64,000 bases of DNA from Kineococcus aurantiacus (GTDB lineage: Bacteria; Actinomycetota; Actinomycetes; Actinomycetales; Kineococcaceae). The stretch covers positions 1,178,001 to 1,242,000 of the forward strand of contig NZ_JACCBB010000001.1 of assembly GCF_013409345.1 (NCBI RefSeq), read 5' to 3'. Within the stretch, counting starts at the first letter, position 1; each line of letters starts with the position of its first letter. Made by a program: the position numbers and the translations under genes. This document shows, in pieces, positions 1 to 64,000 of this stretch. The notes under the pieces were generated by a model. That model did not search any database, was not told the origin of the DNA, and was given only the letters and a program-made list of their open reading frames with translations.

Positions 1-1539
1 GCCCGCCGCGTCGCAGACGGTCGCGAGCAGGGCGCGGGCCGCGGGCAGCAGCCGGTCGAGCAGCTCCTCGACGCGGCCGAGCGCCTGGGCCGCCGCCTCG
101 GGCGTGCGCAGCGACGCCCCGGCCCAGGCGCTGGTGCCCGGGTCCACGTCGAAGGCGCCGAGCTCCACGGCCTCGACGAGGACGGCCTGCCAGTGCGCGA
201 CGTCGGCGCGCGAGCACCCCGACAGGGCCTCCCCGCGCAGCCGGCGGCTCGTGGTGGGCGGCACCGGCCGCTCGGCGAGCGTCAGCAGCGCCTCCACGGC
301 CTCGGCCGCGCTGACGGCCCACGGCTCGCGCAGCCGGTGCAGCGCCCGGGCGTGCTCGTCCAGCGCGGTGCCCGGGCCGTCCACGTCGGGGTCGGCGGGG
401 ACGTCGCGGCCGGCGCCGGAGCGGGCCTGCAGCTCGCGGCGGGCGGCGGCGCGCTGCACCCCGGCGTCGTCGGCGGAGGTGTCCAGGTCGCCGACCAGGT
501 GCAGCAGCAGGCGGCCGTACCCGTGGTCGCGCAGCCGCTCGTCGACGGCGCGGCGGTCGGCGGCGGAGTCGGCCACGAGCAGCACGCTGCGCCCGGCGGC
601 GACCTCGGAGGCGATGACGGCGGCCGCGACCTGCGTCGCCCCGGTGCCGGTGGGGGCGTGCAGCCGCAGGTCCCCACCGGCCAGGACGGCCTCGACGGCC
701 TGCCGCTGGGCGGGGTCGAGGGGGAAGCCCCCCGCGACCGGCGGGACCGGTGCGTCACCGGCCGGGCGGGGCTCGACGGGGCGCTGCTCGGCCAGGGCCG
801 CCACCACCCGGTGGTCGCGCACCAGGGCGCCGCGGCGGCGCAGGTCGGCCAGCAGGTCGGCGCCGGGGTCGGCGAAGGTGCCCAGCAGCAGCCGGCGCTC
901 GACGCGCAGGCCCCGCACACCGGCCAGCTGGCGGCGCAGCTCGTCCATCGCCGGGTTCGGGTCGAAGCCCCAGTGCGCGCCGACGGCGGCGGCGATGCGC
1001 CGGGTGTCGAGCGCGACGCCGAGCTCGGTGCGGGCGGTGCGCACCAGCACCGGGTTGACGACGACCTCCGGGGCCAGCTGGACGACGAAGTCGTCCAGGG
1101 CCTCGGTCGCCGGCGTCAGGGTGCACCGGCGCAGCAGGACGGGGGTGCGGCGCGGCGGGCGCAGCGCCGGCGGGGCCGCGGCCTCGGCCAGGTCCCGCGC
1201 GTCGACGTCCGCGGCCAGCGACCAGCCGGCGGTGCCGACGGCGACGGCCAGGGACCGCGTCCCGCGCTGGGCCAGCAGGGCACCGGCCAGGCGGTGGGTG
1301 GTGCGGGCCCGGCGGCGGGCCTCGGCGAAGGCACCGGCCTCGCGGACCAGGCTCGTCAGGGGCGCGGGGCCACCGGCCAGGAGCTGGGCGAGCCCGGAGG
1401 GGTGGGCCGTGGTCAGGTCGAGGACGGCGTCGGTGCCGACCGGGCAGTCCAGCAGCGCGGACGTGCCGCCCAGGGCCTCCGCCTCCGCCCACCAGCGCCG
1501 ACGCGTGGAGTCGGGACCGGTCGCGGCAGTAGACGTCAC
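1..1539 (-). CDS. Helicase-like protein with degenerate P-loop (3' end outside window)
   Basis: The 513 visible codons run off the left edge. An N-terminal region of about 200 residues precedes a superfamily-1-helicase-like ATPase segment. Around residue 300 the order QAVEAVLAGG, then HAPTGTGATQ, then GRSVLLVAD matches the helicase Walker A neighbourhood (usually GPPGTGKSQ), but the catalytic lysine is alanine. The motif is clear; loss of ATPase activity is inferred. The GTG start follows an in-frame TAA by three codons. GGGGAGG abuts it too closely for a normal ribosome site, so initiation may be leaderless or slightly downstream. It resembles the protein at 8202-10595. Family assignment is moderate and the function is unknown. 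Confidence 0.65.
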   Translation of the reverse strand, partial: MTSTAATGPDSTRRRWWAEAEALGGTSALLDCPVGTDAVLDLTTAHPSGLAQLLAGGPAPLTSLVREAGAFAEARRRARTTHRLAGALLAQRGTRSLAVAVGTAGWSLAADVDARDLAEAAAPPALRPPRRTPVLLRRCTLTPATEALDDFVVQLAPEVVVNPVLVRTARTELGVALDTRRIAAAVGAHWGFDPNPAMDELRRQLAGVRGLRVERRLLLGTFADPGADLLADLRRRGALVRDHRVVAALAEQRPVEPRPAGDAPVPPVAGGFPLDPAQRQAVEAVLAGGDLRLHAPTGTGATQVAAAVIASEVAAGRSVLLVADSAADRRAVDERLRDHGYGRLLLHLVGDLDTSADDAGVQRAAARRELQARSGAGRDVPADPDVDGPGTALDEHARALHRLREPWAVSAAEAVEALLTLAERPVPPTTSRRLRGEALSGCSRADVAHWQAVLVEAVELGAFDVDPGTSAWAGASLRTPEAAAQALGRVEELLDRLLPAARALLATVCDAAG

Positions 1540-1574
1540 CTCCCCAGGTTAGGCGTCGGGGACGGGTGATCCGG

Positions 1575-3233
1575 TCAGGCGCGGGGCTCCTGCGCGCCGT
1601 CGCGCGCGACGGGCACCACGCGGGCCGGGGAGGCGGAGCGGGCCAGGGCCACGAGCGTCACGTCGTCGCGGGCCCGGCCGCCGCTGTGCCGGCGCGCGAC
1701 GTCGAGCGCCTCGTCGACCAGCGCCTGCGGCGTGAGCTCCGCCAGCCCGCCCAGCGCGGCGAGGACGCCCTCGATGCCGAGCTCGTCGGTGGTGCCGGTG
1801 GGGCGGGCCTCGGTGAGCCCGTCGGTGAAGACGACGAGCAGCGAACCGGGCGCCATCGAGGCGCTGCGGGTCTGCCAGCTGCCGGGGACGTCGAGGTGCA
1901 GCCAGGACAGCAGCGGGCCCGTGGGCTCCAGCTCGGAGACGACGCGGACGCCCCTGTCGTCGTCGGCGCGCAGCACCAACGGGGCCGGGTGCCCGGCGTT
2001 GGCGTACGTGACGGTGCCGGAGTCGGGGTCGACGACCACGACGACGCAGCTGGCGAAGCGCTCGACCTCGTCGGCGAAGACCCGCGCGGCCATCGCCAGC
2101 GCCAGGTCCGGTTCGGGGGCCAGGTGCAGCGAGGCCTCCAGGAGCCGCTTGAGCTGGATGGCCACGATCCCGGCGCGGGCGCCGTGACCGGAGACGTCGG
2201 CCACCACGACGGCGAACCGCCCGTCGCGCAGCGGCAGGACGTCGTACCAGTCCCCCGCCAGCAGGCCCTCCGCCGGGCGCAGGGCCGCCGCCGAGGACCA
2301 GCCGGGGACGACGGGCAGGTCGTGGGCGGTGAGCTGGTCGCGCACCTCGGCCACCAGCGGCTGCCCCTGCTGCAGGGCCTCGCGCGCCGAGACGGCGTCG
2401 GCGAGCTCGTCGAGGATGCGCCGGCGCATGGTCTCGGCGGAGGCCGCCACGGCCGCCAGCTCCGGTGGCCCGGGCAGCGAGACGGGGGTCTGCAGGTCCC
2501 CGCCGCCGACGCGCAGGAGCTGCTCGGACAGCGAGTCCAGCGGCCGGACCACCCAGCGCCGCACCAGGTGGAGGGCGACCGGGACGAGGAGGAGGGCGAT
2601 GGCGGCGACGATGAACTGCAGGGGGCGCGAGCGCTCGCGCTCGGCCAGGAGGGCGTCGCGCTCGGCGGTCTGCAGGCGGTCGAGGGTCATCTGCAGGGGC
2701 GCGAGGTCCTGGTAGAAGGTCAGGAAGGCCGCGGCGGCGGGGGCGTTGGCGATGGACGCGCTGAGCCGGGCCTGGTCGGCCTGCTGCTTGTAGGCCGCCT
2801 GCTCGTCGACGGTGGTGCGCCACTGCGCGGCGTCCTGCAGGACCCGGTTCAGCTGCCGCCGCAGCGTCGGGCTCCGCTCCTGCAGCGCGACCGTGACCAG
2901 GGGGGCCCGGGCGTCGTCGTAGGCGGCCATCTTCGCCTCGCGGGCCGCGCCCTCGGCCCGCAGCCGCGCCAGGTCCGAGGCGGTGATGTAGAGCTGGTGG
3001 GCGACCTGCGCCTCCACCACGACGCGCTGGAGCGCGTCGACCTGCTGGGCCGTCCTCGTGGCCGCGCTGGTGTCCGGCGGCACGCTGGGGCGCAGGAACG
3101 GGATGGCGCTGCGCAGCAGAACGAGGCTGAGCACGAGGACGATGAGCAGGAACGTCAGGCCCATCACCGAGACGCGCCGCTGCAGGGAGGTGCGGGTCAT
3201 GAGGCGGTGCCACGCCCTCGTCACGGCGCTCAC
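1575..3233 (-). CDS. Membrane PP2C/SpoIIE-type serine phosphatase with HAMP domain
   Basis: The protein has 552 aa. Transmembrane segments lie near residues 22-42 and 205-225 and bracket an extracytoplasmic helical sensor of about 160 residues. A HAMP-like linker follows (226-280), then a SpoIIE-type PP2C domain (about 315-540). The metal-binding motifs GDWYD (327), DVSGHG (346), FTDGLTEAR and RDDVTLVAL are all present, so the phosphatase should be active. Such proteins usually dephosphorylate anti-anti-sigma factors in partner-switching stress pathways, but no such partner is adjacent. It starts with GTG, and a further in-frame GTG follows three codons later. The upstream gene is divergent. 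Confidence 0.9.
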   Translation of the reverse strand: MSAVTRAWHRLMTRTSLQRRVSVMGLTFLLIVLVLSLVLLRSAIPFLRPSVPPDTSAATRTAQQVDALQRVVVEAQVAHQLYITASDLARLRAEGAAREAKMAAYDDARAPLVTVALQERSPTLRRQLNRVLQDAAQWRTTVDEQAAYKQQADQARLSASIANAPAAAAFLTFYQDLAPLQMTLDRLQTAERDALLAERERSRPLQFIVAAIALLLVPVALHLVRRWVVRPLDSLSEQLLRVGGGDLQTPVSLPGPPELAAVAASAETMRRRILDELADAVSAREALQQGQPLVAEVRDQLTAHDLPVVPGWSSAAALRPAEGLLAGDWYDVLPLRDGRFAVVVADVSGHGARAGIVAIQLKRLLEASLHLAPEPDLALAMAARVFADEVERFASCVVVVVDPDSGTVTYANAGHPAPLVLRADDDRGVRVVSELEPTGPLLSWLHLDVPGSWQTRSASMAPGSLLVVFTDGLTEARPTGTTDELGIEGVLAALGGLAELTPQALVDEALDVARRHSGGRARDDVTLVALARSASPARVVPVARDGAQEPRA

Positions 3234-3382
3234 GCCGCCCCCCTCCTCCGCGCGCGCCGGTGGCGATCACCGACGGATCGATCACACCTTGTCACCTCGA
3301 CCCTGTGCGCTGTCACACGTCCTCGCCGTCCGGGTGGTTCCCGGACGCGCGCCGCGGCCCCGGACGCGGTAGGGGTTGGGGG

Positions 3383-4150
3383 GTGAGCAGCACCTTCCAC
3401 TGGCCCAGCGGCCTGGTCCTCGTGCGGCACGGGCAGTCCACGGGGAACCTCGCCGACGCCCGCGCGCGGTCGACGCACGCCGAGGTCGTCGACGTCGCCG
3501 AGCGCGACGCCGACGTGCCCCTGTCCCCCACCGGCCGCGCCCAGGCGCAGGCGGTGGCGCGCTGGCTGGCCGACGACCCGCAGGCCCCGGCGACGCCGGA
3601 GGTGCTCGTCGTCTCCCCCTACGCCCGCGCGCGCGACACGGCCCTGGCCATCCGGGAGGAGCTGCGGCGCAAGGGGGTGGACGCGCCGATGCGCACCGAC
3701 GAACGGCTCCGGGAGCGCGACCTGGGCTGGTGGGACGGGCTGACGGGCCTGGGGGTGCGGGCCCGCTTCCCCGACGAGGCCGCCCGCCGGCAGCGCATCG
3801 GGAAGTTCTACTACCGCCCGCCGGGCGGGGAGAGCTGGTGCGACGTGGCGCTGCGGGTGCGCAGCGTGCTGTCGACGCTGCGCGAGGACCACCCCGGGCA
3901 GCGGGTCCTCGTCGTCTCCCACCAGGCGGTGATCATGAACTTCCGGCTGGTCCTGGAGGACCTGGACGAGGAGTCGCTGCTGCGCCTGGACGCCGAGGAG
4001 CCCCTCGCCAACTGCTCGGTGACGCACTACCTGGGCGACGGGCGGGAGCGGCCGGTCCTGGAGCGGGCCGGGGACGTCACCGCCGCCGGGGGCGTCCGCG
4101 TCACCGACGACCCGGTGGACGACGAGCCGGACGGGGCGGTGGCCCGGTGA
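3383..4150 (+). CDS. Histidine phosphatase family protein (phosphoglycerate mutase-like)
   Basis: The protein has 255 aa. The catalytic signature LVRHGQSTGN lies near the N-terminus, RERDLGWWDG in the middle and the second catalytic histidine in VVSHQAVIM near residue 190. These are the histidine phosphatase superfamily hallmarks; the substrate cannot be told from sequence. The GTG start at 3383 follows a purine-rich stretch and places the RHG motif close to the N-terminus as is normal, whereas the in-frame upstream extension looks non-coding. The stop overlaps the start of the next gene by GTGA, so the two are probably translated together. Confidence 0.88.
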   Translation: MSSTFHWPSGLVLVRHGQSTGNLADARARSTHAEVVDVAERDADVPLSPTGRAQAQAVARWLADDPQAPATPEVLVVSPYARARDTALAIREELRRKGVDAPMRTDERLRERDLGWWDGLTGLGVRARFPDEAARRQRIGKFYYRPPGGESWCDVALRVRSVLSTLREDHPGQRVLVVSHQAVIMNFRLVLEDLDEESLLRLDAEEPLANCSVTHYLGDGRERPVLERAGDVTAAGGVRVTDDPVDDEPDGAVAR

Positions 4151-5040
4151 GCGCCGAGGACGCCGTCACCGTCACCTCGGCGGTCCTGCGCGACTGGCCG
4201 CTGCCCGCGCCGGGCGTCGGCAAGGAGTCCCGCGGGCGCACCGTGGTGGTCGGCGGCAGCACCCGGACCCCGGGGGCCGTGCTGCTGGCGGCCGAGGCCG
4301 CGGTGCGCGCCGGGGCGGGCAAGCTGCAGGTCGCCACGACGCGCAGCACCGCGACGGCGCTGGGCGTGGCGCTGCCGGAGGCGCTGGTCCTGCCGCTGCC
4401 CGAGACGGCCGGTGGCGGGATCGACCCCGTCTGCGGCGGGGACGAGGAGCTGGTCGCGCTGGTGGACGGGGCGCACGCGGCGCTGCTGGGCGTCGGCGCG
4501 ATCGGTGAGCAGGACGTGCGCGCGCTGCTGGAGGCGCTGGTCCCGCGGATCGGTGACGGCGTCGTCGTGCTGGACGCCCTCGGGCTGGCCCCGGTGACGG
4601 CCGACGTCACGTTCCTGCACGCGCTCCAGGGCCGTGCGGTGCTGACGCCCAACCTCAGCGAGCTGGCCATCGTGCTGGACGCCGAGCCGTCGGAGGTGGA
4701 GTCGGACGTCGGCGCAGCCGCCCGCGAGCTGGCCCGCCGGGCCCGGTGCACCGTCGCGGCCGGCGGCGGTGAGTCGTGGATCGCGGCTCCCGACGGGCGG
4801 TGCTGGCGGGACGCCTCCGGCGGGGTGGGCCTGGGGGTGTCGGGGTCCGGTGACGTGCTCTCGGGCATCGTCACCGGCCTGTGCGCGCGGGGCGCGGACC
4901 CCACGCAGGCCGCGGTGTGGGCCTCGCACCTGCACGGCCGGGCCGGGGACCGCCTGGCCAGCTCGGTGGGCCGGCTCGGCTTCCTGGCCCGGGAGCTGCC
5001 GGCCCAGGTGCCGGCCGTCCTCGCCGAGATCGAGGTCTGA
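4147..5040 (+). CDS. nnrD: ADP-dependent NAD(P)H-hydrate dehydratase
   Basis: The protein has 297 aa and is related to the C-terminal YjeF/ribokinase-like dehydratase domain. It repairs hydrated NAD(P)H by ADP-dependent dehydration. Seen are VVVGGSTRTPGA near the N-terminus, TPNLSEL in the middle and GVSGSGDVLSGIV near the C-terminus, where GSGD carries the catalytic aspartate. The N-terminal NAD(P)HX epimerase domain found in bifunctional YjeF proteins is absent, so this is a stand-alone dehydratase. The GTG start overlaps the stop of the phosphatase gene. Confidence 0.9.
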   Translation: MSAEDAVTVTSAVLRDWPLPAPGVGKESRGRTVVVGGSTRTPGAVLLAAEAAVRAGAGKLQVATTRSTATALGVALPEALVLPLPETAGGGIDPVCGGDEELVALVDGAHAALLGVGAIGEQDVRALLEALVPRIGDGVVVLDALGLAPVTADVTFLHALQGRAVLTPNLSELAIVLDAEPSEVESDVGAAARELARRARCTVAAGGGESWIAAPDGRCWRDASGGVGLGVSGSGDVLSGIVTGLCARGADPTQAAVWASHLHGRAGDRLASSVGRLGFLARELPAQVPAVLAEIEV

Positions 5041-5066
5041 GGCGGGCCGGTCCCGGGCGGGGAGGG

Positions 5067-5480
5067 TCAGGCGAGCAGGGCGGCGGCGCTGGGGACGATG
5101 TCGGCGGCCGGGATGTCCAGGTGCCAGGTCGTCGCGGAGCGGTTGTCGCAGGCGTCGGGGTCACCGGCGGCGCCGGCCCAGGTCTGCGGGCGGGCCGTGA
5201 CCTTCCAGGCGGCGCTGCCGCGCTGGCGGGCGCGGGCGGCGAGCTGGTCGTCACCGGCGCGGGTGGCGGCGTCGGCGAGGACGTCGACCGCGCGGCCCAG
5301 GGAGCGGGCGTCGTAGAAGGCGATGGTGCAGCCGGTCTCGACGACGGACGTCGAGACGAGGATGCAGCCGGACTCCTGCAGCGCCGCGTCCAGGGCCGCG
5401 ACGGCGGCCTGCTGACGGGGAGCGCGACGCTGGGCGGGTACCCGGGTGGAGCCGGCGGTGCGGGTGGTCGTGACGGACAT
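5067..5480 (-). CDS. Hypothetical protein, 137 aa
   Basis: No family was recognised. The protein is soluble-looking, with no signal peptide or transmembrane segment, an Arg/Gln-rich N-terminal 25 residues and three cysteines (in SGCILV, ETGCTI and DACDN). The ATG start is preceded by GAGGAG at good spacing, and composition is typical of real genes here. It converges with nnrD and is followed upstream by about 260 nt of non-coding DNA before the tRNA-Arg gene. Confidence 0.7.
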   Translation of the reverse strand: MSVTTTRTAGSTRVPAQRRAPRQQAAVAALDAALQESGCILVSTSVVETGCTIAFYDARSLGRAVDVLADAATRAGDDQLAARARQRGSAAWKVTARPQTWAGAAGDPDACDNRSATTWHLDIPAADIVPSAAALLA

Positions 5481-5743
5481 TCGGGACTACTCCTCGAGTG
5501 ACGGCAGCGGGTGGGTGTCGGAGTCCCCGTCGACTGTGTCCCGACACCCGCACAAGCCATCGGTCGGTGTTCTGTGCCGCTTGAGTGTAGGCACCCGGAC
5601 GGCGTGATCCCGACCACACCCCCCGTCTGTTCGCTTGGGGCGCAGCACCTTTCCAACGACAGTGCGTCGTAGTTCGGCGATGCCGAACGACGGGCGGCAC
5701 CGCGCACCGGGGCCGGGGGCCCGCCCGGTATGGTGCTGGAAGC

Positions 5744-5816
5744 GCCTCCATAGCTCAGGGGATAGAGCATCGGTTTCCTAAACCGTGTGTCGCAGGTTCG
5801 AATCCTGCTGGGGGCA
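5744..5816 (+). tRNA. tRNA-Arg (anticodon CCT)
   Basis: A full cloverleaf can be folded. The acceptor arm pairs GCCTCCA with TGGGGGC, the D arm is GCTCAGGGGATAGAGC, the anticodon loop is TTCCTAA with CCT at 5777-5779, and the T loop is TTCGAAT. Discriminator A ends the gene and CCA is not encoded. It reads AGG, a rare codon at this GC content. The 263 nt upstream (5481-5743) show no gene. Confidence 0.95.
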
Positions 5817-5904
5817 CCCCGCAGCCTCGCACCACCCTCCCCCGGACGCACGGACGCCGCCGCGACCAGGTCGCGGCGGCGTCGGGACGAGCTCGGGACG
5901 AGCC

Positions 5905-6528
5905 TCAGCCGGAGACGGCGTCCTGCGCGGTCCGGGGCAGCTGGACCTCGCGCAGGTCCACGACGTGCTCGAGGGCGGCGACCAGGCGCGCGGTGACCTC
6001 GGCGACCTCGCCGAGGCCGTCCACCGACCGCAGCAGCCCGCGCTCGGCGTAGACCTGCACCAGCGGCGCGGTCTGCTCGGCGTAGACCCGCTGCCGGTTG
6101 CGGATGACGTCCTCGGTGTCGTCCGAGCGCCCCTGCGCGCGGCCGCGCGCCACCAGCCGGCGCACCAGCTCGTCGGTGTCGGCGGTGATCTCCAGGACGT
6201 GCTCGAGCTGCGCACCGGCCTCGGCGAGCATGCCGTCCAGCTCGCGCACCTGCTCGGTGGTGCGCGGGTACCCGTCGAGGATGAAGCCGTCGGCGGCGTC
6301 GGGCTGGGCCAGCCGGTCGCGGACCATGGCGTTGGTCACCGAGTCGGGCACGTACTCCCCCGCGTCGAGGTAGCGCTCGACGGTCAGCCCTAGCTCGGTC
6401 CGTCCCGCGACGTTGGCGCGGAAGATGTCGCCGGTGGAGATCGCCGGGACCTGCAGGCGGGCGGCCAGCAGCGCGGCCTGGGTGCCCTTGCCGGCTCCCG
6501 GCGGACCGAGGAGGACGAGACGCGTCAT
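5905..6528 (-). CDS. adk: Adenylate kinase
   Basis: The protein has 207 aa and interconverts ATP plus AMP with two ADP in the cytosol. The P-loop GPPGAGKGTQ lies at residues 7-16, followed by the AMP-binding TGDIFRANV and DGYPRT. The LID is short, without the zinc-type insertion, as in many actinobacteria. The ATG at 6528 is preceded by AAGGG and puts the P-loop at the usual distance; an upstream in-frame extension is not needed. The gene is not next to secY or ribosomal-protein genes, so it may be a second or relocated copy. Between it and the next gene (6529-6830) I see only a divergent intergenic region. Confidence 0.93.
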   Translation of the reverse strand: MTRLVLLGPPGAGKGTQAALLAARLQVPAISTGDIFRANVAGRTELGLTVERYLDAGEYVPDSVTNAMVRDRLAQPDAADGFILDGYPRTTEQVRELDGMLAEAGAQLEHVLEITADTDELVRRLVARGRAQGRSDDTEDVIRNRQRVYAEQTAPLVQVYAERGLLRSVDGLGEVAEVTARLVAALEHVVDLREVQLPRTAQDAVSG

Positions 6529-6830
6529 CGATGAACCCTTCGTGGTGACGTGCAGGTCGTGTGCGAGCGACCGCACAGGGGCACTCACTGTCCCCTGTCG
6601 GGTGCTCCCAGCACAACACGGCCGGTCGCGGGGACCCGTCGTCCGTCACCCGTGCGGAGGAGTCGGCGGCGGCCGGGAGGGGGTGGGGCGCCGCGCGACG
6701 GCGGCGGTGCGCGGCGGTTGGGCCGACCGGGTGAACCCGCGCGTTCCGGCGCGCGGTCCGGAATCCCCGCACCTAGCGTCGCGCCACCGGTGCGAGGACG
6801 CCCCGGACCCCACGACCCGAGGGAACCGCC

Positions 6831-7868
6831 ATGCGCCCGGCCCGTCGCACCGCCCTGTCCACGCTCGCCGCCGCGACCCTGCTGGCCATGGCCGGCACGA
6901 CGGCGGCCCACGCCGCGACCCCCGTGCCGAAGGTCGGCACGCCGTTCCCGTACGTGGGCCTGGTCCGCGCCGCGGGCGAGGACCGGTACGAGACGGCCGC
7001 GGTCGTCTCGCGGGGCTCCTTCCAGCCGTCGGCGGGGTCGTCGGTGTTCGTCACCAGCGGGGAGGCCCCGGCGGACGCGCTGACCGCGGGCCCGGCGGCG
7101 GCCTCGCTGGACGCGCCGCTGCTGCTGACCCGCCCCGGTGAGCTGCCGGCCGCTACCGCCGAGGAGCTGGACCGGCTCGCGCCGGCGACGGTGTACGTGG
7201 TGGGCGGGGCCGACCGCGTCTCCGAGGCCACCGTGGCCGAGATCTCCGCGGCCGCCCCGGGGGCGACCGTCACGCGCATCGCGGGCGACACGCGCTGGGA
7301 GACCGCCGTCGAGGTGGCCGAGAGATTCTTCCCGGACCCGGCCGGGGTCGTCCTGACGCGGGGCGACACCTTCCCCGACGCCCTGTCCGGCGGGGCGGCC
7401 GCGGCGGTCGCCGGCGTCCCCGTGATGATCACCGAGCCGACGCAGGTGCCCGCGCCGGTGGCGGAGTGGATGGCCGCGCACACGTTCGAGCAGAGCCTGG
7501 TCGTCGGCGGCCCGGCCTCGGTCAGCGAGGACGTCGCGGCGGCGCTGGCGGCCCGCAGCGGCGGCGCGGCCCCGGTCCGCCTCGCCGGCGCCGACCGGTA
7601 CGACACCTCCGCCGCCGTCGCGGCGCAGGTGTTCCCGGCGGCCACGACGACGACGGTCCTGCTGGCCACGGGCGACGACTTCCCGGACGCCCTCGCGGGT
7701 GTCCCGGCCGCGGCCGTGAACGCCGCGCCGATCCTGCTGCTCCCGAAGAGCTGCTCCCCGGCGTCGACGCTCGCCTACCTCGGCACGTTCCCCGAGGGGG
7801 TCAGCGAGATCGTCCTCGGCGGCCCGACGGCGGTGACGCCGGAGGCGCTGAGCGTGGCCTGCGCCTGA
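6831..7868 (+). CDS. Secreted protein with three cell-wall-binding repeat 2 units
   Basis: The 345-aa protein has a Sec signal peptide (RPARR then a hydrophobic run, likely cleavage after AHA near residue 29). Three CW_binding_2-type repeats follow, marked by RAAGEDRYETAA, RIAGDTRWETAV and RLAGADRYDTSA, each followed by a DxFPDAL or equivalent segment and VVGG. Such repeats anchor proteins non-covalently to the Gram-positive envelope. No catalytic domain is fused, so the protein is essentially only a wall-binding module. The ATG start is supported by position and signal peptide. Confidence 0.88.
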   Translation: MRPARRTALSTLAAATLLAMAGTTAAHAATPVPKVGTPFPYVGLVRAAGEDRYETAAVVSRGSFQPSAGSSVFVTSGEAPADALTAGPAAASLDAPLLLTRPGELPAATAEELDRLAPATVYVVGGADRVSEATVAEISAAAPGATVTRIAGDTRWETAVEVAERFFPDPAGVVLTRGDTFPDALSGGAAAAVAGVPVMITEPTQVPAPVAEWMAAHTFEQSLVVGGPASVSEDVAAALAARSGGAAPVRLAGADRYDTSAAVAAQVFPAATTTTVLLATGDDFPDALAGVPAAAVNAAPILLLPKSCSPASTLAYLGTFPEGVSEIVLGGPTAVTPEALSVACA

Positions 7869-7902
7869 GCGCCCGCGCCGGGGTCCCGCCGCTGGGGTGT
7901 CC

Positions 7903-8025
7903 TCAGTCGGTCTCGGGACCCCGGCAGTAGGCGCAGTCGTCGCCGCACACCTGGCTGACCTGCTGACTCGCCCGACTCGTCGTGGCGGTGCGCTCTTGAA
8001 CGTCGCTCTCAGTCACGACATCCAT
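7903..8025 (-). CDS. Small cysteine-containing protein, 40 aa (tentative)
   Basis: This short ORF begins with ATG (MDVVTESDVQERTATTSR) and ends in QVCGDDCAYCRGPETD, giving a CxxxCxxC cluster that could bind a metal. There is no strong Shine-Dalgarno sequence, and longer in-frame starts exist. The Cys cluster and protein-like composition argue for a real gene; its size and weak start argue against. No function is proposed. Confidence 0.4.
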   Translation of the reverse strand: MDVVTESDVQERTATTSRASQQVSQVCGDDCAYCRGPETD

Positions 8026-8201
8026 CGTCGCACCGCGACCCGGCGCTCCCCCCGCGACGCGCGGAGCCCTCACACCACCTCCGGACGGTTCCACACGACC
8101 TGCACGACCACCCGCGCGACCGCGCGCACGACCACCCGCACGGGGCCACCCGCGCGGGGCGACCGGCGGCCCGCGCGGGGCCCAGCCGGTACCTTCGCCG
8201 C

Positions 8202-10595
8202 GTGAGCAACGACCCGGCCGACCAGCACCCGGACCAGCACCAGAGCCTGCTGGCCGCGCTCCGGGGAGCCCCGGCCGGCGCGGCGCTCCCGGCGCCCGGC
8301 CCCGCGCCGGCGACGGTGACCCTCGTGACCCGCACGGCCACCTCGCGGCACCAGGCGGCCGTGGACGCGGCCCTGGCCGGCGGTCCCGTCCTCGTGGACA
8401 CCGGCGCCGGCGGGGAGGGCCCGGTCCTGCTCGCCGGTCTGCTGGCCGCGCTCGCGGCGACGGGCCGGCGCGTGGCCCTGCTGCCCGGCGGCTGCACGGC
8501 CGGGGCCCGCGACGAGCTCACCGGGCTCGGGCTGGGGCACCTGCTGGCCGACACCCCCGAGGACGTCGCCCGCCGCGGGGCGGACCTGCCGCCCGCGGAC
8601 CCCAACCGCTGGCTGACCCTGCTGCGCGACCTCGACACCCGCAACCGCGCGTGGTTCTCCTCCGACGGTCAGGTCCCCAGCCGGTTCGACGCCCTGACAG
8701 GCCTGGCCACCGCGCGCGCCGGGCACGTCCACCCCCCGCTGGTACCGGCGGCCGCGGCGTGGACGGCCGCCGACCGCGACCGCGTCGTCGACCTCCTCCT
8801 GGGCGGCGCCCCCGCCGGCGGGGAGGACCCCCTGGCCGGTGCGGGCGACGAGGAGGTGGCGGCGGCCGCAGGGGACCTGGAGACCCTGCCGGGCCTGCTG
8901 GAGCGGACCGCCGGGTTCGCCGACCGGCTCGTCGGGCTGGGCTGGCGCGCGCCCGCGACCGTGGGCGACCTCGTCCCGGCGCCCGCGCTGCTGGCCCGCG
9001 TGGAGGAGGCCCAGCGCACCTACGTCCCGGCGGCGCTGGTCACCGACCTCGACCAGGCCCGCGCGGTCCTGGCGCGCCAGCCCCGGTCGCTGCTGTCGGC
9101 GGAGGAGCGCGAGCGCCGGCGCGAGCTGAAGCGGCTGTCGGCCCTGCGCCGCGACGGGGGGTCCTTCGGCGCGGCCGACGTGGAGGCGCTGGAGGCGGTG
9201 CAGCGCGCGTGGGCGCAGCACGCGGGCGGGGCCCCGGCGGTGCTGCCGGAGCGCGCGGAGCTGGCCGGTCTGCTGGAGTCGCTGCACGGCGCGGTGCCGC
9301 GGGTCGCGGCGGTCCTGGCGGGCCTGCCGGCCGACGCCTCCGCGCTGGCGGTGGCCGACCTGGGGCCGGTGGCCGAGCGGGTCCGGCGGGCGGCGCGGGC
9401 CGCGCACGCGCGCCGCGAGCGCGCGGCGGTGTCCGCCGAGGGCCTGGAGGACCTGGTGGCCGCCGTGCCGGCCGGGGCCGGCCGGGAGGAGGTCGTGCGG
9501 CTGGTGGAGGCCACGACGTGGCGGGCCGTGGGCCAGGCCCCGGACCCGGGCGGTGTGCCCGTCGACGTCCTGGCCGAGGAGTTCGGCCGCCTGGACGACC
9601 TGCGGCGGGCCCGTGCGGTGCGCGAGCTGCAGCTGGCGCTGTCCGGGGCCCGGGCCCACCCCGTCGTGGTGGGCGGGACCGCCGGTGCGGCGGACGCGCC
9701 CGTGGTGGACGTGCTGGTGGTGGACGTGCTGGTGGTGGACGACGCTCACCGGCTGCCGGCGTCCCGGGTGGCCGAGCTGGCCGCGGGGGTGCGCCAGGTC
9801 GTGCTGCTGGGCGGCGCGGGGGACGGCGGGGCGCTGGAGGGTGGTGCGCTGGAAGGTGGTGCGGCGGACTCGGCCTGGCTCCGGGCGCGGGGGCTGGTGA
9901 CCCCGGTGGACCTGACCCTGCCGCGGGGGCGTTCGGCCCTGCGCGAGGCGGTGGTGGAGGCGCTGCGGGCCGGCGGGGCGGACGTCTCGGCGGCTGGTGA
10001 AGCGGCTGGCAGGGCGGCTGGCGGGGCGGGCAGCGAGGGCGCCGAGCTCGTCGTCTCCGTCGGCGGGGCCCGCCTGCAGCTGGACCTCGAGGACGCGCTG
10101 GCGCCGTGGCGGGTGCAGGACCGCGAGGTCGCGCTGCCCGCGCGGCGGCGCGCCGCCGGGCCGCACCGGGTGCTGCGCGCGGCGGAGTGGTTCACCGACC
10201 ACCGGGGGGCGACGCGGCGGGTGCTGGAGGAGGTCCGCGCGCTGGAGCCGGTCGCGCCGCCGGTGCCCGTCGCGGTCGTCGCGCCCCCGCCGGTGGACTC
10301 GTTCCCGCGGGGTCTGGGCTCGGCCGAGGACGCGCACCGGACGGTGGCGGAGTTCGTGACCGCCCTGGCCGGGGGGAACCCGAACATCGACCAGACGCCG
10401 CCGGCGACGGTCGACGCGGCGGTCGCCCTGGCCTACGCGGACCTGGGGGTGCAGGCCCCGGACGCCGAGGTGCTGGACGCGGCCATGACGTTGCTGACGT
10501 ACCGGCGGCGGGGGGCGAAGGTGCTGCGCGCGTTCAAGGAGTCGGTGCAGCGCAGCAAGAAGAAGATGCGCGGCGCCGGGGTCAAGGTGCCCTGA
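8202..10595 (+). CDS. Large helicase-derived protein with eroded ATPase motifs
   Basis: The protein has 797 aa. It looks derived from a superfamily-1 helicase: a nucleotide-binding-like strand-loop near residue 65 reads VDTGAGGEGP where GPPGTGKS would be expected, and VVDDAHRLP near residue 510 stands where the Walker B DEA motif would be. Both are degenerate, so ATP hydrolysis is unlikely. The middle is an Arg/Ala-rich helical region and the end is basic (RSKKKMRG). Short in-frame repeats occur around residues 500-510 and 545-555. It resembles the protein at 1-1539 in style and in position of the motifs. The role is unknown. Confidence 0.75.
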   Translation: MSNDPADQHPDQHQSLLAALRGAPAGAALPAPGPAPATVTLVTRTATSRHQAAVDAALAGGPVLVDTGAGGEGPVLLAGLLAALAATGRRVALLPGGCTAGARDELTGLGLGHLLADTPEDVARRGADLPPADPNRWLTLLRDLDTRNRAWFSSDGQVPSRFDALTGLATARAGHVHPPLVPAAAAWTAADRDRVVDLLLGGAPAGGEDPLAGAGDEEVAAAAGDLETLPGLLERTAGFADRLVGLGWRAPATVGDLVPAPALLARVEEAQRTYVPAALVTDLDQARAVLARQPRSLLSAEERERRRELKRLSALRRDGGSFGAADVEALEAVQRAWAQHAGGAPAVLPERAELAGLLESLHGAVPRVAAVLAGLPADASALAVADLGPVAERVRRAARAAHARRERAAVSAEGLEDLVAAVPAGAGREEVVRLVEATTWRAVGQAPDPGGVPVDVLAEEFGRLDDLRRARAVRELQLALSGARAHPVVVGGTAGAADAPVVDVLVVDVLVVDDAHRLPASRVAELAAGVRQVVLLGGAGDGGALEGGALEGGAADSAWLRARGLVTPVDLTLPRGRSALREAVVEALRAGGADVSAAGEAAGRAAGGAGSEGAELVVSVGGARLQLDLEDALAPWRVQDREVALPARRRAAGPHRVLRAAEWFTDHRGATRRVLEEVRALEPVAPPVPVAVVAPPPVDSFPRGLGSAEDAHRTVAEFVTALAGGNPNIDQTPPATVDAAVALAYADLGVQAPDAEVLDAAMTLLTYRRRGAKVLRAFKESVQRSKKKMRGAGVKVP

Positions 10596-10792
10596 GGCGC
10601 AGGGGCGCGCCGGCCCGGCACCGCGGTCCGATCGCCGTCCGCAGCGGGGTGGTCACGCTGCGGTCCCGGGCGCTGCGGGGGCGCCGCGACGTCCGGTCCC
10701 GCCGGACGGGTGAGGGGCACCCCCTGGATTAGCCAAACAATTTGCCTCATGCAATGGTGACCGGCGCACGTACCGTCACCTGGAGCTGACCC

Positions 10793-11068
10793 TTGTCCGC
10801 ACGACCCCACTCGTCGCCCGACACGTCCCGTCGCAGCGACGTCCTCTTCGACATCCGCACCGTCATCGGTGGCCTCTTCGCCGTCTACGGGATCGTCTGC
10901 CTCGTCTGGGGCCTCGTCTCGTTCACCGCGGCCGACCGCGCCAAGACCGGTGGCGTCAACCTCAACCTCTGGACCGGCATCGGCATGCTCGCGCTGGCCG
11001 CGGTCTTCATCGGCTGGACGCTGCTGCGCCCGCTGCACCCCGCCGAGCAGCCGGAGGAGGACGCGTGA
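10793..11068 (+). CDS. Small membrane protein with two transmembrane segments
   Basis: The protein has 91 aa. Two hydrophobic helices (about residues 22-46 and 62-80) flank a short polar loop, and the C-terminus is acidic (PAEQPEEDA). The TTG start is preceded by GGAG at proper spacing. It overlaps the sodium:solute symporter gene by GTGA, so it is probably co-translated and may be an accessory subunit, as small membrane partners are known for some symporters. The AT-rich patch upstream (about 10728-10755) is a likely promoter region. Confidence 0.75.
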   Translation: MSARPHSSPDTSRRSDVLFDIRTVIGGLFAVYGIVCLVWGLVSFTAADRAKTGGVNLNLWTGIGMLALAAVFIGWTLLRPLHPAEQPEEDA

Positions 11069-12744
11069 TCGCCCTCGCCGCCGCCGCACCGCAGCGGATC
11101 GACGCCCACCTCGTCGACTACCTGCTCGTCGCGTTCTACTTCCTCATCGTCCTGGGCATCGGCCTCATCGCCCGCCGCAGCGTCTCCTCCAGCCTGGACT
11201 TCCTGCTGTCCGGCCGCAGCCTGCCGGCGTGGGTCACCGGGCTCGCGTTCGTCTCGGCCAACCTCGGCGCCACCGAGCTCCTCGGCCAGGCCGCCAACGG
11301 GGCGCAGTTCGGTGAGCAGGCGTTCCACTACTACTGGATCGGCGCCATCCCCGCGATGGTGTTCCTCGCCCTGGTGATGATGCCGTTCTACTACGGCTCC
11401 AAGGTGCGCTCGGTGCCGGAGTTCCTGGGCCGCCGGTTCGACGCCAAGACCCAGCGCCTGCAGGGCCTGCTGTTCGCCATCGCCTCGGTCCTGCTGGCCG
11501 GGGTGAACCTCTACGCCATGGCCATCGTCGTCAACGCCCTGCTGGGCTGGCCGACGTGGCTGGCGATCGTCGTCGCCGGTGTCATCGTCCTGGCCTACAC
11601 GTTCCTGGGCGGCCTGTCCGCGGCGATCTACAACGAGGTCCTGCAGTTCTTCGTCATCGTCGTGACCATGGTCCCGATCACCCTCGTGGGCCTGCACCGC
11701 GTCGGCGGCTGGGACGGGCTGGTCTCCAAGCTCACCGCGAACGGTGACACGAACATGCTGCAGGCCTTCCCCGGCAGCGACCTCACGGGCATCGGCTCCT
11801 CCATCGGGTCGACGTTCGGGGTGGTCCTCGGCCTCGGGTTCGTCACCAGCTTCGGCTACTGGACGACCAACTTCACCGAGGTCCAGCGCGCGTTCTCGGC
11901 CCGCAACGCCGCTGCGGCGCAGCGGACCCCGCTCATCGCGGCCGTCCCGAAGGTCCTCATCGCGCTCGTCATCATCGTGCCCGGCATGATCGCCGCGGTC
12001 CTCATCCCCGGCATCGAGAACCTCAAGCGGGGGCTGCCGAGCGACGTGACCTACAACGACGCCGTCCCGCTGCTGCTGCGCGAACTGCTGCCCAGCGGTT
12101 TCCTCGGGGTCGCCCTCGCCGGGCTGCTGGCCGCGTTCATGGCGGGCATGGCCGCCAACGTCAGCTCCTTCAACACGGTGTTCACGTACGACCTGTGGCA
12201 GGACTGGCTGCGCCCGGGCCGCGACGACGCCCACTACCTGAAGGTCGGCCGCCTGGTCACCGTCATCGGAACCGCGCTGGCCATCGGCACCGCCTTCATC
12301 GCCGCGGGCTTCTCGAACATCATGGACTACATCCAGACGCTGTTCTCGTTCTTCAACGTCCCGCTGTTCGCGGTGTTCGCGTTCGGACTGTTCTGGAAGA
12401 AGCTCACCGGGTCCGGCGGGTTCTGGGGGCTGCTGTCCGGGACCGTCAGCGCGGTGTTCGTGTTCGTCCTGAACCAGGTCGGCGTGATCTCCCTGTCCGG
12501 CCAGGGGTCCAGCTTTCTCGGCGGCGGCGTCGCGACGGTCGTCGCGGTCCTCATCGGCTGGATGGTCTCCCGCGCCGGCACCCCGCGGCCGGAGGCCGAC
12601 CTGCGCGGCCTGGTCTGGTCGCTCACCCCGGCCGAGGTGCGGGCCGTGCCCCGCGAAGCCGGCTGGTACCGCTCCCCCGCGGTGCTGTCCGTGATCGTCC
12701 TGGTGCTCGCCGTGGCCGGGTACGTGCTGTTCGCGGTCGTCTGA
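11065..12744 (+). CDS. Sodium:solute symporter family transporter
   Basis: The 559-aa integral membrane protein has about 14 hydrophobic segments and belongs to the SSS (SGLT-like) family. Family-like features include FLLSGRSLPAWVTG near residue 50, the SANLGATELLGQ stretch after it, FGYWTTNFTEVQRAF in the middle and GLLAAFMAGMAANVSSFNTVF later. It should import a solute with Na+; the sugar-transporter branch is the nearest match but the substrate is not determinable here. The GTG start overlaps the stop of the small membrane gene. Confidence 0.9.
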   Translation: MIALAAAAPQRIDAHLVDYLLVAFYFLIVLGIGLIARRSVSSSLDFLLSGRSLPAWVTGLAFVSANLGATELLGQAANGAQFGEQAFHYYWIGAIPAMVFLALVMMPFYYGSKVRSVPEFLGRRFDAKTQRLQGLLFAIASVLLAGVNLYAMAIVVNALLGWPTWLAIVVAGVIVLAYTFLGGLSAAIYNEVLQFFVIVVTMVPITLVGLHRVGGWDGLVSKLTANGDTNMLQAFPGSDLTGIGSSIGSTFGVVLGLGFVTSFGYWTTNFTEVQRAFSARNAAAAQRTPLIAAVPKVLIALVIIVPGMIAAVLIPGIENLKRGLPSDVTYNDAVPLLLRELLPSGFLGVALAGLLAAFMAGMAANVSSFNTVFTYDLWQDWLRPGRDDAHYLKVGRLVTVIGTALAIGTAFIAAGFSNIMDYIQTLFSFFNVPLFAVFAFGLFWKKLTGSGGFWGLLSGTVSAVFVFVLNQVGVISLSGQGSSFLGGGVATVVAVLIGWMVSRAGTPRPEADLRGLVWSLTPAEVRAVPREAGWYRSPAVLSVIVLVLAVAGYVLFAVV

Positions 12745-12764
12745 CCGTTCGGCAGGATGGCGCC

Positions 12765-13280
12765 GTGAGCACCGAACCGCTGCGCGTCATGACCGTCTGC
12801 ACCGGCAACATCTGCCGGTCCCCGATGGCCGAGGTGGTCCTGCGGGACCGCCTCGACCGGGTGGGGCTGGCCGACCGGGTCGTCGTGGACTCCTCGGGGA
12901 TCTCCGACGAGGAGCACGGCAACCCGGTCGACCCGCGCGCCGCGTCCGTGCTGCGCGAGCACGGCTACGACGTGCCGGCGCACTCGGCGCACCGCGCCAC
13001 CCGCCAGGAGCTCGCCGGGCGCGACCTGCTGCTGGCCATGACCTCCCGGCACGCGCAGTGGCTGCGCGCGCAGGCCCCCGCCTCGGCGGACGTCCGCATG
13101 TACCGCTCGTTCGACCCCGAAGCCCCCGCCGCCGGGCGCGAGTCCGACCTCGACATCGACGACCCCTGGTACGGGGACCGCTCCGACTTCGAGCGGACCC
13201 TGGAGCAGGTCGAGGCCGCCGCCGACGCGGTCGTGGACCACCTGCGCACCCGCCTGGCCTCCCCCGCGGCCGGGGCCTGA
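12765..13280 (+). CDS. Low-molecular-weight protein-tyrosine phosphatase
   Basis: The protein has 171 aa. The P-loop VCTGNICRSP has its nucleophilic Cys at residue 12 and Arg at 18, and the general-acid motif DPWYGD is near residue 127; both are intact. The enzyme dephosphorylates phosphotyrosine or small phosphoesters in the cytosol, and in actinobacteria family members are also arsenate reductases or secreted effectors. Nothing nearby indicates arsenic. The GTG start is preceded by GCAGGATGG. It lies 20 nt after the symporter gene and could share its transcript. Confidence 0.93.
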   Translation: MSTEPLRVMTVCTGNICRSPMAEVVLRDRLDRVGLADRVVVDSSGISDEEHGNPVDPRAASVLREHGYDVPAHSAHRATRQELAGRDLLLAMTSRHAQWLRAQAPASADVRMYRSFDPEAPAAGRESDLDIDDPWYGDRSDFERTLEQVEAAADAVVDHLRTRLASPAAGA

Positions 13281-13289
13281 CCCCGCGGG

Positions 13290-13781
13290 TCAGAAGAGGC
13301 GGCCGGCGCCCTCGGCGTCGGGCGTCTCCAGGTCCAGCAGGAAGCGCTTGCGCCACAACCCGCCCGCGTACCCCACGAGCGCGCCGTCGTGCCCGACGAC
13401 GCGGTGGCAGGGCACCACGATGGAGATCGGGTTCCGGCCGTTGGCGACCCCGACGGCCTGGGAGTACCCCACCCCGCCGAGGGCCCGCGCGATGTCGCCG
13501 TACGTCGACGTCGCCCCGCAGGGGATGCGGGTCAGGGCGTCCCACACCCGCCGGGCGAAGGCGTCACCGCGCGGGGCCAGCGGCAGGTCGAAGCGGGTGC
13601 GCCGTCCCGCGAAGTACTCCCCCAGCTGCTCGCGGACGTCGTCGAAGGCGGCGTCGTCGCGGTCGGTGAGGGTCTCGCCCGGCCCACCGCGGTGGTCGGC
13701 GAACCACAGACCCGCGATCCCGGCGTCGGTGCGGGCGACCGTCAGGTCCCCCACCGGTGACGGCACGACCGTCCAGCGCAC
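13290..13781 (-). CDS. ogt: Methylated-DNA--protein-cysteine methyltransferase
   Basis: The protein has 163 aa and repairs O6-alkylguanine by irreversible transfer to the Cys of PCHRV, seen near residue 127 within NPISIVVPCHRVVG. The helix-turn-helix segment IPCGATSTYGDIARALG and the C-terminal GYAGGLWRKRFLL motif are present. The GTG start is preceded by GAGAGGGGG. No Ada-type regulatory domain is fused. It is convergent with the phosphatase gene. Confidence 0.93.
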   Translation of the reverse strand: MRWTVVPSPVGDLTVARTDAGIAGLWFADHRGGPGETLTDRDDAAFDDVREQLGEYFAGRRTRFDLPLAPRGDAFARRVWDALTRIPCGATSTYGDIARALGGVGYSQAVGVANGRNPISIVVPCHRVVGHDGALVGYAGGLWRKRFLLDLETPDAEGAGRLF

Positions 13782-13835
13782 GACGGACCCCCTCTCGGTA
13801 CGGTGCCCAGGATCGCACCCACCAGGAGGACACCC

Positions 13836-14240
13836 GTGCCCAAGCCCCCGCTGACCCCCGACGCCGCCGAGCTGCTCGCGAAGCCGAACCCGGCCGTCAT
13901 GGCGACGATCCACCCCGACGGCCACCCCGTGACGGTCGCGACGTGGTACCTGTTCGAGGAGGGCCGGCTGGTGCTGAACCTCGACGCGACGCGGGCCCGG
14001 CTGCGCCACCTGCGCGCCAACCCGGCCGTCTCCCTCACCGCGCTGGCCGAGGGCGACTGGTACACGCACGTCAGCGTGCAGGGCCGAGTCGTGGAGATCC
14101 GCGACGACGAGGGGCTGGCCGACATCGACCGCGTCTCCCGGCACTACACGGGGAAGCCCTACCCCAACCGCGAGTCGCCCCGCGTGACGGTCGTCGTGGA
14201 GGTCGAGCACTGGCACGGCTGGGGCGCGGTCTCCCGGTAG
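13836..14240 (+). CDS. PPOX-class (likely F420-dependent) split-barrel oxidoreductase
   Basis: The protein has 134 aa. The sequence NPAVMATIHPDGHPVTVATWYLFEEGRL is the typical N-terminal strand pair of the pyridoxamine-5'-phosphate-oxidase-like split barrel, followed by RLRHLRANPAVSLTAL. Actinobacterial members of this length usually bind F420 rather than FMN, but the cofactor cannot be proven here. The GTG start follows AGGAGGA. Confidence 0.8.
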   Translation: MPKPPLTPDAAELLAKPNPAVMATIHPDGHPVTVATWYLFEEGRLVLNLDATRARLRHLRANPAVSLTALAEGDWYTHVSVQGRVVEIRDDEGLADIDRVSRHYTGKPYPNRESPRVTVVVEVEHWHGWGAVSR

Positions 14241-14244
14241 GACC

Positions 14245-14685
14245 TCAGGGCGCCAGGTCCTCGACGACCCCCGCGACGCGCCGGGCGCGGGTCGCCTCGG
14301 CCTTGGCGCCCTCGACAGCGCTCACGTGCGCCTTGCGGCGCGAGGGCGCCAGCGCGTCGAAGCGCGCCCGCAGGCCCGCCGTCTCCAGCGCGGACGCCAG
14401 GTCGGCGGACACCTCGACCTCCCGCGGGGCCGTGTCGAGGTCGAGGACGACGACCAGCTCGTCGCCCGCGGCGACACCAGACGCGGCCCGCACCTCGGCG
14501 CTGACCGGGACGAGCGCCCGGCCGCCCACCGCCCCCACCGTCGTGCGGTAGGTGTGCCCGGCGAAGGTCACGGTCACGGCGGGCCGCTTGCCGCCGCCGA
14601 GCCGTTCCAGCACGTCCGCCGGCAGCTCCAGTCCCGTGGCCGTCCTGCCGTGCAGCTCCAGGGTGGCCGTGAACTCGACCGCCAC
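14245..14685 (-). CDS. YdeI/OmpD-associated-type protein with DUF1905 domain
   Basis: The protein has 146 aa. The N-terminal part (FTATLELHGRTATGLELPADVLERLG) matches the DUF1905 beta-barrel. The C-terminal part (ALETAGLRARFDALAPSRRKAHVSAVEGAK) matches the YdeI-type helical domain seen in bacteriocin-protection-like proteins. It is probably cytosolic; the molecular role is unknown. It starts with GTG and lies 19 nt upstream of mqo, which is read the same way in a separate unit. Confidence 0.8.
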   Translation of the reverse strand: MAVEFTATLELHGRTATGLELPADVLERLGGGKRPAVTVTFAGHTYRTTVGAVGGRALVPVSAEVRAASGVAAGDELVVVLDLDTAPREVEVSADLASALETAGLRARFDALAPSRRKAHVSAVEGAKAEATRARRVAGVVEDLAP

Positions 14686-14704
14686 CGGACCCGCCCCCCG
14701 TGCC

Positions 14705-16177
14705 TCAGGCCGCCAGCTTCAGGACGCCGGCGGTTCGGTCCAGCGTCGACCGCAGCAGCTCCGGGTCGTCCGACAGCTTCGTCCCGTACGAGGGGACCAT
14801 GGTCCTCAGGCGGTCGCCCCAGGCGTCCTGGTGGGCCGGGAAGCACTGCGCGAGGAGGCGCAGCATGACGTCGACGGCCGTCGAGGCCCCCGGCGAGGCC
14901 CCCAGCAGGGCCGCGACGGAACCGTCCGCGGCGTGCACGAGCTCGGTGCCGAACTGCAGCACGCCGCCGCGCGGGCCCTTCTTGATGACCTGCACGCGCT
15001 GCCCGGCGGTGAGCAGCTCCCAGTCCTGCGCGCGGGCGTCGGGGTAGAACACCCGCAGCGCCTCCAGGCGCTGGTCCATCGACTGGACGATCTGCTTGCC
15101 CAGGTACGTCATGAGGGAGACGTTGTCCCGGGCGACGGCCAGCATCGGCAGCAGGTTGTGCGGCCGCACCGACAGCGGCAGGTCCAGGAACGAGCCCTGC
15201 TTGAGGAACTTCGGCGAGAACCCGGCGTAGGGCCCGAACATCAGCGCCTTCGTGCCGTGCGAGTACCGGGTGTCCAGGTGCGGGACGGACATCGGCGGCG
15301 CACCGACCTCGGCCTGGCCGTAGACCTTCGCGGCGTGCCGCTCGACGACCTCGGGGTTGGTGCAGCGCAGCCACTGCCCGCTCACGGGGAAACCGCCGAA
15401 GCCCTCACCCTCGGGGATGCCGCTGCGCTGCAGCAGGTGCAGGGCACCGCCCCCGGAGCCCACGAAGACGAAGGGCGTCGCGACGGCGAAGTCGCCCCCG
15501 GAGCTCTCCCCCACGACCGTCCAGCCCGACCCGCGGCGGCGCAGGTCCTTGACGGTGTGGCCGGTGAGCAGCTCGACGCCGTTCCCGGCCGCGCCCGCGA
15601 ACAGCTGCCGGGTGAGGGAGCCGAAGTCGACGTCGGTGCCGTTGAGCGAGCGCGTCGCCGCGGCCTTCTCCGACCGGTCGCGCCCGGCCTCCAGCAGCGG
15701 GGCCCAGTCCGCGATCCGCGCGTGGTCGTCGGCCCACTCCATCTCGGAGAACAGGGGGTGCTGCGACAGCGCCTCGAAGCGGGCGCGGAGGAACTCCACG
15801 TCCCCGCCGCGGACGAAGCTCATGTGCGGGACGGCGTTGATGAAGTCCCCCGGCGAGGCCAGGACGCCCTTCTCCACCTGGTGCGCCCAGAACTGCCGGC
15901 TGGCCTGGAACTGCTCGTTGATCGCGACGGCCTTGGCGATGTCGACCGTGCCGTCGGCGCGCGCGGGGGTGTAGTTCAGCTCGCACAGGGCGGAGTGGCC
16001 CGTCCCGGCGTTGTTCCACATGTCCGAGCTCTCGGCACCCACGGTGTCGAGCTTCTCCAGGACCAGGATGGACCAGTCCGGCTCCAGCTCGGCGAGCATG
16101 GCCGCGAGCGTGGCGCTCATGACGCCGCCCCCGATGAGAACTGCGTCGTAGCGGTTCGCTGCGGGCACCGGACTCAC
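14705..16177 (-). CDS. mqo: Malate:quinone oxidoreductase
   Basis: The protein has 490 aa, the usual length. It is a peripheral membrane FAD enzyme that oxidises malate to oxaloacetate and passes electrons to quinone in the TCA cycle. The N-terminal dinucleotide fold DAVLIGGGVMSATLA, the motif SDMWNNAGTGHSALCELNYTP and the C-terminal GASPGASTAVDVML are diagnostic. No disruption is seen. It sits alone with a short upstream region of about 100 nt. Confidence 0.96.
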   Translation of the reverse strand: MSPVPAANRYDAVLIGGGVMSATLAAMLAELEPDWSILVLEKLDTVGAESSDMWNNAGTGHSALCELNYTPARADGTVDIAKAVAINEQFQASRQFWAHQVEKGVLASPGDFINAVPHMSFVRGGDVEFLRARFEALSQHPLFSEMEWADDHARIADWAPLLEAGRDRSEKAAATRSLNGTDVDFGSLTRQLFAGAAGNGVELLTGHTVKDLRRRGSGWTVVGESSGGDFAVATPFVFVGSGGGALHLLQRSGIPEGEGFGGFPVSGQWLRCTNPEVVERHAAKVYGQAEVGAPPMSVPHLDTRYSHGTKALMFGPYAGFSPKFLKQGSFLDLPLSVRPHNLLPMLAVARDNVSLMTYLGKQIVQSMDQRLEALRVFYPDARAQDWELLTAGQRVQVIKKGPRGGVLQFGTELVHAADGSVAALLGASPGASTAVDVMLRLLAQCFPAHQDAWGDRLRTMVPSYGTKLSDDPELLRSTLDRTAGVLKLAA

Positions 16178-16282
16178 CCTCGTTCGTCGTTGATCTGCGG
16201 ACCCTGGAAGGTTACGACCTGGACGCGTCGGGGCACCGCCCGGGAGGCCGGACGGTGCCCCACCTCACACGTGAGCTGCGTC

Positions 16283-18301
16283 TCAGCTGGTGGCCGTCGT
16301 GCCGGAGCTGAGCGGCTGGGTGAGGTCGTGGACGGTGGTGCCGCCCACGGTCAGCTCCGTGTAGTTCGCCGCGACCCACTCCTGGATCTTCGTGGCGTCG
16401 GAGTCGCCGCCCCGGCCGCCTCCCAGCCCGCCGCCGCTGACGAGGTAGTGGACCTCGCCGTCGGCGACGTACTGCTGGAACTGGGCCAGCGTGGGCGTGG
16501 GGTCGTCGCTCCAGCCGCCCATCGCCATGACCGCCGTGCTGCTCGCGAGCTCGTAGGACGCCGCGGACTGGGACCCGGAGACGGCCGCGGCCCACCTGGT
16601 GCCGGCGTCCTGCAGCAGCTGCACCAGCTCGGTGTTCGTGCTGGCGCCCTCGCCGCCGAAGCCGCCGCCCGAGCCGCCCGTGGTCGCCGGGGCCGTCGCG
16701 TCGCCGCCCGGCGCCGTCCCCGTCCCGCCCGGGAAGGCCTGCCGGGTCCCGTCGGTCGTCCCGCCGGTCGTCCCGCGCGTCCCGCCGAACCCGCCGAACC
16801 CGCCGCCCGTGGCGCTGCCGGCCGCGGCGCCGGAGGGGCCGACGGTCGGGATCGACCCGGTGTGCGGGGTCGCGGCCGTCGCCACGGCGTACGAGGCCGT
16901 CCCGCCGAGCCCGACGACGGTGCCCGAGAGCACCAGGACGATCGCGAGCCGGCGCAGCCGCACCGGGGTGACGACGAAACCGGTCGCCAGGGCCACCGAG
17001 GCGAGCATCAGCACCCAGCCGGCCCAGACCCACGTGCCGTTGCGGTGCAGCAGGACGAAGGCCCAGGTCCCCGCCGAGGCGAGCACCGTGGCGAGGCCGA
17101 GCCGGCCCAGGACGTGGTGCCGCTGCGCCCACAGCACCTGCCCCCCGCCCGCGGCGAGCGCCGCGACGGCCGGGGCGAGGGCGACCGTGTAGTACGGGTG
17201 GACGGTGCCCTCCATGTAGGAGAACGTCAGGCCCGAGACGACCAGCCAGCCGCCCCACAGGACCAGGGAGGCGCGGGCGCGGTCGGTGCGCGGGGCCCGG
17301 CCGCGGGCGACGACCCCGAGGACGAGGGCGAGCAGGGCCGCGGGCAGCAGCCAGGAGATCTCGTTGCCCATCTCGGAGGAGAACAGCCGCTGCCAGGTCG
17401 CGGTGCCGCCGAAGCTGGAGCCGGGCGTGCCGCCGGACATCCCGCCGCCCCCGCCACCGTCGGAGCCGAAGATGCGGCCCAGGCCGTTGTAGCCCAGGAC
17501 GAGGTCCATGACGGTGCCGTCGGTGGAGCCGCCGGTGTAGGGCTTCTCGCCGGGCCAGAGGGTGACGGCCAGGACCCACCAGCCGGCCGAGACGACGACC
17601 GCGACCCCGGCGCCGAGCAGGTGCAGGACCCGCTTGCCCAGACCGGTCGGGGCGGCCCACAGGTGGACCAGGGCGAGGCCGGGCAGGACGAGGAAGCCCT
17701 GCAGCATCTTGGTGAGGAAGGCGAACCCGATGGCGACCCCGGCCCACGCCAGCCACTTCCACGACGCCACCTCGGTGGCGCGGACGGTGCAGTACGCCGC
17801 GGCCGTCATGAGGAGCACGAGGAGGGCGTCGGGGTTGTCGAACCGGAAGATCAGCGCGGCGGCCGGGGTGAGCGCGAGCGCCGCCCCCGCGACGAGGCCC
17901 GCGACGGGCCCGTGCCAGCGGCGGACGGTGGCGGTGAGCAGCCACACCGCGCCGACGCCCTCCAGGGCCTGCGGGACCAGCAGCGTCCAGGAGCTGAACC
18001 CGAAGAGGCGCGCGGCCAGGCCGCCGACCCACAGGGACGCCGGCGGCTTGTCGACGGTGATGAAGCTCTGGGCGTCGAGGGAGCCGAAGAACCACGCCTT
18101 CCAGCTCTGCGAGCCGGCCTGCACGGCCGCGGCGTAGAAGCTGTTGGCGTAGCCGGAGGCGGACAGGTCGACGACGTACAGGACGCCGGTCGCCACCAGC
18201 AGCGCGAGGGTCGCCCAGCGCACCCGGTGCGGGTGCCGGGTCCACCCGGCGGGGGCCGTCGGCCCCGTGTCCGCCGCTCGTGCGGCCGTGGTCGTGGTCA
18301 T
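16283..18301 (-). CDS. GT39/ArnT-like membrane glycosyltransferase
   Basis: The protein has about 672 aa and roughly 11 hydrophobic segments. Family features include ITVDKPPASLWV in the first loop and FRFDNPDALLVLLM, which places the acidic residues expected of lipid-phosphate-sugar glycosyltransferases. The C-terminal third carries long Gly/Thr-rich linkers (such as GGGFGGFGG) before a soluble extracytoplasmic domain containing MAMGGWSDDPTPTLAQF. The acceptor is unknown. Two ATGs six bases apart compete; the downstream one (18301) has AGGA at eight nucleotides and is preferred over 18307. Confidence 0.87.
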   Translation of the reverse strand: MTTTTAARAADTGPTAPAGWTRHPHRVRWATLALLVATGVLYVVDLSASGYANSFYAAAVQAGSQSWKAWFFGSLDAQSFITVDKPPASLWVGGLAARLFGFSSWTLLVPQALEGVGAVWLLTATVRRWHGPVAGLVAGAALALTPAAALIFRFDNPDALLVLLMTAAAYCTVRATEVASWKWLAWAGVAIGFAFLTKMLQGFLVLPGLALVHLWAAPTGLGKRVLHLLGAGVAVVVSAGWWVLAVTLWPGEKPYTGGSTDGTVMDLVLGYNGLGRIFGSDGGGGGGMSGGTPGSSFGGTATWQRLFSSEMGNEISWLLPAALLALVLGVVARGRAPRTDRARASLVLWGGWLVVSGLTFSYMEGTVHPYYTVALAPAVAALAAGGGQVLWAQRHHVLGRLGLATVLASAGTWAFVLLHRNGTWVWAGWVLMLASVALATGFVVTPVRLRRLAIVLVLSGTVVGLGGTASYAVATAATPHTGSIPTVGPSGAAAGSATGGGFGGFGGTRGTTGGTTDGTRQAFPGGTGTAPGGDATAPATTGGSGGGFGGEGASTNTELVQLLQDAGTRWAAAVSGSQSAASYELASSTAVMAMGGWSDDPTPTLAQFQQYVADGEVHYLVSGGGLGGGRGGDSDATKIQEWVAANYTELTVGGTTVHDLTQPLSSGTTATS

Positions 18302-18385
18302 GGTCATGGTCCTACGGTCGGCCCCGACCTTGCCGTCCGGCCCAGGACCGCCTGTGAGCCGGCCATGACCTCGACCCCCTCGCCG

Positions 18386-18448
18386 GGGTCCGGATCGTTG
18401 TGACAACGCTCGCGGTGATCGCGAGCGTTGTCACAACGATCCGGACCC
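18386..18448. terminator. Perfect 29-bp inverted repeat, likely bidirectional terminator
   Basis: The arms 18386-18414 and 18420-18448 are perfectly complementary, with a five-base loop GTGAT. It lies immediately after the stop of the PrsW-type gene and before the glycosyltransferase start, both on the minus strand. There is no T-run, which is common for hairpin terminators at this GC content. The perfect symmetry is unusual. Confidence 0.75.
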
Positions 18449-18456
18449 GTACCCCC

Positions 18457-19551
18457 TCACGGCAGGTGGGCGAGCACCTCGCGCCGCTGCGCGGCCAGCT
18501 GCTGCAGCAGCGCCACCTCCTCCTCCGGCCCCGACTCCACCGTCCCGCGCCGCAGCCGGTCGCGGCGGAACGCCAGCTCGGTGGCGGTCTCCTGGAAGTC
18601 GCGGACGGCGCGGGCGGCCGCCCGGCCCCCGCGCGCGGACGCCGCGGCCCGCACCCGGCGGCGGCCGCGGGCGGAGGCGAGGACCTCGACCTCGGCCTCC
18701 CCCAGCCAGCCGGTGCGCGCGTAGACCTGCAGGTGGCGGCCGATGAGCCGGGCCTCGCGGGCCCGGGCGGCGAGCGCCACGGCGACCGCGGCGGCGAAGA
18801 CGGGCACCTGCAGCAGCAGGAAGAGCTCGAAGAACGTCGTGACGCCCGAGCTGGCCGAGGCGTTCCACAGCGCGTGCAGGACGACGGCGACCCCCAGCCC
18901 CAGCAGGGGCGCCCCGACGCGGGTGGCGGGCCGGCGGCTGCGGGCGGCCACGCCCAGGCCGACGCCCACGGCCATCGTGAACAGCGGGTGGGCGAAGGGT
19001 GAGACGAGGCAGCGCAGCACGAAGACGGCGACGAGCGAGGCGGGCTGGTCGTCGCCCAGGGCCCGGCCCAGGTAGAGGACGTTCTCCAGGTAGGCGAACC
19101 CGACCCCCACGAACGCGGCGTAGACGATGCCGTCGACGATCCCGTCGAACTGCCGGCGCTGCTTGAGCAGGAGGAGCAGGACGCCCAGGCCCTTCAGCCC
19201 CTCCTCCACCAGCGGGGCGACGAGGACCGACGTGTTCGTGACGTCGCCGACGGAGCCGGCCAGCAGCCGGGAGGCGCCGGTGTTCAGCACGAGCGCGCCC
19301 AGGCTCGCGACGCACGCGCCCCAGCCGAAGGCGAACGCCAGCAGGTGCGGGGGCTCGGCCTCGTGGCGGTCGAGCCAGAGGACGGTGGCCAGGACCGGAC
19401 CGACGGGCACGGCCGCCAGGGCCAGACCGGGCAGCAGCCCGTCCCAGCCGACCTCAGCGGTCACCGCGGCCAGGCTGAGGAACCCGCAGACGAGGAGGAC
19501 GAGGACCGTCAGCGGGGCGAGCGCGGACGCGCGGGAACGCGGCGCCGGCAT
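18457..19551 (-). CDS. PrsW-family intramembrane metalloprotease
   Basis: The protein has 364 aa and eight or more predicted membrane helices in the first 280 residues. The catalytic signature VEEGLKG (EExxK) lies near residue 117, FAHPLFTMAVG near 190 and LHALWNASA near 230; these are the conserved metal-site regions of PrsW. A charged cytoplasmic tail of about 90 residues follows. PrsW in Bacillus cleaves an anti-sigma factor, but the target here is unknown. Confidence 0.88.
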   Translation of the reverse strand: MPAPRSRASALAPLTVLVLLVCGFLSLAAVTAEVGWDGLLPGLALAAVPVGPVLATVLWLDRHEAEPPHLLAFAFGWGACVASLGALVLNTGASRLLAGSVGDVTNTSVLVAPLVEEGLKGLGVLLLLLKQRRQFDGIVDGIVYAAFVGVGFAYLENVLYLGRALGDDQPASLVAVFVLRCLVSPFAHPLFTMAVGVGLGVAARSRRPATRVGAPLLGLGVAVVLHALWNASASSGVTTFFELFLLLQVPVFAAAVAVALAARAREARLIGRHLQVYARTGWLGEAEVEVLASARGRRRVRAAASARGGRAAARAVRDFQETATELAFRRDRLRRGTVESGPEEEVALLQQLAAQRREVLAHLP

Positions 19552-19617
19552 GGTCCGAGCCTACGGGCTGACGCGCCGGGCGCCCGGCGACCGCGGCGGC
19601 CCCTCTACTCTGAGCCG

Positions 19618-20247
19618 GTGAGCAACGACAAGGTCACCGATCGCATCGTCTGGATCGACTGCGAGATGACCGGGCTGAGCCTGACCGGTGACGCGCTGGT
19701 GGAGGTGGCCGTCCTGGTCACCGACGCCGACCTCAACGTCCTCGGCGACGGCGTCGACGTGGTCGTCAAGCCGCCGGCCGAGGCGCTCGCGGGCATGGAC
19801 CGGGTCGTCGTGGACATGCACACCGCGTCCGGCCTGCTGGAGGAGATCCCCGGCGGGGTGACCCTCGCCGAGGCCGAGCAGGCCGTGCTGGAGTACGTGC
19901 GCACGTGGGTCCCCGAACCCCGCAAGGCCCCGCTGGCCGGCAGTTCCGTGCACACCGACCGGGCGTTCCTGGCCCGGGACATGCCCGAGCTGACCGCCCA
20001 CCTGCACTACCGGCTGATCGACGTGTCGTCGCTGAAGGAGCTGGCCCGGCGCTGGTTCCCGCGGGTGTACTTCCACACCCCGAGGAAGCACGGCGGGCAC
20101 CGGGCGCTGGCGGACATCCGCGAGAGCATCCAGGAGCTGAAGTACTACCGCGAGGTGCTGTTCGTGCCCGACCCCGGGCCGGACTCGGACACCGCGAAGG
20201 CCGCGGGCGCGAAGTACGAGCTGAAGCCGGACGCGCCGCAGGCCTGA
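19618..20247 (+). CDS. orn: Oligoribonuclease
   Basis: The protein has 209 aa and is a DEDDh 3'-5' exonuclease that degrades two- to five-nucleotide RNAs and pGpG. IVWIDCEMTGL carries the first acidic pair, SSVHTDRAFLARDMP the second, and HGGHRALADIRESI the final His/Asp. The GTG start agrees with the usual N-terminus. The tRNA-His gene follows about 100 nt downstream. Confidence 0.96.
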   Translation: MSNDKVTDRIVWIDCEMTGLSLTGDALVEVAVLVTDADLNVLGDGVDVVVKPPAEALAGMDRVVVDMHTASGLLEEIPGGVTLAEAEQAVLEYVRTWVPEPRKAPLAGSSVHTDRAFLARDMPELTAHLHYRLIDVSSLKELARRWFPRVYFHTPRKHGGHRALADIRESIQELKYYREVLFVPDPGPDSDTAKAAGAKYELKPDAPQA

Positions 20248-20347
20248 CCGGGGCCGCCACCCGGGTGGGACGTGTCCTGGAGCAGCCCGGCGCGCGTGTA
20301 TCCTCGTCCCGAACGCGTGCGCTGCTCCGGCGGTGCGGGCGGTCGTG

Positions 20348-20420
20348 GTGGGTGTAGCTCAGCTGGTAGAGCACCTGGTTGTGGTCCAGGAAGTCGCGGG
20401 TTCAAGTCCCGTCACTCACC
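20348..20420 (+). tRNA. tRNA-His (anticodon GTG)
   Basis: The acceptor arm pairs GTGGGTG with CACTCAC, the D arm is GCTCAGCTGGTAGAGC, the anticodon loop is TTGTGGT with stem CCTGG/CCAGG, and the T loop is TTCAAGT. The discriminator is C, as in bacterial tRNA-His, and the base before position 1 is G, consistent with an encoded G-1. Confidence 0.95.
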
Positions 20421-20427
20421 CCGCTCA

Positions 20428-20463
20428 GAGGGCCCCCGACCGGGACACCGGTCGGGGGCCCTC
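20428..20463. terminator. Hairpin terminator after tRNA-His
   Basis: A stem of 16 base pairs, GAGGGCCCCCGACCGG pairing with its complement around loop GACA, lies directly after the tRNA and before the convergent acyltransferase gene. It probably serves both directions. Confidence 0.85.
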
Positions 20464-20508
20464 CTGCGTCTGCCGCCACCGCGAGCGCACCGGCGCCCGC
20501 CGGGTCCC

Positions 20509-21546
20509 TCAGAGCAGGACCACCCGCCGCCGCCCCGGGAGCGCGAAGAGCCAGGGCAGCCTCCGCCGGGCGGGTCCGTGCAGGGCCAGGCTCGCCGCCC
20601 CGGCGAGGACGGTGAGGACGGGCACGAGGAGCAGCCCGGCGGTGCCGCGGGGGGCGAGGACGGCTTCGAGGAGGGCGACGGCGGCCGCGACGAACGGCAC
20701 GTGGAGGAGGTAGACGGGCAGGGTGCGCTCACCGAGCCCGGCGACGACGCCGTTGAGCCCGGGGACCCTGGCCACCTGGACCGCGAGGGCGACGCCGAAG
20801 GCGACGGCCACGCAGGACAGCGCCAGCCGGACGCCGGGGACGGTCTCGAGGTCGGCGCGCAGGACGACGGCGCTGCCGGCCGCGACCGCGACCGCGAGCC
20901 CGGCCGTGGCGGCCGCGGTGACGCGGGCGGCGAAGGCCTCGACGTGGCGGCGCAGGTGGGTGCCGACGAGGAAGAAGACGTAGTAGGTGGCCATGTTGCG
21001 CCAGGCCAGGTTGTCGATCCAGAGGCGCTCGGACCCGACGACCGCGGACGCGGCGGCGGCCACGGCGAGCTGGACGGCGACGGAGACCCGCAGGGTCGCC
21101 TTGGCGAGCACGGAGAACACGGCCAGGGCGTAGATGAACCACAGCCCCGTGCCGGGCAGCAGCGGCGACCGGAGCAGGGCCGGCAGGTCCCCGTCGAGCC
21201 CGTGGGGGCGCACGTCGGGGACGACCTGGAACAGGGCGAACCGCAGCACGGTCCAGAGCAGGAACAGGTAGGCGAAGAACAGGACGCGCTTGCGGGCGAC
21301 GACCCCCCAGGGCCGGCTCAGGGCCCCGGCGGCGAACAGGCCGGAGGCGAGGAAGAACAGGGGCATCCGCACGGTGGCGGCCTGGTCGTTCAGGGTGACC
21401 ACCGCGTCCGGCAGCCAGCCGGGCGCCTTGGCGAACGTGACGACGTGGTGGACGACGACGAGGGTGATGGCGAACGCCTTGGCGACGTCGACCCACAGGA
21501 GCCTGGCGCGTGTCGGGGTGGGGGCCTGCACGGTCTGCTCGGTCAA
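20509..21546 (-). CDS. Acyltransferase-3 family membrane protein
   Basis: The protein has about 345 aa and ten hydrophobic segments. WVDVAKAFAITLVVVHH near residue 20 is the family signature with the catalytic-site histidine, followed by MPLFFLASGLFAAG and, at the end, LPVYLLHVPF. Such enzymes O-acylate surface polysaccharides or lipids; the substrate is unknown. A TTG start is preceded by AGGGAG and places the first helix correctly. Confidence 0.85.
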   Translation of the reverse strand: MTEQTVQAPTPTRARLLWVDVAKAFAITLVVVHHVVTFAKAPGWLPDAVVTLNDQAATVRMPLFFLASGLFAAGALSRPWGVVARKRVLFFAYLFLLWTVLRFALFQVVPDVRPHGLDGDLPALLRSPLLPGTGLWFIYALAVFSVLAKATLRVSVAVQLAVAAAASAVVGSERLWIDNLAWRNMATYYVFFLVGTHLRRHVEAFAARVTAAATAGLAVAVAAGSAVVLRADLETVPGVRLALSCVAVAFGVALAVQVARVPGLNGVVAGLGERTLPVYLLHVPFVAAAVALLEAVLAPRGTAGLLLVPVLTVLAGAASLALHGPARRRLPWLFALPGRRRVVLL

Positions 21547-21647
21547 CGTCCACTCCCTGTCCAGGTCATCCGCACGAACGACCCGGGAGCTTGCCAGACG
21601 GTGACGCTTCGTCGCCAGGGTGTGATCATCGCCACCCGGGGCGGTGT

Positions 21648-22280
21648 TCAGCCGTGCTGCTCCTCGCTGCGGGTGATCCGGGTGCGGCCGATGGCCAGGA
21701 GCTGCTCGCGCAGCCAGAGCAGGTAGGCGTCGCGGTCGGCCCGCAGCCCCAGGGAGATGACGGCCTGCCCCACGACGTCCCAGTGGTGGAGCCCGGCGAC
21801 GGGCAGCACGACGACGCGCAGGGAGAACGGGCGGATGCGCCAGCCGAGCTCGCGCTCGACGGCCGTGACGAGGTTGGTCTCGAACAGCGCGCTGGGGGCG
21901 CGGGCGACGACGCGCCTCTCGACCTCGCGGGCCCGCGCGCACCAGGTGACGGCGTCGTCCATGCCGAGCTCGGCGAGCCCCCGCAGCTCGGGGCGGCCGG
22001 TCAGCCCGGGGTAGCGCGGGGGCAGGATCGAGGTGAGCGCGTCGGGGCCGCCGGGGAAGTGCTCGACCCACCAGGCGGCCCACTGCCGCGCGGCGACCTC
22101 GAGGCCGGCGACGTCGGCCCCGGCGGCGCGCAGGGACCGGGCGGGCGGGTCCAGCGGGGGCAGGTCGGGCAGGATCGGCGAGGTGGGCGGGGTCAGGCCG
22201 GCCGCGTCGCGCAGGTGCAGCGCCAGCAGCAGGGACTGGGGCATGGTGAGGTCGATCCCCCACCGCCCGACGTCACGCAC
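21648..22280 (-). CDS. Hypothetical protein, 210 aa
   Basis: No family was recognised. The protein is soluble, Leu/Arg-rich and has several conserved-looking Trp residues (QWAAWWVEHFPGG, GWRIRPFSLRV, LHHWDVVGQ). The N-terminal start is uncertain: GTG at 22280 has only a weak AGTGGA ribosome site, and ATG further in (MPQSLLL) is possible. Coding character is clear along the whole frame. Confidence 0.65.
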   Translation of the reverse strand: MRDVGRWGIDLTMPQSLLLALHLRDAAGLTPPTSPILPDLPPLDPPARSLRAAGADVAGLEVAARQWAAWWVEHFPGGPDALTSILPPRYPGLTGRPELRGLAELGMDDAVTWCARAREVERRVVARAPSALFETNLVTAVERELGWRIRPFSLRVVVLPVAGLHHWDVVGQAVISLGLRADRDAYLLWLREQLLAIGRTRITRSEEQHG

Positions 22281-22439
22281 GCGTCCACTGTGCTCGGCCG
22301 CGGACCGCTCGTCCACCGGTGGGGGCCGCCGGTGGGTCCGGGGGCGTGGGTCGCGGTCCGGGTCGTCATCCCCAGGGGTGATGCGCGGGTACGGCGCGTG
22401 ACCGATGCGCCGGCCGGGGCGCGTCCCTACGGTCGGGTC

Positions 22440-22619
22440 ATGACCGCTCCGGTGCTCACCCGCTACCCGCTCGACGTCTCGGCCGCCCGTCGCCGGCGCC
22501 GGCGGATCGCGGTCGTGGTGGCCGCGCGCCGGGAGCAGTCCTCCCGCGCGGGCGGGGCCGCCCGCGCGCAGGACCGGACGGGCGGCGCCCGCCGGGGTGC
22601 CGACGACCACGCCGGGTGA
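22440..22619 (+). CDS. Small basic protein, 59 aa (tentative)
   Basis: The ATG ORF reads MTAPVLTRYPLDVSAARRRR and continues Arg/Ala-rich to a TGA. The ribosome site is weak (GGTCGGG). The Arg-rich composition could arise by chance at this GC content. It lies in the gap between divergent genes, with no match recognised. Confidence 0.35.
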   Translation: MTAPVLTRYPLDVSAARRRRRRIAVVVAARREQSSRAGGAARAQDRTGGARRGADDHAG

Positions 22620-22753
22620 GGGTCGCGGGCGCTGCGGCGGTGGCGGTGGTCCGGACGGGTCCTCCCCCGGGCGGCGTCTCAAGGACGACCGCGCGGCGGA
22701 CGACGACTTGTGCATCCCCCGGTCGCGGGGGCTGTCACCACCTCGGAGGAAGC

Positions 22754-22930
22754 ATGACGCACGAAGGGTCCCTGCCGGCCGACACCGCCCACGAGCCGGT
22801 GATGGAGATGCTCTCGGAGCACATCCCGCTGTCGCTGATCATGGACATGGTGTCCCCCGACGGGCCGCACTCGGCGGAGCTGCTGGCGGCCGAGGGGCTG
22901 CCGGACCAGGAGTGGTGGAAGCAGGGCTGA
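22754..22930 (+). CDS. Small acidic protein, 58 aa
   Basis: The short ORF has a strong ribosome site (GGAGGA, five bases before ATG) and protein-like composition (HEPVMEMLSEHIPLSLIMDM, then LPDQEWWKQG). It has no recognised family and is soluble and acidic. It is followed about 120 nt later by tRNA-Lys. Confidence 0.7.
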   Translation: MTHEGSLPADTAHEPVMEMLSEHIPLSLIMDMVSPDGPHSAELLAAEGLPDQEWWKQG

Positions 22931-23054
22931 CCCGCCCGGCGACCGCGGCACCTCGCACGACCTGCGCGCATCCGGCCCCGCGGACGACTCCCCGTCGTCC
23001 GCGGGGCCGGATTTCTGCACGACAGCACAGGTCTGCTACGGTTCTTCCCGTTCC

Positions 23055-23127
<73 letters not shown>

Positions 23128-23294
23128 CCCTCACTCCCCCGGCGTCGTCCCGGCGTCGGGGTCCGACGTCCCCGCCGCACGACGACGTGCGCTCCCCGAC
23201 GTCGCTGATCCCCCTCGACCCAGCCGCCGTGGTCGCACCGCACCGGTGCGGGCCCCCGGGTGGGGGCCCGCACCGGTGACGACCCGGCCCCGGT

Positions 23295-24902
23295 TCAGAC
23301 GCGGAAGCGGCTGACGCTCTCCTGCAGCTCCGCGGCGGTCCGCTGCAGGGCGTCGACGGACGCGGTCACCTGGGACAGGCTGTCGCGGTCGCTGACGCTG
23401 GCCGCGGACACGGCCGACAGGGTGGTGGAGATGTCGTCGGCCCCGGCCGCGGCCCCGGCGACGGTGCGGGCCAGTTCGCCGGTCGTCGCGGTCTGCTCCT
23501 CGACCGCCGCGGAGATCGAGGCCTGGTAGTCGTCGATGCGCCCGATGACCTCGGCGATCCGGGAGATGGCGGTGGCCGCCTCGGTGCTGCCGTGCTGGAT
23601 GGCCGCCACCTTGCGGGTGATGTCCTCGGTGGCCGTCCCCGTCTCGTGGGCCAGCTCCTTGACCTCCCCGGCCACGACGGCGAAGCCCTTGCCGGCGTCG
23701 CCGGCGCGGGCGGCCTCGATGGTCGCGTTGAGGGCCAGCAGGTTCGTCTGCTCGGCGATGGACGTGATGGTGCCCACGACGGTCGCGATGGCCTGCGTCG
23801 CCTCGCCCAGGGCCGCGACCGCGCGCCCGGTGGACTCGGCCACCTCCACCGCTTCACGGGCCACCGAGGCCGAGGCCTGCATGCCCTGGGAGATCTCGGC
23901 GATGGAGGCGCCGAGCTCCTCGGCGCCCGCGGCGAGGGTCGCGACGTCCGCGGAGATCGTGTCGGCGGCCGAGGCCGCGCGGACGGTCTCCCCGCTGGTG
24001 TGCGCGTTGGCCCGCGACAGGGCCTCGGCGCGGGCGGCGAGCTCGTCGGACATGGCGCGCACGGTGCGGGCCAGCTCGGAGACGCTCTCGACGGTGCGCC
24101 GGGTCGCCCCGGCCGCCTCGCGCAGCGAACCGGCCATCTCGCGGAACTCGTCGCGGCCGTCGACGACGGGGTCGACCGTGAGGTCGCCGGCGGCGATGCG
24201 GTCGAGGTCCCCGACGGCGCGCCGCAGCGGGACGACGATGCTGCGGGTCAGGACGACCAGGAGCAGCACGACGAGGAGCGCGGCGCCGACCAGCACGGCC
24301 ACGACGACGGTGCGGGTGCGCCGGGCGTCGCGCCGGGCGTCCACGGCGGCGGCGGCCGAGCGCGCCTGCACGGACTCCGCGAGCTGCTGGGTGCTGTCGA
24401 GGATCTTCGCGTAGGTGACCCAGCTGCCGTTCTCGATGGCGTCCTCGGCGCCGGCGACGTCACCGGCCCGGTAGCGCGCCACGGCCTCCTCGTCGTCGGC
24501 GAAGTACTCGGCCCACTGGGCGCCGATGGTGTCGTCGAGCCGGCGTTCCTCGGCGGTCATGAGGTGCACGGGGGCGGCGGCCAGCAACGCGCGCAGCGCC
24601 TCCTGGTCGGCGAGGAAACCCGCCCGGTTCGCCGAGTCGGGCTGGACGGCGGCGACGGGCCCGACGCGGTAGGTGTCCCAGGCGTAGGCGGCCTGCCACC
24701 CGCTGACGTCGGCGTCGTAGTAGCGCTGGTCGGCGACGTACCGGGACAGGACGGCCAGGTCCTCGGCCCGTTCCAGGGCCCGGGACTGCTCCCGCCCACC
24801 GAGCAGCGCGGTGACGCCCGTGCCGACGAGCAGCGCGAGCACCACCCCGAAAGCCATCGCCAGCCGTGCCCCGACACGGGCGCGGCGCACCAGTGCCACC
24901 AT
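23295..24902 (-). CDS. Methyl-accepting chemotaxis protein
   Basis: The 535-aa transmembrane chemoreceptor has TM1 near residues 14-34, a helical periplasmic-side sensor of about 155 residues, TM2 near 195-217, HAMP, and a signalling domain. The hairpin-tip motif [18 protein letters not shown] is intact, so coupling to CheA/CheW is expected. No che genes are in the window. The sensor has no recognised ligand domain; it resembles four-helix-bundle types. The ATG start follows GAGGGGAGAACACCG. It is bracketed by two identical tRNA-Lys genes. Confidence 0.93.
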
Positions 24903-25000
24903 CGGTGTTCTCCCCTCGTGTGCCGCACGCGCCGCACTCGCCGGGGAGTTCGGCTCCGGGGCCGCCCGGCTTGAGCCCGCGCGGTCCGGGGATCCGGGGC

Positions 25001-25246
25001 CTACTGCTGCTCGGCGCGCTTCTCCACGAGGTACGTGTGCCCGCCGACGGTCACCCGTTCCCACTGGCCGTACCCGGTGCTGGCCTCCTCGGGGGTGCGC
25101 GGGCCCCGCTGGGGGCCCTCGTACGCGCCGACCTGGGCCGGGCCGGTGAAGGAGAACGCGGCGTCCAGGAAGAGGTCGAGGAACCGGTTGCGGGACCGGG
25201 GCCGTTGCAGGTTCTTCGGCAGGCCGCGCGTGACGTCGAGGGCCAT
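25001..25246 (-). CDS. Hypothetical protein, 81 aa
   Basis: The small soluble protein starts [20 protein letters not shown] and ends [19 protein letters not shown]. The ATG is preceded by AGGAG at good spacing, which is better than the upstream in-frame start. No family was recognised. It is upstream of, and co-oriented with, the chemoreceptor gene, about 100 nt away. The region 25247-25436 shows no gene. Confidence 0.65.
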
Positions 25247-25436
25247 GGTGCTGCTCCTGTTCACTCCACCACTCACTTCGTTCACCAACACTTCGCCCAC
25301 TAATTATCGTCCCGCGCGGGCGCGGGCTCAACCCGTGGGTGCCCGGGGTGACCGACACCACACCCCCCAGCCGCGGCCGCCCGCCGCTCGCGGTGGTCGG
25401 GACGGCACCCCAGCTCTGCTACCGTTGTCCTCACAA

Positions 25437-25509
<73 letters not shown>

Positions 25510-25520
25510 CCCGATCGAGC

Positions 25521-25551
25521 AGACCCCCGGCCAGTCCTGGTCCGGGGGTCT
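25521..25551. terminator. Terminator between tRNA-Lys copy 2 and the GGDEF gene
   Basis: AGACCCCCGG pairs with CCGGGGGTCT, extended by CCAG/CTGG inside with one bulged T. The position between convergent units suits bidirectional termination. Confidence 0.75.
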
Positions 25552-25569
25552 CCTCGTTCCCCGGCCGGC

Positions 25570-26609
25570 TCACCCGGCGGCGACGACGACCTGGTCCCGG
25601 CCCCCGCGCTTGGCGGCGTACAGCGCCGCGTCGGCCCGGTCCAGCACCTCCTCGGCGCTCTCCCACTCCCGCACGCAGGCGATCCCCGCCGAGAACGTCA
25701 CGTCCGAGACCTGCGCCCACGTCGCCCGCACGTGCTCGAGCACCACGGCGGCCCGCTCGGCGTCGGTGCCCGGCAGCAGCAGGAGGAACTCCTCCCCTCC
25801 CCAGCGCGCCGGGCGGTCGGTGTGCCGGCACGCGCGTCGCAGCACCCCGGCGAACCCGCGCAGCAGCTCGTCCCCGGCGGCGTGACCGCGCTGGTCGTTG
25901 ACGCCCTTGAACCCGTCGAGGTCGAGCAGCGCCACCGCCGTGCCCGGCGGGACGGCGACCAGCAGCGACCGCATCCCGCGCCGGTTCGGCAGCCCCGTCA
26001 GCGGGTCGGTGACGGCCGCCCGCTCGAACTGGCTGGAGACCGCCGCGAGCGCCAGGAGCTGCCGGCGGGCGTCGAGCAGCCTGCCCACCACGCGCCCCAG
26101 CATCGCCACGCCGCGCACCTGCTCGGGCAGCAGCGACCGGGGGTGGCGGTCGGCCACGCACAGGGACCCGACGCCCACGCCGTCGGCCGCGACGACCGGG
26201 ACCCCGAGGTAGAAGGACAGCCCGGCGTCGAGGTGGGCCCGGCTGCGGCTGAACTCGGGGTCGTGCCCCACGTCCGGCACGAGCACCTCGCGGCCCGTCG
26301 CGACGACCCGGGCGCACCAGGACTCCTCGAGCCCGGGCCCGGGCCCGAGGTCACCCCCGACGGTGGCCAGGGTCACCTGGTGGTGCCGGCCCAGCACGTT
26401 GATCGCCGCCAGGGGGTCCGGCACAGGGCCGCGGCGGCCCCGACGACGTCGTCGAAGTCCTCCCCCAGGGGGCGGGCGGTGATGCCGTGACGGGCCAGGG
26501 CCGCCAGGCGCTCGTCGTCGGCGAGGTCCTCACCCGCGGGCACGTCGGCTCCCGGGGCCCGGCGCTGCGGGGGCACGCCGTCCGGGACGCCCTCGTTCAC
26601 GGACGTCAC
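25570..26609 (-). pseudogene. GAF-GGDEF diguanylate cyclase, frameshifted
   Basis: Two frames together encode a normal cyclase. The first frame (from GTG 26609, ribosome site GGAGGG) gives RLAALARHGITARPLGEDFD and AAALCRTP, the start of a GAF domain. The second gives PLAAINVLGRHHQV onward through the rest of GAF and a complete GGDEF domain with ARWGGEEF and DPLTGLPNRRGM. They join at a run of five C on the coding strand (26412-26416), where one extra C would restore a continuous 346-codon frame. The active-site motif is intact. This is either a true frameshift or a homopolymer error; a shortened protein from GTG 26424 would lack the GAF start. Confidence 0.8.
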
Positions 26610-26700
26610 AGGGCCCTCCGCTCACCGAGGTCGGGTGTTCCGGCGCGAAGGTACTGGCAACCGCGGGGGGCGGCAACGGCGAGCGCGCGCCGGCGGTCCC

Positions 26701-26925
26701 TCAGTCCGGCTGCGCCGCGAACCGCTCGAGGAGCTCGAGGGTGCTGCCGACCCCCAGACGCGCCCGCAGCCGGGCCAGGCGCTGCGCCACCTCGGCGACG
26801 CCGGTGCCCAGCTCGCCCGCGGCCGCGACGGCGCTGCGGCCCTCCCGCAGCGCCCGCAGGAGCCGGCGCTCCTCGGCGGTGAACCCGTTGCCGGGTCCGG
26901 GGTCGCCGCCCGCGGGGTCGGGCAC
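26701..26925 (-). CDS. Small helix-turn-helix (LuxR-like) protein
   Basis: The protein has 74 aa. FTAEERRLLRALREGRSAVAA followed by AEVAQRLARLRARLGVGSTL resembles a LuxR-type DNA-binding domain without a receiver. The GTG start has AGGAGG overlapping the stop of the AmaP-like gene, so it is the last gene of the Asp23 operon. It may regulate that operon (inference). Confidence 0.65.
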   Translation of the reverse strand: MPDPAGGDPGPGNGFTAEERRLLRALREGRSAVAAAGELGTGVAEVAQRLARLRARLGVGSTLELLERFAAQPD

Positions 26926-26939
26926 GCCGGCCGGCCTCC

Positions 26940-27509
26940 TCAGTGCACCCGCCGGGAGCGGTCGTCGCGGGCCACGCCGAGCCGGACCCGCCCCTTGACG
27001 TCGTCGCGCCCGAGCACCTGCCGCAGCTGGGCGCTGACCTCGTCGGCGGCGGTGGAGACCTCGCGCAGGTCGGCCGTGGGCTCGACGACGGCGCGCAGCT
27101 CGACGACGAGCTCACCGCGGTCGCGCAGCGCCCGGCCCGTGGCGCTGCGCACCCCGGGCAGGAGGGCGAACTGCGCCGCGGCCGCCTCGACCGGCCCGTC
27201 GACGGCCACGTGCAGCCGGCCGCCGGGGCCCGACCCGGGCAGGGTCAGGGTCGACACGCCCCGCCGGGGGACGTGGGCCAGCAGCCACCACAGCGCGAGC
27301 ACCGCGAGCACGACCGCGCCGATCGCGGTCGCCACGAGCCACCAGGGGGCGCCCACGACGTCCGGCAGCGCGACCCGGTCGGGCACCGCCGGGAACCACC
27401 GGTCGGACCAGCCGGTGGACCACCCCGCCGCGGCCACCCCCGCCAGGACCAGGACGAGCCCCAGCACGACGGCGACGAGCCGGTCCACGGCCAGCACCCG
27501 GCGGCTCAC
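26940..27509 (-). CDS. amaP: AmaP-like alkaline shock response membrane anchor
   Basis: The protein has 189 aa, with two N-terminal transmembrane helices (about 8-30 and 55-80) and a cytoplasmic Asp23-like domain (VSTLTLPGSGPGGRLHVAVD, then VVELRAVVEPTADL). In staphylococci AmaP tethers Asp23 to the membrane. The GTG start overlaps the stop of the DUF6286-like gene by GTGA. Confidence 0.75.
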   Translation of the reverse strand: MSRRVLAVDRLVAVVLGLVLVLAGVAAAGWSTGWSDRWFPAVPDRVALPDVVGAPWWLVATAIGAVVLAVLALWWLLAHVPRRGVSTLTLPGSGPGGRLHVAVDGPVEAAAAQFALLPGVRSATGRALRDRGELVVELRAVVEPTADLREVSTAADEVSAQLRQVLGRDDVKGRVRLGVARDDRSRRVH

Positions 27510-28093
27510 GAGGTCCCCCCGACGGCGCTGGTGGGACGGGCGCCGGGCGCGGCGGCGACGGCCGCGGGCGCCTCCAGGCGGACCCGCACGCGGGGCGCGG
27601 GGTCCAGCCGGTCCAGGGCCGTGCGCACGGCCGTCTCCACCGTCGCCCGCACGAGCGGGGTGGTGGCCGAGACGGTCACGTCGACGCGACGGCGGCCGGC
27701 GCGGGAGGAGGCGTGCAGGACGCCGTCCTGCTGCCGGGCCGCGCCCGTCGCCAGCCGGGCGACGTCGCGCGTCGTCGTGGTGGCCGACGCCGAGCCCTGC
27801 AGGCGCACGGTCCGGCGGGAGCGCCGGGAGAACCCGGTGGCGACGAGCCACAGGCCCAGCAGGACCGCGACCGCACCGGCGGCGGTGACCGCGGGCGAGC
27901 GGGTCGTGCCGTCGAGGCCGTCCAGCACGGGCCCGGCCCAGGAGCCGCCGCCGACGCGCCCGGAGGCCACGAGCGCCTCGCGGGCGAGGACCACGGCCAG
28001 CGCCAGCAGCAGGACGGCCAGGACGGGGCCGGTCACGCCGATCCGGCCGGCCCCGGTGGGCCGCTTCGCGGGGGGCAGGGGTCCGCCGTTCAC
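27506..28093 (-). CDS. DUF6286-like membrane protein
   Basis: The protein has 195 aa, with two transmembrane segments (about 25-45 and 75-95) and a C-terminal alkaline-shock-like beta/alpha domain (RRRVDVTVSATTPLVRATVE). It is typical of actinobacterial Asp23 clusters. The GTG start overlaps the preceding stop. The exact function is unknown; it is probably a second membrane anchor for Asp23 oligomers. Confidence 0.7.
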   Translation of the reverse strand: MNGGPLPPAKRPTGAGRIGVTGPVLAVLLLALAVVLAREALVASGRVGGGSWAGPVLDGLDGTTRSPAVTAAGAVAVLLGLWLVATGFSRRSRRTVRLQGSASATTTTRDVARLATGAARQQDGVLHASSRAGRRRVDVTVSATTPLVRATVETAVRTALDRLDPAPRVRVRLEAPAAVAAAPGARPTSAVGGTS

Positions 28094-28506
28094 CGCACCC
28101 TCCCCCGCTCGGGCCGGGCGTGGACGTACTCGGCCACCGTGACGTCGCAGGCGTCCACGACGACCCCGGCCAGCCGCGACAGCTCCTCCACGACGCCGGA
28201 GCGGACGCGGGCGGCCAGGTCGGGGGCCGGGACCGGCCAGCGGGCGGCCACCTGGACGCTCACGCGGACCCGGTTGCCCGCCCGGGTGCACTCGGCCGTG
28301 GGGTAGGTGCGCTGGCGCACCGTGTCCAGGGCGGAGTCCACCGCAGCCCCCAGCGTCACCCGGGAGCGGTCGGCGCGGACGCTGCCGGAGACCGAACCCG
28401 CTGCGGCGCGGGCGATCTGAACGACGGCGCGGTCGGTGACGACCAGCCGGCCGCGGGTGCCGGGGTCGGCGGCCGGCGCGTCCGGCAGGACGGCCGCCTC
28501 AGCCAC
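28090..28506 (-). CDS. Asp23/Gls24 family protein
   Basis: The protein has 138 aa. RGRLVVTDRAVVQIARAAAG is the usual start of the Asp23 fold, followed by VRVSVQVAARWPVPAPDLAARVRSGV and DVTVAEYV. The GTG start overlaps the small DUF2273-like gene by eight bases and the stop overlaps the next start. It is cytosolic, probably membrane-associated through its neighbours. Confidence 0.78.
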   Translation of the reverse strand: MAEAAVLPDAPAADPGTRGRLVVTDRAVVQIARAAAGSVSGSVRADRSRVTLGAAVDSALDTVRQRTYPTAECTRAGNRVRVSVQVAARWPVPAPDLAARVRSGVVEELSRLAGVVVDACDVTVAEYVHARPERGRVR

Positions 28507-28678
28507 GGCTGCGTCCGGGCAGCAGGGCCAGCAGGTCGACGCGCCCCTCCAGGTGGGCGCCGACGAGGTAGCCGATGGCGCCGAGCAGCAGGGCCAGCAG
28601 GAACCAGCCGAGGCCGGCCACACCGCCGATCAGCGCGAGCAGGAGACCGGCGATCAGGCCGGTCGTCGACGAGGACAC
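28499..28678 (-). CDS. DUF2273-like small integral membrane protein
   Basis: The 59-aa protein is almost entirely two hydrophobic helices (GLIAGLLLALIGGVAGLGWF, LLLGAIGYLVGAHLEG), ending RVDLLALLPGRSRG. It starts with GTG after GGGAGAA. DUF2273 proteins accompany Asp23 genes across Gram-positive bacteria and are thought to help anchor them. Confidence 0.78.
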   Translation of the reverse strand: MSSSTTGLIAGLLLALIGGVAGLGWFLLALLLGAIGYLVGAHLEGRVDLLALLPGRSRG

Positions 28679-28706
28679 GGGTTCTCCCGGGGTAGGTGGT
28701 GGGTGG

Positions 28707-29060
28707 TCAGGCGTCCACGTCGTCGACGTGGACGAGGACGGCGGTGCCGGTCAGGCCGTGCTCCGCCAGTTCGCGGGCGACGCTCGCGTGGACGTCCTGC
28801 GCGACCTCGCGGACCGGGGTGCCCGGCCGCAGGACGACGTGGACCTCCAGGGGGGCCCGGCCGGCGAGCACGTCGTCGCCGACGCGGACACCGGGGACCC
28901 GGCGGCCGGGCAGGTACGTCCCGAGCTCGCCCAGGGCGCCGGCGTGCAGCCGGGCGACCCCGGGCACCGCCCGGACCGCGGCGGCCACGTCGTCGGCGAG
29001 CTCCTCGACGCCGACGGGGCCGCCGGCGGGGCCGCCGGGGGTGCCGGTGGGGTTCACCAC
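28707..29060 (-). CDS. Asp23-like protein
   Basis: The protein has 117 aa. VEELADDVAAAVRAVPGVARLHAG and LEVHVVLRPGTPVREVAQDV follow the Asp23 pattern of a helix then paired strands. It starts GTG GTG two bases after the upstream Asp23 stop, so translation is coupled. Confidence 0.72.
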   Translation of the reverse strand: MVNPTGTPGGPAGGPVGVEELADDVAAAVRAVPGVARLHAGALGELGTYLPGRRVPGVRVGDDVLAGRAPLEVHVVLRPGTPVREVAQDVHASVARELAEHGLTGTAVLVHVDDVDA

Positions 29061-29061
29061 G

Positions 29062-29526
29062 TCACTGCACGCGGGCCGTGCGGGTCTCGGGCTCGTCGTC
29101 CTCCTCGGGCAGGTGGACGTCGGAGACCTCGAGGTTGACCTCGGTGACCTCCAGCCCGGTCATGCGCTCCACCGAGGCGATGACGTTGCGCCGCACGGCG
29201 GCGGCGAGGTCGCTGATGGCGACGCCGTACTCGGCGATGAGCTCGATGTCGACGGCGGCCTGGCGCTCGCCGACCTCGACGGACACGCCCTGGGAGTGGT
29301 TGACCCGGCCGCCGGGGATGCGCTCGCGCAGCGCCCCGACGGCGCGCGCCGCCCCACCGCCGAGGGCGTGGACGCCGGAGACGTCGCGGGCGGCGATGCC
29401 GGCGATCTTGGACACGACGGTGTCGGCGATGGTCGTCACGCCGTGGTCGCTGGCCAGGCCCGAGGGGGCGGCGGCGCTGGTGACGCCGTGCACGGCGGTC
29501 GGCTTGGTGAAGGTGCTCTCGCTCAC
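29062..29526 (-). CDS. Asp23/Gls24 envelope stress response protein (first gene of operon)
   Basis: The protein has 154 aa. GVTTIADTVVSKIAGIAARDVSGVHALGG and VEVGERQAAVDIELIAEYGV are the core Asp23 motifs. The GTG start is preceded by AGGAGGAAAC. It opens a minus-strand operon of seven genes ending with the HTH gene and is divergent from the sigma-factor gene. The 195-nt gap between them (29527-29721) must hold both promoters. Confidence 0.88.
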   Translation of the reverse strand: MSESTFTKPTAVHGVTSAAAPSGLASDHGVTTIADTVVSKIAGIAARDVSGVHALGGGAARAVGALRERIPGGRVNHSQGVSVEVGERQAAVDIELIAEYGVAISDLAAAVRRNVIASVERMTGLEVTEVNLEVSDVHLPEEDDEPETRTARVQ

Positions 29527-29721
29527 GTTTCCTCCTGCGGTGGGCCGGTCGCCGAGCGACCGGATCGGGTGCGTACGGAGGGTTGGAGCGCCGTCCCGGC
29601 AGATCGTCACGGCAACTTGAGGGTGATCCGCGTCACACTGCCGGCGGAGCTTCGGGTCGCGCCCGGCCCCGTCACGTGCTGCGATGCCCCCGGCCCCGCA
29701 GACCGGACGTGGAGCGATCGT

Positions 29722-30315
29722 GTGAGACAGCCAGCTCCAGACCACGGGGCGGCGGGTGAGGACCCGCGGACCGACGACGTCCTGGCGCGCCGCGCCGCCC
29801 TCGGCGACCGCGACGCCTTCGCCGTCATCGTCGACCGCCACGGCCCCGCCCTCATGCGCTACGCCGGACGGCTCCTCGACGACGCCGACCAGGTCGAGGA
29901 CTGCCTGCAGGACACCCTGCTCGCCGCCTGGCGCGGCCTGCCGGGCTTCCGCGGCGACGCGAGCCTGCGGACGTGGCTGTTCACCCTCACCCGGCACGCC
30001 GCCTTCGCCCGGCTGAACCGCTGGCCGCGGTCCGGCTCGCGCCCCTTCCTGCCGGTCGAGGAGGTCCAGGACCAGCTCCGGGACTTGCGCCCGGGTCCGG
30101 AGGGGGAAAGCCTGGACTCCGCGCTGCGTGAGGCCCTGGACGTCGCGCTGCGCCTGCTGCCGCCGCGGCAGCGGACGGCCTGGGTCCTGCGCGAGGTGGA
30201 GGGACTGAGCTACACCGAGATCGCCGTCGTGCTCGGGACCAGCAGCACGGCGGTGCGCGGCCTGCTGGAACGGGGCCGCACCACGTTGGCCAACACCCTG
30301 GAGGAGTGGCGGTGA
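29722..30315 (+). CDS. ECF-type RNA polymerase sigma factor
   Basis: The protein has 197 aa. Region 2 is LMRYAGRLLDDADQVEDCL followed by RGDASLRTWLFTLTRHAAF. Region 4 is LLPPRQRTAWVLREVEGLSY with its helix-turn-helix. The GTG start follows GGAG and a short disordered N-terminus. It is adjacent and divergent to the Asp23 operon, which is the likely target (inference). No classical zinc-binding anti-sigma factor is seen beside it. Confidence 0.92.
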   Translation: MRQPAPDHGAAGEDPRTDDVLARRAALGDRDAFAVIVDRHGPALMRYAGRLLDDADQVEDCLQDTLLAAWRGLPGFRGDASLRTWLFTLTRHAAFARLNRWPRSGSRPFLPVEEVQDQLRDLRPGPEGESLDSALREALDVALRLLPPRQRTAWVLREVEGLSYTEIAVVLGTSSTAVRGLLERGRTTLANTLEEWR

Positions 30316-30788
30316 CGACCCAGTCGGACCGGCCCGGCGCGCACGGCGCGCGCGTCCTGGCCGAGGCCACCGCCGCCCTGCGCCGCCACACCCCGACCGG
30401 GTGGCAGGACGTCCGCACCGACCTGATCGCCCTCGCCCGCCGCGCCCACCGCCCCTCGGCGCCGGTCCGGGGCCGGCACGACCTCGGCGAGTTCCTGCTC
30501 GCCTCCGACGTCCTCGTCGGCGACCTGCGCGCGGCCGTGGACCCCGTCCGGGACGTCTCGGTCACCGCCGTGCACTGCGCCACCGACGACCGCGCGCACC
30601 TGACCGGGGTGACCGTCGAGGTCGCCGCGCTGTTCGGGACCCACCTGCCCTCGGCCGGCCGGGCCGTGCGCGCCGCCGTGGACGCCACCCTGACCGACCT
30701 GCTCGGGCCGTTGCGCCCGCCCCCCGAGGCCGTCGACGTCCACGTGCACGTCGGCGACGTCGTCACCGACCCCACCGCCGTGGACTGA
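30312..30788 (+). CDS. Asp23-associated hypothetical protein downstream of sigma gene
   Basis: The protein has 158 aa. The second half (LTGVTVEVAALFGTHLPSAG, then AVDVHVHVGDVVTD) recalls Asp23-like strand-helix patterns; the first half is helical. The GTG at 30312 overlaps the sigma stop by GTGA and has GGAGGAG at the right distance. It has no HxxxCxxC motif and so is not a standard anti-sigma factor, though it may modulate the sigma factor (inference). Confidence 0.7.
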   Translation: MTTQSDRPGAHGARVLAEATAALRRHTPTGWQDVRTDLIALARRAHRPSAPVRGRHDLGEFLLASDVLVGDLRAAVDPVRDVSVTAVHCATDDRAHLTGVTVEVAALFGTHLPSAGRAVRAAVDATLTDLLGPLRPPPEAVDVHVHVGDVVTDPTAVD

Positions 30789-30810
30789 CCGGCCGCACCG
30801 GTCCGGGACC

Positions 30811-31641
30811 TCAGCGCCGCAGGGCGGCCGCCACGTCGGGCACGTACCGGTGGGACTCGCGCGGGGGCCGCACGTACCCGCCCGCCGCCGGCCGGGGCCC
30901 CAGGGTCAGCTCCCGCGGCGGGAGCTCGACGTAGGGCACCTGGTCCAGGACGTGCGCCAGGCAGTTCAGCCGGGCCGCCCGCTTGTCGTCGGCCTCCACG
31001 ACCCACCACGACGCCCAGGGGGTGTCGCACCGGGCGAACACCTCGTCCTTGGCCCGGGAGAAGTCGACCCAGCGCCGCCGCGCCTCGACGTCCATCTCCG
31101 ACAGCTTCCAACGGCGCATCGGGTCCTCCAGCCGCGACCGCAACCGCTTCTCCTGCTCGGTGTCGCTGACGGAGAACCAGTGCTTCAGCAGCAGGATCCC
31201 GTCGTCGACCAGCATCCGCTCGAACTCCGGGGCCTGCACCAGGAACCTCTCCAGCTCCTCGGGGGTGCAGAAACCCATGACCCGCTCGACACCGGCGCGG
31301 TTGTACCAGGACCGGTCGAACAGCACGATCTCCCCCGCCGTCGGCAGGTGCTGCACGTAGCGCTGGAAGTACCACTGCCCCCGTTCCCGCTCGGTCGGGG
31401 CGGGCAGGGCGACGGTGCGCGCGGTGCGCGGGTTGAGGTACTCCGTCAGCCGCTTGATCGTGCCGCCCTTGCCGGCCGCGTCCCGCCCCTCGAAGAGGAT
31501 CGCGACGCGGGCACCGGTCCGCACGACCCAGTCCTGCAGGACCACGAGCTCGCGCTGCAGCTCCAGCAGCCGCGCCTCGTACGCCGCCCGGGGCACGCGG
31601 CCGACGCCGCCGTCCTCGGGGTCCCGCTGCCTCTTCGCCAT
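30811..31641 (-). CDS. ppk2: Polyphosphate kinase 2
   Basis: The protein has 276 aa, the usual length of single-domain PPK2. It transfers phosphate between polyphosphate and nucleoside phosphates. Walker A FEGRDAAGKGGTIKRL lies near residue 50, Walker B LFDRSWYNRAGVERVMGF near 110, and the lid contains KHWFSVSDTEQEKRL. The class I versus III direction cannot be assigned. The ATG start follows GGAGGA. Confidence 0.95.
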   Translation of the reverse strand: MAKRQRDPEDGGVGRVPRAAYEARLLELQRELVVLQDWVVRTGARVAILFEGRDAAGKGGTIKRLTEYLNPRTARTVALPAPTERERGQWYFQRYVQHLPTAGEIVLFDRSWYNRAGVERVMGFCTPEELERFLVQAPEFERMLVDDGILLLKHWFSVSDTEQEKRLRSRLEDPMRRWKLSEMDVEARRRWVDFSRAKDEVFARCDTPWASWWVVEADDKRAARLNCLAHVLDQVPYVELPPRELTLGPRPAAGGYVRPPRESHRYVPDVAAALRR

Positions 31642-31773
31642 CGTCGGGTCCTCCCCCGGGTCGCCCACCGTCCTGCCCGATCGTGTCCCGCCGCCGCCCC
31701 GGCCGCCAGGGCACGCGCCGCCCGCGCCGACCCCGGTCGACGGTGCCGCGGGCGGGGCGGGGAGGATCCGCCC

Positions 31774-33054
31774 GTGACTCCCTCCGCGCAGGACGTGCCC
31801 GGCGGCCTGACCCGACGACTCGGCCGCGGTGACGCCGTGGCGATCGGACTGGGGTCGATGCTCGGGGCCGGTGTGTTCGCCGCCTTCACGCCCGCGGCGG
31901 CCGCCACGGGCTCCGGCCTGCTCCTGGGCCTGCTCCTGGCCGCGGTCGTGGCCTGGTGCAACGCGACCGCGACGGCCCAGCTCGCCGCGGCGCACCCCAG
32001 CTCCGGCGGGGTGTACCTGTACGGCCGCGAGGAACTGGGCCCGTGGTGGGGCTTCCTGGCCGGCTGGGGCTTCGTCGTGGGCAAGACGGCCAGCTGCGCG
32101 GCCATGGCCGCGACCTTCGCCGCGCACGTCGTCCCCGGGCCCTGGCAGCGGCCCGTCGCGGCCCTGGCCGTGGTGGCGCTGGCCGTGGTCAACCACCACG
32201 GCATCACGCGCACCGCCCGGCTGACCCGGGTCCTGCTCGCGGTGACCCTGACCGCCCTGGCCGTCGCGGTCGTCGCCGCCCTGGCCGGTGGCGGGCCGGG
32301 GGCGGCGGCGTTCGAGCGCACCGGTGTGGACCCCGGCGGGGTCCTGGCCTCGGCCGGGCTGCTGTTCTTCGCCTTCGCCGGGTACGCGCGCGTCGCCACG
32401 CTCGGCGAGGAGGTCCGCGACCCGGCCCGCACGATCCCGTGGGCCGTGACGGTCGCCCTCGCCGCGGCCGTCGTCGTCTACGCCGTCGTGGGCGCGGCGG
32501 TGCTGGCCGCGCTGGGCCCGGCCCGGCTGGCCGTCCAGGACGCCCCGCTCGTGGCGGCCGCGCAGACCTCGGGGTGGGCCTGGGCCCCGCCCGTGGTGCG
32601 GGTCGGTGCGGCGGCCGCGGCGCTGGGCGCGCTGCTGGCCCTCGTCGCCGGGATCGGGCGGACCGGTCTGGCGATGGCGCGCCACGGCGACCTGCCGCGG
32701 GCGCTGGCCGCGGTGCACCCCCGCCACGCCGTGCCGCACCGCGTCCAGACGGCCCTCGCGGTCGTCGTGACCGTGCTGGTGCTGAGCGTGGACCTGCGCT
32801 CGGCGATCGGTTTCTCCTCCTTCGGCGTGCTCGTCTACTACCTCGTGGCGAACGTGGCGGCCTGGGGCCAGCCCCGCGACCGGCGGCGTTTCCCGCGGGT
32901 CCTGCAGGTCGTCGGTGCGGTGGGCTGCGTGGCGCTGGTGGCGGCGCTGCCGCCGCGCTCGGTGCTCGCCGGACTCGCCGTGTTCGCCGTCGGGATCGCC
33001 TACCGGGCGTGGCGGCTGCGGCGGCAGGCCCGGCGGGGAACCCTGCCGGCCTGA
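31774..33054 (+). CDS. APC-superfamily amino acid permease
   Basis: The 426-aa membrane protein has about 12 helices. GDAVAIGLGSMLGAGVFAAF is the TM1 unwound substrate site typical of amino acid-polyamine-organocation carriers, and LLFFAFAGYARVATLGEEVRDP is the TM6-loop signature. The substrate is unknown. The GTG start follows GGGGAGG. The promoter region is shared divergently with the ppk2 gene (132 nt). Confidence 0.9.
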   Translation: MTPSAQDVPGGLTRRLGRGDAVAIGLGSMLGAGVFAAFTPAAAATGSGLLLGLLLAAVVAWCNATATAQLAAAHPSSGGVYLYGREELGPWWGFLAGWGFVVGKTASCAAMAATFAAHVVPGPWQRPVAALAVVALAVVNHHGITRTARLTRVLLAVTLTALAVAVVAALAGGGPGAAAFERTGVDPGGVLASAGLLFFAFAGYARVATLGEEVRDPARTIPWAVTVALAAAVVVYAVVGAAVLAALGPARLAVQDAPLVAAAQTSGWAWAPPVVRVGAAAAALGALLALVAGIGRTGLAMARHGDLPRALAAVHPRHAVPHRVQTALAVVVTVLVLSVDLRSAIGFSSFGVLVYYLVANVAAWGQPRDRRRFPRVLQVVGAVGCVALVAALPPRSVLAGLAVFAVGIAYRAWRLRRQARRGTLPA

Positions 33055-33201
33055 CCCCGGAGTTCCCGGGCCCGCACGCCGGCGGTCGCCGCTGGCCGGT
33101 GACCCGTTGCGCCGCAGCGCGGGACGAGCTGGACGGTGGGCGCGGGCGACACCGGGGAACGCCACCGGCTCCCCGGGCCCGGCCCGTCGCCGGGCCCGTC
33201 C

Positions 33202-33921
33202 TCAGCGCCGCTGCGGGTGCAGTTCGCGCAGTTCGGAGGACCCGTCGGGGCGCCCGACGACGACGGCGTCGGCCACCTGGATGAACAGGCCGTTCTCCAC
33301 GACGCCGGGGATCTGGTTCAGCTCGAGGGCGAGCGTGGCCGCGTCCCGGATCGCGGTCAGCCCGATGTCGAGCAGGTGGTTGCCCGAGTCGGTGACCACG
33401 AGCTCGCCGTCCTTGAGCCGGCGCGCCGGGTCGGGGAACTCGTACCCGTGACCGCGCAGCAGTTCGGCGACCAGCCGGGTCGTGCTGGCCCACCCGAAGG
33501 GCAGGACCTCGATGGGCAGCGGGAACCGGCCCAGCTGCGGGACGAGCTTGCTCTCGTCGGTGAGGATGACCGTCCGCTCCGCGGCGCGGGCGATGATCTT
33601 CTCCCGCAGCAGGGCCGCGCCCCCGCCCTTGATCATGTCGCCGTGGGGGTCGAGCTCGTCGGCGCCGTCGACCGCGAGGTCGAGGCGGGGGTCGGTGTCG
33701 AGGTCGGTCAGCCGGATCCCGAGGCTGAGCGCGAGGTCGCGCGTCGCGGTGGAGGTGGGGACGCCCACGACGTCGAGGCCGTCGGCGACCCGTTCGGCCA
33801 GGGCCCGCACGAACGCGTGCGAGGTCGACCCCGACCCCAGGCCCAGCCGCATGCCGTCGCGGCACAGCTGGGCGGCGGCTCGTCCGGCGGCCTGCTTGGC
33901 CAGGTCCTGCGTGGTGGTCAC
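33202..33921 (-). CDS. rpiA: Ribose-5-phosphate isomerase A
   Basis: The protein has 239 aa and interconverts ribose-5-phosphate and ribulose-5-phosphate. GLGSGSTSHAFVRAL, GVPTSTAT, DLAVDGADELD and MIKGGGAALLREKI are the conserved phosphate- and substrate-binding motifs, and SGNHLLD is near the end. The GTG start is preceded by GGAGGGG. Confidence 0.96.
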   Translation of the reverse strand: MTTTQDLAKQAAGRAAAQLCRDGMRLGLGSGSTSHAFVRALAERVADGLDVVGVPTSTATRDLALSLGIRLTDLDTDPRLDLAVDGADELDPHGDMIKGGGAALLREKIIARAAERTVILTDESKLVPQLGRFPLPIEVLPFGWASTTRLVAELLRGHGYEFPDPARRLKDGELVVTDSGNHLLDIGLTAIRDAATLALELNQIPGVVENGLFIQVADAVVVGRPDGSSELRELHPQRR

Positions 33922-34075
33922 CGTGGTCCCCTCCGAGTGGTCGCCGTCGGGCACGGCGAGGTTGGCCTGCACAGCATCCCGACTGCCCCCGGAGGTGTCG
34001 ACCCCGGGTCCCCTGCCGACCGCGGCGGGCGGGCGGGCGCCGGTAGCGTCGGGCGGGCCGACCCGAGGAGGACCC

Positions 34076-34915
34076 GTGCCCGATCCCGCCCTGGTGGCCA
34101 CGTGCTGGACGACGGCCGGCTCGGCCCGCCCGCTGGACGGCTCCGAGGTCGCTTCGCACTCCCCGCTGGACCGCGTCCGGGCCGTCGCCGAGGGCGGCTG
34201 GGCGGGGCTGGGGCTGGCCCACGCGGACCTGGAGCGGGTGCGCGCGACGACGGGTTTCGCCGCCCTGGCCGCCGCGGCCCGGGACGCGGGGCTGACGCAC
34301 GTGGAGGTGGAGCTCGCGAGCGACTGGTGGCGCGAGGAGGCGGCGTGGCGGCCGCGCTGGGAACTGCTGCTGGAGGCGGCGGAGGCGTTCGACTCCCCGT
34401 TCGTCAAGGCCGGCACGGCGTTCGGCGAACCCTGGGCCGACCTGTCGCCGCTCGTGGGCCCGTTGCGCCGGCTGGCGGCCGAGGCCGCGGACCGGGGGAC
34501 GCGCGTCGCGCTGGAACCGCTGCCGTTCTCGATGGTCGGGTCGGTGCCGGCCGCCGCCGACCTGGTGCGCGCCGTGGACCACCCCGGCGCGGGCCTGGCC
34601 GTGGACCTGTGGCACGTCGTGCGGGCCGGGACGACGCTGGCCGAGCTGGAGGCGTGCCTGACGGCGGACCTGGTCGTGGCCGTCGAGCTGGACGACGCCG
34701 ACGCCGATCCCGTCGGGACCCTCTTCGAGGACACCCGGGACCGGCGCCGCTACTGCGGTGAGGGCGCCCAGGACGTGCGGGGTTTCGTCGACGTGCTGCG
34801 CCGGGTGGGTTTCCGCGGGCCCTGGGGCGTGGAGATCCTGTCCGAGGAGCACCGCGCGCAGGACCTCGGCAGCGGTCTGGCCCGGGCCCGGCGGACGGCC
34901 CTGGCCTGCTTCTAG
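34076..34915 (+). CDS. Sugar phosphate isomerase/epimerase (AP-endonuclease-2-like TIM barrel)
   Basis: The protein has 279 aa. LTHVEVELASDWW, GTRVALEPLPFSMVGSVPAA, LAVDLWHVVRAG and PWGVEILSEEHR show the Xylose-isomerase-like barrel with its acidic metal ligands. The substrate is unknown. The GTG start is preceded by GAGGAGGA. It is divergent from rpiA, which suggests but does not prove pentose or inositol metabolism. The stop overlaps the convergent next gene by four bases. Confidence 0.82.
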   Translation: MPDPALVATCWTTAGSARPLDGSEVASHSPLDRVRAVAEGGWAGLGLAHADLERVRATTGFAALAAAARDAGLTHVEVELASDWWREEAAWRPRWELLLEAAEAFDSPFVKAGTAFGEPWADLSPLVGPLRRLAAEAADRGTRVALEPLPFSMVGSVPAAADLVRAVDHPGAGLAVDLWHVVRAGTTLAELEACLTADLVVAVELDDADADPVGTLFEDTRDRRRYCGEGAQDVRGFVDVLRRVGFRGPWGVEILSEEHRAQDLGSGLARARRTALACF

Positions 34916-35175
34916 TCCTCGCACCACCCCTCGCGCCAGACCCGGGCCGCGGCGAGGAAGTCGCGCAGCGCGGGCGGCTGGGCGTAGACGGCGTAGCTGC
35001 GCCCGGCCAGCTTCAGGGCGACGGCCACCGCGGCGACGTCGACGCCGAAGCCGCGCAGGTCCTCGGCGAGGTGCTCGGGGACGAACTCGCCGGGGGCGAG
35101 GGTCAGGAGGTCTTCGCGGGCGGCGGGTTCGAGGTGGCGCCACCAGGACGCCACGGCCGCACTCTGTTGCTGCAC
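34912..35175 (-). CDS. Hypothetical protein, 87 aa
   Basis: The small helical protein contains SWWRHLEPAAREDLLTLAPG and a C-terminal ARVWREGWCED. No family was recognised. The GTG start has only a weak ribosome site. Composition is protein-like throughout and distinct from the overlapping strand. Confidence 0.6.
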   Translation of the reverse strand: MQQQSAAVASWWRHLEPAAREDLLTLAPGEFVPEHLAEDLRGFGVDVAAVAVALKLAGRSYAVYAQPPALRDFLAAARVWREGWCED

Positions 35176-35217
35176 GACAAGGGTGTCGGCCGCGACGGGG
35201 CGGGGCTCGACGGCCGC

Positions 35218-35667
35218 TCACCCGACCGGCGGCACCGCACCACCCGGACGGGTCCGCGCGTCACGGGCCGCACGCCCCCCGTCGAGGGCGAAGCCCTCCA
35301 GGAGGGCGAGGTCGACGGCGAAGAACTCCTCCCGCGGCCCCGGCGCCCACACGTCCAGCGCCCGGCGGACGTCCTCGCCGGGCTCCTCCCGGCGGCAGCG
35401 GCCGGTCACGGTGACGCTCCACCCCGCGCCGGGACCGTCGGTCCCCTCCGCGTCGACGTTGAAGGCCACCACGGCGTCCCCGACGCAGCGCGCCACGGCC
35501 GTCCCCGCGGCCGTGCGGAAGTGCAGGGCTCCGCCGGCCACGGCGTAGTTCAGGGTCGCCACGGCGGGCAGCGCGTCCTGCGTGAAGACGACCCGCCCCA
35601 CCCCGCGCTCGCCGAGCAGCCCGCGGCACCGCGCCGGGTCCAGGCGCTGCGGCCCCGGCGCGCTCAC
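35218..35667 (-). CDS. PPOX-like FMN-binding split-barrel protein (second of tandem pair)
   Basis: The protein has 149 aa. CRGLLGERGVGRVVFTQDALPAVATLNYAV is the start of a pyridoxamine-phosphate-oxidase-like flavin-binding barrel, with AGWSVTVTGRCRR later. It is a paralogue of the gene just upstream. The GTG start overlaps that gene's stop by GTGA. Confidence 0.78.
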   Translation of the reverse strand: MSAPGPQRLDPARCRGLLGERGVGRVVFTQDALPAVATLNYAVAGGALHFRTAAGTAVARCVGDAVVAFNVDAEGTDGPGAGWSVTVTGRCRREEPGEDVRRALDVWAPGPREEFFAVDLALLEGFALDGGRAARDARTRPGGAVPPVG

Positions 35668-36095
35668 GCCGCCCGCCGCAGGCGGCCCAGCACCCGGCCG
35701 GTGAACCGGACGGCGTCCAGCGACAGCAGCCCGGCACCGCCGGCGTCGGCCGCCAGGGCGCGCGCCGCCGCGGGGGCGGCGCGCGGGGGCTCGGTGCGGG
35801 CGGGCCCCAGGACGGTCACGCTCCAGCCCGCCCGGGCGCAGGCGTCCACGTGGTCGACGTGGAAGGCGAGCACCCCGCCGTCGCGGTGGCCGGCCAGGGC
35901 CGTCCAGGCCGGGACGGGGAACCACAGCCGGTCCCCCCACAGGACGTAGGGGCGCGGCACGACGGCCGGCAGCGCGTGCTCGGTGAAGACGACGCGCCCG
36001 CGGCCCCCGGCGCCGAGCAGGGCGCGGCAGGCGTCGGGGTCCAGGTCGGCGAGGTCGTCCACCTCCTGAGCGTGCGCCGCGGGCGGCGCGGGCAC
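35664..36095 (-). CDS. PPOX-like FMN-binding split-barrel protein (first of tandem pair)
   Basis: The protein has 143 aa. CRALLGAGGRGRVVFTEHALPAVV and RAGWSVTVLGPARTE align with the downstream paralogue. The GTG start follows AAGGA. It lies 50 nt beyond the acetyltransferase that ends the riboswitch-controlled ABC operon, so read-through is possible. Confidence 0.78.
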   Translation of the reverse strand: MPAPPAAHAQEVDDLADLDPDACRALLGAGGRGRVVFTEHALPAVVPRPYVLWGDRLWFPVPAWTALAGHRDGGVLAFHVDHVDACARAGWSVTVLGPARTEPPRAAPAAARALAADAGGAGLLSLDAVRFTGRVLGRLRRAA

Positions 36096-36145
36096 GAGGG
36101 TCCTTGGTCCCCCTCAGCCGGGCCCGGCCACCCCCGCGGCGGGTT

Positions 36146-36637
36146 TCACAGCAGCTCCTTCTCGAAGGCCAGCGGCCCGATGGTCTCGGGGTCGGCCGCG
36201 ACGTCGAACAGCGGCCGGTACCCGGTGGTCAGGTACAGGTGCTTGGCCTCCGGCTGCCGCGGGCCCGTCGTCAGGTGCAGCCGGGAGTACCCGGCGGCGA
36301 CGGCGCGCTGTTCGAGTTCCTGCAGCACCCGGCGGGCCAGCCCGCGCCGGCGGTGCGCGGGGTGGGTCCAGATGCGCTTGAGCTCGGCCGTCCCCGGGGA
36401 GTGGCGGCGGTAGGCGCCCCCGGCGACCGCCGCGCCGTCCTCCAGCAGCAGCAGGAGCACCCCGTGCGGTGCGAGGAACTCCTCGGCCGGGTACCGCTCG
36501 AGCTCCTGGCGGACCTGCTCGGGGGTCCCGCCGTACCGGGTCCCGTACTCGTGGGCCAGGTCGTCGAAGAGGGGCTGCGCCAGCGGGTCGGTGGTCCCCA
36601 CGACCCGGACGACGAGTTCGGCGGGTGCGGCGGTCAC
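36146..36637 (-). CDS. GNAT N-acetyltransferase, last gene of ABC importer operon
   Basis: The protein has 163 aa. LKRIWTHPAHRRRGLARRVL is the acetyl-CoA-binding motif A, and AGYSRLHLTTGPRQPEAKHLY completes the fold. The GTG start overlaps the stop of the ATPase gene. Because it is translated with a SAM-riboswitch-controlled importer, it may acetylate an imported amine, amino-acid analogue or peptide. That role is inferred from context only. Confidence 0.85.
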   Translation of the reverse strand: MTAAPAELVVRVVGTTDPLAQPLFDDLAHEYGTRYGGTPEQVRQELERYPAEEFLAPHGVLLLLLEDGAAVAGGAYRRHSPGTAELKRIWTHPAHRRRGLARRVLQELEQRAVAAGYSRLHLTTGPRQPEAKHLYLTTGYRPLFDVAADPETIGPLAFEKELL

Positions 36638-38259
36638 TGGGCGTCCTCCAGGGCCCGCCGGCCGGGGATGGCCTCGAGCAGTTCCACGGTGTACTCGTGC
36701 TGCGGGTGCGCGAACACGTCCTGCGCGGGGGCGAACTCCACGAGTTCCCCGCGCCGCATGACCCCCACCTTGTCGCTGATCTGGCGGACCACGGCCAGGT
36801 CGTGGGAGATGAACAGGTAGCTCAGGCCGTGGTCGGCCTGCAGCTGCACGAGCAGTTCGAGGATCTGCGCCTGCACGGACACGTCCAGCGCCGACACCGG
36901 CTCGTCGCAGACGACGAACTCCGGTTCCAGGGCCAGGGCCCGCGCGATCGCCACCCGCTGCCGCTGACCGCCGGACAGCTCGGCGGGGCGGCGCTCGAGG
37001 GTGTCCGCGGGCAGCCGCACCTGGTCCAGCAGGGCGGCGGCCTTCCTCCGGCGCGAGGTGCGGTCCCCGACGCCGAACGCGCGCAGCGGCTCGGCGATCG
37101 TGTCGCCCACGGCGACGCGCGGGTCGAGGGAGGCGTAGGGGTTCTGGTAGACGAACTGCAGGCGCCGGCGCAGCTGCCGCCACGCCGAGCCCCTGGCCCG
37201 CGAGGTCTCGACCCCGTCGAACCGGACCTCCCCGGAGGTGGGGCGTTCCAGGCCCAGGACGAGCCGGGCGGTCGTCGTCTTGCCCGACCCGGACTCCCCC
37301 ACCAGCCCGACGGTCTCGCCGCGGCCGATGTCGAAGCTGACGTCGGAGACGGCGGTCTGCACGTTCCCCCGCCCCGGCAGGGGGAACTCCTTGACGAGCG
37401 AGCGCACCTGCACCAGCGGCTCGGCCGGGCGCGGCGCCGGCGGGGCCGTCCGGGCGCGCGGGGTGGCGCGGATCCGGGCGCTGTGCAGGCTGGGCGCCGC
37501 CGCGAGCAGCGACCGGGTGTACTCGTGCACCGGGTCGGTCAGGACCTGCTGGGCCGTCCCGACCTCCACGACCTCCCCCTGCGACATGACGACGACGCGG
37601 GAGGCCCGGTCGGCGGCGACGGCCAGGTCGTGGGTGATGAACAGCACCGCCGTCCCGGCCCGGCGGGTCAGCGACTCGAGGTGGTCGAGGACCTGGCGCT
37701 GGACCGTGACGTCGAGGGCGCTGGTGGGTTCGTCGGCCACGAGCAGCCGGGGCCCGGCGGCCAGCCCGATGGCGAGGAGGACGCGCTGGCGCATCCCGCC
37801 GGACAGTTCCGTGGGGTACTGCCGCGCCCGCACGGCCGCGTCGGGCAGGCCGGCGGCGGTGAGCAGCTCGACCGCCCGCAGCCGGGCCGCCGCCCCCTTG
37901 GCCAGGCCGTGGACGTGCAGCGCCTCGGCGACCTGGTCACCGATGCGCTTGACGGGGTTCAGCGACAGCGTCGGGTCCTGCGGGACGAGCCCGACGCGGG
38001 CTCCGCGCACCGACCGCCACGCCCGCTCGCCCAGGCCGACGAGCTCGTCGCCCTCCAGGAGCACCGAGCCGGACCCGACCCTCCCGCCGGCGGGGAGCAG
38101 CCCCACGACGGCGTGGGCCGTCGTGCTCTTGCCCGAGCCGGACTCCCCCACGACCGCGACGACCTCACCGGGGTGGACGTCGAACGACACCCCGTGCACG
38201 ACCTCGCGGTCGCCGTAGGAGATCCTCAGGTCGCGGATGCTCAGCAACGCCTCGCTCAC
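36634..38259 (-). CDS. Peptide/nickel-type ABC transporter, fused double ATPase
   Basis: The 541-aa protein holds two nucleotide-binding domains of the DppD/DppF type in one chain. Domain 1 has VGESGSGKSTTA, LSGGMRQRVL and LLVADEPTSALD. Domain 2 (from about residue 270) has VGESGSGKTTTA, LSGGQRQRVA and VVCDEPVSALD. All motifs are intact. A Pro/Arg-rich linker joins the halves. Fused forms are common in actinobacteria. The GTG start overlaps the permease stop. Confidence 0.95.
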   Translation of the reverse strand: MSEALLSIRDLRISYGDREVVHGVSFDVHPGEVVAVVGESGSGKSTTAHAVVGLLPAGGRVGSGSVLLEGDELVGLGERAWRSVRGARVGLVPQDPTLSLNPVKRIGDQVAEALHVHGLAKGAAARLRAVELLTAAGLPDAAVRARQYPTELSGGMRQRVLLAIGLAAGPRLLVADEPTSALDVTVQRQVLDHLESLTRRAGTAVLFITHDLAVAADRASRVVVMSQGEVVEVGTAQQVLTDPVHEYTRSLLAAAPSLHSARIRATPRARTAPPAPRPAEPLVQVRSLVKEFPLPGRGNVQTAVSDVSFDIGRGETVGLVGESGSGKTTTARLVLGLERPTSGEVRFDGVETSRARGSAWRQLRRRLQFVYQNPYASLDPRVAVGDTIAEPLRAFGVGDRTSRRRKAAALLDQVRLPADTLERRPAELSGGQRQRVAIARALALEPEFVVCDEPVSALDVSVQAQILELLVQLQADHGLSYLFISHDLAVVRQISDKVGVMRRGELVEFAPAQDVFAHPQHEYTVELLEAIPGRRALEDAQ

Positions 38260-39146
38260 GGCGCCGTCCCCTTCTCCAGGGCCCGGGCGATCCGGTTGGC
38301 GGACAGCACGACGGCCGCCACCACCAGCCCGGGCAGCGTCGTCAGCCACCAGGAGGTGGCCAGGTAGTCCCGGCCCCCGGAGACCAGCGAACCCCACTCG
38401 GGGGTCGGCGGTGGCGCACCGAAACCGAGGAAGCTCAACGAGGACACCGCCAGGACGGCCACCCCGAACTCCAGCGCCGACAGGGCCAGCACGGGACCGG
38501 CCGCGTTGGGCAGGACGTGCCGGAACAGGACGCCCGTCGTGCGGACCCCGCTGGCCCGCGCCGCCTCTACGTACACGGCCGCGCTGACTTTGAGCACCTC
38601 CGAGCGCATGACGCGGGCGAAGTTGGCGACCGTGCCGATCCCCACGGCGACGGCCACCTTCACCGTGCCGAAACCCAGTGCCGTGATGAGGGCCATCGAC
38701 AGCAGCAGCGCCGGGATGGACAGCAGCACGTCCATCGTCCGCATGAGCACGTCGTCGACGACCCCGCGGACGAAACCCGAGACGAGGCCGAGGAGGGTCC
38801 CCACGACCAGGCCGATGAGGACCGCCAGGACGGTGGCCTGCAACGTCAGGCGCGCCCCGTGCACGACGCGGGAGAACAGGTCGCGCCCCAGGTGGTCGGT
38901 GCCGAACGGGTGCGCCGCCGACGGCCCCTGGAGCCGGTCGGCGGTGGTCCCGTCGATCGGGCTCTGGGAGGTGAACAGCGACGGGAACGCGGCCCAGGCC
39001 AGCACCAGCAGGACGACGAGCCCGGCCAGCACCAGGTCGGGGCGCTCGAGCCACGACGGGACCGGCCGCCGGGGTGCGGCGGCCCGGCGGTAGCGCTCGT
39101 CGATGTCGAGGACGTCGAGGACGGCCTCGGGGGCCTGCCGGCTCAC
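38256..39146 (-). CDS. Peptide/nickel-type ABC transporter permease (DppC-like)
   Basis: The protein has 296 aa. HPFGTDHLGRDLFSRVVHGAR is the DppC/OppC signature before the membrane core. EAARASGVRTTGVLFRHVLPNAA is the EAA loop that contacts the ATPase. About six helices are present. The GTG start overlaps the upstream permease stop by GTGA. Confidence 0.95.
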   Translation of the reverse strand: MSRQAPEAVLDVLDIDERYRRAAAPRRPVPSWLERPDLVLAGLVVLLVLAWAAFPSLFTSQSPIDGTTADRLQGPSAAHPFGTDHLGRDLFSRVVHGARLTLQATVLAVLIGLVVGTLLGLVSGFVRGVVDDVLMRTMDVLLSIPALLLSMALITALGFGTVKVAVAVGIGTVANFARVMRSEVLKVSAAVYVEAARASGVRTTGVLFRHVLPNAAGPVLALSALEFGVAVLAVSSLSFLGFGAPPPTPEWGSLVSGGRDYLATSWWLTTLPGLVVAAVVLSANRIARALEKGTAP

Positions 39147-40138
39147 GAGGCGCTCCCCACGAGGGTCCGGGTCGAGGGCCGGGGCCGGCGCGGTGCCCCC
39201 TGGACCCGCACGCGCGGGTCGATCACCGGGTAGAGCAGGTCCACGACGAGGTTGGTGACGACGAAGACGGTGGCGGCCAGCAGGACGAGCCCCTGCACCA
39301 GCGGGATGTCCTGCCCGTTCACGGCCGTCACGGTGAGCCGGCCGATGCCGACCCGCGAGAAGACGGTCTCCACGACGACGGCCCCGGCGAGGAGGTTGCC
39401 CACGATGACGCCGCCGATGGTCAGCGCCGGGAGGGTCGCGTTGCGGAAGGCGTGCCGCAGGTGGACCCGCGCCCGGGAGGCGCCCTTGGCGCGGGCGGTC
39501 TCCACGTACGGCTCGGCCAGCGCGGTGCGCAGCCCGCGCGCCAGGACCTGCGCGATGGAGGCCGACACCGGGATCGCGAGCGTCACCGAGGGCAGGACGA
39601 GGCTCGCCGCGCCCTCGTTGCCCAGGGCCGGGAAGACCGGGACCCGGAAGGAGAGGACCTGGATGAGCAGCAGGCCGACCCAGAACGTCGGCAGCGAGAC
39701 CCCCAGCGGCGGCAGCGCCAGCAGCAGCGTGCGCACCCACGCCCAGCGCGTCCAGGTCGACAGGAACGCGGTCCCGACCCCCAGGACGAGGGCGAGGGCG
39801 AGGGCCGACGCGGTCAGCAGCGCCGTCTGCGGCAGCGCCTGCCCGATCTGGGAGGTCACCGGCGCGCCGTTCTGGATGGAGGCGCCGAGGTCCAGGTGCA
39901 GCGTCCTCCACAGCGCGTGGGCGTACTGCACCGGCAGCGGGTCGTCGAGGCCGTGCTCGGCGCGCAGGGCGGCGACCTGGGCCGGGTCGACGGTGGACTG
40001 CTCCCCGCCCTGACCGCCGGCGAGCATGATCTCGACGGGGTCGCTGGGCAGCAGGTAGAGGATGACGAACGTCACGGTGTAGGCCGCCCAGAGGACGACG
40101 ACGGCCTGCCCCAGCCGGCGGGCGACGTAACCCGTCAC
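39143..40138 (-). CDS. Peptide/nickel-type ABC transporter permease (DppB-like)
   Basis: The protein has 331 aa. The N-terminus YVARRLGQAVVVLWAAYTVTF, then LPSDPVEIM, and the EAA loop TARAKGASRARVHLRHAFRNA identify a DppB/OppB-type subunit. About six helices are present. The GTG start overlaps the substrate-binding-protein stop. Confidence 0.95.
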   Translation of the reverse strand: MTGYVARRLGQAVVVLWAAYTVTFVILYLLPSDPVEIMLAGGQGGEQSTVDPAQVAALRAEHGLDDPLPVQYAHALWRTLHLDLGASIQNGAPVTSQIGQALPQTALLTASALALALVLGVGTAFLSTWTRWAWVRTLLLALPPLGVSLPTFWVGLLLIQVLSFRVPVFPALGNEGAASLVLPSVTLAIPVSASIAQVLARGLRTALAEPYVETARAKGASRARVHLRHAFRNATLPALTIGGVIVGNLLAGAVVVETVFSRVGIGRLTVTAVNGQDIPLVQGLVLLAATVFVVTNLVVDLLYPVIDPRVRVQGAPRRPRPSTRTLVGSAS

Positions 40139-41727
40139 GACTGCTTCCAGGCGTCGTAGAACCACAACCGCGAGGAACCCTCGAACTGCAGGTCGTGCAC
40201 GTCGTCGTGGGCGGCGATGACGGTGGACAGCTCGAAGAGGGGGATCGAGTGGGCGTCCTCCACGAGCAGCTTCGAGGCCTGCGCCACGAGCTGGGCGCGC
40301 TGGGCGGTGTCGGGGGTGGCGGCCTGCTGGGTGAGCAGGTCGTCGACCTGGCTGTGCGCGCGGTGGTTCACGTTGCGCGTCTCGGTCGAGAAGATCGTCC
40401 GCAGCACGTCCGGGTCGGACCGGGTGAGGTTGTAGAACAGGACGTCGCAGTCGCCGGAGTTCTGCAGCGCGGTCGTCTCGGCCGTGGTGCCCTGCTTGAG
40501 CTGGAGGTCGATGCCGACCGCGCGCACCTGCTGCTGGACCAGTTCCAGGACGGCGGTGGTCGACTGCCAGAACGTGACGGTGACGGTGAGCTTGCGGCCG
40601 TCCTTCTCCCGGATCCCGTCCGCCCCCTCGACCCAGCCGGCCTGGTCGAGCAGCGCGTTCGCACCGTCGACGTCGAGGGCCAGGGCGGCGGAGTCGTCGG
40701 GGGCCGCGGGCGTCGAGGCCGACAGCGCCGAGCTGACCGCGACGTCGTCGGGGTTGAGGATGCTGACGAGCTGCTCGCGGTCGATGGCCTTGGAGAAGGC
40801 CTGCCGGACGCGCTCGTCGGAGAAGATCGGCCGGGACTCGTTGGGGAAGAAGTTGTACGGGATCCCCGGGTTCGCGCGGCGCTGCGTCCAGAACCCGTTG
40901 CCGTCGAACTGCGGCAGGTCCTGGGAGGCGATGCCGGTGGTGGCGTCGATCTGCTTCGACTGCAGCGACCCGGTGCGGACGCTGGCCTCGGGGACGACCT
41001 GGTAGGTGATCGAGTCCAAGTGGGCCTCCCCGGAGTGCTTCGAGCCCGTCGGCGCCCAGTCGTAGCCCTTGCGCTTGTCCAGCACCGTCTTGTCGTCCTT
41101 GGTGTAGCTGCCCACCGTGAACGGCCCCGACCCCACGAGGGTGCTCCCGTCGCAGCGGGTCGCGGGGTCGGCCGTGGTGGTCGGCACCGACAACAGGCCC
41201 AGCGACATCGTGGAGGTCGCCTGCAGGAACTGCGCGCTGGGCGCCGAGAACGTCACGACCGCCGTCTGCGGGTCCGGCGTCTGCGTCCCGGTGTACCCCT
41301 GCAGGTAGGTCGACCCCAGGGAGGCCTTCGCCCCCAGCGCCACGATCCCGTCGAGGTTCGCCTTGACCGCCGCGGAGTCCACGGGGGTCCCGTCGGAGAA
41401 CGTCGCCCCCTGCCGCAGGTGGAACGTGAAGGTGGTGGCGTCGGGGCTGACCTCCCACGACTGCGCCAGCCACGGCTGGATCTTCCCGTCGAGGTCCTGC
41501 ACGGTGAGGGAGTCCACGAGCTGGCGGCCGATGTTCAGCGCGTCGTTGTTGCCGACCTGCTGCGGGTCGATGCAGCCGGAGTCGACGGAGATGGCGAAGG
41601 TGAGGTTCCCACCGTCCACGGGCGTGGCGTCCGCGGGGTTCTGCGCGCTGCTCTGCCCGCCGCTGCACGCGGTGAGGACGAGGAGGCCGGCGAGGGTGAG
41701 GGCGGACAGGGGCGTGCGGGTGCGCAA
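40135..41727 (-). CDS. Peptide/nickel-type ABC transporter substrate-binding lipoprotein
   Basis: The protein has 530 aa and belongs to the SBP family 5. The signal peptide has lipobox LTAC (lipid-modified Cys at residue 21), followed by a Ser/Gln-rich linker. GKIQPWLAQSWEVSPDATTFTFHLRQG and FSDGTPVDSAAV are typical. The TTG start has GGAG just upstream. It is the first structural gene after a SAM-I riboswitch, leader peptide and hairpin, so the ligand is probably a sulfur compound (a Met- or Cys-containing peptide, glutathione-like or other organosulfur; inference). Confidence 0.93.
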   Translation of the reverse strand: MRTRTPLSALTLAGLLVLTACSGGQSSAQNPADATPVDGGNLTFAISVDSGCIDPQQVGNNDALNIGRQLVDSLTVQDLDGKIQPWLAQSWEVSPDATTFTFHLRQGATFSDGTPVDSAAVKANLDGIVALGAKASLGSTYLQGYTGTQTPDPQTAVVTFSAPSAQFLQATSTMSLGLLSVPTTTADPATRCDGSTLVGSGPFTVGSYTKDDKTVLDKRKGYDWAPTGSKHSGEAHLDSITYQVVPEASVRTGSLQSKQIDATTGIASQDLPQFDGNGFWTQRRANPGIPYNFFPNESRPIFSDERVRQAFSKAIDREQLVSILNPDDVAVSSALSASTPAAPDDSAALALDVDGANALLDQAGWVEGADGIREKDGRKLTVTVTFWQSTTAVLELVQQQVRAVGIDLQLKQGTTAETTALQNSGDCDVLFYNLTRSDPDVLRTIFSTETRNVNHRAHSQVDDLLTQQAATPDTAQRAQLVAQASKLLVEDAHSIPLFELSTVIAAHDDVHDLQFEGSSRLWFYDAWKQS

Positions 41728-41788
41728 AGGGGCTCCAGGCTGGGGGAACGGCGGAGGTGCGCACCGGCCGGAGGCGTGCGGTGCGCGG

Positions 41789-41813
41789 GCGCGCGGGAAC
41801 GTCTCCCGCGCGC
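41789..41813 (-). terminator. GC-rich hairpin between leader peptide and importer operon
   Basis: GCGCGCGGGA pairs perfectly with TCCCGCGCGC around a five-base loop, starting 15 nt after the leader-peptide stop and ending about 60 nt before the importer start. No U-run follows. It is placed where an attenuator or Rho-related pause element would act. Confidence 0.6.
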
Positions 41814-41827
41814 TCAGGGGGCGCTGG

Positions 41828-41905
41828 TCAGCGACAGCCGGAGGAACCGGTCAGGCAGAAGTCGACGACGCGGCGCCAGATCGCGGTGTGGGACGTGCGG
41901 TCCAC
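41828..41905 (-). CDS. Cysteine-containing leader peptide, 25 aa
   Basis: The GTG ORF is the first after the SAM-I riboswitch. Its ribosome site GGAGGAG lies five bases upstream and overlaps the P1 stem. The C-terminus RRVVDFCLTGSSGCR fits the pattern of actinobacterial sulfur-operon leader peptides (RR.VD.C....C), with Cys near positions 17 and 24. It is known that such peptides can sense charged tRNA-Cys by ribosome stalling; action here is inferred. A stable hairpin follows before the importer genes. Confidence 0.75.
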   Translation of the reverse strand: MDRTSHTAIWRRVVDFCLTGSSGCR

Positions 41906-41915
41906 GAGAACTCCT

Positions 41916-42003
41916 CCATCGGTCCTGGCGGAAGCACCCGCGCCCGTCTCCGGGGGGTTGCTGCGGCGTCTCTGAGCCAGGTCTCTCAGCCGCTCTGGAT
42001 GGT
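41916..42003 (-). promoter_or_regulatory. SAM-I (S-box) riboswitch
   Basis: The read order is CCATCC, AGAGCGGCTGAGAGACCTGG, GACGCCGCAGCAACCCCC, then GGTGCTTCCGCCAGGAC and GATGG, matching the S-box core (P1, kink-turn P2, P3, P4). P1 pairs CCATC with GATGG. The Shine-Dalgarno of the leader ORF overlaps the last two G of P1. A TATGGT -10-like box lies about ten bases upstream. Confidence 0.92.
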
Positions 42004-42066
42004 GTGCCCTGCCACCATAGGGGACCGCGCACCGGATCCTCAAGACCCGCCCGTCCCCACCCGTCG

Positions 42067-42096
42067 TTGACGCCGGGATCGTCCGCGTGCCACGCT
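42067..42096 (+). promoter_or_regulatory. Probable sigma-70-type promoter for the SAM-IV/LLM unit
   Basis: A -35-like TTGACG, an 18-base spacer and a -10-like CACGCT end seven bases before the riboswitch. The same arrangement occurs at 48110-48139. The -10 match is weak. Confidence 0.45.
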
Positions 42097-42102
42097 CCGG
42101 AA

Positions 42103-42216
42103 CAGGTCACGAGTGCTGCCGCGAAGCCCCGGCTCGGCAGCCGGCAACCCCCTCGCACGGCGTGGGGTGCCCCGGGTGAGGACCCGGTCCTGCGGAACCC
42201 GCAGGGCAAGGCAGTG
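42103..42216 (+). promoter_or_regulatory. SAM-IV riboswitch
   Basis: The sequence has AGGTCACGAGTGCTGCCG, AAGCCCCGGCTCGGCAGCCG, GCAACCCCC, GTGGGGTGCCCCGGGTGAGGACC and then a 3' pseudoknot stem GTCCTGCGGAACCCGCAGGGC. This is the actinobacterial SAM-IV layout, sharing the SAM-I core but with a different outer architecture. It is followed by CCGCGGG/CCCGCGG hairpin sequence at about 42216-42231, a possible expression platform. Confidence 0.9.
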
Positions 42217-42318
42217 CTCCGCGGGCCCCCGCGGCGCGACGTCCCCCGGCACGACTGCCGCCCAGGCCACCGCCGGGATCCCCCGCCCGCCGTTCCACGA
42301 CACCGGGAGAACCGACCC

Positions 42319-43410
42319 GTGAAGTTCCTCGCGATGACCCTCATCACCCACACCCCCGACCCGGTGACGGGGGTGTGGCCGACCCAGCACGAGCGCTTCA
42401 CCGAGGTGGTCGAGAACGCCACCCTGGCCGAGCAGTGGGGTTTCGACGCCTACGGCGTCGGGGAACGGCACGAGCGCCCGTTCCTGTCCTCCTCCCCCAC
42501 CGTCGTCCTCTCCAACATCGCGGCCCGCACGTCGCGGATCAAGCTGTTCACGACCGTCACGACGCTCAGCCTGCTCGACCCGGTGCGTGCCTACGAGGAC
42601 TACGCGACCCTGGACCACCTCGCGGACGGCCGCCTCGAACTCATCGTCGGCAAGGGCAACGGCGCGGCGCAGGCGAACCTGTTCCACGTCACGACCGACG
42701 ACCAGTGGGACCGCAACGCCGAGGGGTACGAGCTGTTCCGCCGGTTGTGGCGGGAGGAGCAGGTCACCTGGCAGGGCCGGTTCAGGCCGTCGCTGGACCG
42801 GGCCGAGACCTGGCCGGCCCCCTACCAGCGCGACCTGCGGATCTGGCACGGCAGCGCGACCAGCGAGGAGTCGGTCGAGGTCGCCGCGGCGGCCGGGGAC
42901 CCGCTGTTCTCGGCGAACGTCACGTACCCGATCGACACGTACGCCCGGCTCGTGGAGCACTACCGCGAACGGTGGGCCGCGCACGGGCACGACCCGGCCG
43001 ACGCGCTCGTGGGAGCGGGTTCGGCGGGCAGCTTCGTGGCCCGCACCTCCCAGGAGGCGCGCCGGGTCTGGCGGCCGCACTTCGAGGCCCGCCAGAAGGC
43101 GTTCGCCGGCAGCGGTGTCCCGGCGGTGTGGGAGGACTTCGAGGACTTCCTCGCCCGCAGTTCCGCCCTCGTCGGCTCCCCCGAGGAGGTCGTCGACAAG
43201 GTCGGCCGCTACCACGCCCGGTTCGGGCACGAGGTGACCGCGCTGCACTTCGACCGCTCCGGGTTCAGCGAGGCGCAGCACCGCGAGAACTGGGACCTGT
43301 TCACCACCGACGTGGCCCCCGTGCTGCGGCGGCAGTTCCCGTCCCGGCCGCTCGTGCCGGCCCCGGCGCAGGCGCAGGGCCGCGCCCCGCTCGTCCCCGC
43401 CGCGTCCTGA
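42319..43410 (+). CDS. LLM-class flavin-dependent oxidoreductase
   Basis: The 363-aa luciferase-like TIM-barrel protein uses reduced flavin (FMNH2 or F420, undetermined) and O2 or hydride chemistry. EQWGFDAYGVGERHERPFLSSSP, TTLSLLDPVRAYEDYATLDHL and GRLELIVGKGNG are family motifs. The GTG start follows GGGAGA about 100 nt after a SAM-IV riboswitch. The context suggests a role in organosulfur use (inference). Confidence 0.9.
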   Translation: MKFLAMTLITHTPDPVTGVWPTQHERFTEVVENATLAEQWGFDAYGVGERHERPFLSSSPTVVLSNIAARTSRIKLFTTVTTLSLLDPVRAYEDYATLDHLADGRLELIVGKGNGAAQANLFHVTTDDQWDRNAEGYELFRRLWREEQVTWQGRFRPSLDRAETWPAPYQRDLRIWHGSATSEESVEVAAAAGDPLFSANVTYPIDTYARLVEHYRERWAAHGHDPADALVGAGSAGSFVARTSQEARRVWRPHFEARQKAFAGSGVPAVWEDFEDFLARSSALVGSPEEVVDKVGRYHARFGHEVTALHFDRSGFSEAQHRENWDLFTTDVAPVLRRQFPSRPLVPAPAQAQGRAPLVPAAS

Positions 43411-43433
43411 CGCGGACAGTTCCCGGCACGACC

Positions 43434-44475
43434 TCAGCCCAGCCCCAGGTTCCCCCGCAGCGTGCCCGCCGCGTACTCGCGCCGGAAGAGCCCGCGCTCC
43501 TGCAACCGCGGGACCACGAGGTCGGTGCACGCCTCCAGCCCCGCCGGCACGTGCGTGGGGATGACGGTGAACCCGTCCGCGGCCCCGTGCTCGAACCAGT
43601 GCTGCAGGTCGTCCGCGACCTCGTCGGCGGACCCGACGAGGAGCCGGTGGCCGTTGGTCGCCGCCGCGTGCCGCGCCAGTTCCCCCAGCGTCCAGCCGGC
43701 CCGCGCCGCGGGCCCGAACAGCAACGCCACGCGGCTGCGTCCCAGGGAGCTGGGCGGCAGGTCCCGCACGGGTTGCTCCGGGTCGGCCCCCGTGAGATCC
43801 AGCCCGGAACGCCACGACAGCTGCCGCAACCCGGCCACCGTGTCCTGCAGCTCCTGCAGCTACGCCCACACCTCCTGCGCCGCAGCGCGGGTCGCCGCGA
43901 CGACCGGCAGCACACCGGGGAACACGAGGACCTGCTCCGGTTCACGTCCGTGCACCCGGGCGGCGGCGTGGACGCGCTCCCGGAAACCTCGTCCCTCGGT
44001 GGGGTCCTGCGCGACGGTACAGACGACGTCGACGAACTCGGCCGCGCGCAGGTAGCGGGTCGCGTGGTCGGGGAACCGCGCCGGCCCGAAGTTCGCGACC
44101 ACGTCGGCGAACTGGCTCGTGACGGCGTTCCAGCCGGCCCGGCCGTGGCTGATGCGGTCCAGCGACGCGAACTGCCGGGCGAGGTCGCAGGGCTCGCTGA
44201 ACGTCGTCGACGCGGTCGCCACCAGACCGAGGTGCCGGGTCCCGCGGGCCACGGCCGCCAGCAGCGTCAGCGGCTCGACCGCCCGGACGGGACCGTCGTG
44301 CCCCGGCCGCGGCGCGGTCAGGGCGTCCTCGCAGAAGAACAGGTCGAACCGGGCCCGCTCGGCCAGCTGCGCCGTGTGGACGATCCAGTCGACGTCGTCG
44401 GCCCGTCCCCGCGCCCCCGGCAGCCGCCACCCGCCGGGGCTCGGTTCGACGCGGTGGTGGGTACCCGGCCGGCGT
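43434..44475 (-). pseudogene. Decayed LLM monooxygenase (NtaA/SnaA/DszA type)
   Basis: The remnant can be followed in one frame: GGWRLPGARG and AQLAERARFDLFFCEDAL near the start, DLARQFASLDRISHGRAGWN, then an in-frame TAG (43860-43862) exactly where family members read ELQEL, then LQELQDTVAGLRQLSWRSG to GTLRGNLGLG. No ATG, GTG or TTG start is found after the metE terminator. The middle segment between the barrel half and REPEQVLVFPG appears missing by roughly 100 residues compared with intact paralogues in this window. Start loss, deletion and stop together indicate a true pseudogene. Confidence 0.82.
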
Positions 44476-44494
44476 CCGGTGGGAGGGCGGTCGT

Positions 44495-44525
44495 GCGGGC
44501 CGGGCACCGCCGGTGCCCGGCCCGC
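44495..44525 (-). terminator. Terminator after metE
   Basis: GCGGGCCGGGCACC pairs perfectly (14 bp) with GGTGCCCGGCCCGC around a three-base loop, about 35 nt after the metE stop. Confidence 0.85.
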
Positions 44526-44560
44526 AGGGTGTTCCGGTGGCCCGCCGCGGCGGGCCGGCG

Positions 44561-46891
44561 TCAGCTCGCGACCGGCGACCCGACGGGCAGTTCCGCGCGG
44601 ACGGTGCGGGCGGCCTCCACGAGGTGGCGCAGCGACTCCGTCGTCTCGGCGTAGCCGCGGGTCTTCAGCCCGCAGTCGGGGTTCACCCACAGCTGGCGGG
44701 CCGGCACGGACCCGACGGCCGAGCGCAGCAGGTTCACGACCTCCTCGGTGGACGGGACCCGCGGGGAGTGGATGTCGTACACGCCCGGCCCGATGCCGCG
44801 GGCGAACCCGGCGCGGGCGATGTCCCCGAGGACCTCCATGCGCGAGCGGGCGGCCTCGATGCTCGTCACGTCGGCGTCGAGGCCGTCGATCGCGTCGATG
44901 ACCTCGCCGAACTCCGAGTAGCACAGGTGCGTGTGGATCTGCGTGGCGTCGGCCGCACCCGCGGTCGCCAGGCGGAAGGAGGCGACCGACCAGTCGAGGT
45001 AGGCCGCCTGGTCCGCCGTCTTCAGCGGCAGCAGCTCGCGCAGCGCGGGCTCGTCGACCTGCACGATGCCGATGCCGGCGGCCTGGAGGTCGGCGACCTC
45101 GTCCCGCAGCGCGAGGGCGACCTGGTTCGCGGTGTCCCCCAGCGGCTGGTCGTCGCGCACGAACGACCACGCGAGGATGGTCACCGGGCCGGTGAGCATG
45201 CCCTTGACCGGCTTGGTCGTGCGGCTCGCGGTGTAGGTGCTCCACGGGACGGTGATCGGCGCGGGGCGCGTCACGTCGCCCCACAGGATCGGCGGCCGGA
45301 CGCCGCGCGAGCCGTAGGACTGCACCCAGCCGTGCTGCGTGACGGCGAACCCGTCGAGCTGCTCGGCGAAGTACTGGACCATGTCGTTGCGCTCGGGCTC
45401 GCCGTGGACGAGGACGTCCAGGCCCAGCTCCTCCTGCAGCTGCACGACGCGGTCGATCTCGGCGCGCAGGAAGTCCTCGTAGGCCGTCCCGTCCAGCTCG
45501 CCGCGGGACCAGGCCGCGCGGGCCCGGCGGATCTCGGTGGTCTGCGGGAAGGAGCCGATGGTGGTCGTGGGCAGCGCCGGCAGGTGCAGCGCCTCGTCCT
45601 GGGCGGCGCGGCGGACGGCGTAGTCGCTGCGCCGGAAGTCCTGCGGGGTCAGCGCCGCCAGGCGCTCGCGCACCTCGGGGCGGACGACCCCGGGGGCGGC
45701 GAGCCGGTCGGCCAGGGCCGCGGCCGAGGCCGCGAGCTCGGTCTCGACCGCGGCGGCGTCGGCGAGCGCCCTGCCGAGCACGACGACCTCGGTGACCTTC
45801 TGGTCGGCGAAGGCCAGCCAGCCGCGCAGCCGCTCGTCGAGCGCCGTCTCGCGGGTCACGTCGTGCGGGACGTGCAGCAGCGAGGTGGAGGTCCCGGCCA
45901 CGACGTGCGCGGCGAAGCCCTCGAGCTCGCGCAGGGTGGCGAGGGCGTGGACGAGGTCGCGGCGCCAGACGTTGTGACCGTCGACGACCCCGCCGACGAC
46001 GGTCTTGCCGGCCAGGACCGAGCGGTCCGCCGGGACGGAACCCTCGACGAGGTCGAGGGCGAGGCCCTCGACCGCCCCGAAGGAGGCGAGGTGGTCGCCC
46101 GCGTCGCCGTAGGGCGTGGCGACGAGCAGGCGCGGGCGGTGCGCCAGGCCCGTGAGGCGCGCGTAGGCCGCCCGCACGAGGTCGTCGAGCCCGTCGACAC
46201 CGGCGGTGGCGGAGTCGCTGACCAGACCGGGTTCGTCCAGCTGGACCCACTCGGCACCGGCCGCGGCGTACGCGGCCAGCAGGTCCTCGTAGGCGCCGAG
46301 GAGGTCGTCGAGCCGCGAGAGGGGGGCGAACCCCTCGGGGCTGCCGTCGGCGGCCTTGGCCAGCAGCAGGAACGTCACGGGGCCCACGACGACGGGACGG
46401 GTGAGGAAACCGTCGGCGAGGGCCTCGGAGAACTCGCGCACGCCCCGGTCGTCGGCGAACCGGAACGCGGTGCCGGGGCCGATCTCGGGGACGAGGTAGT
46501 GGTAGTTCGTGTCGAACCACTTCGTCATCTCCAGCGGGGCCTGCGCCCCGCGCCCGCGGGCGATCGTGGAGTAGCCGGTGAGGTCGACCCTGCCGTCGGG
46601 GCCGACGACGTCGGCGAAGCGCTCCGGGACGGCCCCGACGGCGACCGCGGTGTCGAGGACCTGGTCGTAGGCGGAGAACGACGACGGGATGGACGCGTCG
46701 TGCGCCGGCAGGCCGAGGGCGTTGAGGCGGCGGACGGTGGCCGCGCGGACGGCGGCGAGCCGCTCCTCGGTGGTGGCCAGGTCGGCCTTGCCGGACCACA
46801 GGGCCTCCAGGGCCTTCTTGGTCTCGCGGTCGGGACCGATCCGGGGGTAGCCCAGGATCGTCGCGGTCCAGGCGGGGGTGGTCTGGCTCAT
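44561..46891 (-). CDS. metE: Cobalamin-independent methionine synthase
   Basis: The protein has 776 aa, normal for MetE. It transfers a methyl group from methyltetrahydropteroyl-triglutamate to homocysteine. [19 protein letters not shown] at the N-terminus, [18 protein letters not shown] at the start of the second barrel, and zinc-site regions [10 protein letters not shown] and [11 protein letters not shown] are intact, with [10 protein letters not shown]. The ATG start overlaps the metF stop (ATGA). It is under the SAM-I riboswitch upstream of metF. Confidence 0.98.
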
Positions 46892-47856
46892 CGGGTGCTT
46901 CCTCCTGCTGCGGCGGTCGCCTCCACGGCGGCGGCGGGTCGGGGGTGGGTCGCGGGTCGGGTCAGGTCGAGGTGGTCGAGCAGGTCCAGCGCGGGGGCGG
47001 CCGCGTTGAACGTGTACAGGTGCAGGCCGGGCGCGCCGGCCTCGAGCAGGCCGTGCGCCAGTCCCGAGGTGAACGCGGTGGCGGCCCGGCGGCGGGTCGG
47101 GGCGTCGTCGGTGTCCAGGGCCGCGAGCAGCCCCCGCGGGGCCCGGACGCCGGTGAGCTCGCCGATCCGCTCCAGGCGCCGTGGGTCGTCGGAGACCGCG
47201 ACGCCGGGCAGCAGCGGGATGGTGATCCCGGCCGCGCGGGCCCGGCGGACGAACGCGGCGTACTCCTGCGCGGAGAACGTCACCTGGCAGATCGCGAACC
47301 GCGCCCCGGCGTCCTGCTTGGCGCGCAGGACGGCGAGCTCGTGGTGGTCCCTGGCCCGCGGGAAGGCGGCCACGGCCAGGCTGAGCGGTCCCTCGTCGAG
47401 GGGGCGGGAACCGCCGCGCAGCGCCAGCCGACGCCTGTCGGCCACCTGCAGCAGTTCCACGAGGTCCCGGGCGGTGGCCACGCCGTCGGGGTGCGGCGTC
47501 CAGTCCGGGACACCGGCCGGCGGGTCCCCCCGCAGCGCCAGGACGTTGCGGACGCCGGCGTCGAGGAACTCGGTGGCCAGTTCCACGACCTGCCGGCGCG
47601 AGGAACCCACGCACGTCAGGTGGGCCATGGCCGGGACCGCCGAGGTGGTCAGGACGTGCGCCAGCAGGTCCCGGCTGGGACCGCGGGTCGCTCCCGCCGC
47701 GCCGAAGGTGACGGACACGAAGTCGGGGTTGCTCCCCAGGAGGTCGGACAGCCTGCGCCACAACGAGTCGCGGCCGGTCTCCGAGCGCGGGGGGAAGAGT
47801 TCGAAACTGAGCGTGGGCCGCCCCGCGGCGCCGGCGACGAGGGGCGCGAGCGTCAT
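46888..47856 (-). CDS. metF: Methylenetetrahydrofolate reductase
   Basis: The protein has 322 aa, a TIM-barrel flavoenzyme making 5-methyl-THF, the methyl donor for Met[14 protein letters not shown] near the N-terminus, [11 protein letters not shown] in the middle and [13 protein letters not shown] later are characteristic. The ATG start overlaps the stop of a 19-aa upstream ORF by ATGA, so initiation is probably coupled to its translation. metF-metE form one riboswitch-controlled methionine unit. Confidence 0.93.
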
Positions 47857-47912
47857 CGCACGGGTCCCGGACCCGGGGCCGGGGAGGGGACGACGACATC
47901 GGTGGTGCGCAT
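47853..47912 (-). CDS. Short leader ORF, 19 aa, overlapping metF start
   Basis: The [25 protein letters not shown] has GGAG six bases upstream, and that GGAG overlaps P1 of the SAM-I riboswitch. Its TGA overlaps the metF ATG. It has no cysteine but is Pro-rich. Translational coupling would place metF initiation under riboswitch control of this ORF. Confidence 0.6.
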
Positions 47913-47920
47913 CACGAACT

Positions 47921-48007
47921 CCATCGACCTGGCGTTAGCACCCTCGCCCGGGCTCGGGGGGTTGCTGCGGCGTCGTCGAGCCAGGACTCTCAGCCGCTCT
48001 GGATGGT
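47921..48007 (-). promoter_or_regulatory. SAM-I (S-box) riboswitch upstream of metF-metE
   Basis: CCATCC, AGAGCGGCTGAGAGTCCTGG, GACGCCGCAGCAACCCCCC, GGTGCTAACGCCAGGTC and GATGG give the complete S-box core. Methionine genes directly downstream support SAM as ligand. A TACATT -10-like box lies about 13 bases upstream. Confidence 0.93.
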
Positions 48008-48109
48008 GTTCTTCGAATGTAGACCGACCGCGACGCCGTCCACAAGTGGTTCCCCCGGACGGCCCCCCGGCGGGCGGCGCTCCCGGGACCGGGCCGCGAC
48101 GCACCGACC

Positions 48110-48139
48110 TTGATTCCCGGCGCCCGCACGTGGCAATCT
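48110..48139 (+). promoter_or_regulatory. Probable promoter for the SAM-IV/aminotransferase unit
   Basis: TTGATT, an 18-base spacer and CAATCT end six bases before the riboswitch. This matches the spacing seen at 42067-42096 and 62954-62983. Confidence 0.5.
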
Positions 48140-48144
48140 CCCCC

Positions 48145-48263
48145 CAGGTCATGAGCGCCAGCGACAAGCCCCGGCTCGCTGGCCGGCAACCCTCCTCCGC
48201 GGTGGGGTGCCCCGGGTGACGACCTGGCCGGTTCCGACGTGGTTCCGGCAAGCGCGGACCTCG
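48145..48263 (+). promoter_or_regulatory. SAM-IV riboswitch
   Basis: AGGTCATGAGCGCCAGCG, AAGCCCCGGCTCGCTGG, CCGGCAACCCTCC, GGTGGGGTGCCCCGGGTGACGACCT, then a 3' stem-loop around GGTTCCGACGTGGTTCC and GGCAAGCGCGG. This is very close to the known actinobacterial SAM-IV consensus. It lies 50 nt before the aminotransferase start. Confidence 0.94.
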
Positions 48264-48313
48264 CCGGGGCGATCCCGGTCCTCCCGGCAGGGTCCACTGT
48301 CCCGAGGAGCCCC

Positions 48314-49654
48314 GTGACGACGAGCACCCTGTCCCCCACCCGCCCCGCCTGTCGCACGGTGCCGCCGCTGCTGCCCGTCGTCGGCGCCGACACCCCGGTC
48401 CCGCTGGCCACCGGGGGCACCACCACCTACGCCAACCTCGACAACGCGGCGAGCGCCCCGGCGCTGGCGGCGGTGGCGGACCGGGTCGCGCAGGTGCTGC
48501 CGCACTACGCCAGCGTCCACCGCGGCGCCGGCTACCTCTCGCAGGTGTCCACCGCCCTGTTCGAGCAGGCCCGCGAGCAGGTGGGCCGCTTCCTGGGGGC
48601 CCGCGAGGACGACGTCGTGGTCTTCACGCGCAGCACGACGGACGCCCTGGACCTGCTGTCCCGGGCCGTCCCCGCCGGCGCGCGGGTGCTGGTCGCGGAC
48701 GTCGAGCACCACGCGAACCTGCTGCCCTGGCAGCGCTCGGCCCGCACCACGGTGGTCCGCGGCGGCGCCGACGCCGAGGAGACCACGGCCCTGCTGGAGG
48801 CGGAGCTGGCCACCGGGCAGTACGCCCTGCTGGCCGTCGCCGGCGCGTCCAACGTCACCGGGGAGGTGCTGCCGCTGCGCCGGCTGGCCCGGGCCGCGCA
48901 CGCCGCCGGGGCCCGCCTCGCCGTCGACGGGGCCCAGCTGCTGCCGCACCGGCGCGTCGACGTCGCCCGCGACGGGATCGACTGGATCGCGCTGTCCGGG
49001 CACAAGCTGTACGCCCCGTTCGGGGCGGGGGCCCTGGTGGGGCGCCGGGACTGGCTGGACGCCGCCGAGCCCTACCTCGCCGGTGGCGGGGCCACGCTCG
49101 ACGTCAGCCACGACGCGGTGCGGTGGGCGACCGGCCCGGACCGGCACGAGGCGGGTTCCCCGAACGTGGTCGGCGCGGTGGCGCTGGCGCAGGCGTGCAC
49201 GACGCTGGCGGCCCTGCCCGCAGGGGCCCTGGAGGCCCACGAGGCGGCGCTGCGCGCGCAGCTCGTCACCGGCCTGAGCGCGCTGGAGGGCGTGCGGGTC
49301 GTGCGCCCGCACCCGGCCGACGCCGTGGGGGTCGTGACGTTCACCGTGCCCGGCCGCCCGGTGTCGGAGGTGGCGGCGTACCTGTCGGCCGAGCACGGCG
49401 TCGGGGTGCGCGACGGCAGGTTCTGCGCGCACCGCTTCGCGAACTCCCTGGGGCTGGTGGAGGGCGGGTTGCGCGCCTCCACGGGCGTCGGGACGAGCTC
49501 GGCCGACGTGGAGCGGCTGCTGGCCGCGCTGGAGCAGTTCCTCACCACGGGCTCGGCGCTGGAGTACGGGGTCGTCGAGGGCCGCTGGGGTCCGCTCACC
49601 GACGCCCGCCCGGCGCCGGAGTCCTTCCTCGACCCCGTCCCGGAACTGGGCTAG
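48314..49654 (+). CDS. Class V aminotransferase, SufS/cysteine-desulfurase-like
   Basis: The protein has 446 aa. NLDNAASAPALAAVADRV is the N-terminal family motif. WIALSGHKLYAPFGAGALVG carries the PLP-binding lysine, and VGVRDGRFCAHRFANSLG has a cysteine in the loop where desulfurases hold their catalytic Cys. It may release sulfur from cysteine or a selenium/sulfur amino acid, or act as a lyase on an organosulfur product. The GTG start is preceded by AGGAG. It is regulated by a SAM-IV riboswitch. Confidence 0.88.
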   Translation: MTTSTLSPTRPACRTVPPLLPVVGADTPVPLATGGTTTYANLDNAASAPALAAVADRVAQVLPHYASVHRGAGYLSQVSTALFEQAREQVGRFLGAREDDVVVFTRSTTDALDLLSRAVPAGARVLVADVEHHANLLPWQRSARTTVVRGGADAEETTALLEAELATGQYALLAVAGASNVTGEVLPLRRLARAAHAAGARLAVDGAQLLPHRRVDVARDGIDWIALSGHKLYAPFGAGALVGRRDWLDAAEPYLAGGGATLDVSHDAVRWATGPDRHEAGSPNVVGAVALAQACTTLAALPAGALEAHEAALRAQLVTGLSALEGVRVVRPHPADAVGVVTFTVPGRPVSEVAAYLSAEHGVGVRDGRFCAHRFANSLGLVEGGLRASTGVGTSSADVERLLAALEQFLTTGSALEYGVVEGRWGPLTDARPAPESFLDPVPELG

Positions 49655-49661
49655 CCTGCCC

Positions 49662-49776
49662 GCAGGTCACGAGAACCAGCGACAAGCCCTGGCTAGCTGG
49701 TCGGCAACCCTCCCCGCGGTGGGGTGCCCCAGGTGACGACCCGGCCGGAGGGAACCCTCCGGCAAGCGCGATGACC
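49662..49776 (+). promoter_or_regulatory. SAM-IV riboswitch
   Basis: AGGTCACGAGAACCAGCG, AAGCCCTGGCTAGCTGGT, CGGCAACCCTCC, GGTGGGGTGCCCCAGGTGACGACC, then the 3' stem CCGGAGGGAACCCTCCGG with GCAAGCGCG. It begins seven bases after the aminotransferase stop, and a TAGCCT -10-like box overlaps that stop codon. It may therefore be read both from its own promoter and as an internal operon element. Confidence 0.93.
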
Positions 49777-49818
49777 CGCCGGACGCCTGCGAGTCGTCCC
49801 GACTCCAGGAGGAGACCC

Positions 49819-51015
49819 GTGCCCGAAACCCTTCACCTGTCCGCCGCCCTCGAGTCGACCGGCTGGCACCCGGCGTCCTGGCGGGAACCCGGCTCCCGGG
49901 CCGGGGAGCTGTTCACCGCGCGGTTCTGGGCCGACACGGTCGCCGAAGCCGAGCGCGGCCTGTTCGACCTGGTGACCGTCGAGGATTCCTTCGGCCTGCA
50001 GGGCAGCGGCTTCGGCCCGCCCGACGACCGCACCGACCGGGTCGCCGGCCGGCTCGACGCGCTGCTGGTCGCGGCCCGGCTCGCCCTGGTGACCGAGGCG
50101 ATCGGGCTGGTCCCGACCGTCTCGACGACGCACACCGAACCGTTCCACGTCTCCAAGGGCCTGGCCACGCTGGACCACGTGAGCTCGGGCCGGGGCGGGT
50201 GGCGGGCCCAGGTCGCCGCCCGGGCGCACGAGGCGGAGCTGTTCGGCCGGCGCTCGATCCCGGCGGTCACCCGCGAGACGCTGCAGGACCCCGCGGTCGT
50301 CGCCGTCGTCGAGGACCTGTTCGCCGAGGCCCGCGCCGTCGTCGACACCGTCCGCGCGCTGTGGGACTCCTGGGAGGACGACGCGGTGGTCCGCGACGTC
50401 GCCACGGGCCGCTTCGTCGACCGCACCAAGCTGCACCGCGTCGCCGCGCAGACCCCGTGGTTCTCCGTCCTGGGGCCCTCGATCACGCCCCGCCCGCCGC
50501 AGGGCCAGCCCGTCGTGACGGCCCTGGCGCACGCCAGGACCGCCTACGAGTTCGCCGCCGCGAGCGCCGACGTCGTGTTCGTCACCCCCCGCGACGCGCA
50601 GGACGCCCGCGCGGTCGTCGCCGAGGTCCGGGCCGCGGAGGCCGCAGTGGGCCGGCGGGGTGTGCCGCTGCAGGTCCACGCCGACCTCGTGGTGGCCCTG
50701 GCCGCCGACGCCGCGCAGGCCCGCAACCGGCTGGACCGCCTCGACTCCGCCGACGGGGAGGCGTTCACGTCCGACGCGCTCGTCGTCGCCGACTCCCCCG
50801 CCGGCCTCGTCGAGCGGCTGCTGCTGTGGCGGGACGCGGGGATCGAGGGGTTCCGCTTCCGCCCGGCGGTGAACGCCACCGACCTGCCGGCCCTCGTCGA
50901 CGAGGTCGTGCCGCTGCTGCAGTCCGCGGGGGCCTTCCGCCGCGCGTACACCGGCGCCACCCTGCGCGACCACCTCGGGCTGGCCCGGCCCGCCAACCGC
51001 TACGCCACCGTCTGA
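49819..51015 (+). CDS. LLM-class flavin-dependent oxidoreductase
   Basis: The protein has 398 aa. Its N-terminus LHLSAALESTGWHPASWREP, then VTVEDSFGLQ, TTHTEPFHVSKGLATLDHVS, and WDSWEDDAVVRDVATGRFVD identify the luciferase-like family. It is the nearest relative in the window of the gene at 59298-60341. The GTG start follows AGGAGGAGA. It heads a four- to five-gene operon controlled by the SAM-IV riboswitch. Confidence 0.9.
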   Translation: MPETLHLSAALESTGWHPASWREPGSRAGELFTARFWADTVAEAERGLFDLVTVEDSFGLQGSGFGPPDDRTDRVAGRLDALLVAARLALVTEAIGLVPTVSTTHTEPFHVSKGLATLDHVSSGRGGWRAQVAARAHEAELFGRRSIPAVTRETLQDPAVVAVVEDLFAEARAVVDTVRALWDSWEDDAVVRDVATGRFVDRTKLHRVAAQTPWFSVLGPSITPRPPQGQPVVTALAHARTAYEFAAASADVVFVTPRDAQDARAVVAEVRAAEAAVGRRGVPLQVHADLVVALAADAAQARNRLDRLDSADGEAFTSDALVVADSPAGLVERLLLWRDAGIEGFRFRPAVNATDLPALVDEVVPLLQSAGAFRRAYTGATLRDHLGLARPANRYATV

Positions 51016-51029
51016 GGAGGGAAACCCCG

Positions 51030-52397
51030 ATGAGCGTCCCCGAAGGCAAGCCCCGCAAGCAGATCGTCCTCGGCGCCCACCTCCCGGGCGTGAACCACCA
51101 CACCGTCTGGCAGGACCCCGCCGCGGGCAGCCAGATCGACGTGAAGAGCTTCGCCCACCTGGCCCGCACGGCCGAGCGGGGTTTCTTCGACCTGTTCTTC
51201 CTGGCCGAGGGGCTGCGGCTGCGCGAGCACGCCGGGCAGATCTACGAGAACGACGTCGTCGGCCGCCCGGACACGTTCACCGTCCTCGCCGCCCTGGCCG
51301 GGGTCACCGACCACCTGGGGCTGGCCGGGACCGTCAACACGACGTTCAACGAGCCGTACGAGCTCGCGCGGCAGTTCGCCTCCCTGGACCACCTCTCCGG
51401 CGGCCGCGCGGCGTGGAACGTGGTCACGAGCTTCGACGCGTTCACGGCGGCCAACTTCCGCCGCGGCGGGTACCTCGACCGGTCCCAGCGCTACGAGCGC
51501 GCCGAGGAGGTGCTGATCGCCGTCCGGGCGCTGTGGGACTCCTGGAACTCCGGTGACGTGCCGGCCGACAGCGCCACGGAGCAGTTCCTCGCCCGGCACG
51601 GGGTCGGCGAGTTCGACGTGCGCACGAACCAGTTCGACGTCCGCGGCCGGTTCAACGTCCCCCGCCCCCCGCAGGGGCACCCGCTGATCATCCAGGCCGG
51701 GGTGTCCGACCAGGGGCGGGAGTTCGCCTCCGCCAACGCCGACGCGATCTTCTCCCCGTTCCGCACCCTCGCCGACGCCGTGCCGTTCTACCGCGACGTC
51801 AAGGCCCGGGCCGTGCGGCACGGGCGGCTCGCGAGCGACATCAAGATCCTGCCCTCGGCCGGTGTCGTCCTGGGCGACAGCGCCGCCGACGCGCAGGAGA
51901 AGGCCCGGGAGCTCACCCACCGGCAGGTCAGCCCCGCGACCGCGCTCGCGCTGGCCGAGCAGGTGTGGAACCGGGACCTGTCGCAGCTGGACCCCGAGGG
52001 CCCGCTGCCGGAGTTCGACGCCGACACCACCTCCCCGCCGCGCTGGAGGGGGCGGGCGATCCACGACCCCGACCTGAACGCCGTCGTGGCGCGGTGGCGG
52101 GAGGTCGCGGCGCGCGGGGGCTTGAACCTGCGCGAGACCGTCATCGAGGTCACCGCCCGCGCCACGTTCGTCGGCACCCCGACGGCGGTCGCCGACCAGC
52201 TCGACGACTTCGTGCAGCACGACGGCTCGGACGGTTTCATCCTCCACCCGCCCGTGGTGCCGACGGGCCTGGACGAGTTCGTCGACACCGTCGTGCCGCT
52301 GCTGCAGGAACGCGGCTCGCTGCGCACCGGGTACACCGGGACGACGCTGCGGGAGAACCTGGGACTGTCCCCGGCCAGGGCGGCGCAACCGGCGTGA
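51030..52397 (+). CDS. LLM monooxygenase, NtaA/SnaA/DszA type
   Basis: The protein has 455 aa. GAHLPGVNHHTVWQDPAAGS, FFDLFFLAEGLRLREHAG, DHLSGGRAAWNVVTSFDAFTA and NVPRPPQGHPLIIQAGVS are the family hallmarks. Related enzymes desulfurise or cleave C-N/C-S bonds using FMNH2. It is paralogous to 60353-61669. The ATG start follows GAGGAGGGAAA. Confidence 0.93.
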   Translation: MSVPEGKPRKQIVLGAHLPGVNHHTVWQDPAAGSQIDVKSFAHLARTAERGFFDLFFLAEGLRLREHAGQIYENDVVGRPDTFTVLAALAGVTDHLGLAGTVNTTFNEPYELARQFASLDHLSGGRAAWNVVTSFDAFTAANFRRGGYLDRSQRYERAEEVLIAVRALWDSWNSGDVPADSATEQFLARHGVGEFDVRTNQFDVRGRFNVPRPPQGHPLIIQAGVSDQGREFASANADAIFSPFRTLADAVPFYRDVKARAVRHGRLASDIKILPSAGVVLGDSAADAQEKARELTHRQVSPATALALAEQVWNRDLSQLDPEGPLPEFDADTTSPPRWRGRAIHDPDLNAVVARWREVAARGGLNLRETVIEVTARATFVGTPTAVADQLDDFVQHDGSDGFILHPPVVPTGLDEFVDTVVPLLQERGSLRTGYTGTTLRENLGLSPARAAQPA

Positions 52398-53544
52398 GCG
52401 TCGAGCTGTCGATCCTCGACCTCACCCCGAGAGCGAGCACGAGGGCCTCGGGGAGGGCGTCGGCCGGACCCTGGAACTGGCGCGGGCGGCCGACGGGTGG
52501 GGCTACCGGGGGTACTGGCTCGCCGAGCACCACCTGTCCCCCGGCGTCTCCAGCGCCACCCCGGCCGTCCTGGCCGCGCTCATCGCGTCCTCGACGCGGC
52601 GGTTGCGGGTGGGTTCGGCCGCCAGCCTGCTGGCCGTCACCACCCCCGCCGTCGCCGCCGAGCAGTGGGCCACGATCGCGCGCGCCGTCGGTGACCGCGT
52701 CGACCTGGGGTTCGGCCGGGTCCACGCCCCCACCCCGCCGGGCGAGGGACGTCCCGCGGCCCCCGGGTCCCGGGTCGTCGACGGGCTGCCGGTCCCGGCC
52801 GCCCCGCCGTCGCCGTGGCGCGACCCCGCGCTGGTGGAGACGCTGCGCGCCACCGCCCGCGTCCTGGGCGTCCACCGCACCGACGCCCCGCCGTTGCGCG
52901 ACGAGCTGCGCCTGGCCCTGGACCTGCTCGGCCGGGGGCACACCGACGCGGAGGGCCGCCCGCACGGCAGCTCGCTGCTGTCGGGGGCGCCGGTGAGCGT
53001 GCACGTGCTGGCCTCCAGCGGCGGCGAGTCCGCGCGGGTCGCCGGCGAGCTCGGCCTGCCGCTCGTCGCGAACTACCACGTGGCGCCCGCGTCCGTGCTG
53101 GAGACCGTCGCGGCGTACCGCGACGCGTTCCGCCCCGGCGTCCTGCCCGCACCGCGGGTGGCGGTGTCCGCCGACGTCGTCGTGGCCGGGACCGACGCCG
53201 CGGCCCGGGAACTGGCCCGCCCGTACGCGCAGTGGGTCCTCGGCGTCCGCCGCGGCACCGGCGCCACCCCGGTGCCGTCGCCGGAGCAGGTGGACGCCTT
53301 CGACTGGACCCCGCAGGATCGGGCCCTCGTCGCCGACCGGCTGGAGGCCCACGTCGTCGGCTCCCCCGAGCAGGTCGTCACCCGCCTCGAGGCCCTGGCC
53401 CGGGTCGCGGGGGCCGAGGAGGTCCTCGTGACGACCGCGACGTACCGTGCCGCCGACCGGTTCCGCTCCTACGACCTGCTCGCGCAGGCCTGGCGCGACC
53501 GGCCGACCGTGCACCTGCCCGAACCCGCCCGCGCGACCGCGTGA
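52394..53544 (+). pseudogene. LLM oxidoreductase (alkanal-monooxygenase-like), frameshifted near codon 12
   Basis: The GTG at 52394 overlaps the previous stop (GTGA) and starts SVELSILDLTP. The rest of the family sequence (SEHEGLGEGVGRTLELARAA, then RGYWLAEHHLSPGVSSA) continues in a different frame to 53544. Removal of two bases in GAGAG at 52429-52433 would give one continuous frame of about 383 codons. The remaining domain (VGSAASLLAVTTPAVAAEQW, ADRFRSYDLLAQAW) is intact. This is either a recent 2-nt insertion or a sequencing error. Confidence 0.8.
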
Positions 53545-53564
53545 GCCGAACCCCCAGGAGTGAC

Positions 53565-53936
53565 GTGAGCGAGACCACCCTCCCCGAGGCCCCCCTCGTC
53601 GACGCCGAGACCGCCGGTCGCGCCGTCGCCGGTGGCGCCCTGCTCGTCGACGTCCGCAGCGACGCCGGCCGCGCCGCGCACGGCGAGCTGCCGCAGGCCG
53701 TCGTCGTCGCCAAGACCGACGTCGGCCGGAAGTTCGCCGTCGGCGAACCCGGCGCGCTGGAGCAGCTGACCGGCAAGGACCAGGAGATCGTCGTGATCTG
53801 CGGTTCCCCCGCCGGGTCCGGCCCCGTCACCGCTGAGCTGCTCGCCGCCGGTTTCACCCACGTCGTCCAGGTCGACGGCGGGTTCCCGGCGTGGAAGGCC
53901 GCCGGGCTCCCCACCGAGGAACCCGTGCAGGCCTGA
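53565..53936 (+). CDS. Rhodanese-like sulfurtransferase domain protein
   Basis: The protein has 123 aa. ALLVDVRSDAGRAAHGEL is the N-terminal rhodanese motif, EIVVICGSPAGSGP carries the active-site cysteine loop, and HVVQVDGGFPAWKAAGLP closes the fold. It may carry persulfide sulfur produced by the neighbouring enzymes. The GTG start follows AGGAG. It overlaps the next gene by TGATG. Confidence 0.9.
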   Translation: MSETTLPEAPLVDAETAGRAVAGGALLVDVRSDAGRAAHGELPQAVVVAKTDVGRKFAVGEPGALEQLTGKDQEIVVICGSPAGSGPVTAELLAAGFTHVVQVDGGFPAWKAAGLPTEEPVQA

Positions 53937-54487
53937 TGACCACCACCGCGCAGGACCCGGTGCCGGGCGGTGCGACCACGCTGACCGTCCGGTCGGCCCG
54001 CCCCGACGAGTTCGACGCCGTCGGGGAGCTGACGGTGGCCGGGTTCTCCGCGGGCCCCTACCCGCCCGACGCCGAGCGGGCCGCGCTGCTGCGCGACGTC
54101 GCCGGCCGGGCGCGCACCGCCGACGTGCGCGTCGCGGTCGAGGGCGGGGAGCTGCTGGGGACGGCGACCCTGGCCCCCGGCGGCACCGAGCACGCGCGCT
54201 TCGCCGGGCCCGACGAGCTGGAGCTGCGGCTGCTGGCCGTCTCCCTCGCCGCCCGCCGGCGCGGGATCGGCGCGCTGCTGCTCGAGGACGCGGCGGCCCG
54301 GGCCCGCGAGGGCGGGCACACCCGGCTCGTGCTGGACACCGGGGCCCGCAACGAGACGGCGCAGCGGCTCTACCACCGGGCGGGTTTCACCCGGCTGACC
54401 GCGCGGGAGGACCGGCTGGGCCACGGGGGCCTGCGGCTCGCGGTGTTCGGCCGCGACGTCGACCCAGCCCCCGGGTCCCCGTCCTGA
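53936..54487 (+). CDS. GNAT N-acetyltransferase
   Basis: The protein has 183 aa. LRLLAVSLAARRRGIGALLL is the acetyl-CoA motif and HTRLVLDTGARNETAQRLYHRAGF the following segment. The ATG start overlaps the rhodanese stop. It is the second acetyltransferase attached to a riboswitch-controlled unit in this island. The substrate is unknown. Confidence 0.87.
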   Translation: MTTTAQDPVPGGATTLTVRSARPDEFDAVGELTVAGFSAGPYPPDAERAALLRDVAGRARTADVRVAVEGGELLGTATLAPGGTEHARFAGPDELELRLLAVSLAARRRGIGALLLEDAAARAREGGHTRLVLDTGARNETAQRLYHRAGFTRLTAREDRLGHGGLRLAVFGRDVDPAPGSPS

Positions 54488-54566
54488 CCGTCCCGTCCTG
54501 ACCGTCCCGTCCAGCCCCTCGTCCACCCCGGCGCGGACGCCACGCCGTCACCGACCGGAGAACCCC

Positions 54567-56132
54567 CTGCGCACGCGTGCCCGCACCACCGGCCCCCGGA
54601 CCCCCGACCCGCGCACCGCCGTCTGGCTCGTCTGCCTCGGCACGGGTTTCGTCACCCTCGTCGACCAGAGCATGGTCGGGGTCGTCGTGCCCGCCCTGCG
54701 CGCGGACCTGCACGCCTCGGCCACCCAGGTGCAGTGGATCCTCGCGACCTACTCGCTGACCTTCGGGCTGGCCCTGGTGCCCGCCGGCCGGCTCGGTGAC
54801 GTCCTGGGGCGGCGGTCCCTGCACCTGGGCGGTTTCGCCGTCTTCGCCGCCGCGGCCGTGCTGTCCGCGACCGCGCAGGACGCGTGGACGGTCGTGCTCG
54901 CCCGCGCGCTGCAGGGGCTCGGCGCGGGTGTCGTGAACCCGCAGGTCCACGGCACCCTGCAGGCGGTCTTCCGCGGCCCCGAGCGGGCCCGCGCCTTCGC
55001 CGGCTACTCGGTGGCCACGGCGTGCTCCTCGGCGTGCGGCCCGCTGCTCGGGGGGCTGCTCACCGGCCTGGGCGGCCCGCACCTGGGGTGGCGCCTGGTC
55101 CTGGCCGCCAACATCCCGCTCGCCGCGCTCCTGCTGCCCGTCGCCGCGCGGCACCTGCCGCGCACCGCGCGCCGGCCACTGCCGCGCGGCGGGCTCGACC
55201 TGCCCGGCAGCGTCGTCGTCGCCGCCGTCACGGTCTGCCTGCTGCTGCCCTTCACCACGGGCCGGGCCACGGTCGCGGTCGCCGTCCCCTGCGTGCTCGC
55301 CGCCGTCGTCCTGACCGCCGTCCTGCGGTGGTGGGAGCGCCGGGCGGCCAGCCCGCTGCTCGTCCCCGACCTCTTCCGGCGCCCGGACTTCGCCCTGGGC
55401 ACGGGCGTGGCGATGTGCGTCTTCGGCGCCGTGCTGGCCCTGGGCATGCTGCAGGTGCTCGTCCTGCAGTCCGGGCTGGGCCTGTCGGCCTTCGACGCGG
55501 GGCTGGTGCTGCTGCCGGCCGCGGTCGCCTCGGGGGTCTGCGCGGCCCTGTCCGCCCGCCTCGTGGTGCGGTGGGGGCGGCGGCTGGTCGTCGTCTCGAC
55601 GCTGGTGGCGACGGCCTCGGTGACGGCCGAGGCGCTGCTGCTGCCCGCGCTGCCCACCCACGCCGTGCTGGTCGCCTCGCTGACAGCGGCGGTGTCGTCG
55701 GCGGCCGTCGGCGCGGTGATCTCCCCGAACCAGGTGCTGACCCTGCAGCACGCCCCGGTGGCCGTGGCCGGCGTCGCCGCGGGCCTGTTCCAGCTCTCGC
55801 AGCGCGTGGCGGCGGCCGTCGCGGTGCCGGTGGCGACCGGCGCGTACCTCGTGGGCGCCCCCGGCGCGCCCGGTCCCGCCCACCTGCGCGTGTTCTCGCA
55901 CCTGGCCCTGGGGTGCGCGGGACTGCTGCTGGTCTCCGCGGGGCTGGCGCACGCCGCCCTGCGGGCCGAGCGTCAGGGCATCGGCTCGCTGCTGGGACGC
56001 GGTCCGTCCCCGGCGCCGCGGGGCTCCTCGGACAGCAGCGCGTGCAGCTCGGCCTCGAACTCGGCCCAGCTCAGCTCACCGGGACCTGGTTCCAGGTCGG
56101 GGTCGACCGGGGACCACGCGAACCCCCACTGA
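54567..56132 (+). CDS. MFS drug/solute transporter (DHA2-like), CTG start
   Basis: The protein has about 521 aa and 14 helices. TFGLALVPAGRLGDVLGRRSL is the MFS motif A, and VVPALRADLHASATQVQW is the end of TM1. The first helix (WLVCLGTGFVTLVDQSMVG) is only included if translation starts at CTG 54567, which has GGAGAAC at good spacing; the first ATG (54672) would remove half of TM1. The Ser-rich last 35 residues overlap a convergent ORF and may be dispensable. It could export a substrate or product of this pathway (inference). Confidence 0.85.
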   Translation: MRTRARTTGPRTPDPRTAVWLVCLGTGFVTLVDQSMVGVVVPALRADLHASATQVQWILATYSLTFGLALVPAGRLGDVLGRRSLHLGGFAVFAAAAVLSATAQDAWTVVLARALQGLGAGVVNPQVHGTLQAVFRGPERARAFAGYSVATACSSACGPLLGGLLTGLGGPHLGWRLVLAANIPLAALLLPVAARHLPRTARRPLPRGGLDLPGSVVVAAVTVCLLLPFTTGRATVAVAVPCVLAAVVLTAVLRWWERRAASPLLVPDLFRRPDFALGTGVAMCVFGAVLALGMLQVLVLQSGLGLSAFDAGLVLLPAAVASGVCAALSARLVVRWGRRLVVVSTLVATASVTAEALLLPALPTHAVLVASLTAAVSSAAVGAVISPNQVLTLQHAPVAVAGVAAGLFQLSQRVAAAVAVPVATGAYLVGAPGAPGPAHLRVFSHLALGCAGLLLVSAGLAHAALRAERQGIGSLLGRGPSPAPRGSSDSSACSSASNSAQLSSPGPGSRSGSTGDHANPH

Positions 56133-56224
56133 CCGTGCCCCGCCAGGGCCAGGCCCTGCACCAGCGCCGACCCGAAACTGGTTGCGCCAGCGCACAACCG
56201 GGCCCACAGTCGACGTCCTCGCAC
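55973..56224 (-). CDS. Small hypothetical protein, 83 aa, overlapping MFS 3' end (tentative)
   Basis: The GTG start has GGAGG six bases upstream. The middle (GHGQWGFAWSPVDPDLEPG, then LSWAEFEAELHALLSEEP) is more protein-like than the opposite-strand Ser-rich tail of the transporter. No family was recognised. The 160-nt tail-to-tail overlap with the MFS gene is the main doubt. Confidence 0.45.
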   Translation of the reverse strand: MRGRRLWARLCAGATSFGSALVQGLALAGHGQWGFAWSPVDPDLEPGPGELSWAEFEAELHALLSEEPRGAGDGPRPSSEPMP

Positions 56225-56315
56225 CTCGCACCTCCGCTCTCGGGTGCCTCACTGTGACACACGCGTCCCGCTGCGCAAGGGCCTTCGGGGGTTTTCCCGC
56301 GCGGGGGTGCGCGGG

Positions 56316-57724
56316 TCAGCGCAGGGCGGCCTCGTCGGCCCGGTGCGCCCACTGCGCGAACGTCTCCTCCTCCTCCCGCTCGGCGAGCCGGCACTCCAGG
56401 TCGCTCACCGCCTCGGCCGCGGTCCGCTTCGTCTCGACGATCGCGAGCTCGCAGCACTCGATGCCGGTGCAGGCCGTCGTGGTGCGCCGGAACGGGCTGG
56501 GGGCCGTGCTCAGCCCGATGCGGTCGAGCTGCGCGGTGAGCTGCCCGACGCGCCCGGGCGGCACGTCCAGCACCAGGACCTCCTGCTGGGGGGTGAGCCG
56601 CACGCGCCGCGAGCCCACGGCTTCGGCGGCGTCGGCCAGCCCGGTCAGGACGTCGGCGCTGACCCGGTCCGCCACCGGGGTCGCCCCCACGTGGCGCAGG
56701 CCGTCCTTCTGCTCGTGGACCCCGACGTGGTCCCCGGCGCCCGTCGGGGCCGGGGCGGGCGGCCCGTCGGCCAGCGCGTACCCGAGGTGGTCGCGCTCCA
56801 GGACCTCGCGGAACCGCACCGGGCCCCGGTCGGCGAGCAGGAACTCCAGCCGGGCGCGGTGCCGCAGCCGCCGGTAGCCGTGGTCGCGGAAGATCCGCAC
56901 GACCCCGTGCCAGACGTCGGCCGCCTGCTCGGGCCGGACGAAGGCCCCCAGGCGCTCGGCGAGGCGGGGGTTCGTCGACAGCCCCCCGCCGACCCACAGG
57001 TCGTACCCCGGACCCAGCTCGGGGTGCTCCACGCCGACCAGCGAGACGTCGTCGATCTCGTGCACGACGTCCTGGCTGGGGTGCCCCGTGACCGCGGATC
57101 GAACTTGCGGGGCAGGTTCGCGAGGTCGGGGTCGCCGACGAACCGCCGCACGATCTCCTCGACCACCGGCGTCGGGTCGAGGACCTCGTCGGCCGCCACC
57201 CCGGCGACCGGGCTGCCCAGGACGACGCGGGGGCCGTCGCCGCAGGCCTCCGTCGTCCGCAGGCCCACGGCCTCCAGCTGCGCCCAGATCGCGGGGACGT
57301 CCTCGATGCGCACCCGGTGCAGCTGGACGTTCTGCCGGTCGGTGAGGTCGGCGGTGCCGCGGGCGTACGTGCGGGAGACGTCGCCCAGGACGCGCAGCTG
57401 CCGCGTCGTGAGGGCGCCGCCGTCCAGCCGGACGCGCAGCGTGAAGCACTCGTCGGACAGCTCGGCCGCGGTGAGCTGCGCGGTGCGGCCACCGGGGACG
57501 CCGGGACGGCGCTGCGTGTGCAGCCCCCACCAGCGGAACCGGCCGTCGAGGTCGTCGGGGTCGATGGAGGCGAACCCCTGGTGGGCGTAGACCCGCTCGA
57601 TGCGCCCGCGCACCTCCAGCGGGGGTCCGTCGGGCGTGAACTGCTCGTCGTGGTTCAGCGGGGTGCGCCCGTCCACGAGCCACTGCCCGTGGGTGCGTCC
57701 CCGTGCGGTCTCGTCGCCGGACAT
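56316..57724 (-). pseudogene. Ferredoxin-type sulfite (or nitrite) reductase, frameshifted and internally deleted
   Basis: The N-terminal frame gives RGRIERVYAHQGFASIDPDD, RQLRVLGDVSRTYARG and DPDLANLPRKF. The second frame resumes SAVTGHPSQDVVHEIDDVSL through GYDLWVGGGLSTNPRLAERL to the end. Two bases (57099-57100) stand where a codon is expected, so one base is missing. The first iron-sulfur motif CTGIECCELAIVETK is present. The text then jumps from DLECRLAE to REEEETFAQWAHRADEAALR, without the second motif (GCPNxC) or its surroundings, a loss of about 95 residues. The enzyme could not bind its [4Fe-4S]-siroheme centre. Confidence 0.85.
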
Positions 57725-57800
57725 GCGGTCCTCGATCACGTGGGAGGGGGTGCGTGGAGCTCGGTTGACACGGCGACGGGACGTGTCGTTGACTGTGCGA

Positions 57801-57885
57801 ACCATCCAGAGCGGCCGAGAGACTTGGCTCGACGACGCCGCAGCAACCCCCTCCGAGGGTCGGTGCTTCCGCCAAGGACGATGGA
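57801..57885 (+). promoter_or_regulatory. SAM-I (S-box) riboswitch
   Basis: CCATCC, AGAGCGGCCGAGAGACTTGG, GACGCCGCAGCAACCCCC, GGTGCTTCCGCCAAGGAC and GATGG form a complete S-box. The GGAGG ribosome site of the downstream TTG start begins inside P1. TTGACA at 57765-57770 is a candidate -35. The element is divergent to the decayed sulfite reductase gene. Confidence 0.93.
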
Positions 57886-57892
57886 GGACGCG

Positions 57893-59269
57893 TTGCCCGG
57901 CCCCAAGCCGTTGCTGCTCAACCTGTTCGAGATGAACTGCGTGAGCCACATCACGCACGGGCTGTGGCGGCTGCCCGGCAACCACCGCCACGAGTTCAAC
58001 GACATCGGGTACTGGACGACGCTGGCCCGGCTGGCCGAGGACGCGCAGTTCGACGCCGTCTTCCTCGCCGACGTGATCGGCGCCTACGACGTCTACCGCG
58101 ACGGCCCGCAGACGGCGCTGCGCGAGGGGCTGCAGGTCCCCAGCAACGACCCGATGCTCGTCGTGCCCGCGATGGCGGCCGTGACCGACCACCTCGGGTT
58201 CGCGGTCACGTTCTCCACCAGCTACGAACCGCCGTTCCCCTTCGCCCGCCGCATGAGCACCCTGGACCACCTCACGAAGGGCCGCGTGGGCTGGAACGTC
58301 GTCACGAGCTACCTGCCCAGCGCGGCGCGCAACTTCGGGCTGCCCGGTGAGATCGCGCACGACGAGCGGTACCGGATCGCGGACGAGTTCATGGAGGTCG
58401 TCTACGCGCTGTGGGAGGGTTCCTGGGACGCCGGGGCGGTCGTCGCCGACCGCGAGCGGGGCGTGTTCACCGAACCCGACCGGGTGCGTGCGATCGACCA
58501 CGACGGCACGTACTTCCGGGTGGCCGGGCCGCACCTGTCCTCCCCCTCGCCGCAGCGGACCCCGCTGGTCGTCCAGGCCACGGCGTCGGCCGACGGCATC
58601 GAGTTCGCGGGCCGGCACGCCGAACTGGTGTTCACCGGCGGACCGGACCACGCCGCGGTCGCCCGCACGATCGCGGCGGTGCGCGAGGCCGCCGCCCGTC
58701 ACGGCCGGGACCCGCGCAGCGTGAAGTTCGTGGTGCAGGCGACCGTCATCACGGGGCACACCGAGTCCGACGTGACCGCCAAGCTCGCCGCGCACGCCCG
58801 GTACGACAGCCTGGAGGGCAGGTTCGCGCACGCCTCGCTGCCGTTCGACCCGCTGGCCCACCCCGCGGACCGGACCGTCGGGGAGGCCCTCGCGCTCGAG
58901 GGGCGCGCCGACCACCCCGGCGCGGCCGGGCTGCCCCGGCAGCGCACCGTGGGTGAGTTCGCCGCGGCGATCGCCCGGCGCGAGCGCACCTTCTCGGCCG
59001 TCGGGACCCCCGACGCGGTCGTCGCGCAGATCGAGCACTGGCTCGACGACGTCGGCATCGACGGCATCAACCTCACCCAGCACCACAGCTACGGCACCCT
59101 GCTGGACTTCGCCGAGCTCATCGGGCCCCGGTTGCGGGCCCGCGGCCGCCGGCCCGAGGGCTACGTCCCGGGGCAGACGCTGCGCGAGCGCTTCGGCGGC
59201 GCCGGGCCCCTCCTGCCCGGCGAGCACACCGGCGCCCGGTTCCGGCGCGCCGCCGTCCCCACCCCGTGA
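57893..59269 (+). CDS. LLM monooxygenase, NtaA/SnaA/DszA type
   Basis: The protein has 458 aa. LFEMNCVSHITHGLWRLPGN, DAVFLADVIGAYDVY, DHLTKGRVGWNVVTSYLPSA and TPLVVQATASADGIEFAGRH identify the family, known for FMNH2-dependent attack on nitrilotriacetate, dibenzothiophene sulfone and similar substrates. The TTG at 57893 has GGAGG five bases upstream and is preferred; an in-frame ATG four codons earlier lies inside the riboswitch. First gene of a three-LLM operon. Confidence 0.92.
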   Translation: MPGPKPLLLNLFEMNCVSHITHGLWRLPGNHRHEFNDIGYWTTLARLAEDAQFDAVFLADVIGAYDVYRDGPQTALREGLQVPSNDPMLVVPAMAAVTDHLGFAVTFSTSYEPPFPFARRMSTLDHLTKGRVGWNVVTSYLPSAARNFGLPGEIAHDERYRIADEFMEVVYALWEGSWDAGAVVADRERGVFTEPDRVRAIDHDGTYFRVAGPHLSSPSPQRTPLVVQATASADGIEFAGRHAELVFTGGPDHAAVARTIAAVREAAARHGRDPRSVKFVVQATVITGHTESDVTAKLAAHARYDSLEGRFAHASLPFDPLAHPADRTVGEALALEGRADHPGAAGLPRQRTVGEFAAAIARRERTFSAVGTPDAVVAQIEHWLDDVGIDGINLTQHHSYGTLLDFAELIGPRLRARGRRPEGYVPGQTLRERFGGAGPLLPGEHTGARFRRAAVPTP

Positions 59270-59297
59270 CCCGCACCCCCTCAGACCAGGAGCCGAC

Positions 59298-60341
59298 ATG
59301 CCCACCCCGTTCCACGTGTTCCTGGAGGTCGACGGCGGCGGGTGGCACCCCGCCGCCTGGCGCCGTTCCCGCTCCACGCCCGACCAGGTGTTCTTCCCCG
59401 CCCGCCTGCGCGAGTTCGCCGTCACCGCGCAGGCGCAGGGCCTGACGGGCCTGACGTTCGAGGACTCCACCGCCCCGGACCCGCGCAACCCTGTCGGGCA
59501 CCTCGACGCCGTCCAGCGCGCGGCCTTCCTGGCCGGCACGACGGACGCGGTCGGGCTGCTGCCGGTGGCCGCGACGACGTACTCCGAACCGTTCCACGTC
59601 GCCGCCCAGATCGCCTCCCTGGACCACTCCAGCCACGGCCGGGCCGGCTGGATCGCGACGACCTCCCCCGCGCGCGCGGCGCGGGCCGTGGACCTGCCCG
59701 TCGCGGCGGACCCGGCCGCGGAACTGGCCGACGTCGTGCGTGCCGTGCGGGCGCTGTGGGACTCCTGGGAGGACGACGCGGTCGTCCGCGACGTCGCCAC
59801 GGGGCGCTACGTCGACCGCGACCGCCTGCACCACGTCGACGTCGAGACGGGCCGCTGGTCGGTCAAGGGCCCGCTCACCGTGCCGCGCAGCCCGCAGGGC
59901 CAGTCCGTCGTCGTCGTCCACGAGCGCGACCTGACGCCCACCACGCACGCCGACGTGGTGCTCAGCGGGGACGAGGGGGCCCGCCGCACCGCGGGCGGCC
60001 CGCTCGTCGTGCTGGACGTCGAGTTCGCCCTCGACACCGAGGCCCACGCCGCGGCCGACCGCCTCGCGGCCCTGGACGCCGACGCGGCCGCCCCGGCGTC
60101 CGGGCGCATCCGCTGGTCGGGCTCGGGCGAGGGGTTCGCCCGGTACCTGTCGGGGCTGGCCGGTTCGGTGAACGGCGTCCGCCTGCACGCGGCCGTCCTC
60201 GACGAGGACCTGCGCACCCTGCTGCGCACGACCCTCCCGGCGCTGCGCGTCGCCCGCCTCCTGCAGGCGCCCGTCGCGGGAGCCACGCTGCGCTCCACCC
60301 TGGGCCTGGCGCGGCCCGTCAACCAGTTCGCCACGGCCTGA
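59298..60341 (+). CDS. LLM-class flavin-dependent oxidoreductase
   Basis: The protein has 347 aa. FHVFLEVDGGGWHPAAWRRS, LTFEDSTAPD, TTYSEPFHVAAQIASLDHSS and WDSWEDDAVVRDVATGRYVD match the gene at 49819-51015 closely, but the C-terminal half is about 50 residues shorter. The ATG start follows AGGAG. Second gene of the SAM-I-controlled LLM operon. Confidence 0.9.
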   Translation: MPTPFHVFLEVDGGGWHPAAWRRSRSTPDQVFFPARLREFAVTAQAQGLTGLTFEDSTAPDPRNPVGHLDAVQRAAFLAGTTDAVGLLPVAATTYSEPFHVAAQIASLDHSSHGRAGWIATTSPARAARAVDLPVAADPAAELADVVRAVRALWDSWEDDAVVRDVATGRYVDRDRLHHVDVETGRWSVKGPLTVPRSPQGQSVVVVHERDLTPTTHADVVLSGDEGARRTAGGPLVVLDVEFALDTEAHAAADRLAALDADAAAPASGRIRWSGSGEGFARYLSGLAGSVNGVRLHAAVLDEDLRTLLRTTLPALRVARLLQAPVAGATLRSTLGLARPVNQFATA

Positions 60342-60352
60342 GGACACGAACG

Positions 60353-61669
60353 ATGACCGAACTCCGGTACCCCGACGCCGTCGTCCACTTCGGCGTGTTC
60401 TTCCAGGGCGTCAACCACAGCACCATCTGGTCGGACCCCCGCAGCGGGTCGCAGATGCACCACTCGACGTTCACCCAGCTCGTCCGGACCGCCGAGCGGG
60501 GGTTGTTCGACGCATTCTTCCTCGGCGAGGGCCTGCGGCTGCGCGAGCAGCACGGGAAGATCCACGACCTCGACGTCGTGGGACGGCCCGACGCCCTCAC
60601 GGAACTGGCCGCGCTGGCGGGCCTGACCTCCCGCATCGGCCTGGTCGCGACCCAGAACACCACCTACAACGACCCGGCGGACCTGGCGCGGCGGCTGGCG
60701 TCGCTGGACGTCCTGTCCGGTGGCCGGGCCGCGTGGAACGTCGTGACGACCGACAACGCCTGGACGGGGGCGAACTTCCGCCGCGGCGGCTACCTCGACC
60801 ACGCCGACCGGTACGAGCGCGCCGAGCGCTTCGTGAACCTCGCCAAAGCGGTCTGGGACAGCTGGGACGGGAGGGGTTTCACACCGGTCACCTCCTCCGA
60901 CCGGTTCTTCGACGTGGAGATCGAGCCGACCGTGCCGCGCAGCCCGCAGGAGCACCCGGTTCTGTTCCAGGCCGGCGACTCCCCCGCGGGCCGCGACTTC
61001 GCCACCCGGACCGCCGACGTCATCTTCTCCCGGCACGGCACCGACCACGCCGACGCCCTGGAGTTCGCCGACGACATCCGCCGCCGCACGGTCGCCGCGG
61101 GCCGCCCCGAGGGCGACGTGCTCATCCTGCCGGGCACCCAGATCGTCGTGGCCGACAACGAGGCCGAGGTGGAGGAGAAGGCCCGCTGGGTGCTGGAGCA
61201 GCAGGTCACCCCCGCCACCGCCCTGTCCCTCGTCGGCCAGGTGTGGGGCGAGGACCTGTCCGGCTACGACCCCGACGGCCCGCTGCCCGCGCACGACCCC
61301 GTCATCGCGGACATCGACGGGACCCGCGGTGCGCACCGCGCGGGCGCCGACGCGCGGGCGCTGGCCCAGCAGTGGCGGGCGGTCGCGGAGGAGAACAAGT
61401 TCTCGCTGCGCGAGCTCGTGCTGCACCACTCCTCCGAACGCGGCTTCGCCGGCACCGCCTCCCAGCTGGCCGACGAGCTCGCGTTCTGGGTCCGCTCCGG
61501 CGCCAGCGACGGGTTCAACATCACGCCCTACCTCGTGCCCAGCGGGCTCGACGACATCGTCGACCAGGTCGTCCCGGCGCTGCAGGACCGCGGGGCCTAC
61601 CCGAGCGAGTACGTCGGGACCACCCTGCGCGAGCACCTCGGCCTGCGGGCCCCCCTGACCCGCCGCTGA
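60353..61669 (+). CDS. LLM monooxygenase, NtaA/SnaA/DszA type
   Basis: The protein has 438 aa. FFQGVNHSTIWSDPRSGSQ, FDAFFLGEGLRLREQHGK, DVLSGGRAAWNVVTTDN and TVPRSPQEHPVLFQAGDS align with 51030-52397. It starts 12 nt after the previous stop with GAGGACACGA upstream of ATG. Last gene before a strong terminator. Confidence 0.92.
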   Translation: MTELRYPDAVVHFGVFFQGVNHSTIWSDPRSGSQMHHSTFTQLVRTAERGLFDAFFLGEGLRLREQHGKIHDLDVVGRPDALTELAALAGLTSRIGLVATQNTTYNDPADLARRLASLDVLSGGRAAWNVVTTDNAWTGANFRRGGYLDHADRYERAERFVNLAKAVWDSWDGRGFTPVTSSDRFFDVEIEPTVPRSPQEHPVLFQAGDSPAGRDFATRTADVIFSRHGTDHADALEFADDIRRRTVAAGRPEGDVLILPGTQIVVADNEAEVEEKARWVLEQQVTPATALSLVGQVWGEDLSGYDPDGPLPAHDPVIADIDGTRGAHRAGADARALAQQWRAVAEENKFSLRELVLHHSSERGFAGTASQLADELAFWVRSGASDGFNITPYLVPSGLDDIVDQVVPALQDRGAYPSEYVGTTLREHLGLRAPLTRR

Positions 61670-61730
61670 CCCCACCCCTCCACCCCTCACCCACCCACCC
61701 ACTCACTCACTCACCCATCCCACTCCTTCG

Positions 61731-61805
61731 CTTTCCCGCTCAAAGCACGGTTCGGGCCCTCCACGCGCCGCGTGGAGGGCCCGAACCGTGCTTCGAGCGG
61801 GAAAG
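61731..61805. terminator. Long inverted repeat, bidirectional terminator
   Basis: Arms of about 35 bases (CTTTCCCGCTC...CACGCG and its complement) pair with one A/C mismatch around a very short loop. It sits between the LLM operon and the convergent ATP-grasp gene. Both ends carry CTTT/AAAG, giving short T-runs in each direction. Confidence 0.88.
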
Positions 61806-61870
61806 GCGTCAGCGGGGGAAGGGGGCGTCAGTGGGGAGGGGGGTCGGCGGGAGGGGGCGTCAGCGGGGGT
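61806..61870. repeat. Three degenerate G-rich repeats around GCGTCAGCGGGG
   Basis: GCGTCAGCGGGG, GGCGTCAGTGGGG and GGCGTCAGCGGGGG occur in 65 bases, with G-runs between them. The last copy covers the ATP-grasp stop codon. Upstream (61675-61720) is a CACC/CACT microsatellite-like tract. This suggests replication slippage around the gene end. Confidence 0.6.
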
Positions 61871-62867
61871 GCGTCTCGGCGCGCAGGAGATCGCCGAGGT
61901 AGCGGGCGATCTCGCCCGGGCCCGAGCGGGGGGCGACGGCCTCGACGGCCGGGTTGTAGTTCGTGTTCGTGTTGATGTCGTAGGTGACGGTGCGGCCGTC
62001 GGCGGTCTCGAGGAACTCGATGCCGGCGATCTCGATCCCCGCGCCGCGCAGCAGCTCCTCGTACCGCTTCACCAGCGGGGTGTCGGCCGTGATCTCCTCG
62101 CGCAGCGTGAACAGGCCCTGCGGGCCGTCGACGACGCACGCCTCCAGCGTCTGCCCGGAGGTCGGCACCTCGCACGCGTCGGCCGGGCACAGCTCGAAGC
62201 TGCCCGCGGAGGTGTCCACCCGCACCGCGTACACGAACCGGCCCCCGACGAACTCGGCGCGGGTGATGAACGGCTGCGCCGAGCGCAGGTACTCCTGCAG
62301 GAGGGTGATCCCGTCGGCCGGTTCCTCGAACTCCGCGGAGGCGACGTAGGCGTCGAACTCCTCGTGGGTGTCGAACCGGCGCACCCCCAGACCCTTGCCG
62401 CCCTGGTTGTGCTTGGTGATGAACGGCGCCGCCAGCTCCCGGGCCCGCACGCCCAGCTCCTGACGGCCGAAGACCGCGAGCGTGCGCGGCACGTCGAACC
62501 CGTGCCGGCGCAGCAGGGCGTGCTGGGCGACCTTGCTGACCTCCAGCTCCACGACGTGCGAGCCGCCCACGACGCGCCGGCCCCAGCCCTCCAGCCAGGC
62601 CACCACCGCGCGGGTGTACTCCTTGGTGAAGCGGTGCTCGCGGGTGTGCGCGGAGGCGCTCAGCCGCGACCAGTACACGCCCGGAGCGGGCTCGGCGTCG
62701 AGGTCCAGGGAGCCGTCGGTGAGCAGCACCTCCTGGAACGGCACGTCGGCCGCGCGGAAGGCGGACTCGAAGGGCGGGAACCACTCGGGGTTCTCGTGCA
62801 GGACGTGGACGCGGGGCGCGGTGCCGGGCGCGAAGCTCCAGGCGCGGGTGTGCTCGACGACGGTCAC
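61860..62867 (-). CDS. ATP-grasp domain ligase
   Basis: The protein has 335 aa. FDVPRTLAVFGRQEL precedes the ATP-binding strand PFITKHNQGGKGLGVRRFD. LLQEYLRSAQPFITRAEFVG and the C-terminal metal site YDINTNTNYNPAVEAV complete the fold. Such ligases join a carboxylate to an amine through acyl-phosphate. The GTG start follows GGAGGAA. It is divergent from the SAM-I riboswitch and FAD/NAD(P)-binding gene, so it may act in the same pathway; the substrate is unknown. Confidence 0.85.
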   Translation of the reverse strand: MTVVEHTRAWSFAPGTAPRVHVLHENPEWFPPFESAFRAADVPFQEVLLTDGSLDLDAEPAPGVYWSRLSASAHTREHRFTKEYTRAVVAWLEGWGRRVVGGSHVVELEVSKVAQHALLRRHGFDVPRTLAVFGRQELGVRARELAAPFITKHNQGGKGLGVRRFDTHEEFDAYVASAEFEEPADGITLLQEYLRSAQPFITRAEFVGGRFVYAVRVDTSAGSFELCPADACEVPTSGQTLEACVVDGPQGLFTLREEITADTPLVKRYEELLRGAGIEIAGIEFLETADGRTVTYDINTNTNYNPAVEAVAPRSGPGEIARYLGDLLRAETHPR

Positions 62868-62953
62868 GGGGTTCCTCCGGTGCTCTCGGGAGTCCTGGGT
62901 ACAGGGTGCCACCACGGGCGCGGTCCCGGCTCCCGGGCCGCCCCGGGGGCTGT

Positions 62954-62983
62954 TTGGAGAAACACGGCCCGGTGGGCTACTTT
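62954..62983 (+). promoter_or_regulatory. Probable promoter for the SAM-I/FAD-binding unit
   Basis: TTGGAG, an 18-base spacer and TACTTT end seven bases before the riboswitch. Of the promoter candidates in the island this has the best -10 box. Confidence 0.5.
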
Positions 62984-62990
62984 CGTGGTG

Positions 62991-63081
62991 TCCATCCAGA
63001 GCGGCCGAGAGACCTGGCTCGTCGACGCCGCAGCAACCCCCTGAGCCGTCAGGCGCGGGTGCTTCCGCCAGGACCGATGGG
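62991..63081 (+). promoter_or_regulatory. SAM-I (S-box) riboswitch
   Basis: CCATCC, AGAGCGGCCGAGAGACCTGG, GACGCCGCAGCAACCCCC, GGTGCTTCCGCCAGGACC and GATGG give a complete S-box. GGGAG, the ribosome site of the leader peptide, shares its first bases with P1. Confidence 0.93.
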
Positions 63082-63090
63082 AGTGGCAGC

Positions 63091-63183
63091 GTGAACGGTC
63101 GAACCGCACCCGGCAGTCTCCTCGTCCGGCGTCGTCACGTCGACCTGGGCCGCCTCAGCTCGGCGGTCTGTGCGGGGGTCTGA
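63091..63183 (+). CDS. Cysteine-containing leader peptide, 30 aa
   Basis: The GTG ORF has GGGAG seven bases upstream and encodes LVRRRHVDLGRLSSAVC before its last three residues. RRRHVDL...SS..C is the recognisable signature of actinobacterial sulfur-gene leader peptides. A single Cys codon (TGT) comes near the end. Between its stop and the next gene, GCGCC/GGCGC and flanking bases can form a hairpin (about 63218-63242). Confidence 0.82.
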   Translation: MNGRTAPGSLLVRRRHVDLGRLSSAVCAGV

Positions 63184-63255
63184 CCCCCCGTCCGTCGCGG
63201 CTGCGCCCGCGGACGTCCACTGCGCCGGTCCCGGCGCGGACCTCCGGAGCTGTTC

Positions 63256-64000
63256 GTGTCCCCCACCCCCGCTGTCCCCACCCGCTCGCTCGGCGTCGTC
63301 GGCGCCGGCCCCCGCACGCTCGTCCTGCTGCAGCGCCTGGGCGCGCGCTGGGCGGCCTCCGGCGACGACCGCCCGCTCGACGTCCACGTGGTGGACCCCT
63401 TCGACTCCGGCGCCGGCCGCGTCTGGCGGGAGGCGCAGGACCCGCTGCTGTGGATGAACTCGCGCGCCGCCGACATCAGCGTGCTGCCCGACGAGTCCGT
63501 CACGGGGCTGACCGAGCCCATCCTGCGCGGCCCCGGGCTGGCGCAGTGGGTCGCCGACCACCGCGCCGCCCTCGCGCACGAGGCCGCCCTCGCCGGCGAC
63601 GACCTGCTGCGCGAGGAGGTCCTGGCGCACGGGCCCGGCTCGTTCACCTCCCGGCGCCTGGCCAGCCGCTACTTCGCCGACGCCTGGCGGCGGACGCTGG
63701 ACGCGCTGCCCGCCGGGGTGCGGGTCCACCGGCACGCCCGGACGGTCCTGGACCTGACCGACGACCCCGTCGACGGGAGCCAGCACCTGCACCTGGCCGG
63801 GCGGGAGGACACCGTCCGGGTCGACGCCGTGCTGCTCGTGCAGGGCCACCTGGACGTGCGTCCCGGGCCGCGCGAGCGCCGCAACGAGGCGTTCGCCCGC
63901 ACCCACGGCCTGGCCCACGTCCGCCCGGGGTACACCAGCGACCAGGACCTGGACGTGCTGCGGCCCGGTGCGGACGTCGTCGTGGTCGGCATGGGCCTGG
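63256..64000 (+). CDS. FAD/NAD(P)-binding oxidoreductase (3' end outside window)
   Basis: The first 248 codons are visible. SLGVVGAGPRTLVLLQRLGA is the FAD-binding fold, and VVDPFDSGAGRVWREAQDPLLWMNSRAADISVLPDES is typical of the FAD_NAD_binding_9 family. A second dinucleotide fold, ADVVVVGMGL, begins at the window edge. The GTG start follows GGAG. It is controlled by a SAM-I riboswitch and leader peptide. Members occur in organosulfur and siderophore contexts; the substrate is unknown. Confidence 0.88.
   Translation, partial: MSPTPAVPTRSLGVVGAGPRTLVLLQRLGARWAASGDDRPLDVHVVDPFDSGAGRVWREAQDPLLWMNSRAADISVLPDESVTGLTEPILRGPGLAQWVADHRAALAHEAALAGDDLLREEVLAHGPGSFTSRRLASRYFADAWRRTLDALPAGVRVHRHARTVLDLTDDPVDGSQHLHLAGREDTVRVDAVLLVQGHLDVRPGPRERRNEAFARTHGLAHVRPGYTSDQDLDVLRPGADVVVVGMGL

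Follow-up and report, generated by a model that had tools for sequence, protein, structure and literature searches.

The window analysed here, a stretch of 64,000 nucleotides from the soil actinobacterium Kineococcus aurantiacus, carries four SAM-I (S-box) and three SAM-IV riboswitch aptamers set among genes of sulfur metabolism. In a cmscan search with Rfam 15 all seven score above the gathering threshold, the SAM-I elements (RF00162) at 51.4-63.7 bits against 44.4 (4/4) and the SAM-IV elements (RF00634) at 80.1-111.6 bits against 38 (3/3); the remaining four of the eleven gathering-threshold matches in the window are tRNAs. The original prediction, made from the letters alone, is thus borne out by Infernal as to the number, class and position of the elements, and profile matches agree with its gene labels (importer, metF-metE, desulfurase-like, LLM and FAD-binding). 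The SAM-I core (GCAACC, GGUGC, and AUC/GAU in helix P1), which we take to comprise the ligand-contacting residues, was found by eye in all four SAM-I elements, from alignments for three and from the sequence for the fourth.

The first SAM-I aptamer (41913..42005, minus strand, 55.4 bits) ends its P1 helix in CGAUGGAGG, which includes a Shine-Dalgarno sequence, and is followed after 7 nt by the GTG start of a leader ORF (41828..41905, minus) encoding VDRTSHTAIWRRVVDFCLTGSSGCR, with a UGU Cys codon 8 codons after a VDF motif. A C-rich spacer without a U-tract (41728..41827) leads from the leader stop to an oligopeptide/nickel-type ABC importer operon (36634..41727, minus) of a family-5 binding protein (40135-41727), two permeases and a double ATPase. 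Back to back with this aptamer lies a SAM-IV element (42105..42218, plus strand, 80.1 bits) followed by a luciferase-like monooxygenase (LLM) gene (42319..43410, plus; PF00296); both promoters should, by prediction, sit in the intervening 99 bp (42006..42104). A second SAM-I aptamer (47918..48009, minus, 63.7 bits) precedes a short uORF (47853..47912, minus) with no Cys codon, whose stop overlaps the start of metF (46888..47856, minus; MTHFR, PF02219) as ATGA, and metF is followed by metE (44561..46891, minus; cobalamin-independent methionine synthase, PF01717, PF08267, NF003556). Across 137 bp (48010..48146) the metF aptamer again faces away from a SAM-IV element (48147..48260, plus, 111.6 bits), here upstream of a SufS-family class-V aminotransferase resembling cysteine desulfurases (48314..49654, plus; PF00266, with TIGR01979 below cut-off). 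The third SAM-IV aptamer (49665..49774, plus, 107.4 bits) precedes two NtaA/DmoA-type LLM genes (49819-51015 and 51030-52397, plus; PF00296), of which the first scores below and the second above the TIGR03860 cut-off. Further along, a SAM-I aptamer (57799..57887, plus, 54.9 bits) also ending in CGAUGGAGG stands directly on a three-gene LLM operon (57893..61669, plus), whose first gene has a TTG start at 57893 immediately 3' of the Shine-Dalgarno sequence; an in-frame ATG at 57881 falls within P1. The last SAM-I aptamer (62989..63083, plus, 51.4 bits) ends in CGAUGGGAG and is followed by a leader ORF (63091..63183, plus) encoding VNGRTAPGSLLVRRRHVDLGRLSSAVCAGV, with its UGU Cys codon 8 codons after VDL, then by a spacer (63184..63255) and the gene for a FAD-NAD(P)-binding protein of 657 aa (63256..64000, plus; PF13454), which extends past the window. 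Downstream of it lie genes for a permease, an ATPase and a family-3 binding protein (PF00528, PF00497; the ATPase by NCBIfam).

The cluster of aptamers, whose local density had been singled out as remarkable, extends beyond the window to contig positions 1251167 and 1252805, so that 33 kb hold 9 aptamers. In the whole genome there are 20 (13 SAM-I and 7 SAM-IV); when 20 points were placed at random over 5.03 Mb, none of 200,000 trials put 9 of them into 33 kb or 7 into 21.2 kb. Both classes are present in all 11 genus genomes searched; 9 aptamers per 35 kb are reached in this genome only, the densest 35 kb of the 10 other members holding 1 to 5, with contig breaks limiting some of these values. 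SAM-I copies number 5-12 in genus mates, and at most 2 in 147 other genomes sampled from the class, the latter under stricter filters. The interleaving of the two classes is real, but it is mostly the repetition of one divergent SAM-I/SAM-IV pair, with the elements on opposite strands and a 99-138 bp gap, present in three copies in this genome, two of them inside the window. Seven of the 10 further members of the genus also have divergent pairs, at 65-188 bp, in one of the seven as SAM-IV/SAM-IV. Similarly, a sulfur-scavenging region under SAM riboswitches does exist, but as a low-SAM regulon it is not assembled in one place, since 11 of the 20 aptamers are located outside this cluster.

The SAM-I elements share with the S-box family the aptamer consensus and score, the association with sulfur genes and the expected OFF polarity; they differ in belonging to a short subtype whose P1 runs into a Shine-Dalgarno sequence that often serves a leader ORF. 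A search of 39 genomes of the order gave, in 24 of them, 114 SAM-I aptamers from relatives (104 exceeding the Rfam cut-off), and 107 of the 114 have a GGAG-type Shine-Dalgarno sequence at the P1 3' strand. Because this strand runs into an SD-like sequence, SAM, if bound as presumed, would be expected to stabilise P1 and so keep the next ORF untranslated, and the short, divergent subtype is probably a translational OFF switch. The folding energies of the four SAM-I regions were no better than those of shuffles (z 0.34 to 1.60), and the minimum-energy structures, computed without ligand, contain P1 at 41913 and, at 62989, P1 in a shifted register, but lack it at 47918 and 57799. By a script rule the next ORF behind the 114 aptamers is a structural gene in 52 cases, a VDL-type leader in 41, another short ORF in 19 and none in 2; hand reading adds two LDL leaders and two with the start inside P1, for 45 leaders in total. 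In K. aurantiacus itself 7 of the 13 SAM-I elements precede a leader peptide with an Rx(H/V)VDL or VDF motif. Our best explanation, to which we assign a probability of about two in three, is that SAM riboswitches here govern a regulon serving methionine synthesis and the scavenging of organosulfur compounds, with each SAM-I element gating the next ORF, in part as one half of a two-input gate. The gated ORF would take one of three forms: the structural gene, as in the LLM operon at 57893; a uORF that would relay translation to metF; or an Rx(H/V)VDL-7 residues-Cys(UGU) leader, as ahead of the importer operon (41727) and the FAD gene (63256).

The metF loci stand apart. VDL-type leaders precede none of 14 metF genes and 45 of 100 other targets (p = 0.0007), and at 12 of the 14 metF loci the uORF stop and the start of a long ORF overlap as ATGA or GTGA. 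Since the uORF stop overlaps the metF start, the arrangement of a riboswitch-uORF relay, we propose that translation is relayed by termination-reinitiation. Such a relay is described for M. tuberculosis ppe2, where a B12 riboswitch controls a uORF that passes translation to the gene through an AUGA overlap (PMC11260477); here the pair is SAM-I and metF, and a further input would come in with the leader-peptide variant. The exceptional position of metF points to a sensible division of labour, in which methionine synthesis would read SAM only and many operons for import and sulfur release apparently read both signals.

The most distinctive feature of the leaders is a single codon. In 39 of 41 leaders a Cys codon lies exactly 8 codons past the motif, and in 36 of these 39 it is UGU. 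Elsewhere in the same leaders Cys is encoded by UGC at 37 of 40 positions, the called genes of this 97 kb contain 93 UGC and 1 UGU (1/94 Cys codons), and those called in the relatives' loci 185 UGC and 3 UGU. Leaders L001 and L050, of the host's own type, lack Cys and carry CCA or TCA at the site. A scan of named genomes gave 36 leaders (two from Kineococcus records), 32 of which have UGU, and the best 30 leaders of the class, chosen by protein score, have UGU in 30 of 30. The UGU stands anywhere from 2 to 25 codons ahead of the stop but at a constant distance from VDL. A UGU at fixed distance from a peptide motif is a sharp feature that a protein-family model is unable to capture, and it opens the proposed sensing step to direct testing. 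Conservation of UGU at the nucleotide level, beyond the amino acid, could also mean that the stretch is an RNA element rather than a translated peptide, with UGU kept for pairing. We consider this very improbable, as third positions vary at the surrounding Arg, Leu and Ser codons, the bases adjoining UGU are weakly conserved, and pN/pS is 0.42-0.53 in three of four leader groups (1.03 in the fourth); the leader at 41828-41905 has equal-length orthologues in six other genus genomes with a pN/pS of 0.53.

The claim that the SAM elements control sulfur units holds, but several face a leader ORF rather than a gene; the likely signal is therefore SAM together with cysteine at the leaders, or a coupled SAM relay at metF, and not SAM alone. 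The simpler view, seven ordinary SAM OFF switches each serving its own operon, with the short ORFs incidental or merely passing translation on, fits the 5 of 13 own SAM-I elements that act directly on a gene, the 6 of 7 own SAM-IV elements with a gene 44-100 nt downstream and no Cys-codon ORF between, and the variable metF uORFs (pN/pS 0.76), as expected of a pure relay. It leaves unexplained the VDL leaders, with their fixed motif, fixed rare-codon UGU, wide conservation and absence at metF, and we regard it as unlikely. The leader architecture does not appear to derive from canonical actinobacterial SAM-I: among the best 30 SAM-I loci of the class (of 110 positive genomes) 19 have a Shine-Dalgarno sequence at P1 and none a VDL leader, the gene start following directly in 19 (threonine synthase-like by eye) and 11 being left unassigned by script. 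Conversely, among the 30 top-scoring leaders of the class only one is accompanied by a SAM riboswitch that reaches the gathering score, and the coupling is therefore a feature of a subset.

For the leader form a two-input gate may be envisaged from these sequence features. At high SAM the leader would remain untranslated and the C-rich spacer naked, and the operon would be off; at low SAM with sufficient Cys-tRNA the ribosome would run off the leader, again leaving the operon off; at low SAM and low cysteine it would stall at the fixed UGU ahead of the spacer, protecting it, probably from Rho, and the operon would be on. The spacers between leader and gene have a C content of 0.539, a G content of 0.269 and a skew of 0.334 (n = 31); in 52 ordinary upstream regions the skew is 0.054 (p = 3.5e-11, related spacers not being independent). 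Spacers between SAM-IV and gene are also somewhat C-rich (skew 0.149, n = 20). Intrinsic termination was rejected, the longest T run across the 31 spacers being 3, and Rho is encoded in the genome. We tentatively suggest, at less than even odds, that Rx(H/V)VDL-7 residues-Cys(UGU) acts as a nascent-chain cysteine sensor: with the motif in the exit tunnel and the slow UGU in the A site, the ribosome would stall when Cys-tRNA is short, and P1 would gate translation of the sensor, giving SAM-low AND Cys-low logic with Rho as executor.

Cys leader peptides of actinobacteria (NF042934; Seliverstov 2005, PMC1262725; Canestrari 2020) are among the closest known systems, being likewise short ORFs with Cys codons near the end (39 of 41 here) before sulfur operons without a clear terminator; here, by contrast, the leader is not leaderless, an aptamer and Shine-Dalgarno sequence preceding it, and a fixed UGU takes the place of the run of Cys codons. 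The NF042934 cis_reg_atten model (cut-off 27 bits), applied to eight own short ORFs, scored two above cut-off (31.8 for 63091-63183, 30.9 for L001), one at 24.8, three at 14.9-20.0, and two without a match, the leader at 41828-41905 and the metF uORF having no NCBIfam match. Attenuation as in the mycobacterial polycysteine ORFs, in which a Cys stall frees a sequestered RBS, here with a SAM-gated start, would accommodate this partial family membership. It has been demonstrated in M. smegmatis (Canestrari 2020, as cited in PMC9031893 and PMC13236596), and two non-riboswitch Cys leaders of this genome begin, by eye, near a -10-like box, like leaderless ORFs. We consider it rather unlikely. For 31 of 43 leader loci (six had no gene start found and six a start more than 200 nt away) partition functions were computed with the ribosome masked at every codon of the leader, and a mask at the Cys codon opened the RBS no more than no ribosome at all (mean unpaired 0.473 vs 0.465); the relief step is thus unproven, and the C-rich, G-poor spacers are not conducive to strong sequestering stems.

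Riboswitches and leader peptides that sense amino acids are usually regarded as alternatives; here the two are apparently connected in series, which would allow a single mRNA to read cysteine supply alongside SAM, the product in which the methionine branch ends. Two-signal control within one leader is known from Bacillus clausii metE, where tandem SAM and B12 riboswitches provide NOR logic; there the inputs are two aptamers, here one aptamer and one leader peptide. In E. coli tnaC a nascent-chain motif lies at fixed distance from the stall site and a Rho site follows the stop, although the signal for tnaC is an excess of tryptophan and the stall occurs at its own stop codon, and we propose it as a parallel, not a homologue. 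The parallel with tna and Rho was also drawn for actinobacterial Cys leaders in 2005, when Rho was suggested as a weak prediction (Seliverstov 2005, PMC1262725). The translational SAM-I riboswitch of Xanthomonas senses SAM and uncharged initiator tRNA (PMC7270179), whereas the second signal proposed here is Cys-tRNA supply read by a translating ribosome. A search with the leader motif string returned no related publication by title, and titles and opening lines of abstracts, with subscription papers largely outside reach, contained no report of a SAM riboswitch paired with a leader peptide or uORF.

The SAM-IV elements share the consensus and score of RF00634. This class is known from actinobacteria; what differs here is its repeated back-to-back placement with SAM-I and, in some genomes of the genus, a VDL or miniature UGU leader behind it. 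Of 46 SAM-IV elements found in the genus 34 were read, and four of these precede VDL-type leaders (one by eye) and another four an ORF of 8-9 residues with a UGU Cys codon.

The original prediction of seven SAM riboswitches in this window, four SAM-I (RF00162) and three SAM-IV (RF00634), was borne out by the Rfam cmscan it had proposed, which found every element in its predicted place and above the gathering score. The cluster extends past the window, with nine aptamers within 33 kb, and the K. aurantiacus genome holds 13 SAM-I and, from the best 150 of 3251 first-look candidates, at least seven SAM-IV. When 20 elements were scattered at random the observed clustering was reached in 0 of 200,000 trials, a figure that says only that the cluster is non-accidental, since genes of like function cluster anyway. 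SAM-I is present in 110 of 148 class genomes sampled (this one included) under stricter filters that lose weak matches, with more than two copies in K. aurantiacus only. Ten other genomes of the genus, whose counts are not independent events because the genomes are related, carry 5-12 copies; high copy number is thus a genus trait. Genes were called by a codon-usage script and named by Pfam and NCBIfam, with predicted start codons. Around the aptamers these include ABC importers, metF, metE, a SufS-family aminotransferase, rhodaneses, NtaA/DmoA-type and other luciferase-like monooxygenases, and a FAD-NAD(P)-binding protein accompanied by an ABC transporter of the polar-amino-acid type. An NlpA lipoprotein and a Cys/Met-metabolism PLP enzyme are encoded at other places in the genome. 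We read this predicted gene set as one for organosulfur scavenging and methionine synthesis.

A frequent predicted target of SAM-I is a short leader ORF. The set examined comprises 114 matches (104 above the Rfam cut-off, 10 below) from 39 genomes of the order, 24 of them positive, and in 107 of the 114 the 3' strand of aptamer helix P1 continues into a GGAG-type Shine-Dalgarno (SD) sequence. As the adjacent ORF, a script rule assigned 52 structural genes, 41 short ORFs carrying a V/I-D-L/F/H motif and 19 other short ORFs, and none in two cases. Two of those 19 proved on hand reading to be LDL leaders, and both cases scored as none are VDL-type (IDL) leaders (L110, L114) that start at an AUG within P1, no start codon with an SD lying behind the aptamer; a leader therefore follows 45 of the 114. 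The 13 SAM-I of K. aurantiacus divide into seven with leaders, one with an upstream ORF (uORF) and five with genes. Within the window, the elements starting at 41913 and 62989 precede leaders, that at 47918 the metF uORF and that at 57799 a gene, whose candidate starts are an in-frame ATG at 57881, inside P1, and a TTG at 57893; P1 would block a start at either codon alike.

In its common form the leader has His or Val immediately before VDL and Cys eight codons after the Leu. An Arg three residues before VDL is invariant (43/43 aligned leaders) and usually has another Arg as its neighbour. Cys occupies the fixed site in 39 of 41 leaders and is encoded there by UGU in 36 of 39, against 37 UGC and three UGU for the remaining Cys codons of those leaders, 93 UGC and one UGU in genes called across 97 kb of the K. 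aurantiacus genome, and 185 UGC and three UGU in genes called in the partly overlapping loci of relatives. The two leaders lacking Cys, L001 (G000:C1:1252805) and its counterpart L050 in a relative (G005), are putatively SAM-I-gated and carry CCA or TCA at the site; the operon behind L001 opens with a family-5 binding protein. Third codon positions around UGU vary, and leader pN/pS is 0.42, 0.46 and 0.53 in three groups and 1.03 in a fourth, which has length differences. The distance from UGU to VDL is fixed while that from UGU to the stop ranges from 2 to 25 codons, which makes pairing of the RNA with the stop region a less likely explanation than an effect of the nascent chain or of codon position. 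A leader-like ORF, TERLHIDLQRTASAR, at G000:C1:4078946-4078990 (reverse strand) has a TAG stop exactly at the usual Cys site and precedes a membrane-protein gene resembling, by eye, a cation symporter.

Leaders of this type also occur outside Kineococcus. Named genomes were scanned with a pattern that required SAM-I-like sequence and VDL and left UGU free; this yielded 75 stretches, of which an ORF rule retained 36 leaders (Pseudonocardia, Rhodococcus, Williamsia, Geodermatophilus, Blastococcus, Kineosporia, Quadrisphaera, Ornithinimicrobium, two from Kineococcus, and others); in most of the 39 dropped a simple motif check finds no SAM core, with direct genes or ORFs running off accounting for a few more. 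The codon at the fixed site is UGU in 32 of the 36, TGC in three and TGA in one. Of the 75 stretches, 36 were scored with Rfam, almost exactly the retained leaders (L234 replaces L221). In 31 of them SAM-I exceeds the gathering score where the pattern lies; four have no SAM-I above gathering, and one stretch ends inside the element. A protein search with the Cys leader-peptide family NF042934, requiring neither SAM nor UGU, matched 89 among 118 class genomes at E up to 0.001. In the best 30 loci UGU stands at the site every time (other Cys codons: 50 UGC, 14 UGU) and a SAM riboswitch lies upstream of one, so that the leader is widespread, UGU is general and SAM coupling is a subset. The same family gives 15 matches in K. 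aurantiacus at E up to 10, six of them, including the two best, directly behind SAM-I. Two credible Cys leaders there (L035, L036) are without a riboswitch at gathering score and, by eye, begin shortly after a -10-like box, like leaderless ORFs.

The metF targets form an exception. None of 14 has a VDL leader, versus 45 among the remaining 100 targets (p = 0.0007), in a comparison of related, non-independent sequences whose metF-spotting motif overlooked at least L139, a direct metF-like gene. At 12 of the 14 a short uORF overlaps the metF start with its stop, as ATGA or GTGA, and the other two are direct. This overlap matches the relay from a B12 riboswitch through a uORF shown for M. tuberculosis ppe2 (PMC11260477). 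A similar arrangement at G000:C1:3699825-3699937 (forward strand) stands behind SAM-IV instead of SAM-I: the stop of an 18-residue ORF without Cys overlaps, as TTGA, the TTG at which the following gene starts.

SAM-IV elements of K. aurantiacus are followed by a gene 44-100 nt on in six of seven cases; behind one (L019) lies an ORF of nine residues whose Cys codon is UGU. Across the genus, 34 of 46 SAM-IV were read. ORFs of 8-9 residues with a UGU Cys and without VDL lie behind the SAM-IV of one divergent pair in four genomes (VTKACRRSR at L019, and VSKDCRRSR, VSKACPRSR and VSHQTCRR at L177, L179 and L180), and in four other relatives SAM-IV lies upstream of a VDL-type leader (one by eye). In a six-genome alignment of the desulfurase SAM-IV, GGACC, CCGGGG and CCCGGUCCUCC are invariant 3' of the element and an AGGAG-type SD is found in all six, a conservation compatible with sequestration of the SD.

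SAM-I and SAM-IV also form back-to-back divergent pairs, with spacings of 99, 137 and 138 bp in K. aurantiacus. Relatives share the metF/desulfurase pair and one adjoining a monooxygenase gene, and at least one divergent pair (65-188 bp; one SAM-IV/SAM-IV) occurs in seven of ten other genus genomes. Further pairs are found in Quadrisphaera (L214) and in another class member (L260 in G082), where one of two back-to-back SAM-IV is followed by a VDL leader. Scant space for another operator is left between the paired aptamers. We take such a pair as two opposed operons with one switch each, rather than a joint device.

Two models of how the leader acts on the gene behind it were tested. For mycobacterial polycysteine ORFs, translational attenuation by sequestration of the ribosome-binding site is reported (Canestrari 2020, as cited); folding of 31 loci here gave it no support, as the site stayed unopened when the Cys codon was covered by a ribosome mask. 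Spacers between leader and gene are rich in C and poor in G (skew 0.334, n=31, from several related genomes, versus 0.054 in 52 controls from K. aurantiacus only, p = 3.5e-11), with SAM-IV-to-gene spacers intermediate (0.149, n=20). No U-tracts were found in the 31 spacers, and rho is encoded in the genome. Rho was proposed for mycobacterial Cys leaders as a weak prediction (Seliverstov et al., 2005; PMC1262725). The spacer features and the encoded rho lend indirect support to a Rho-type step; we would put somewhat less than even odds, near 0.4, on such a step executing the regulation.

Two further features of the window were noted. A nitrite/sulfite reductase-like gene (about 56316-57720, reverse strand) has its N- and C-terminal halves in different reading frames, the C-terminal half alone being called (249 aa, PF01077 and PF03460); either the gene is broken or the sequence contains an error. 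Two tRNA-Lys(CTT) genes, at 23055-23129 and 25437-25511, lie 2.4 kb apart with equal Rfam score and aligned sequence, possibly through duplication or an insertion between the two.
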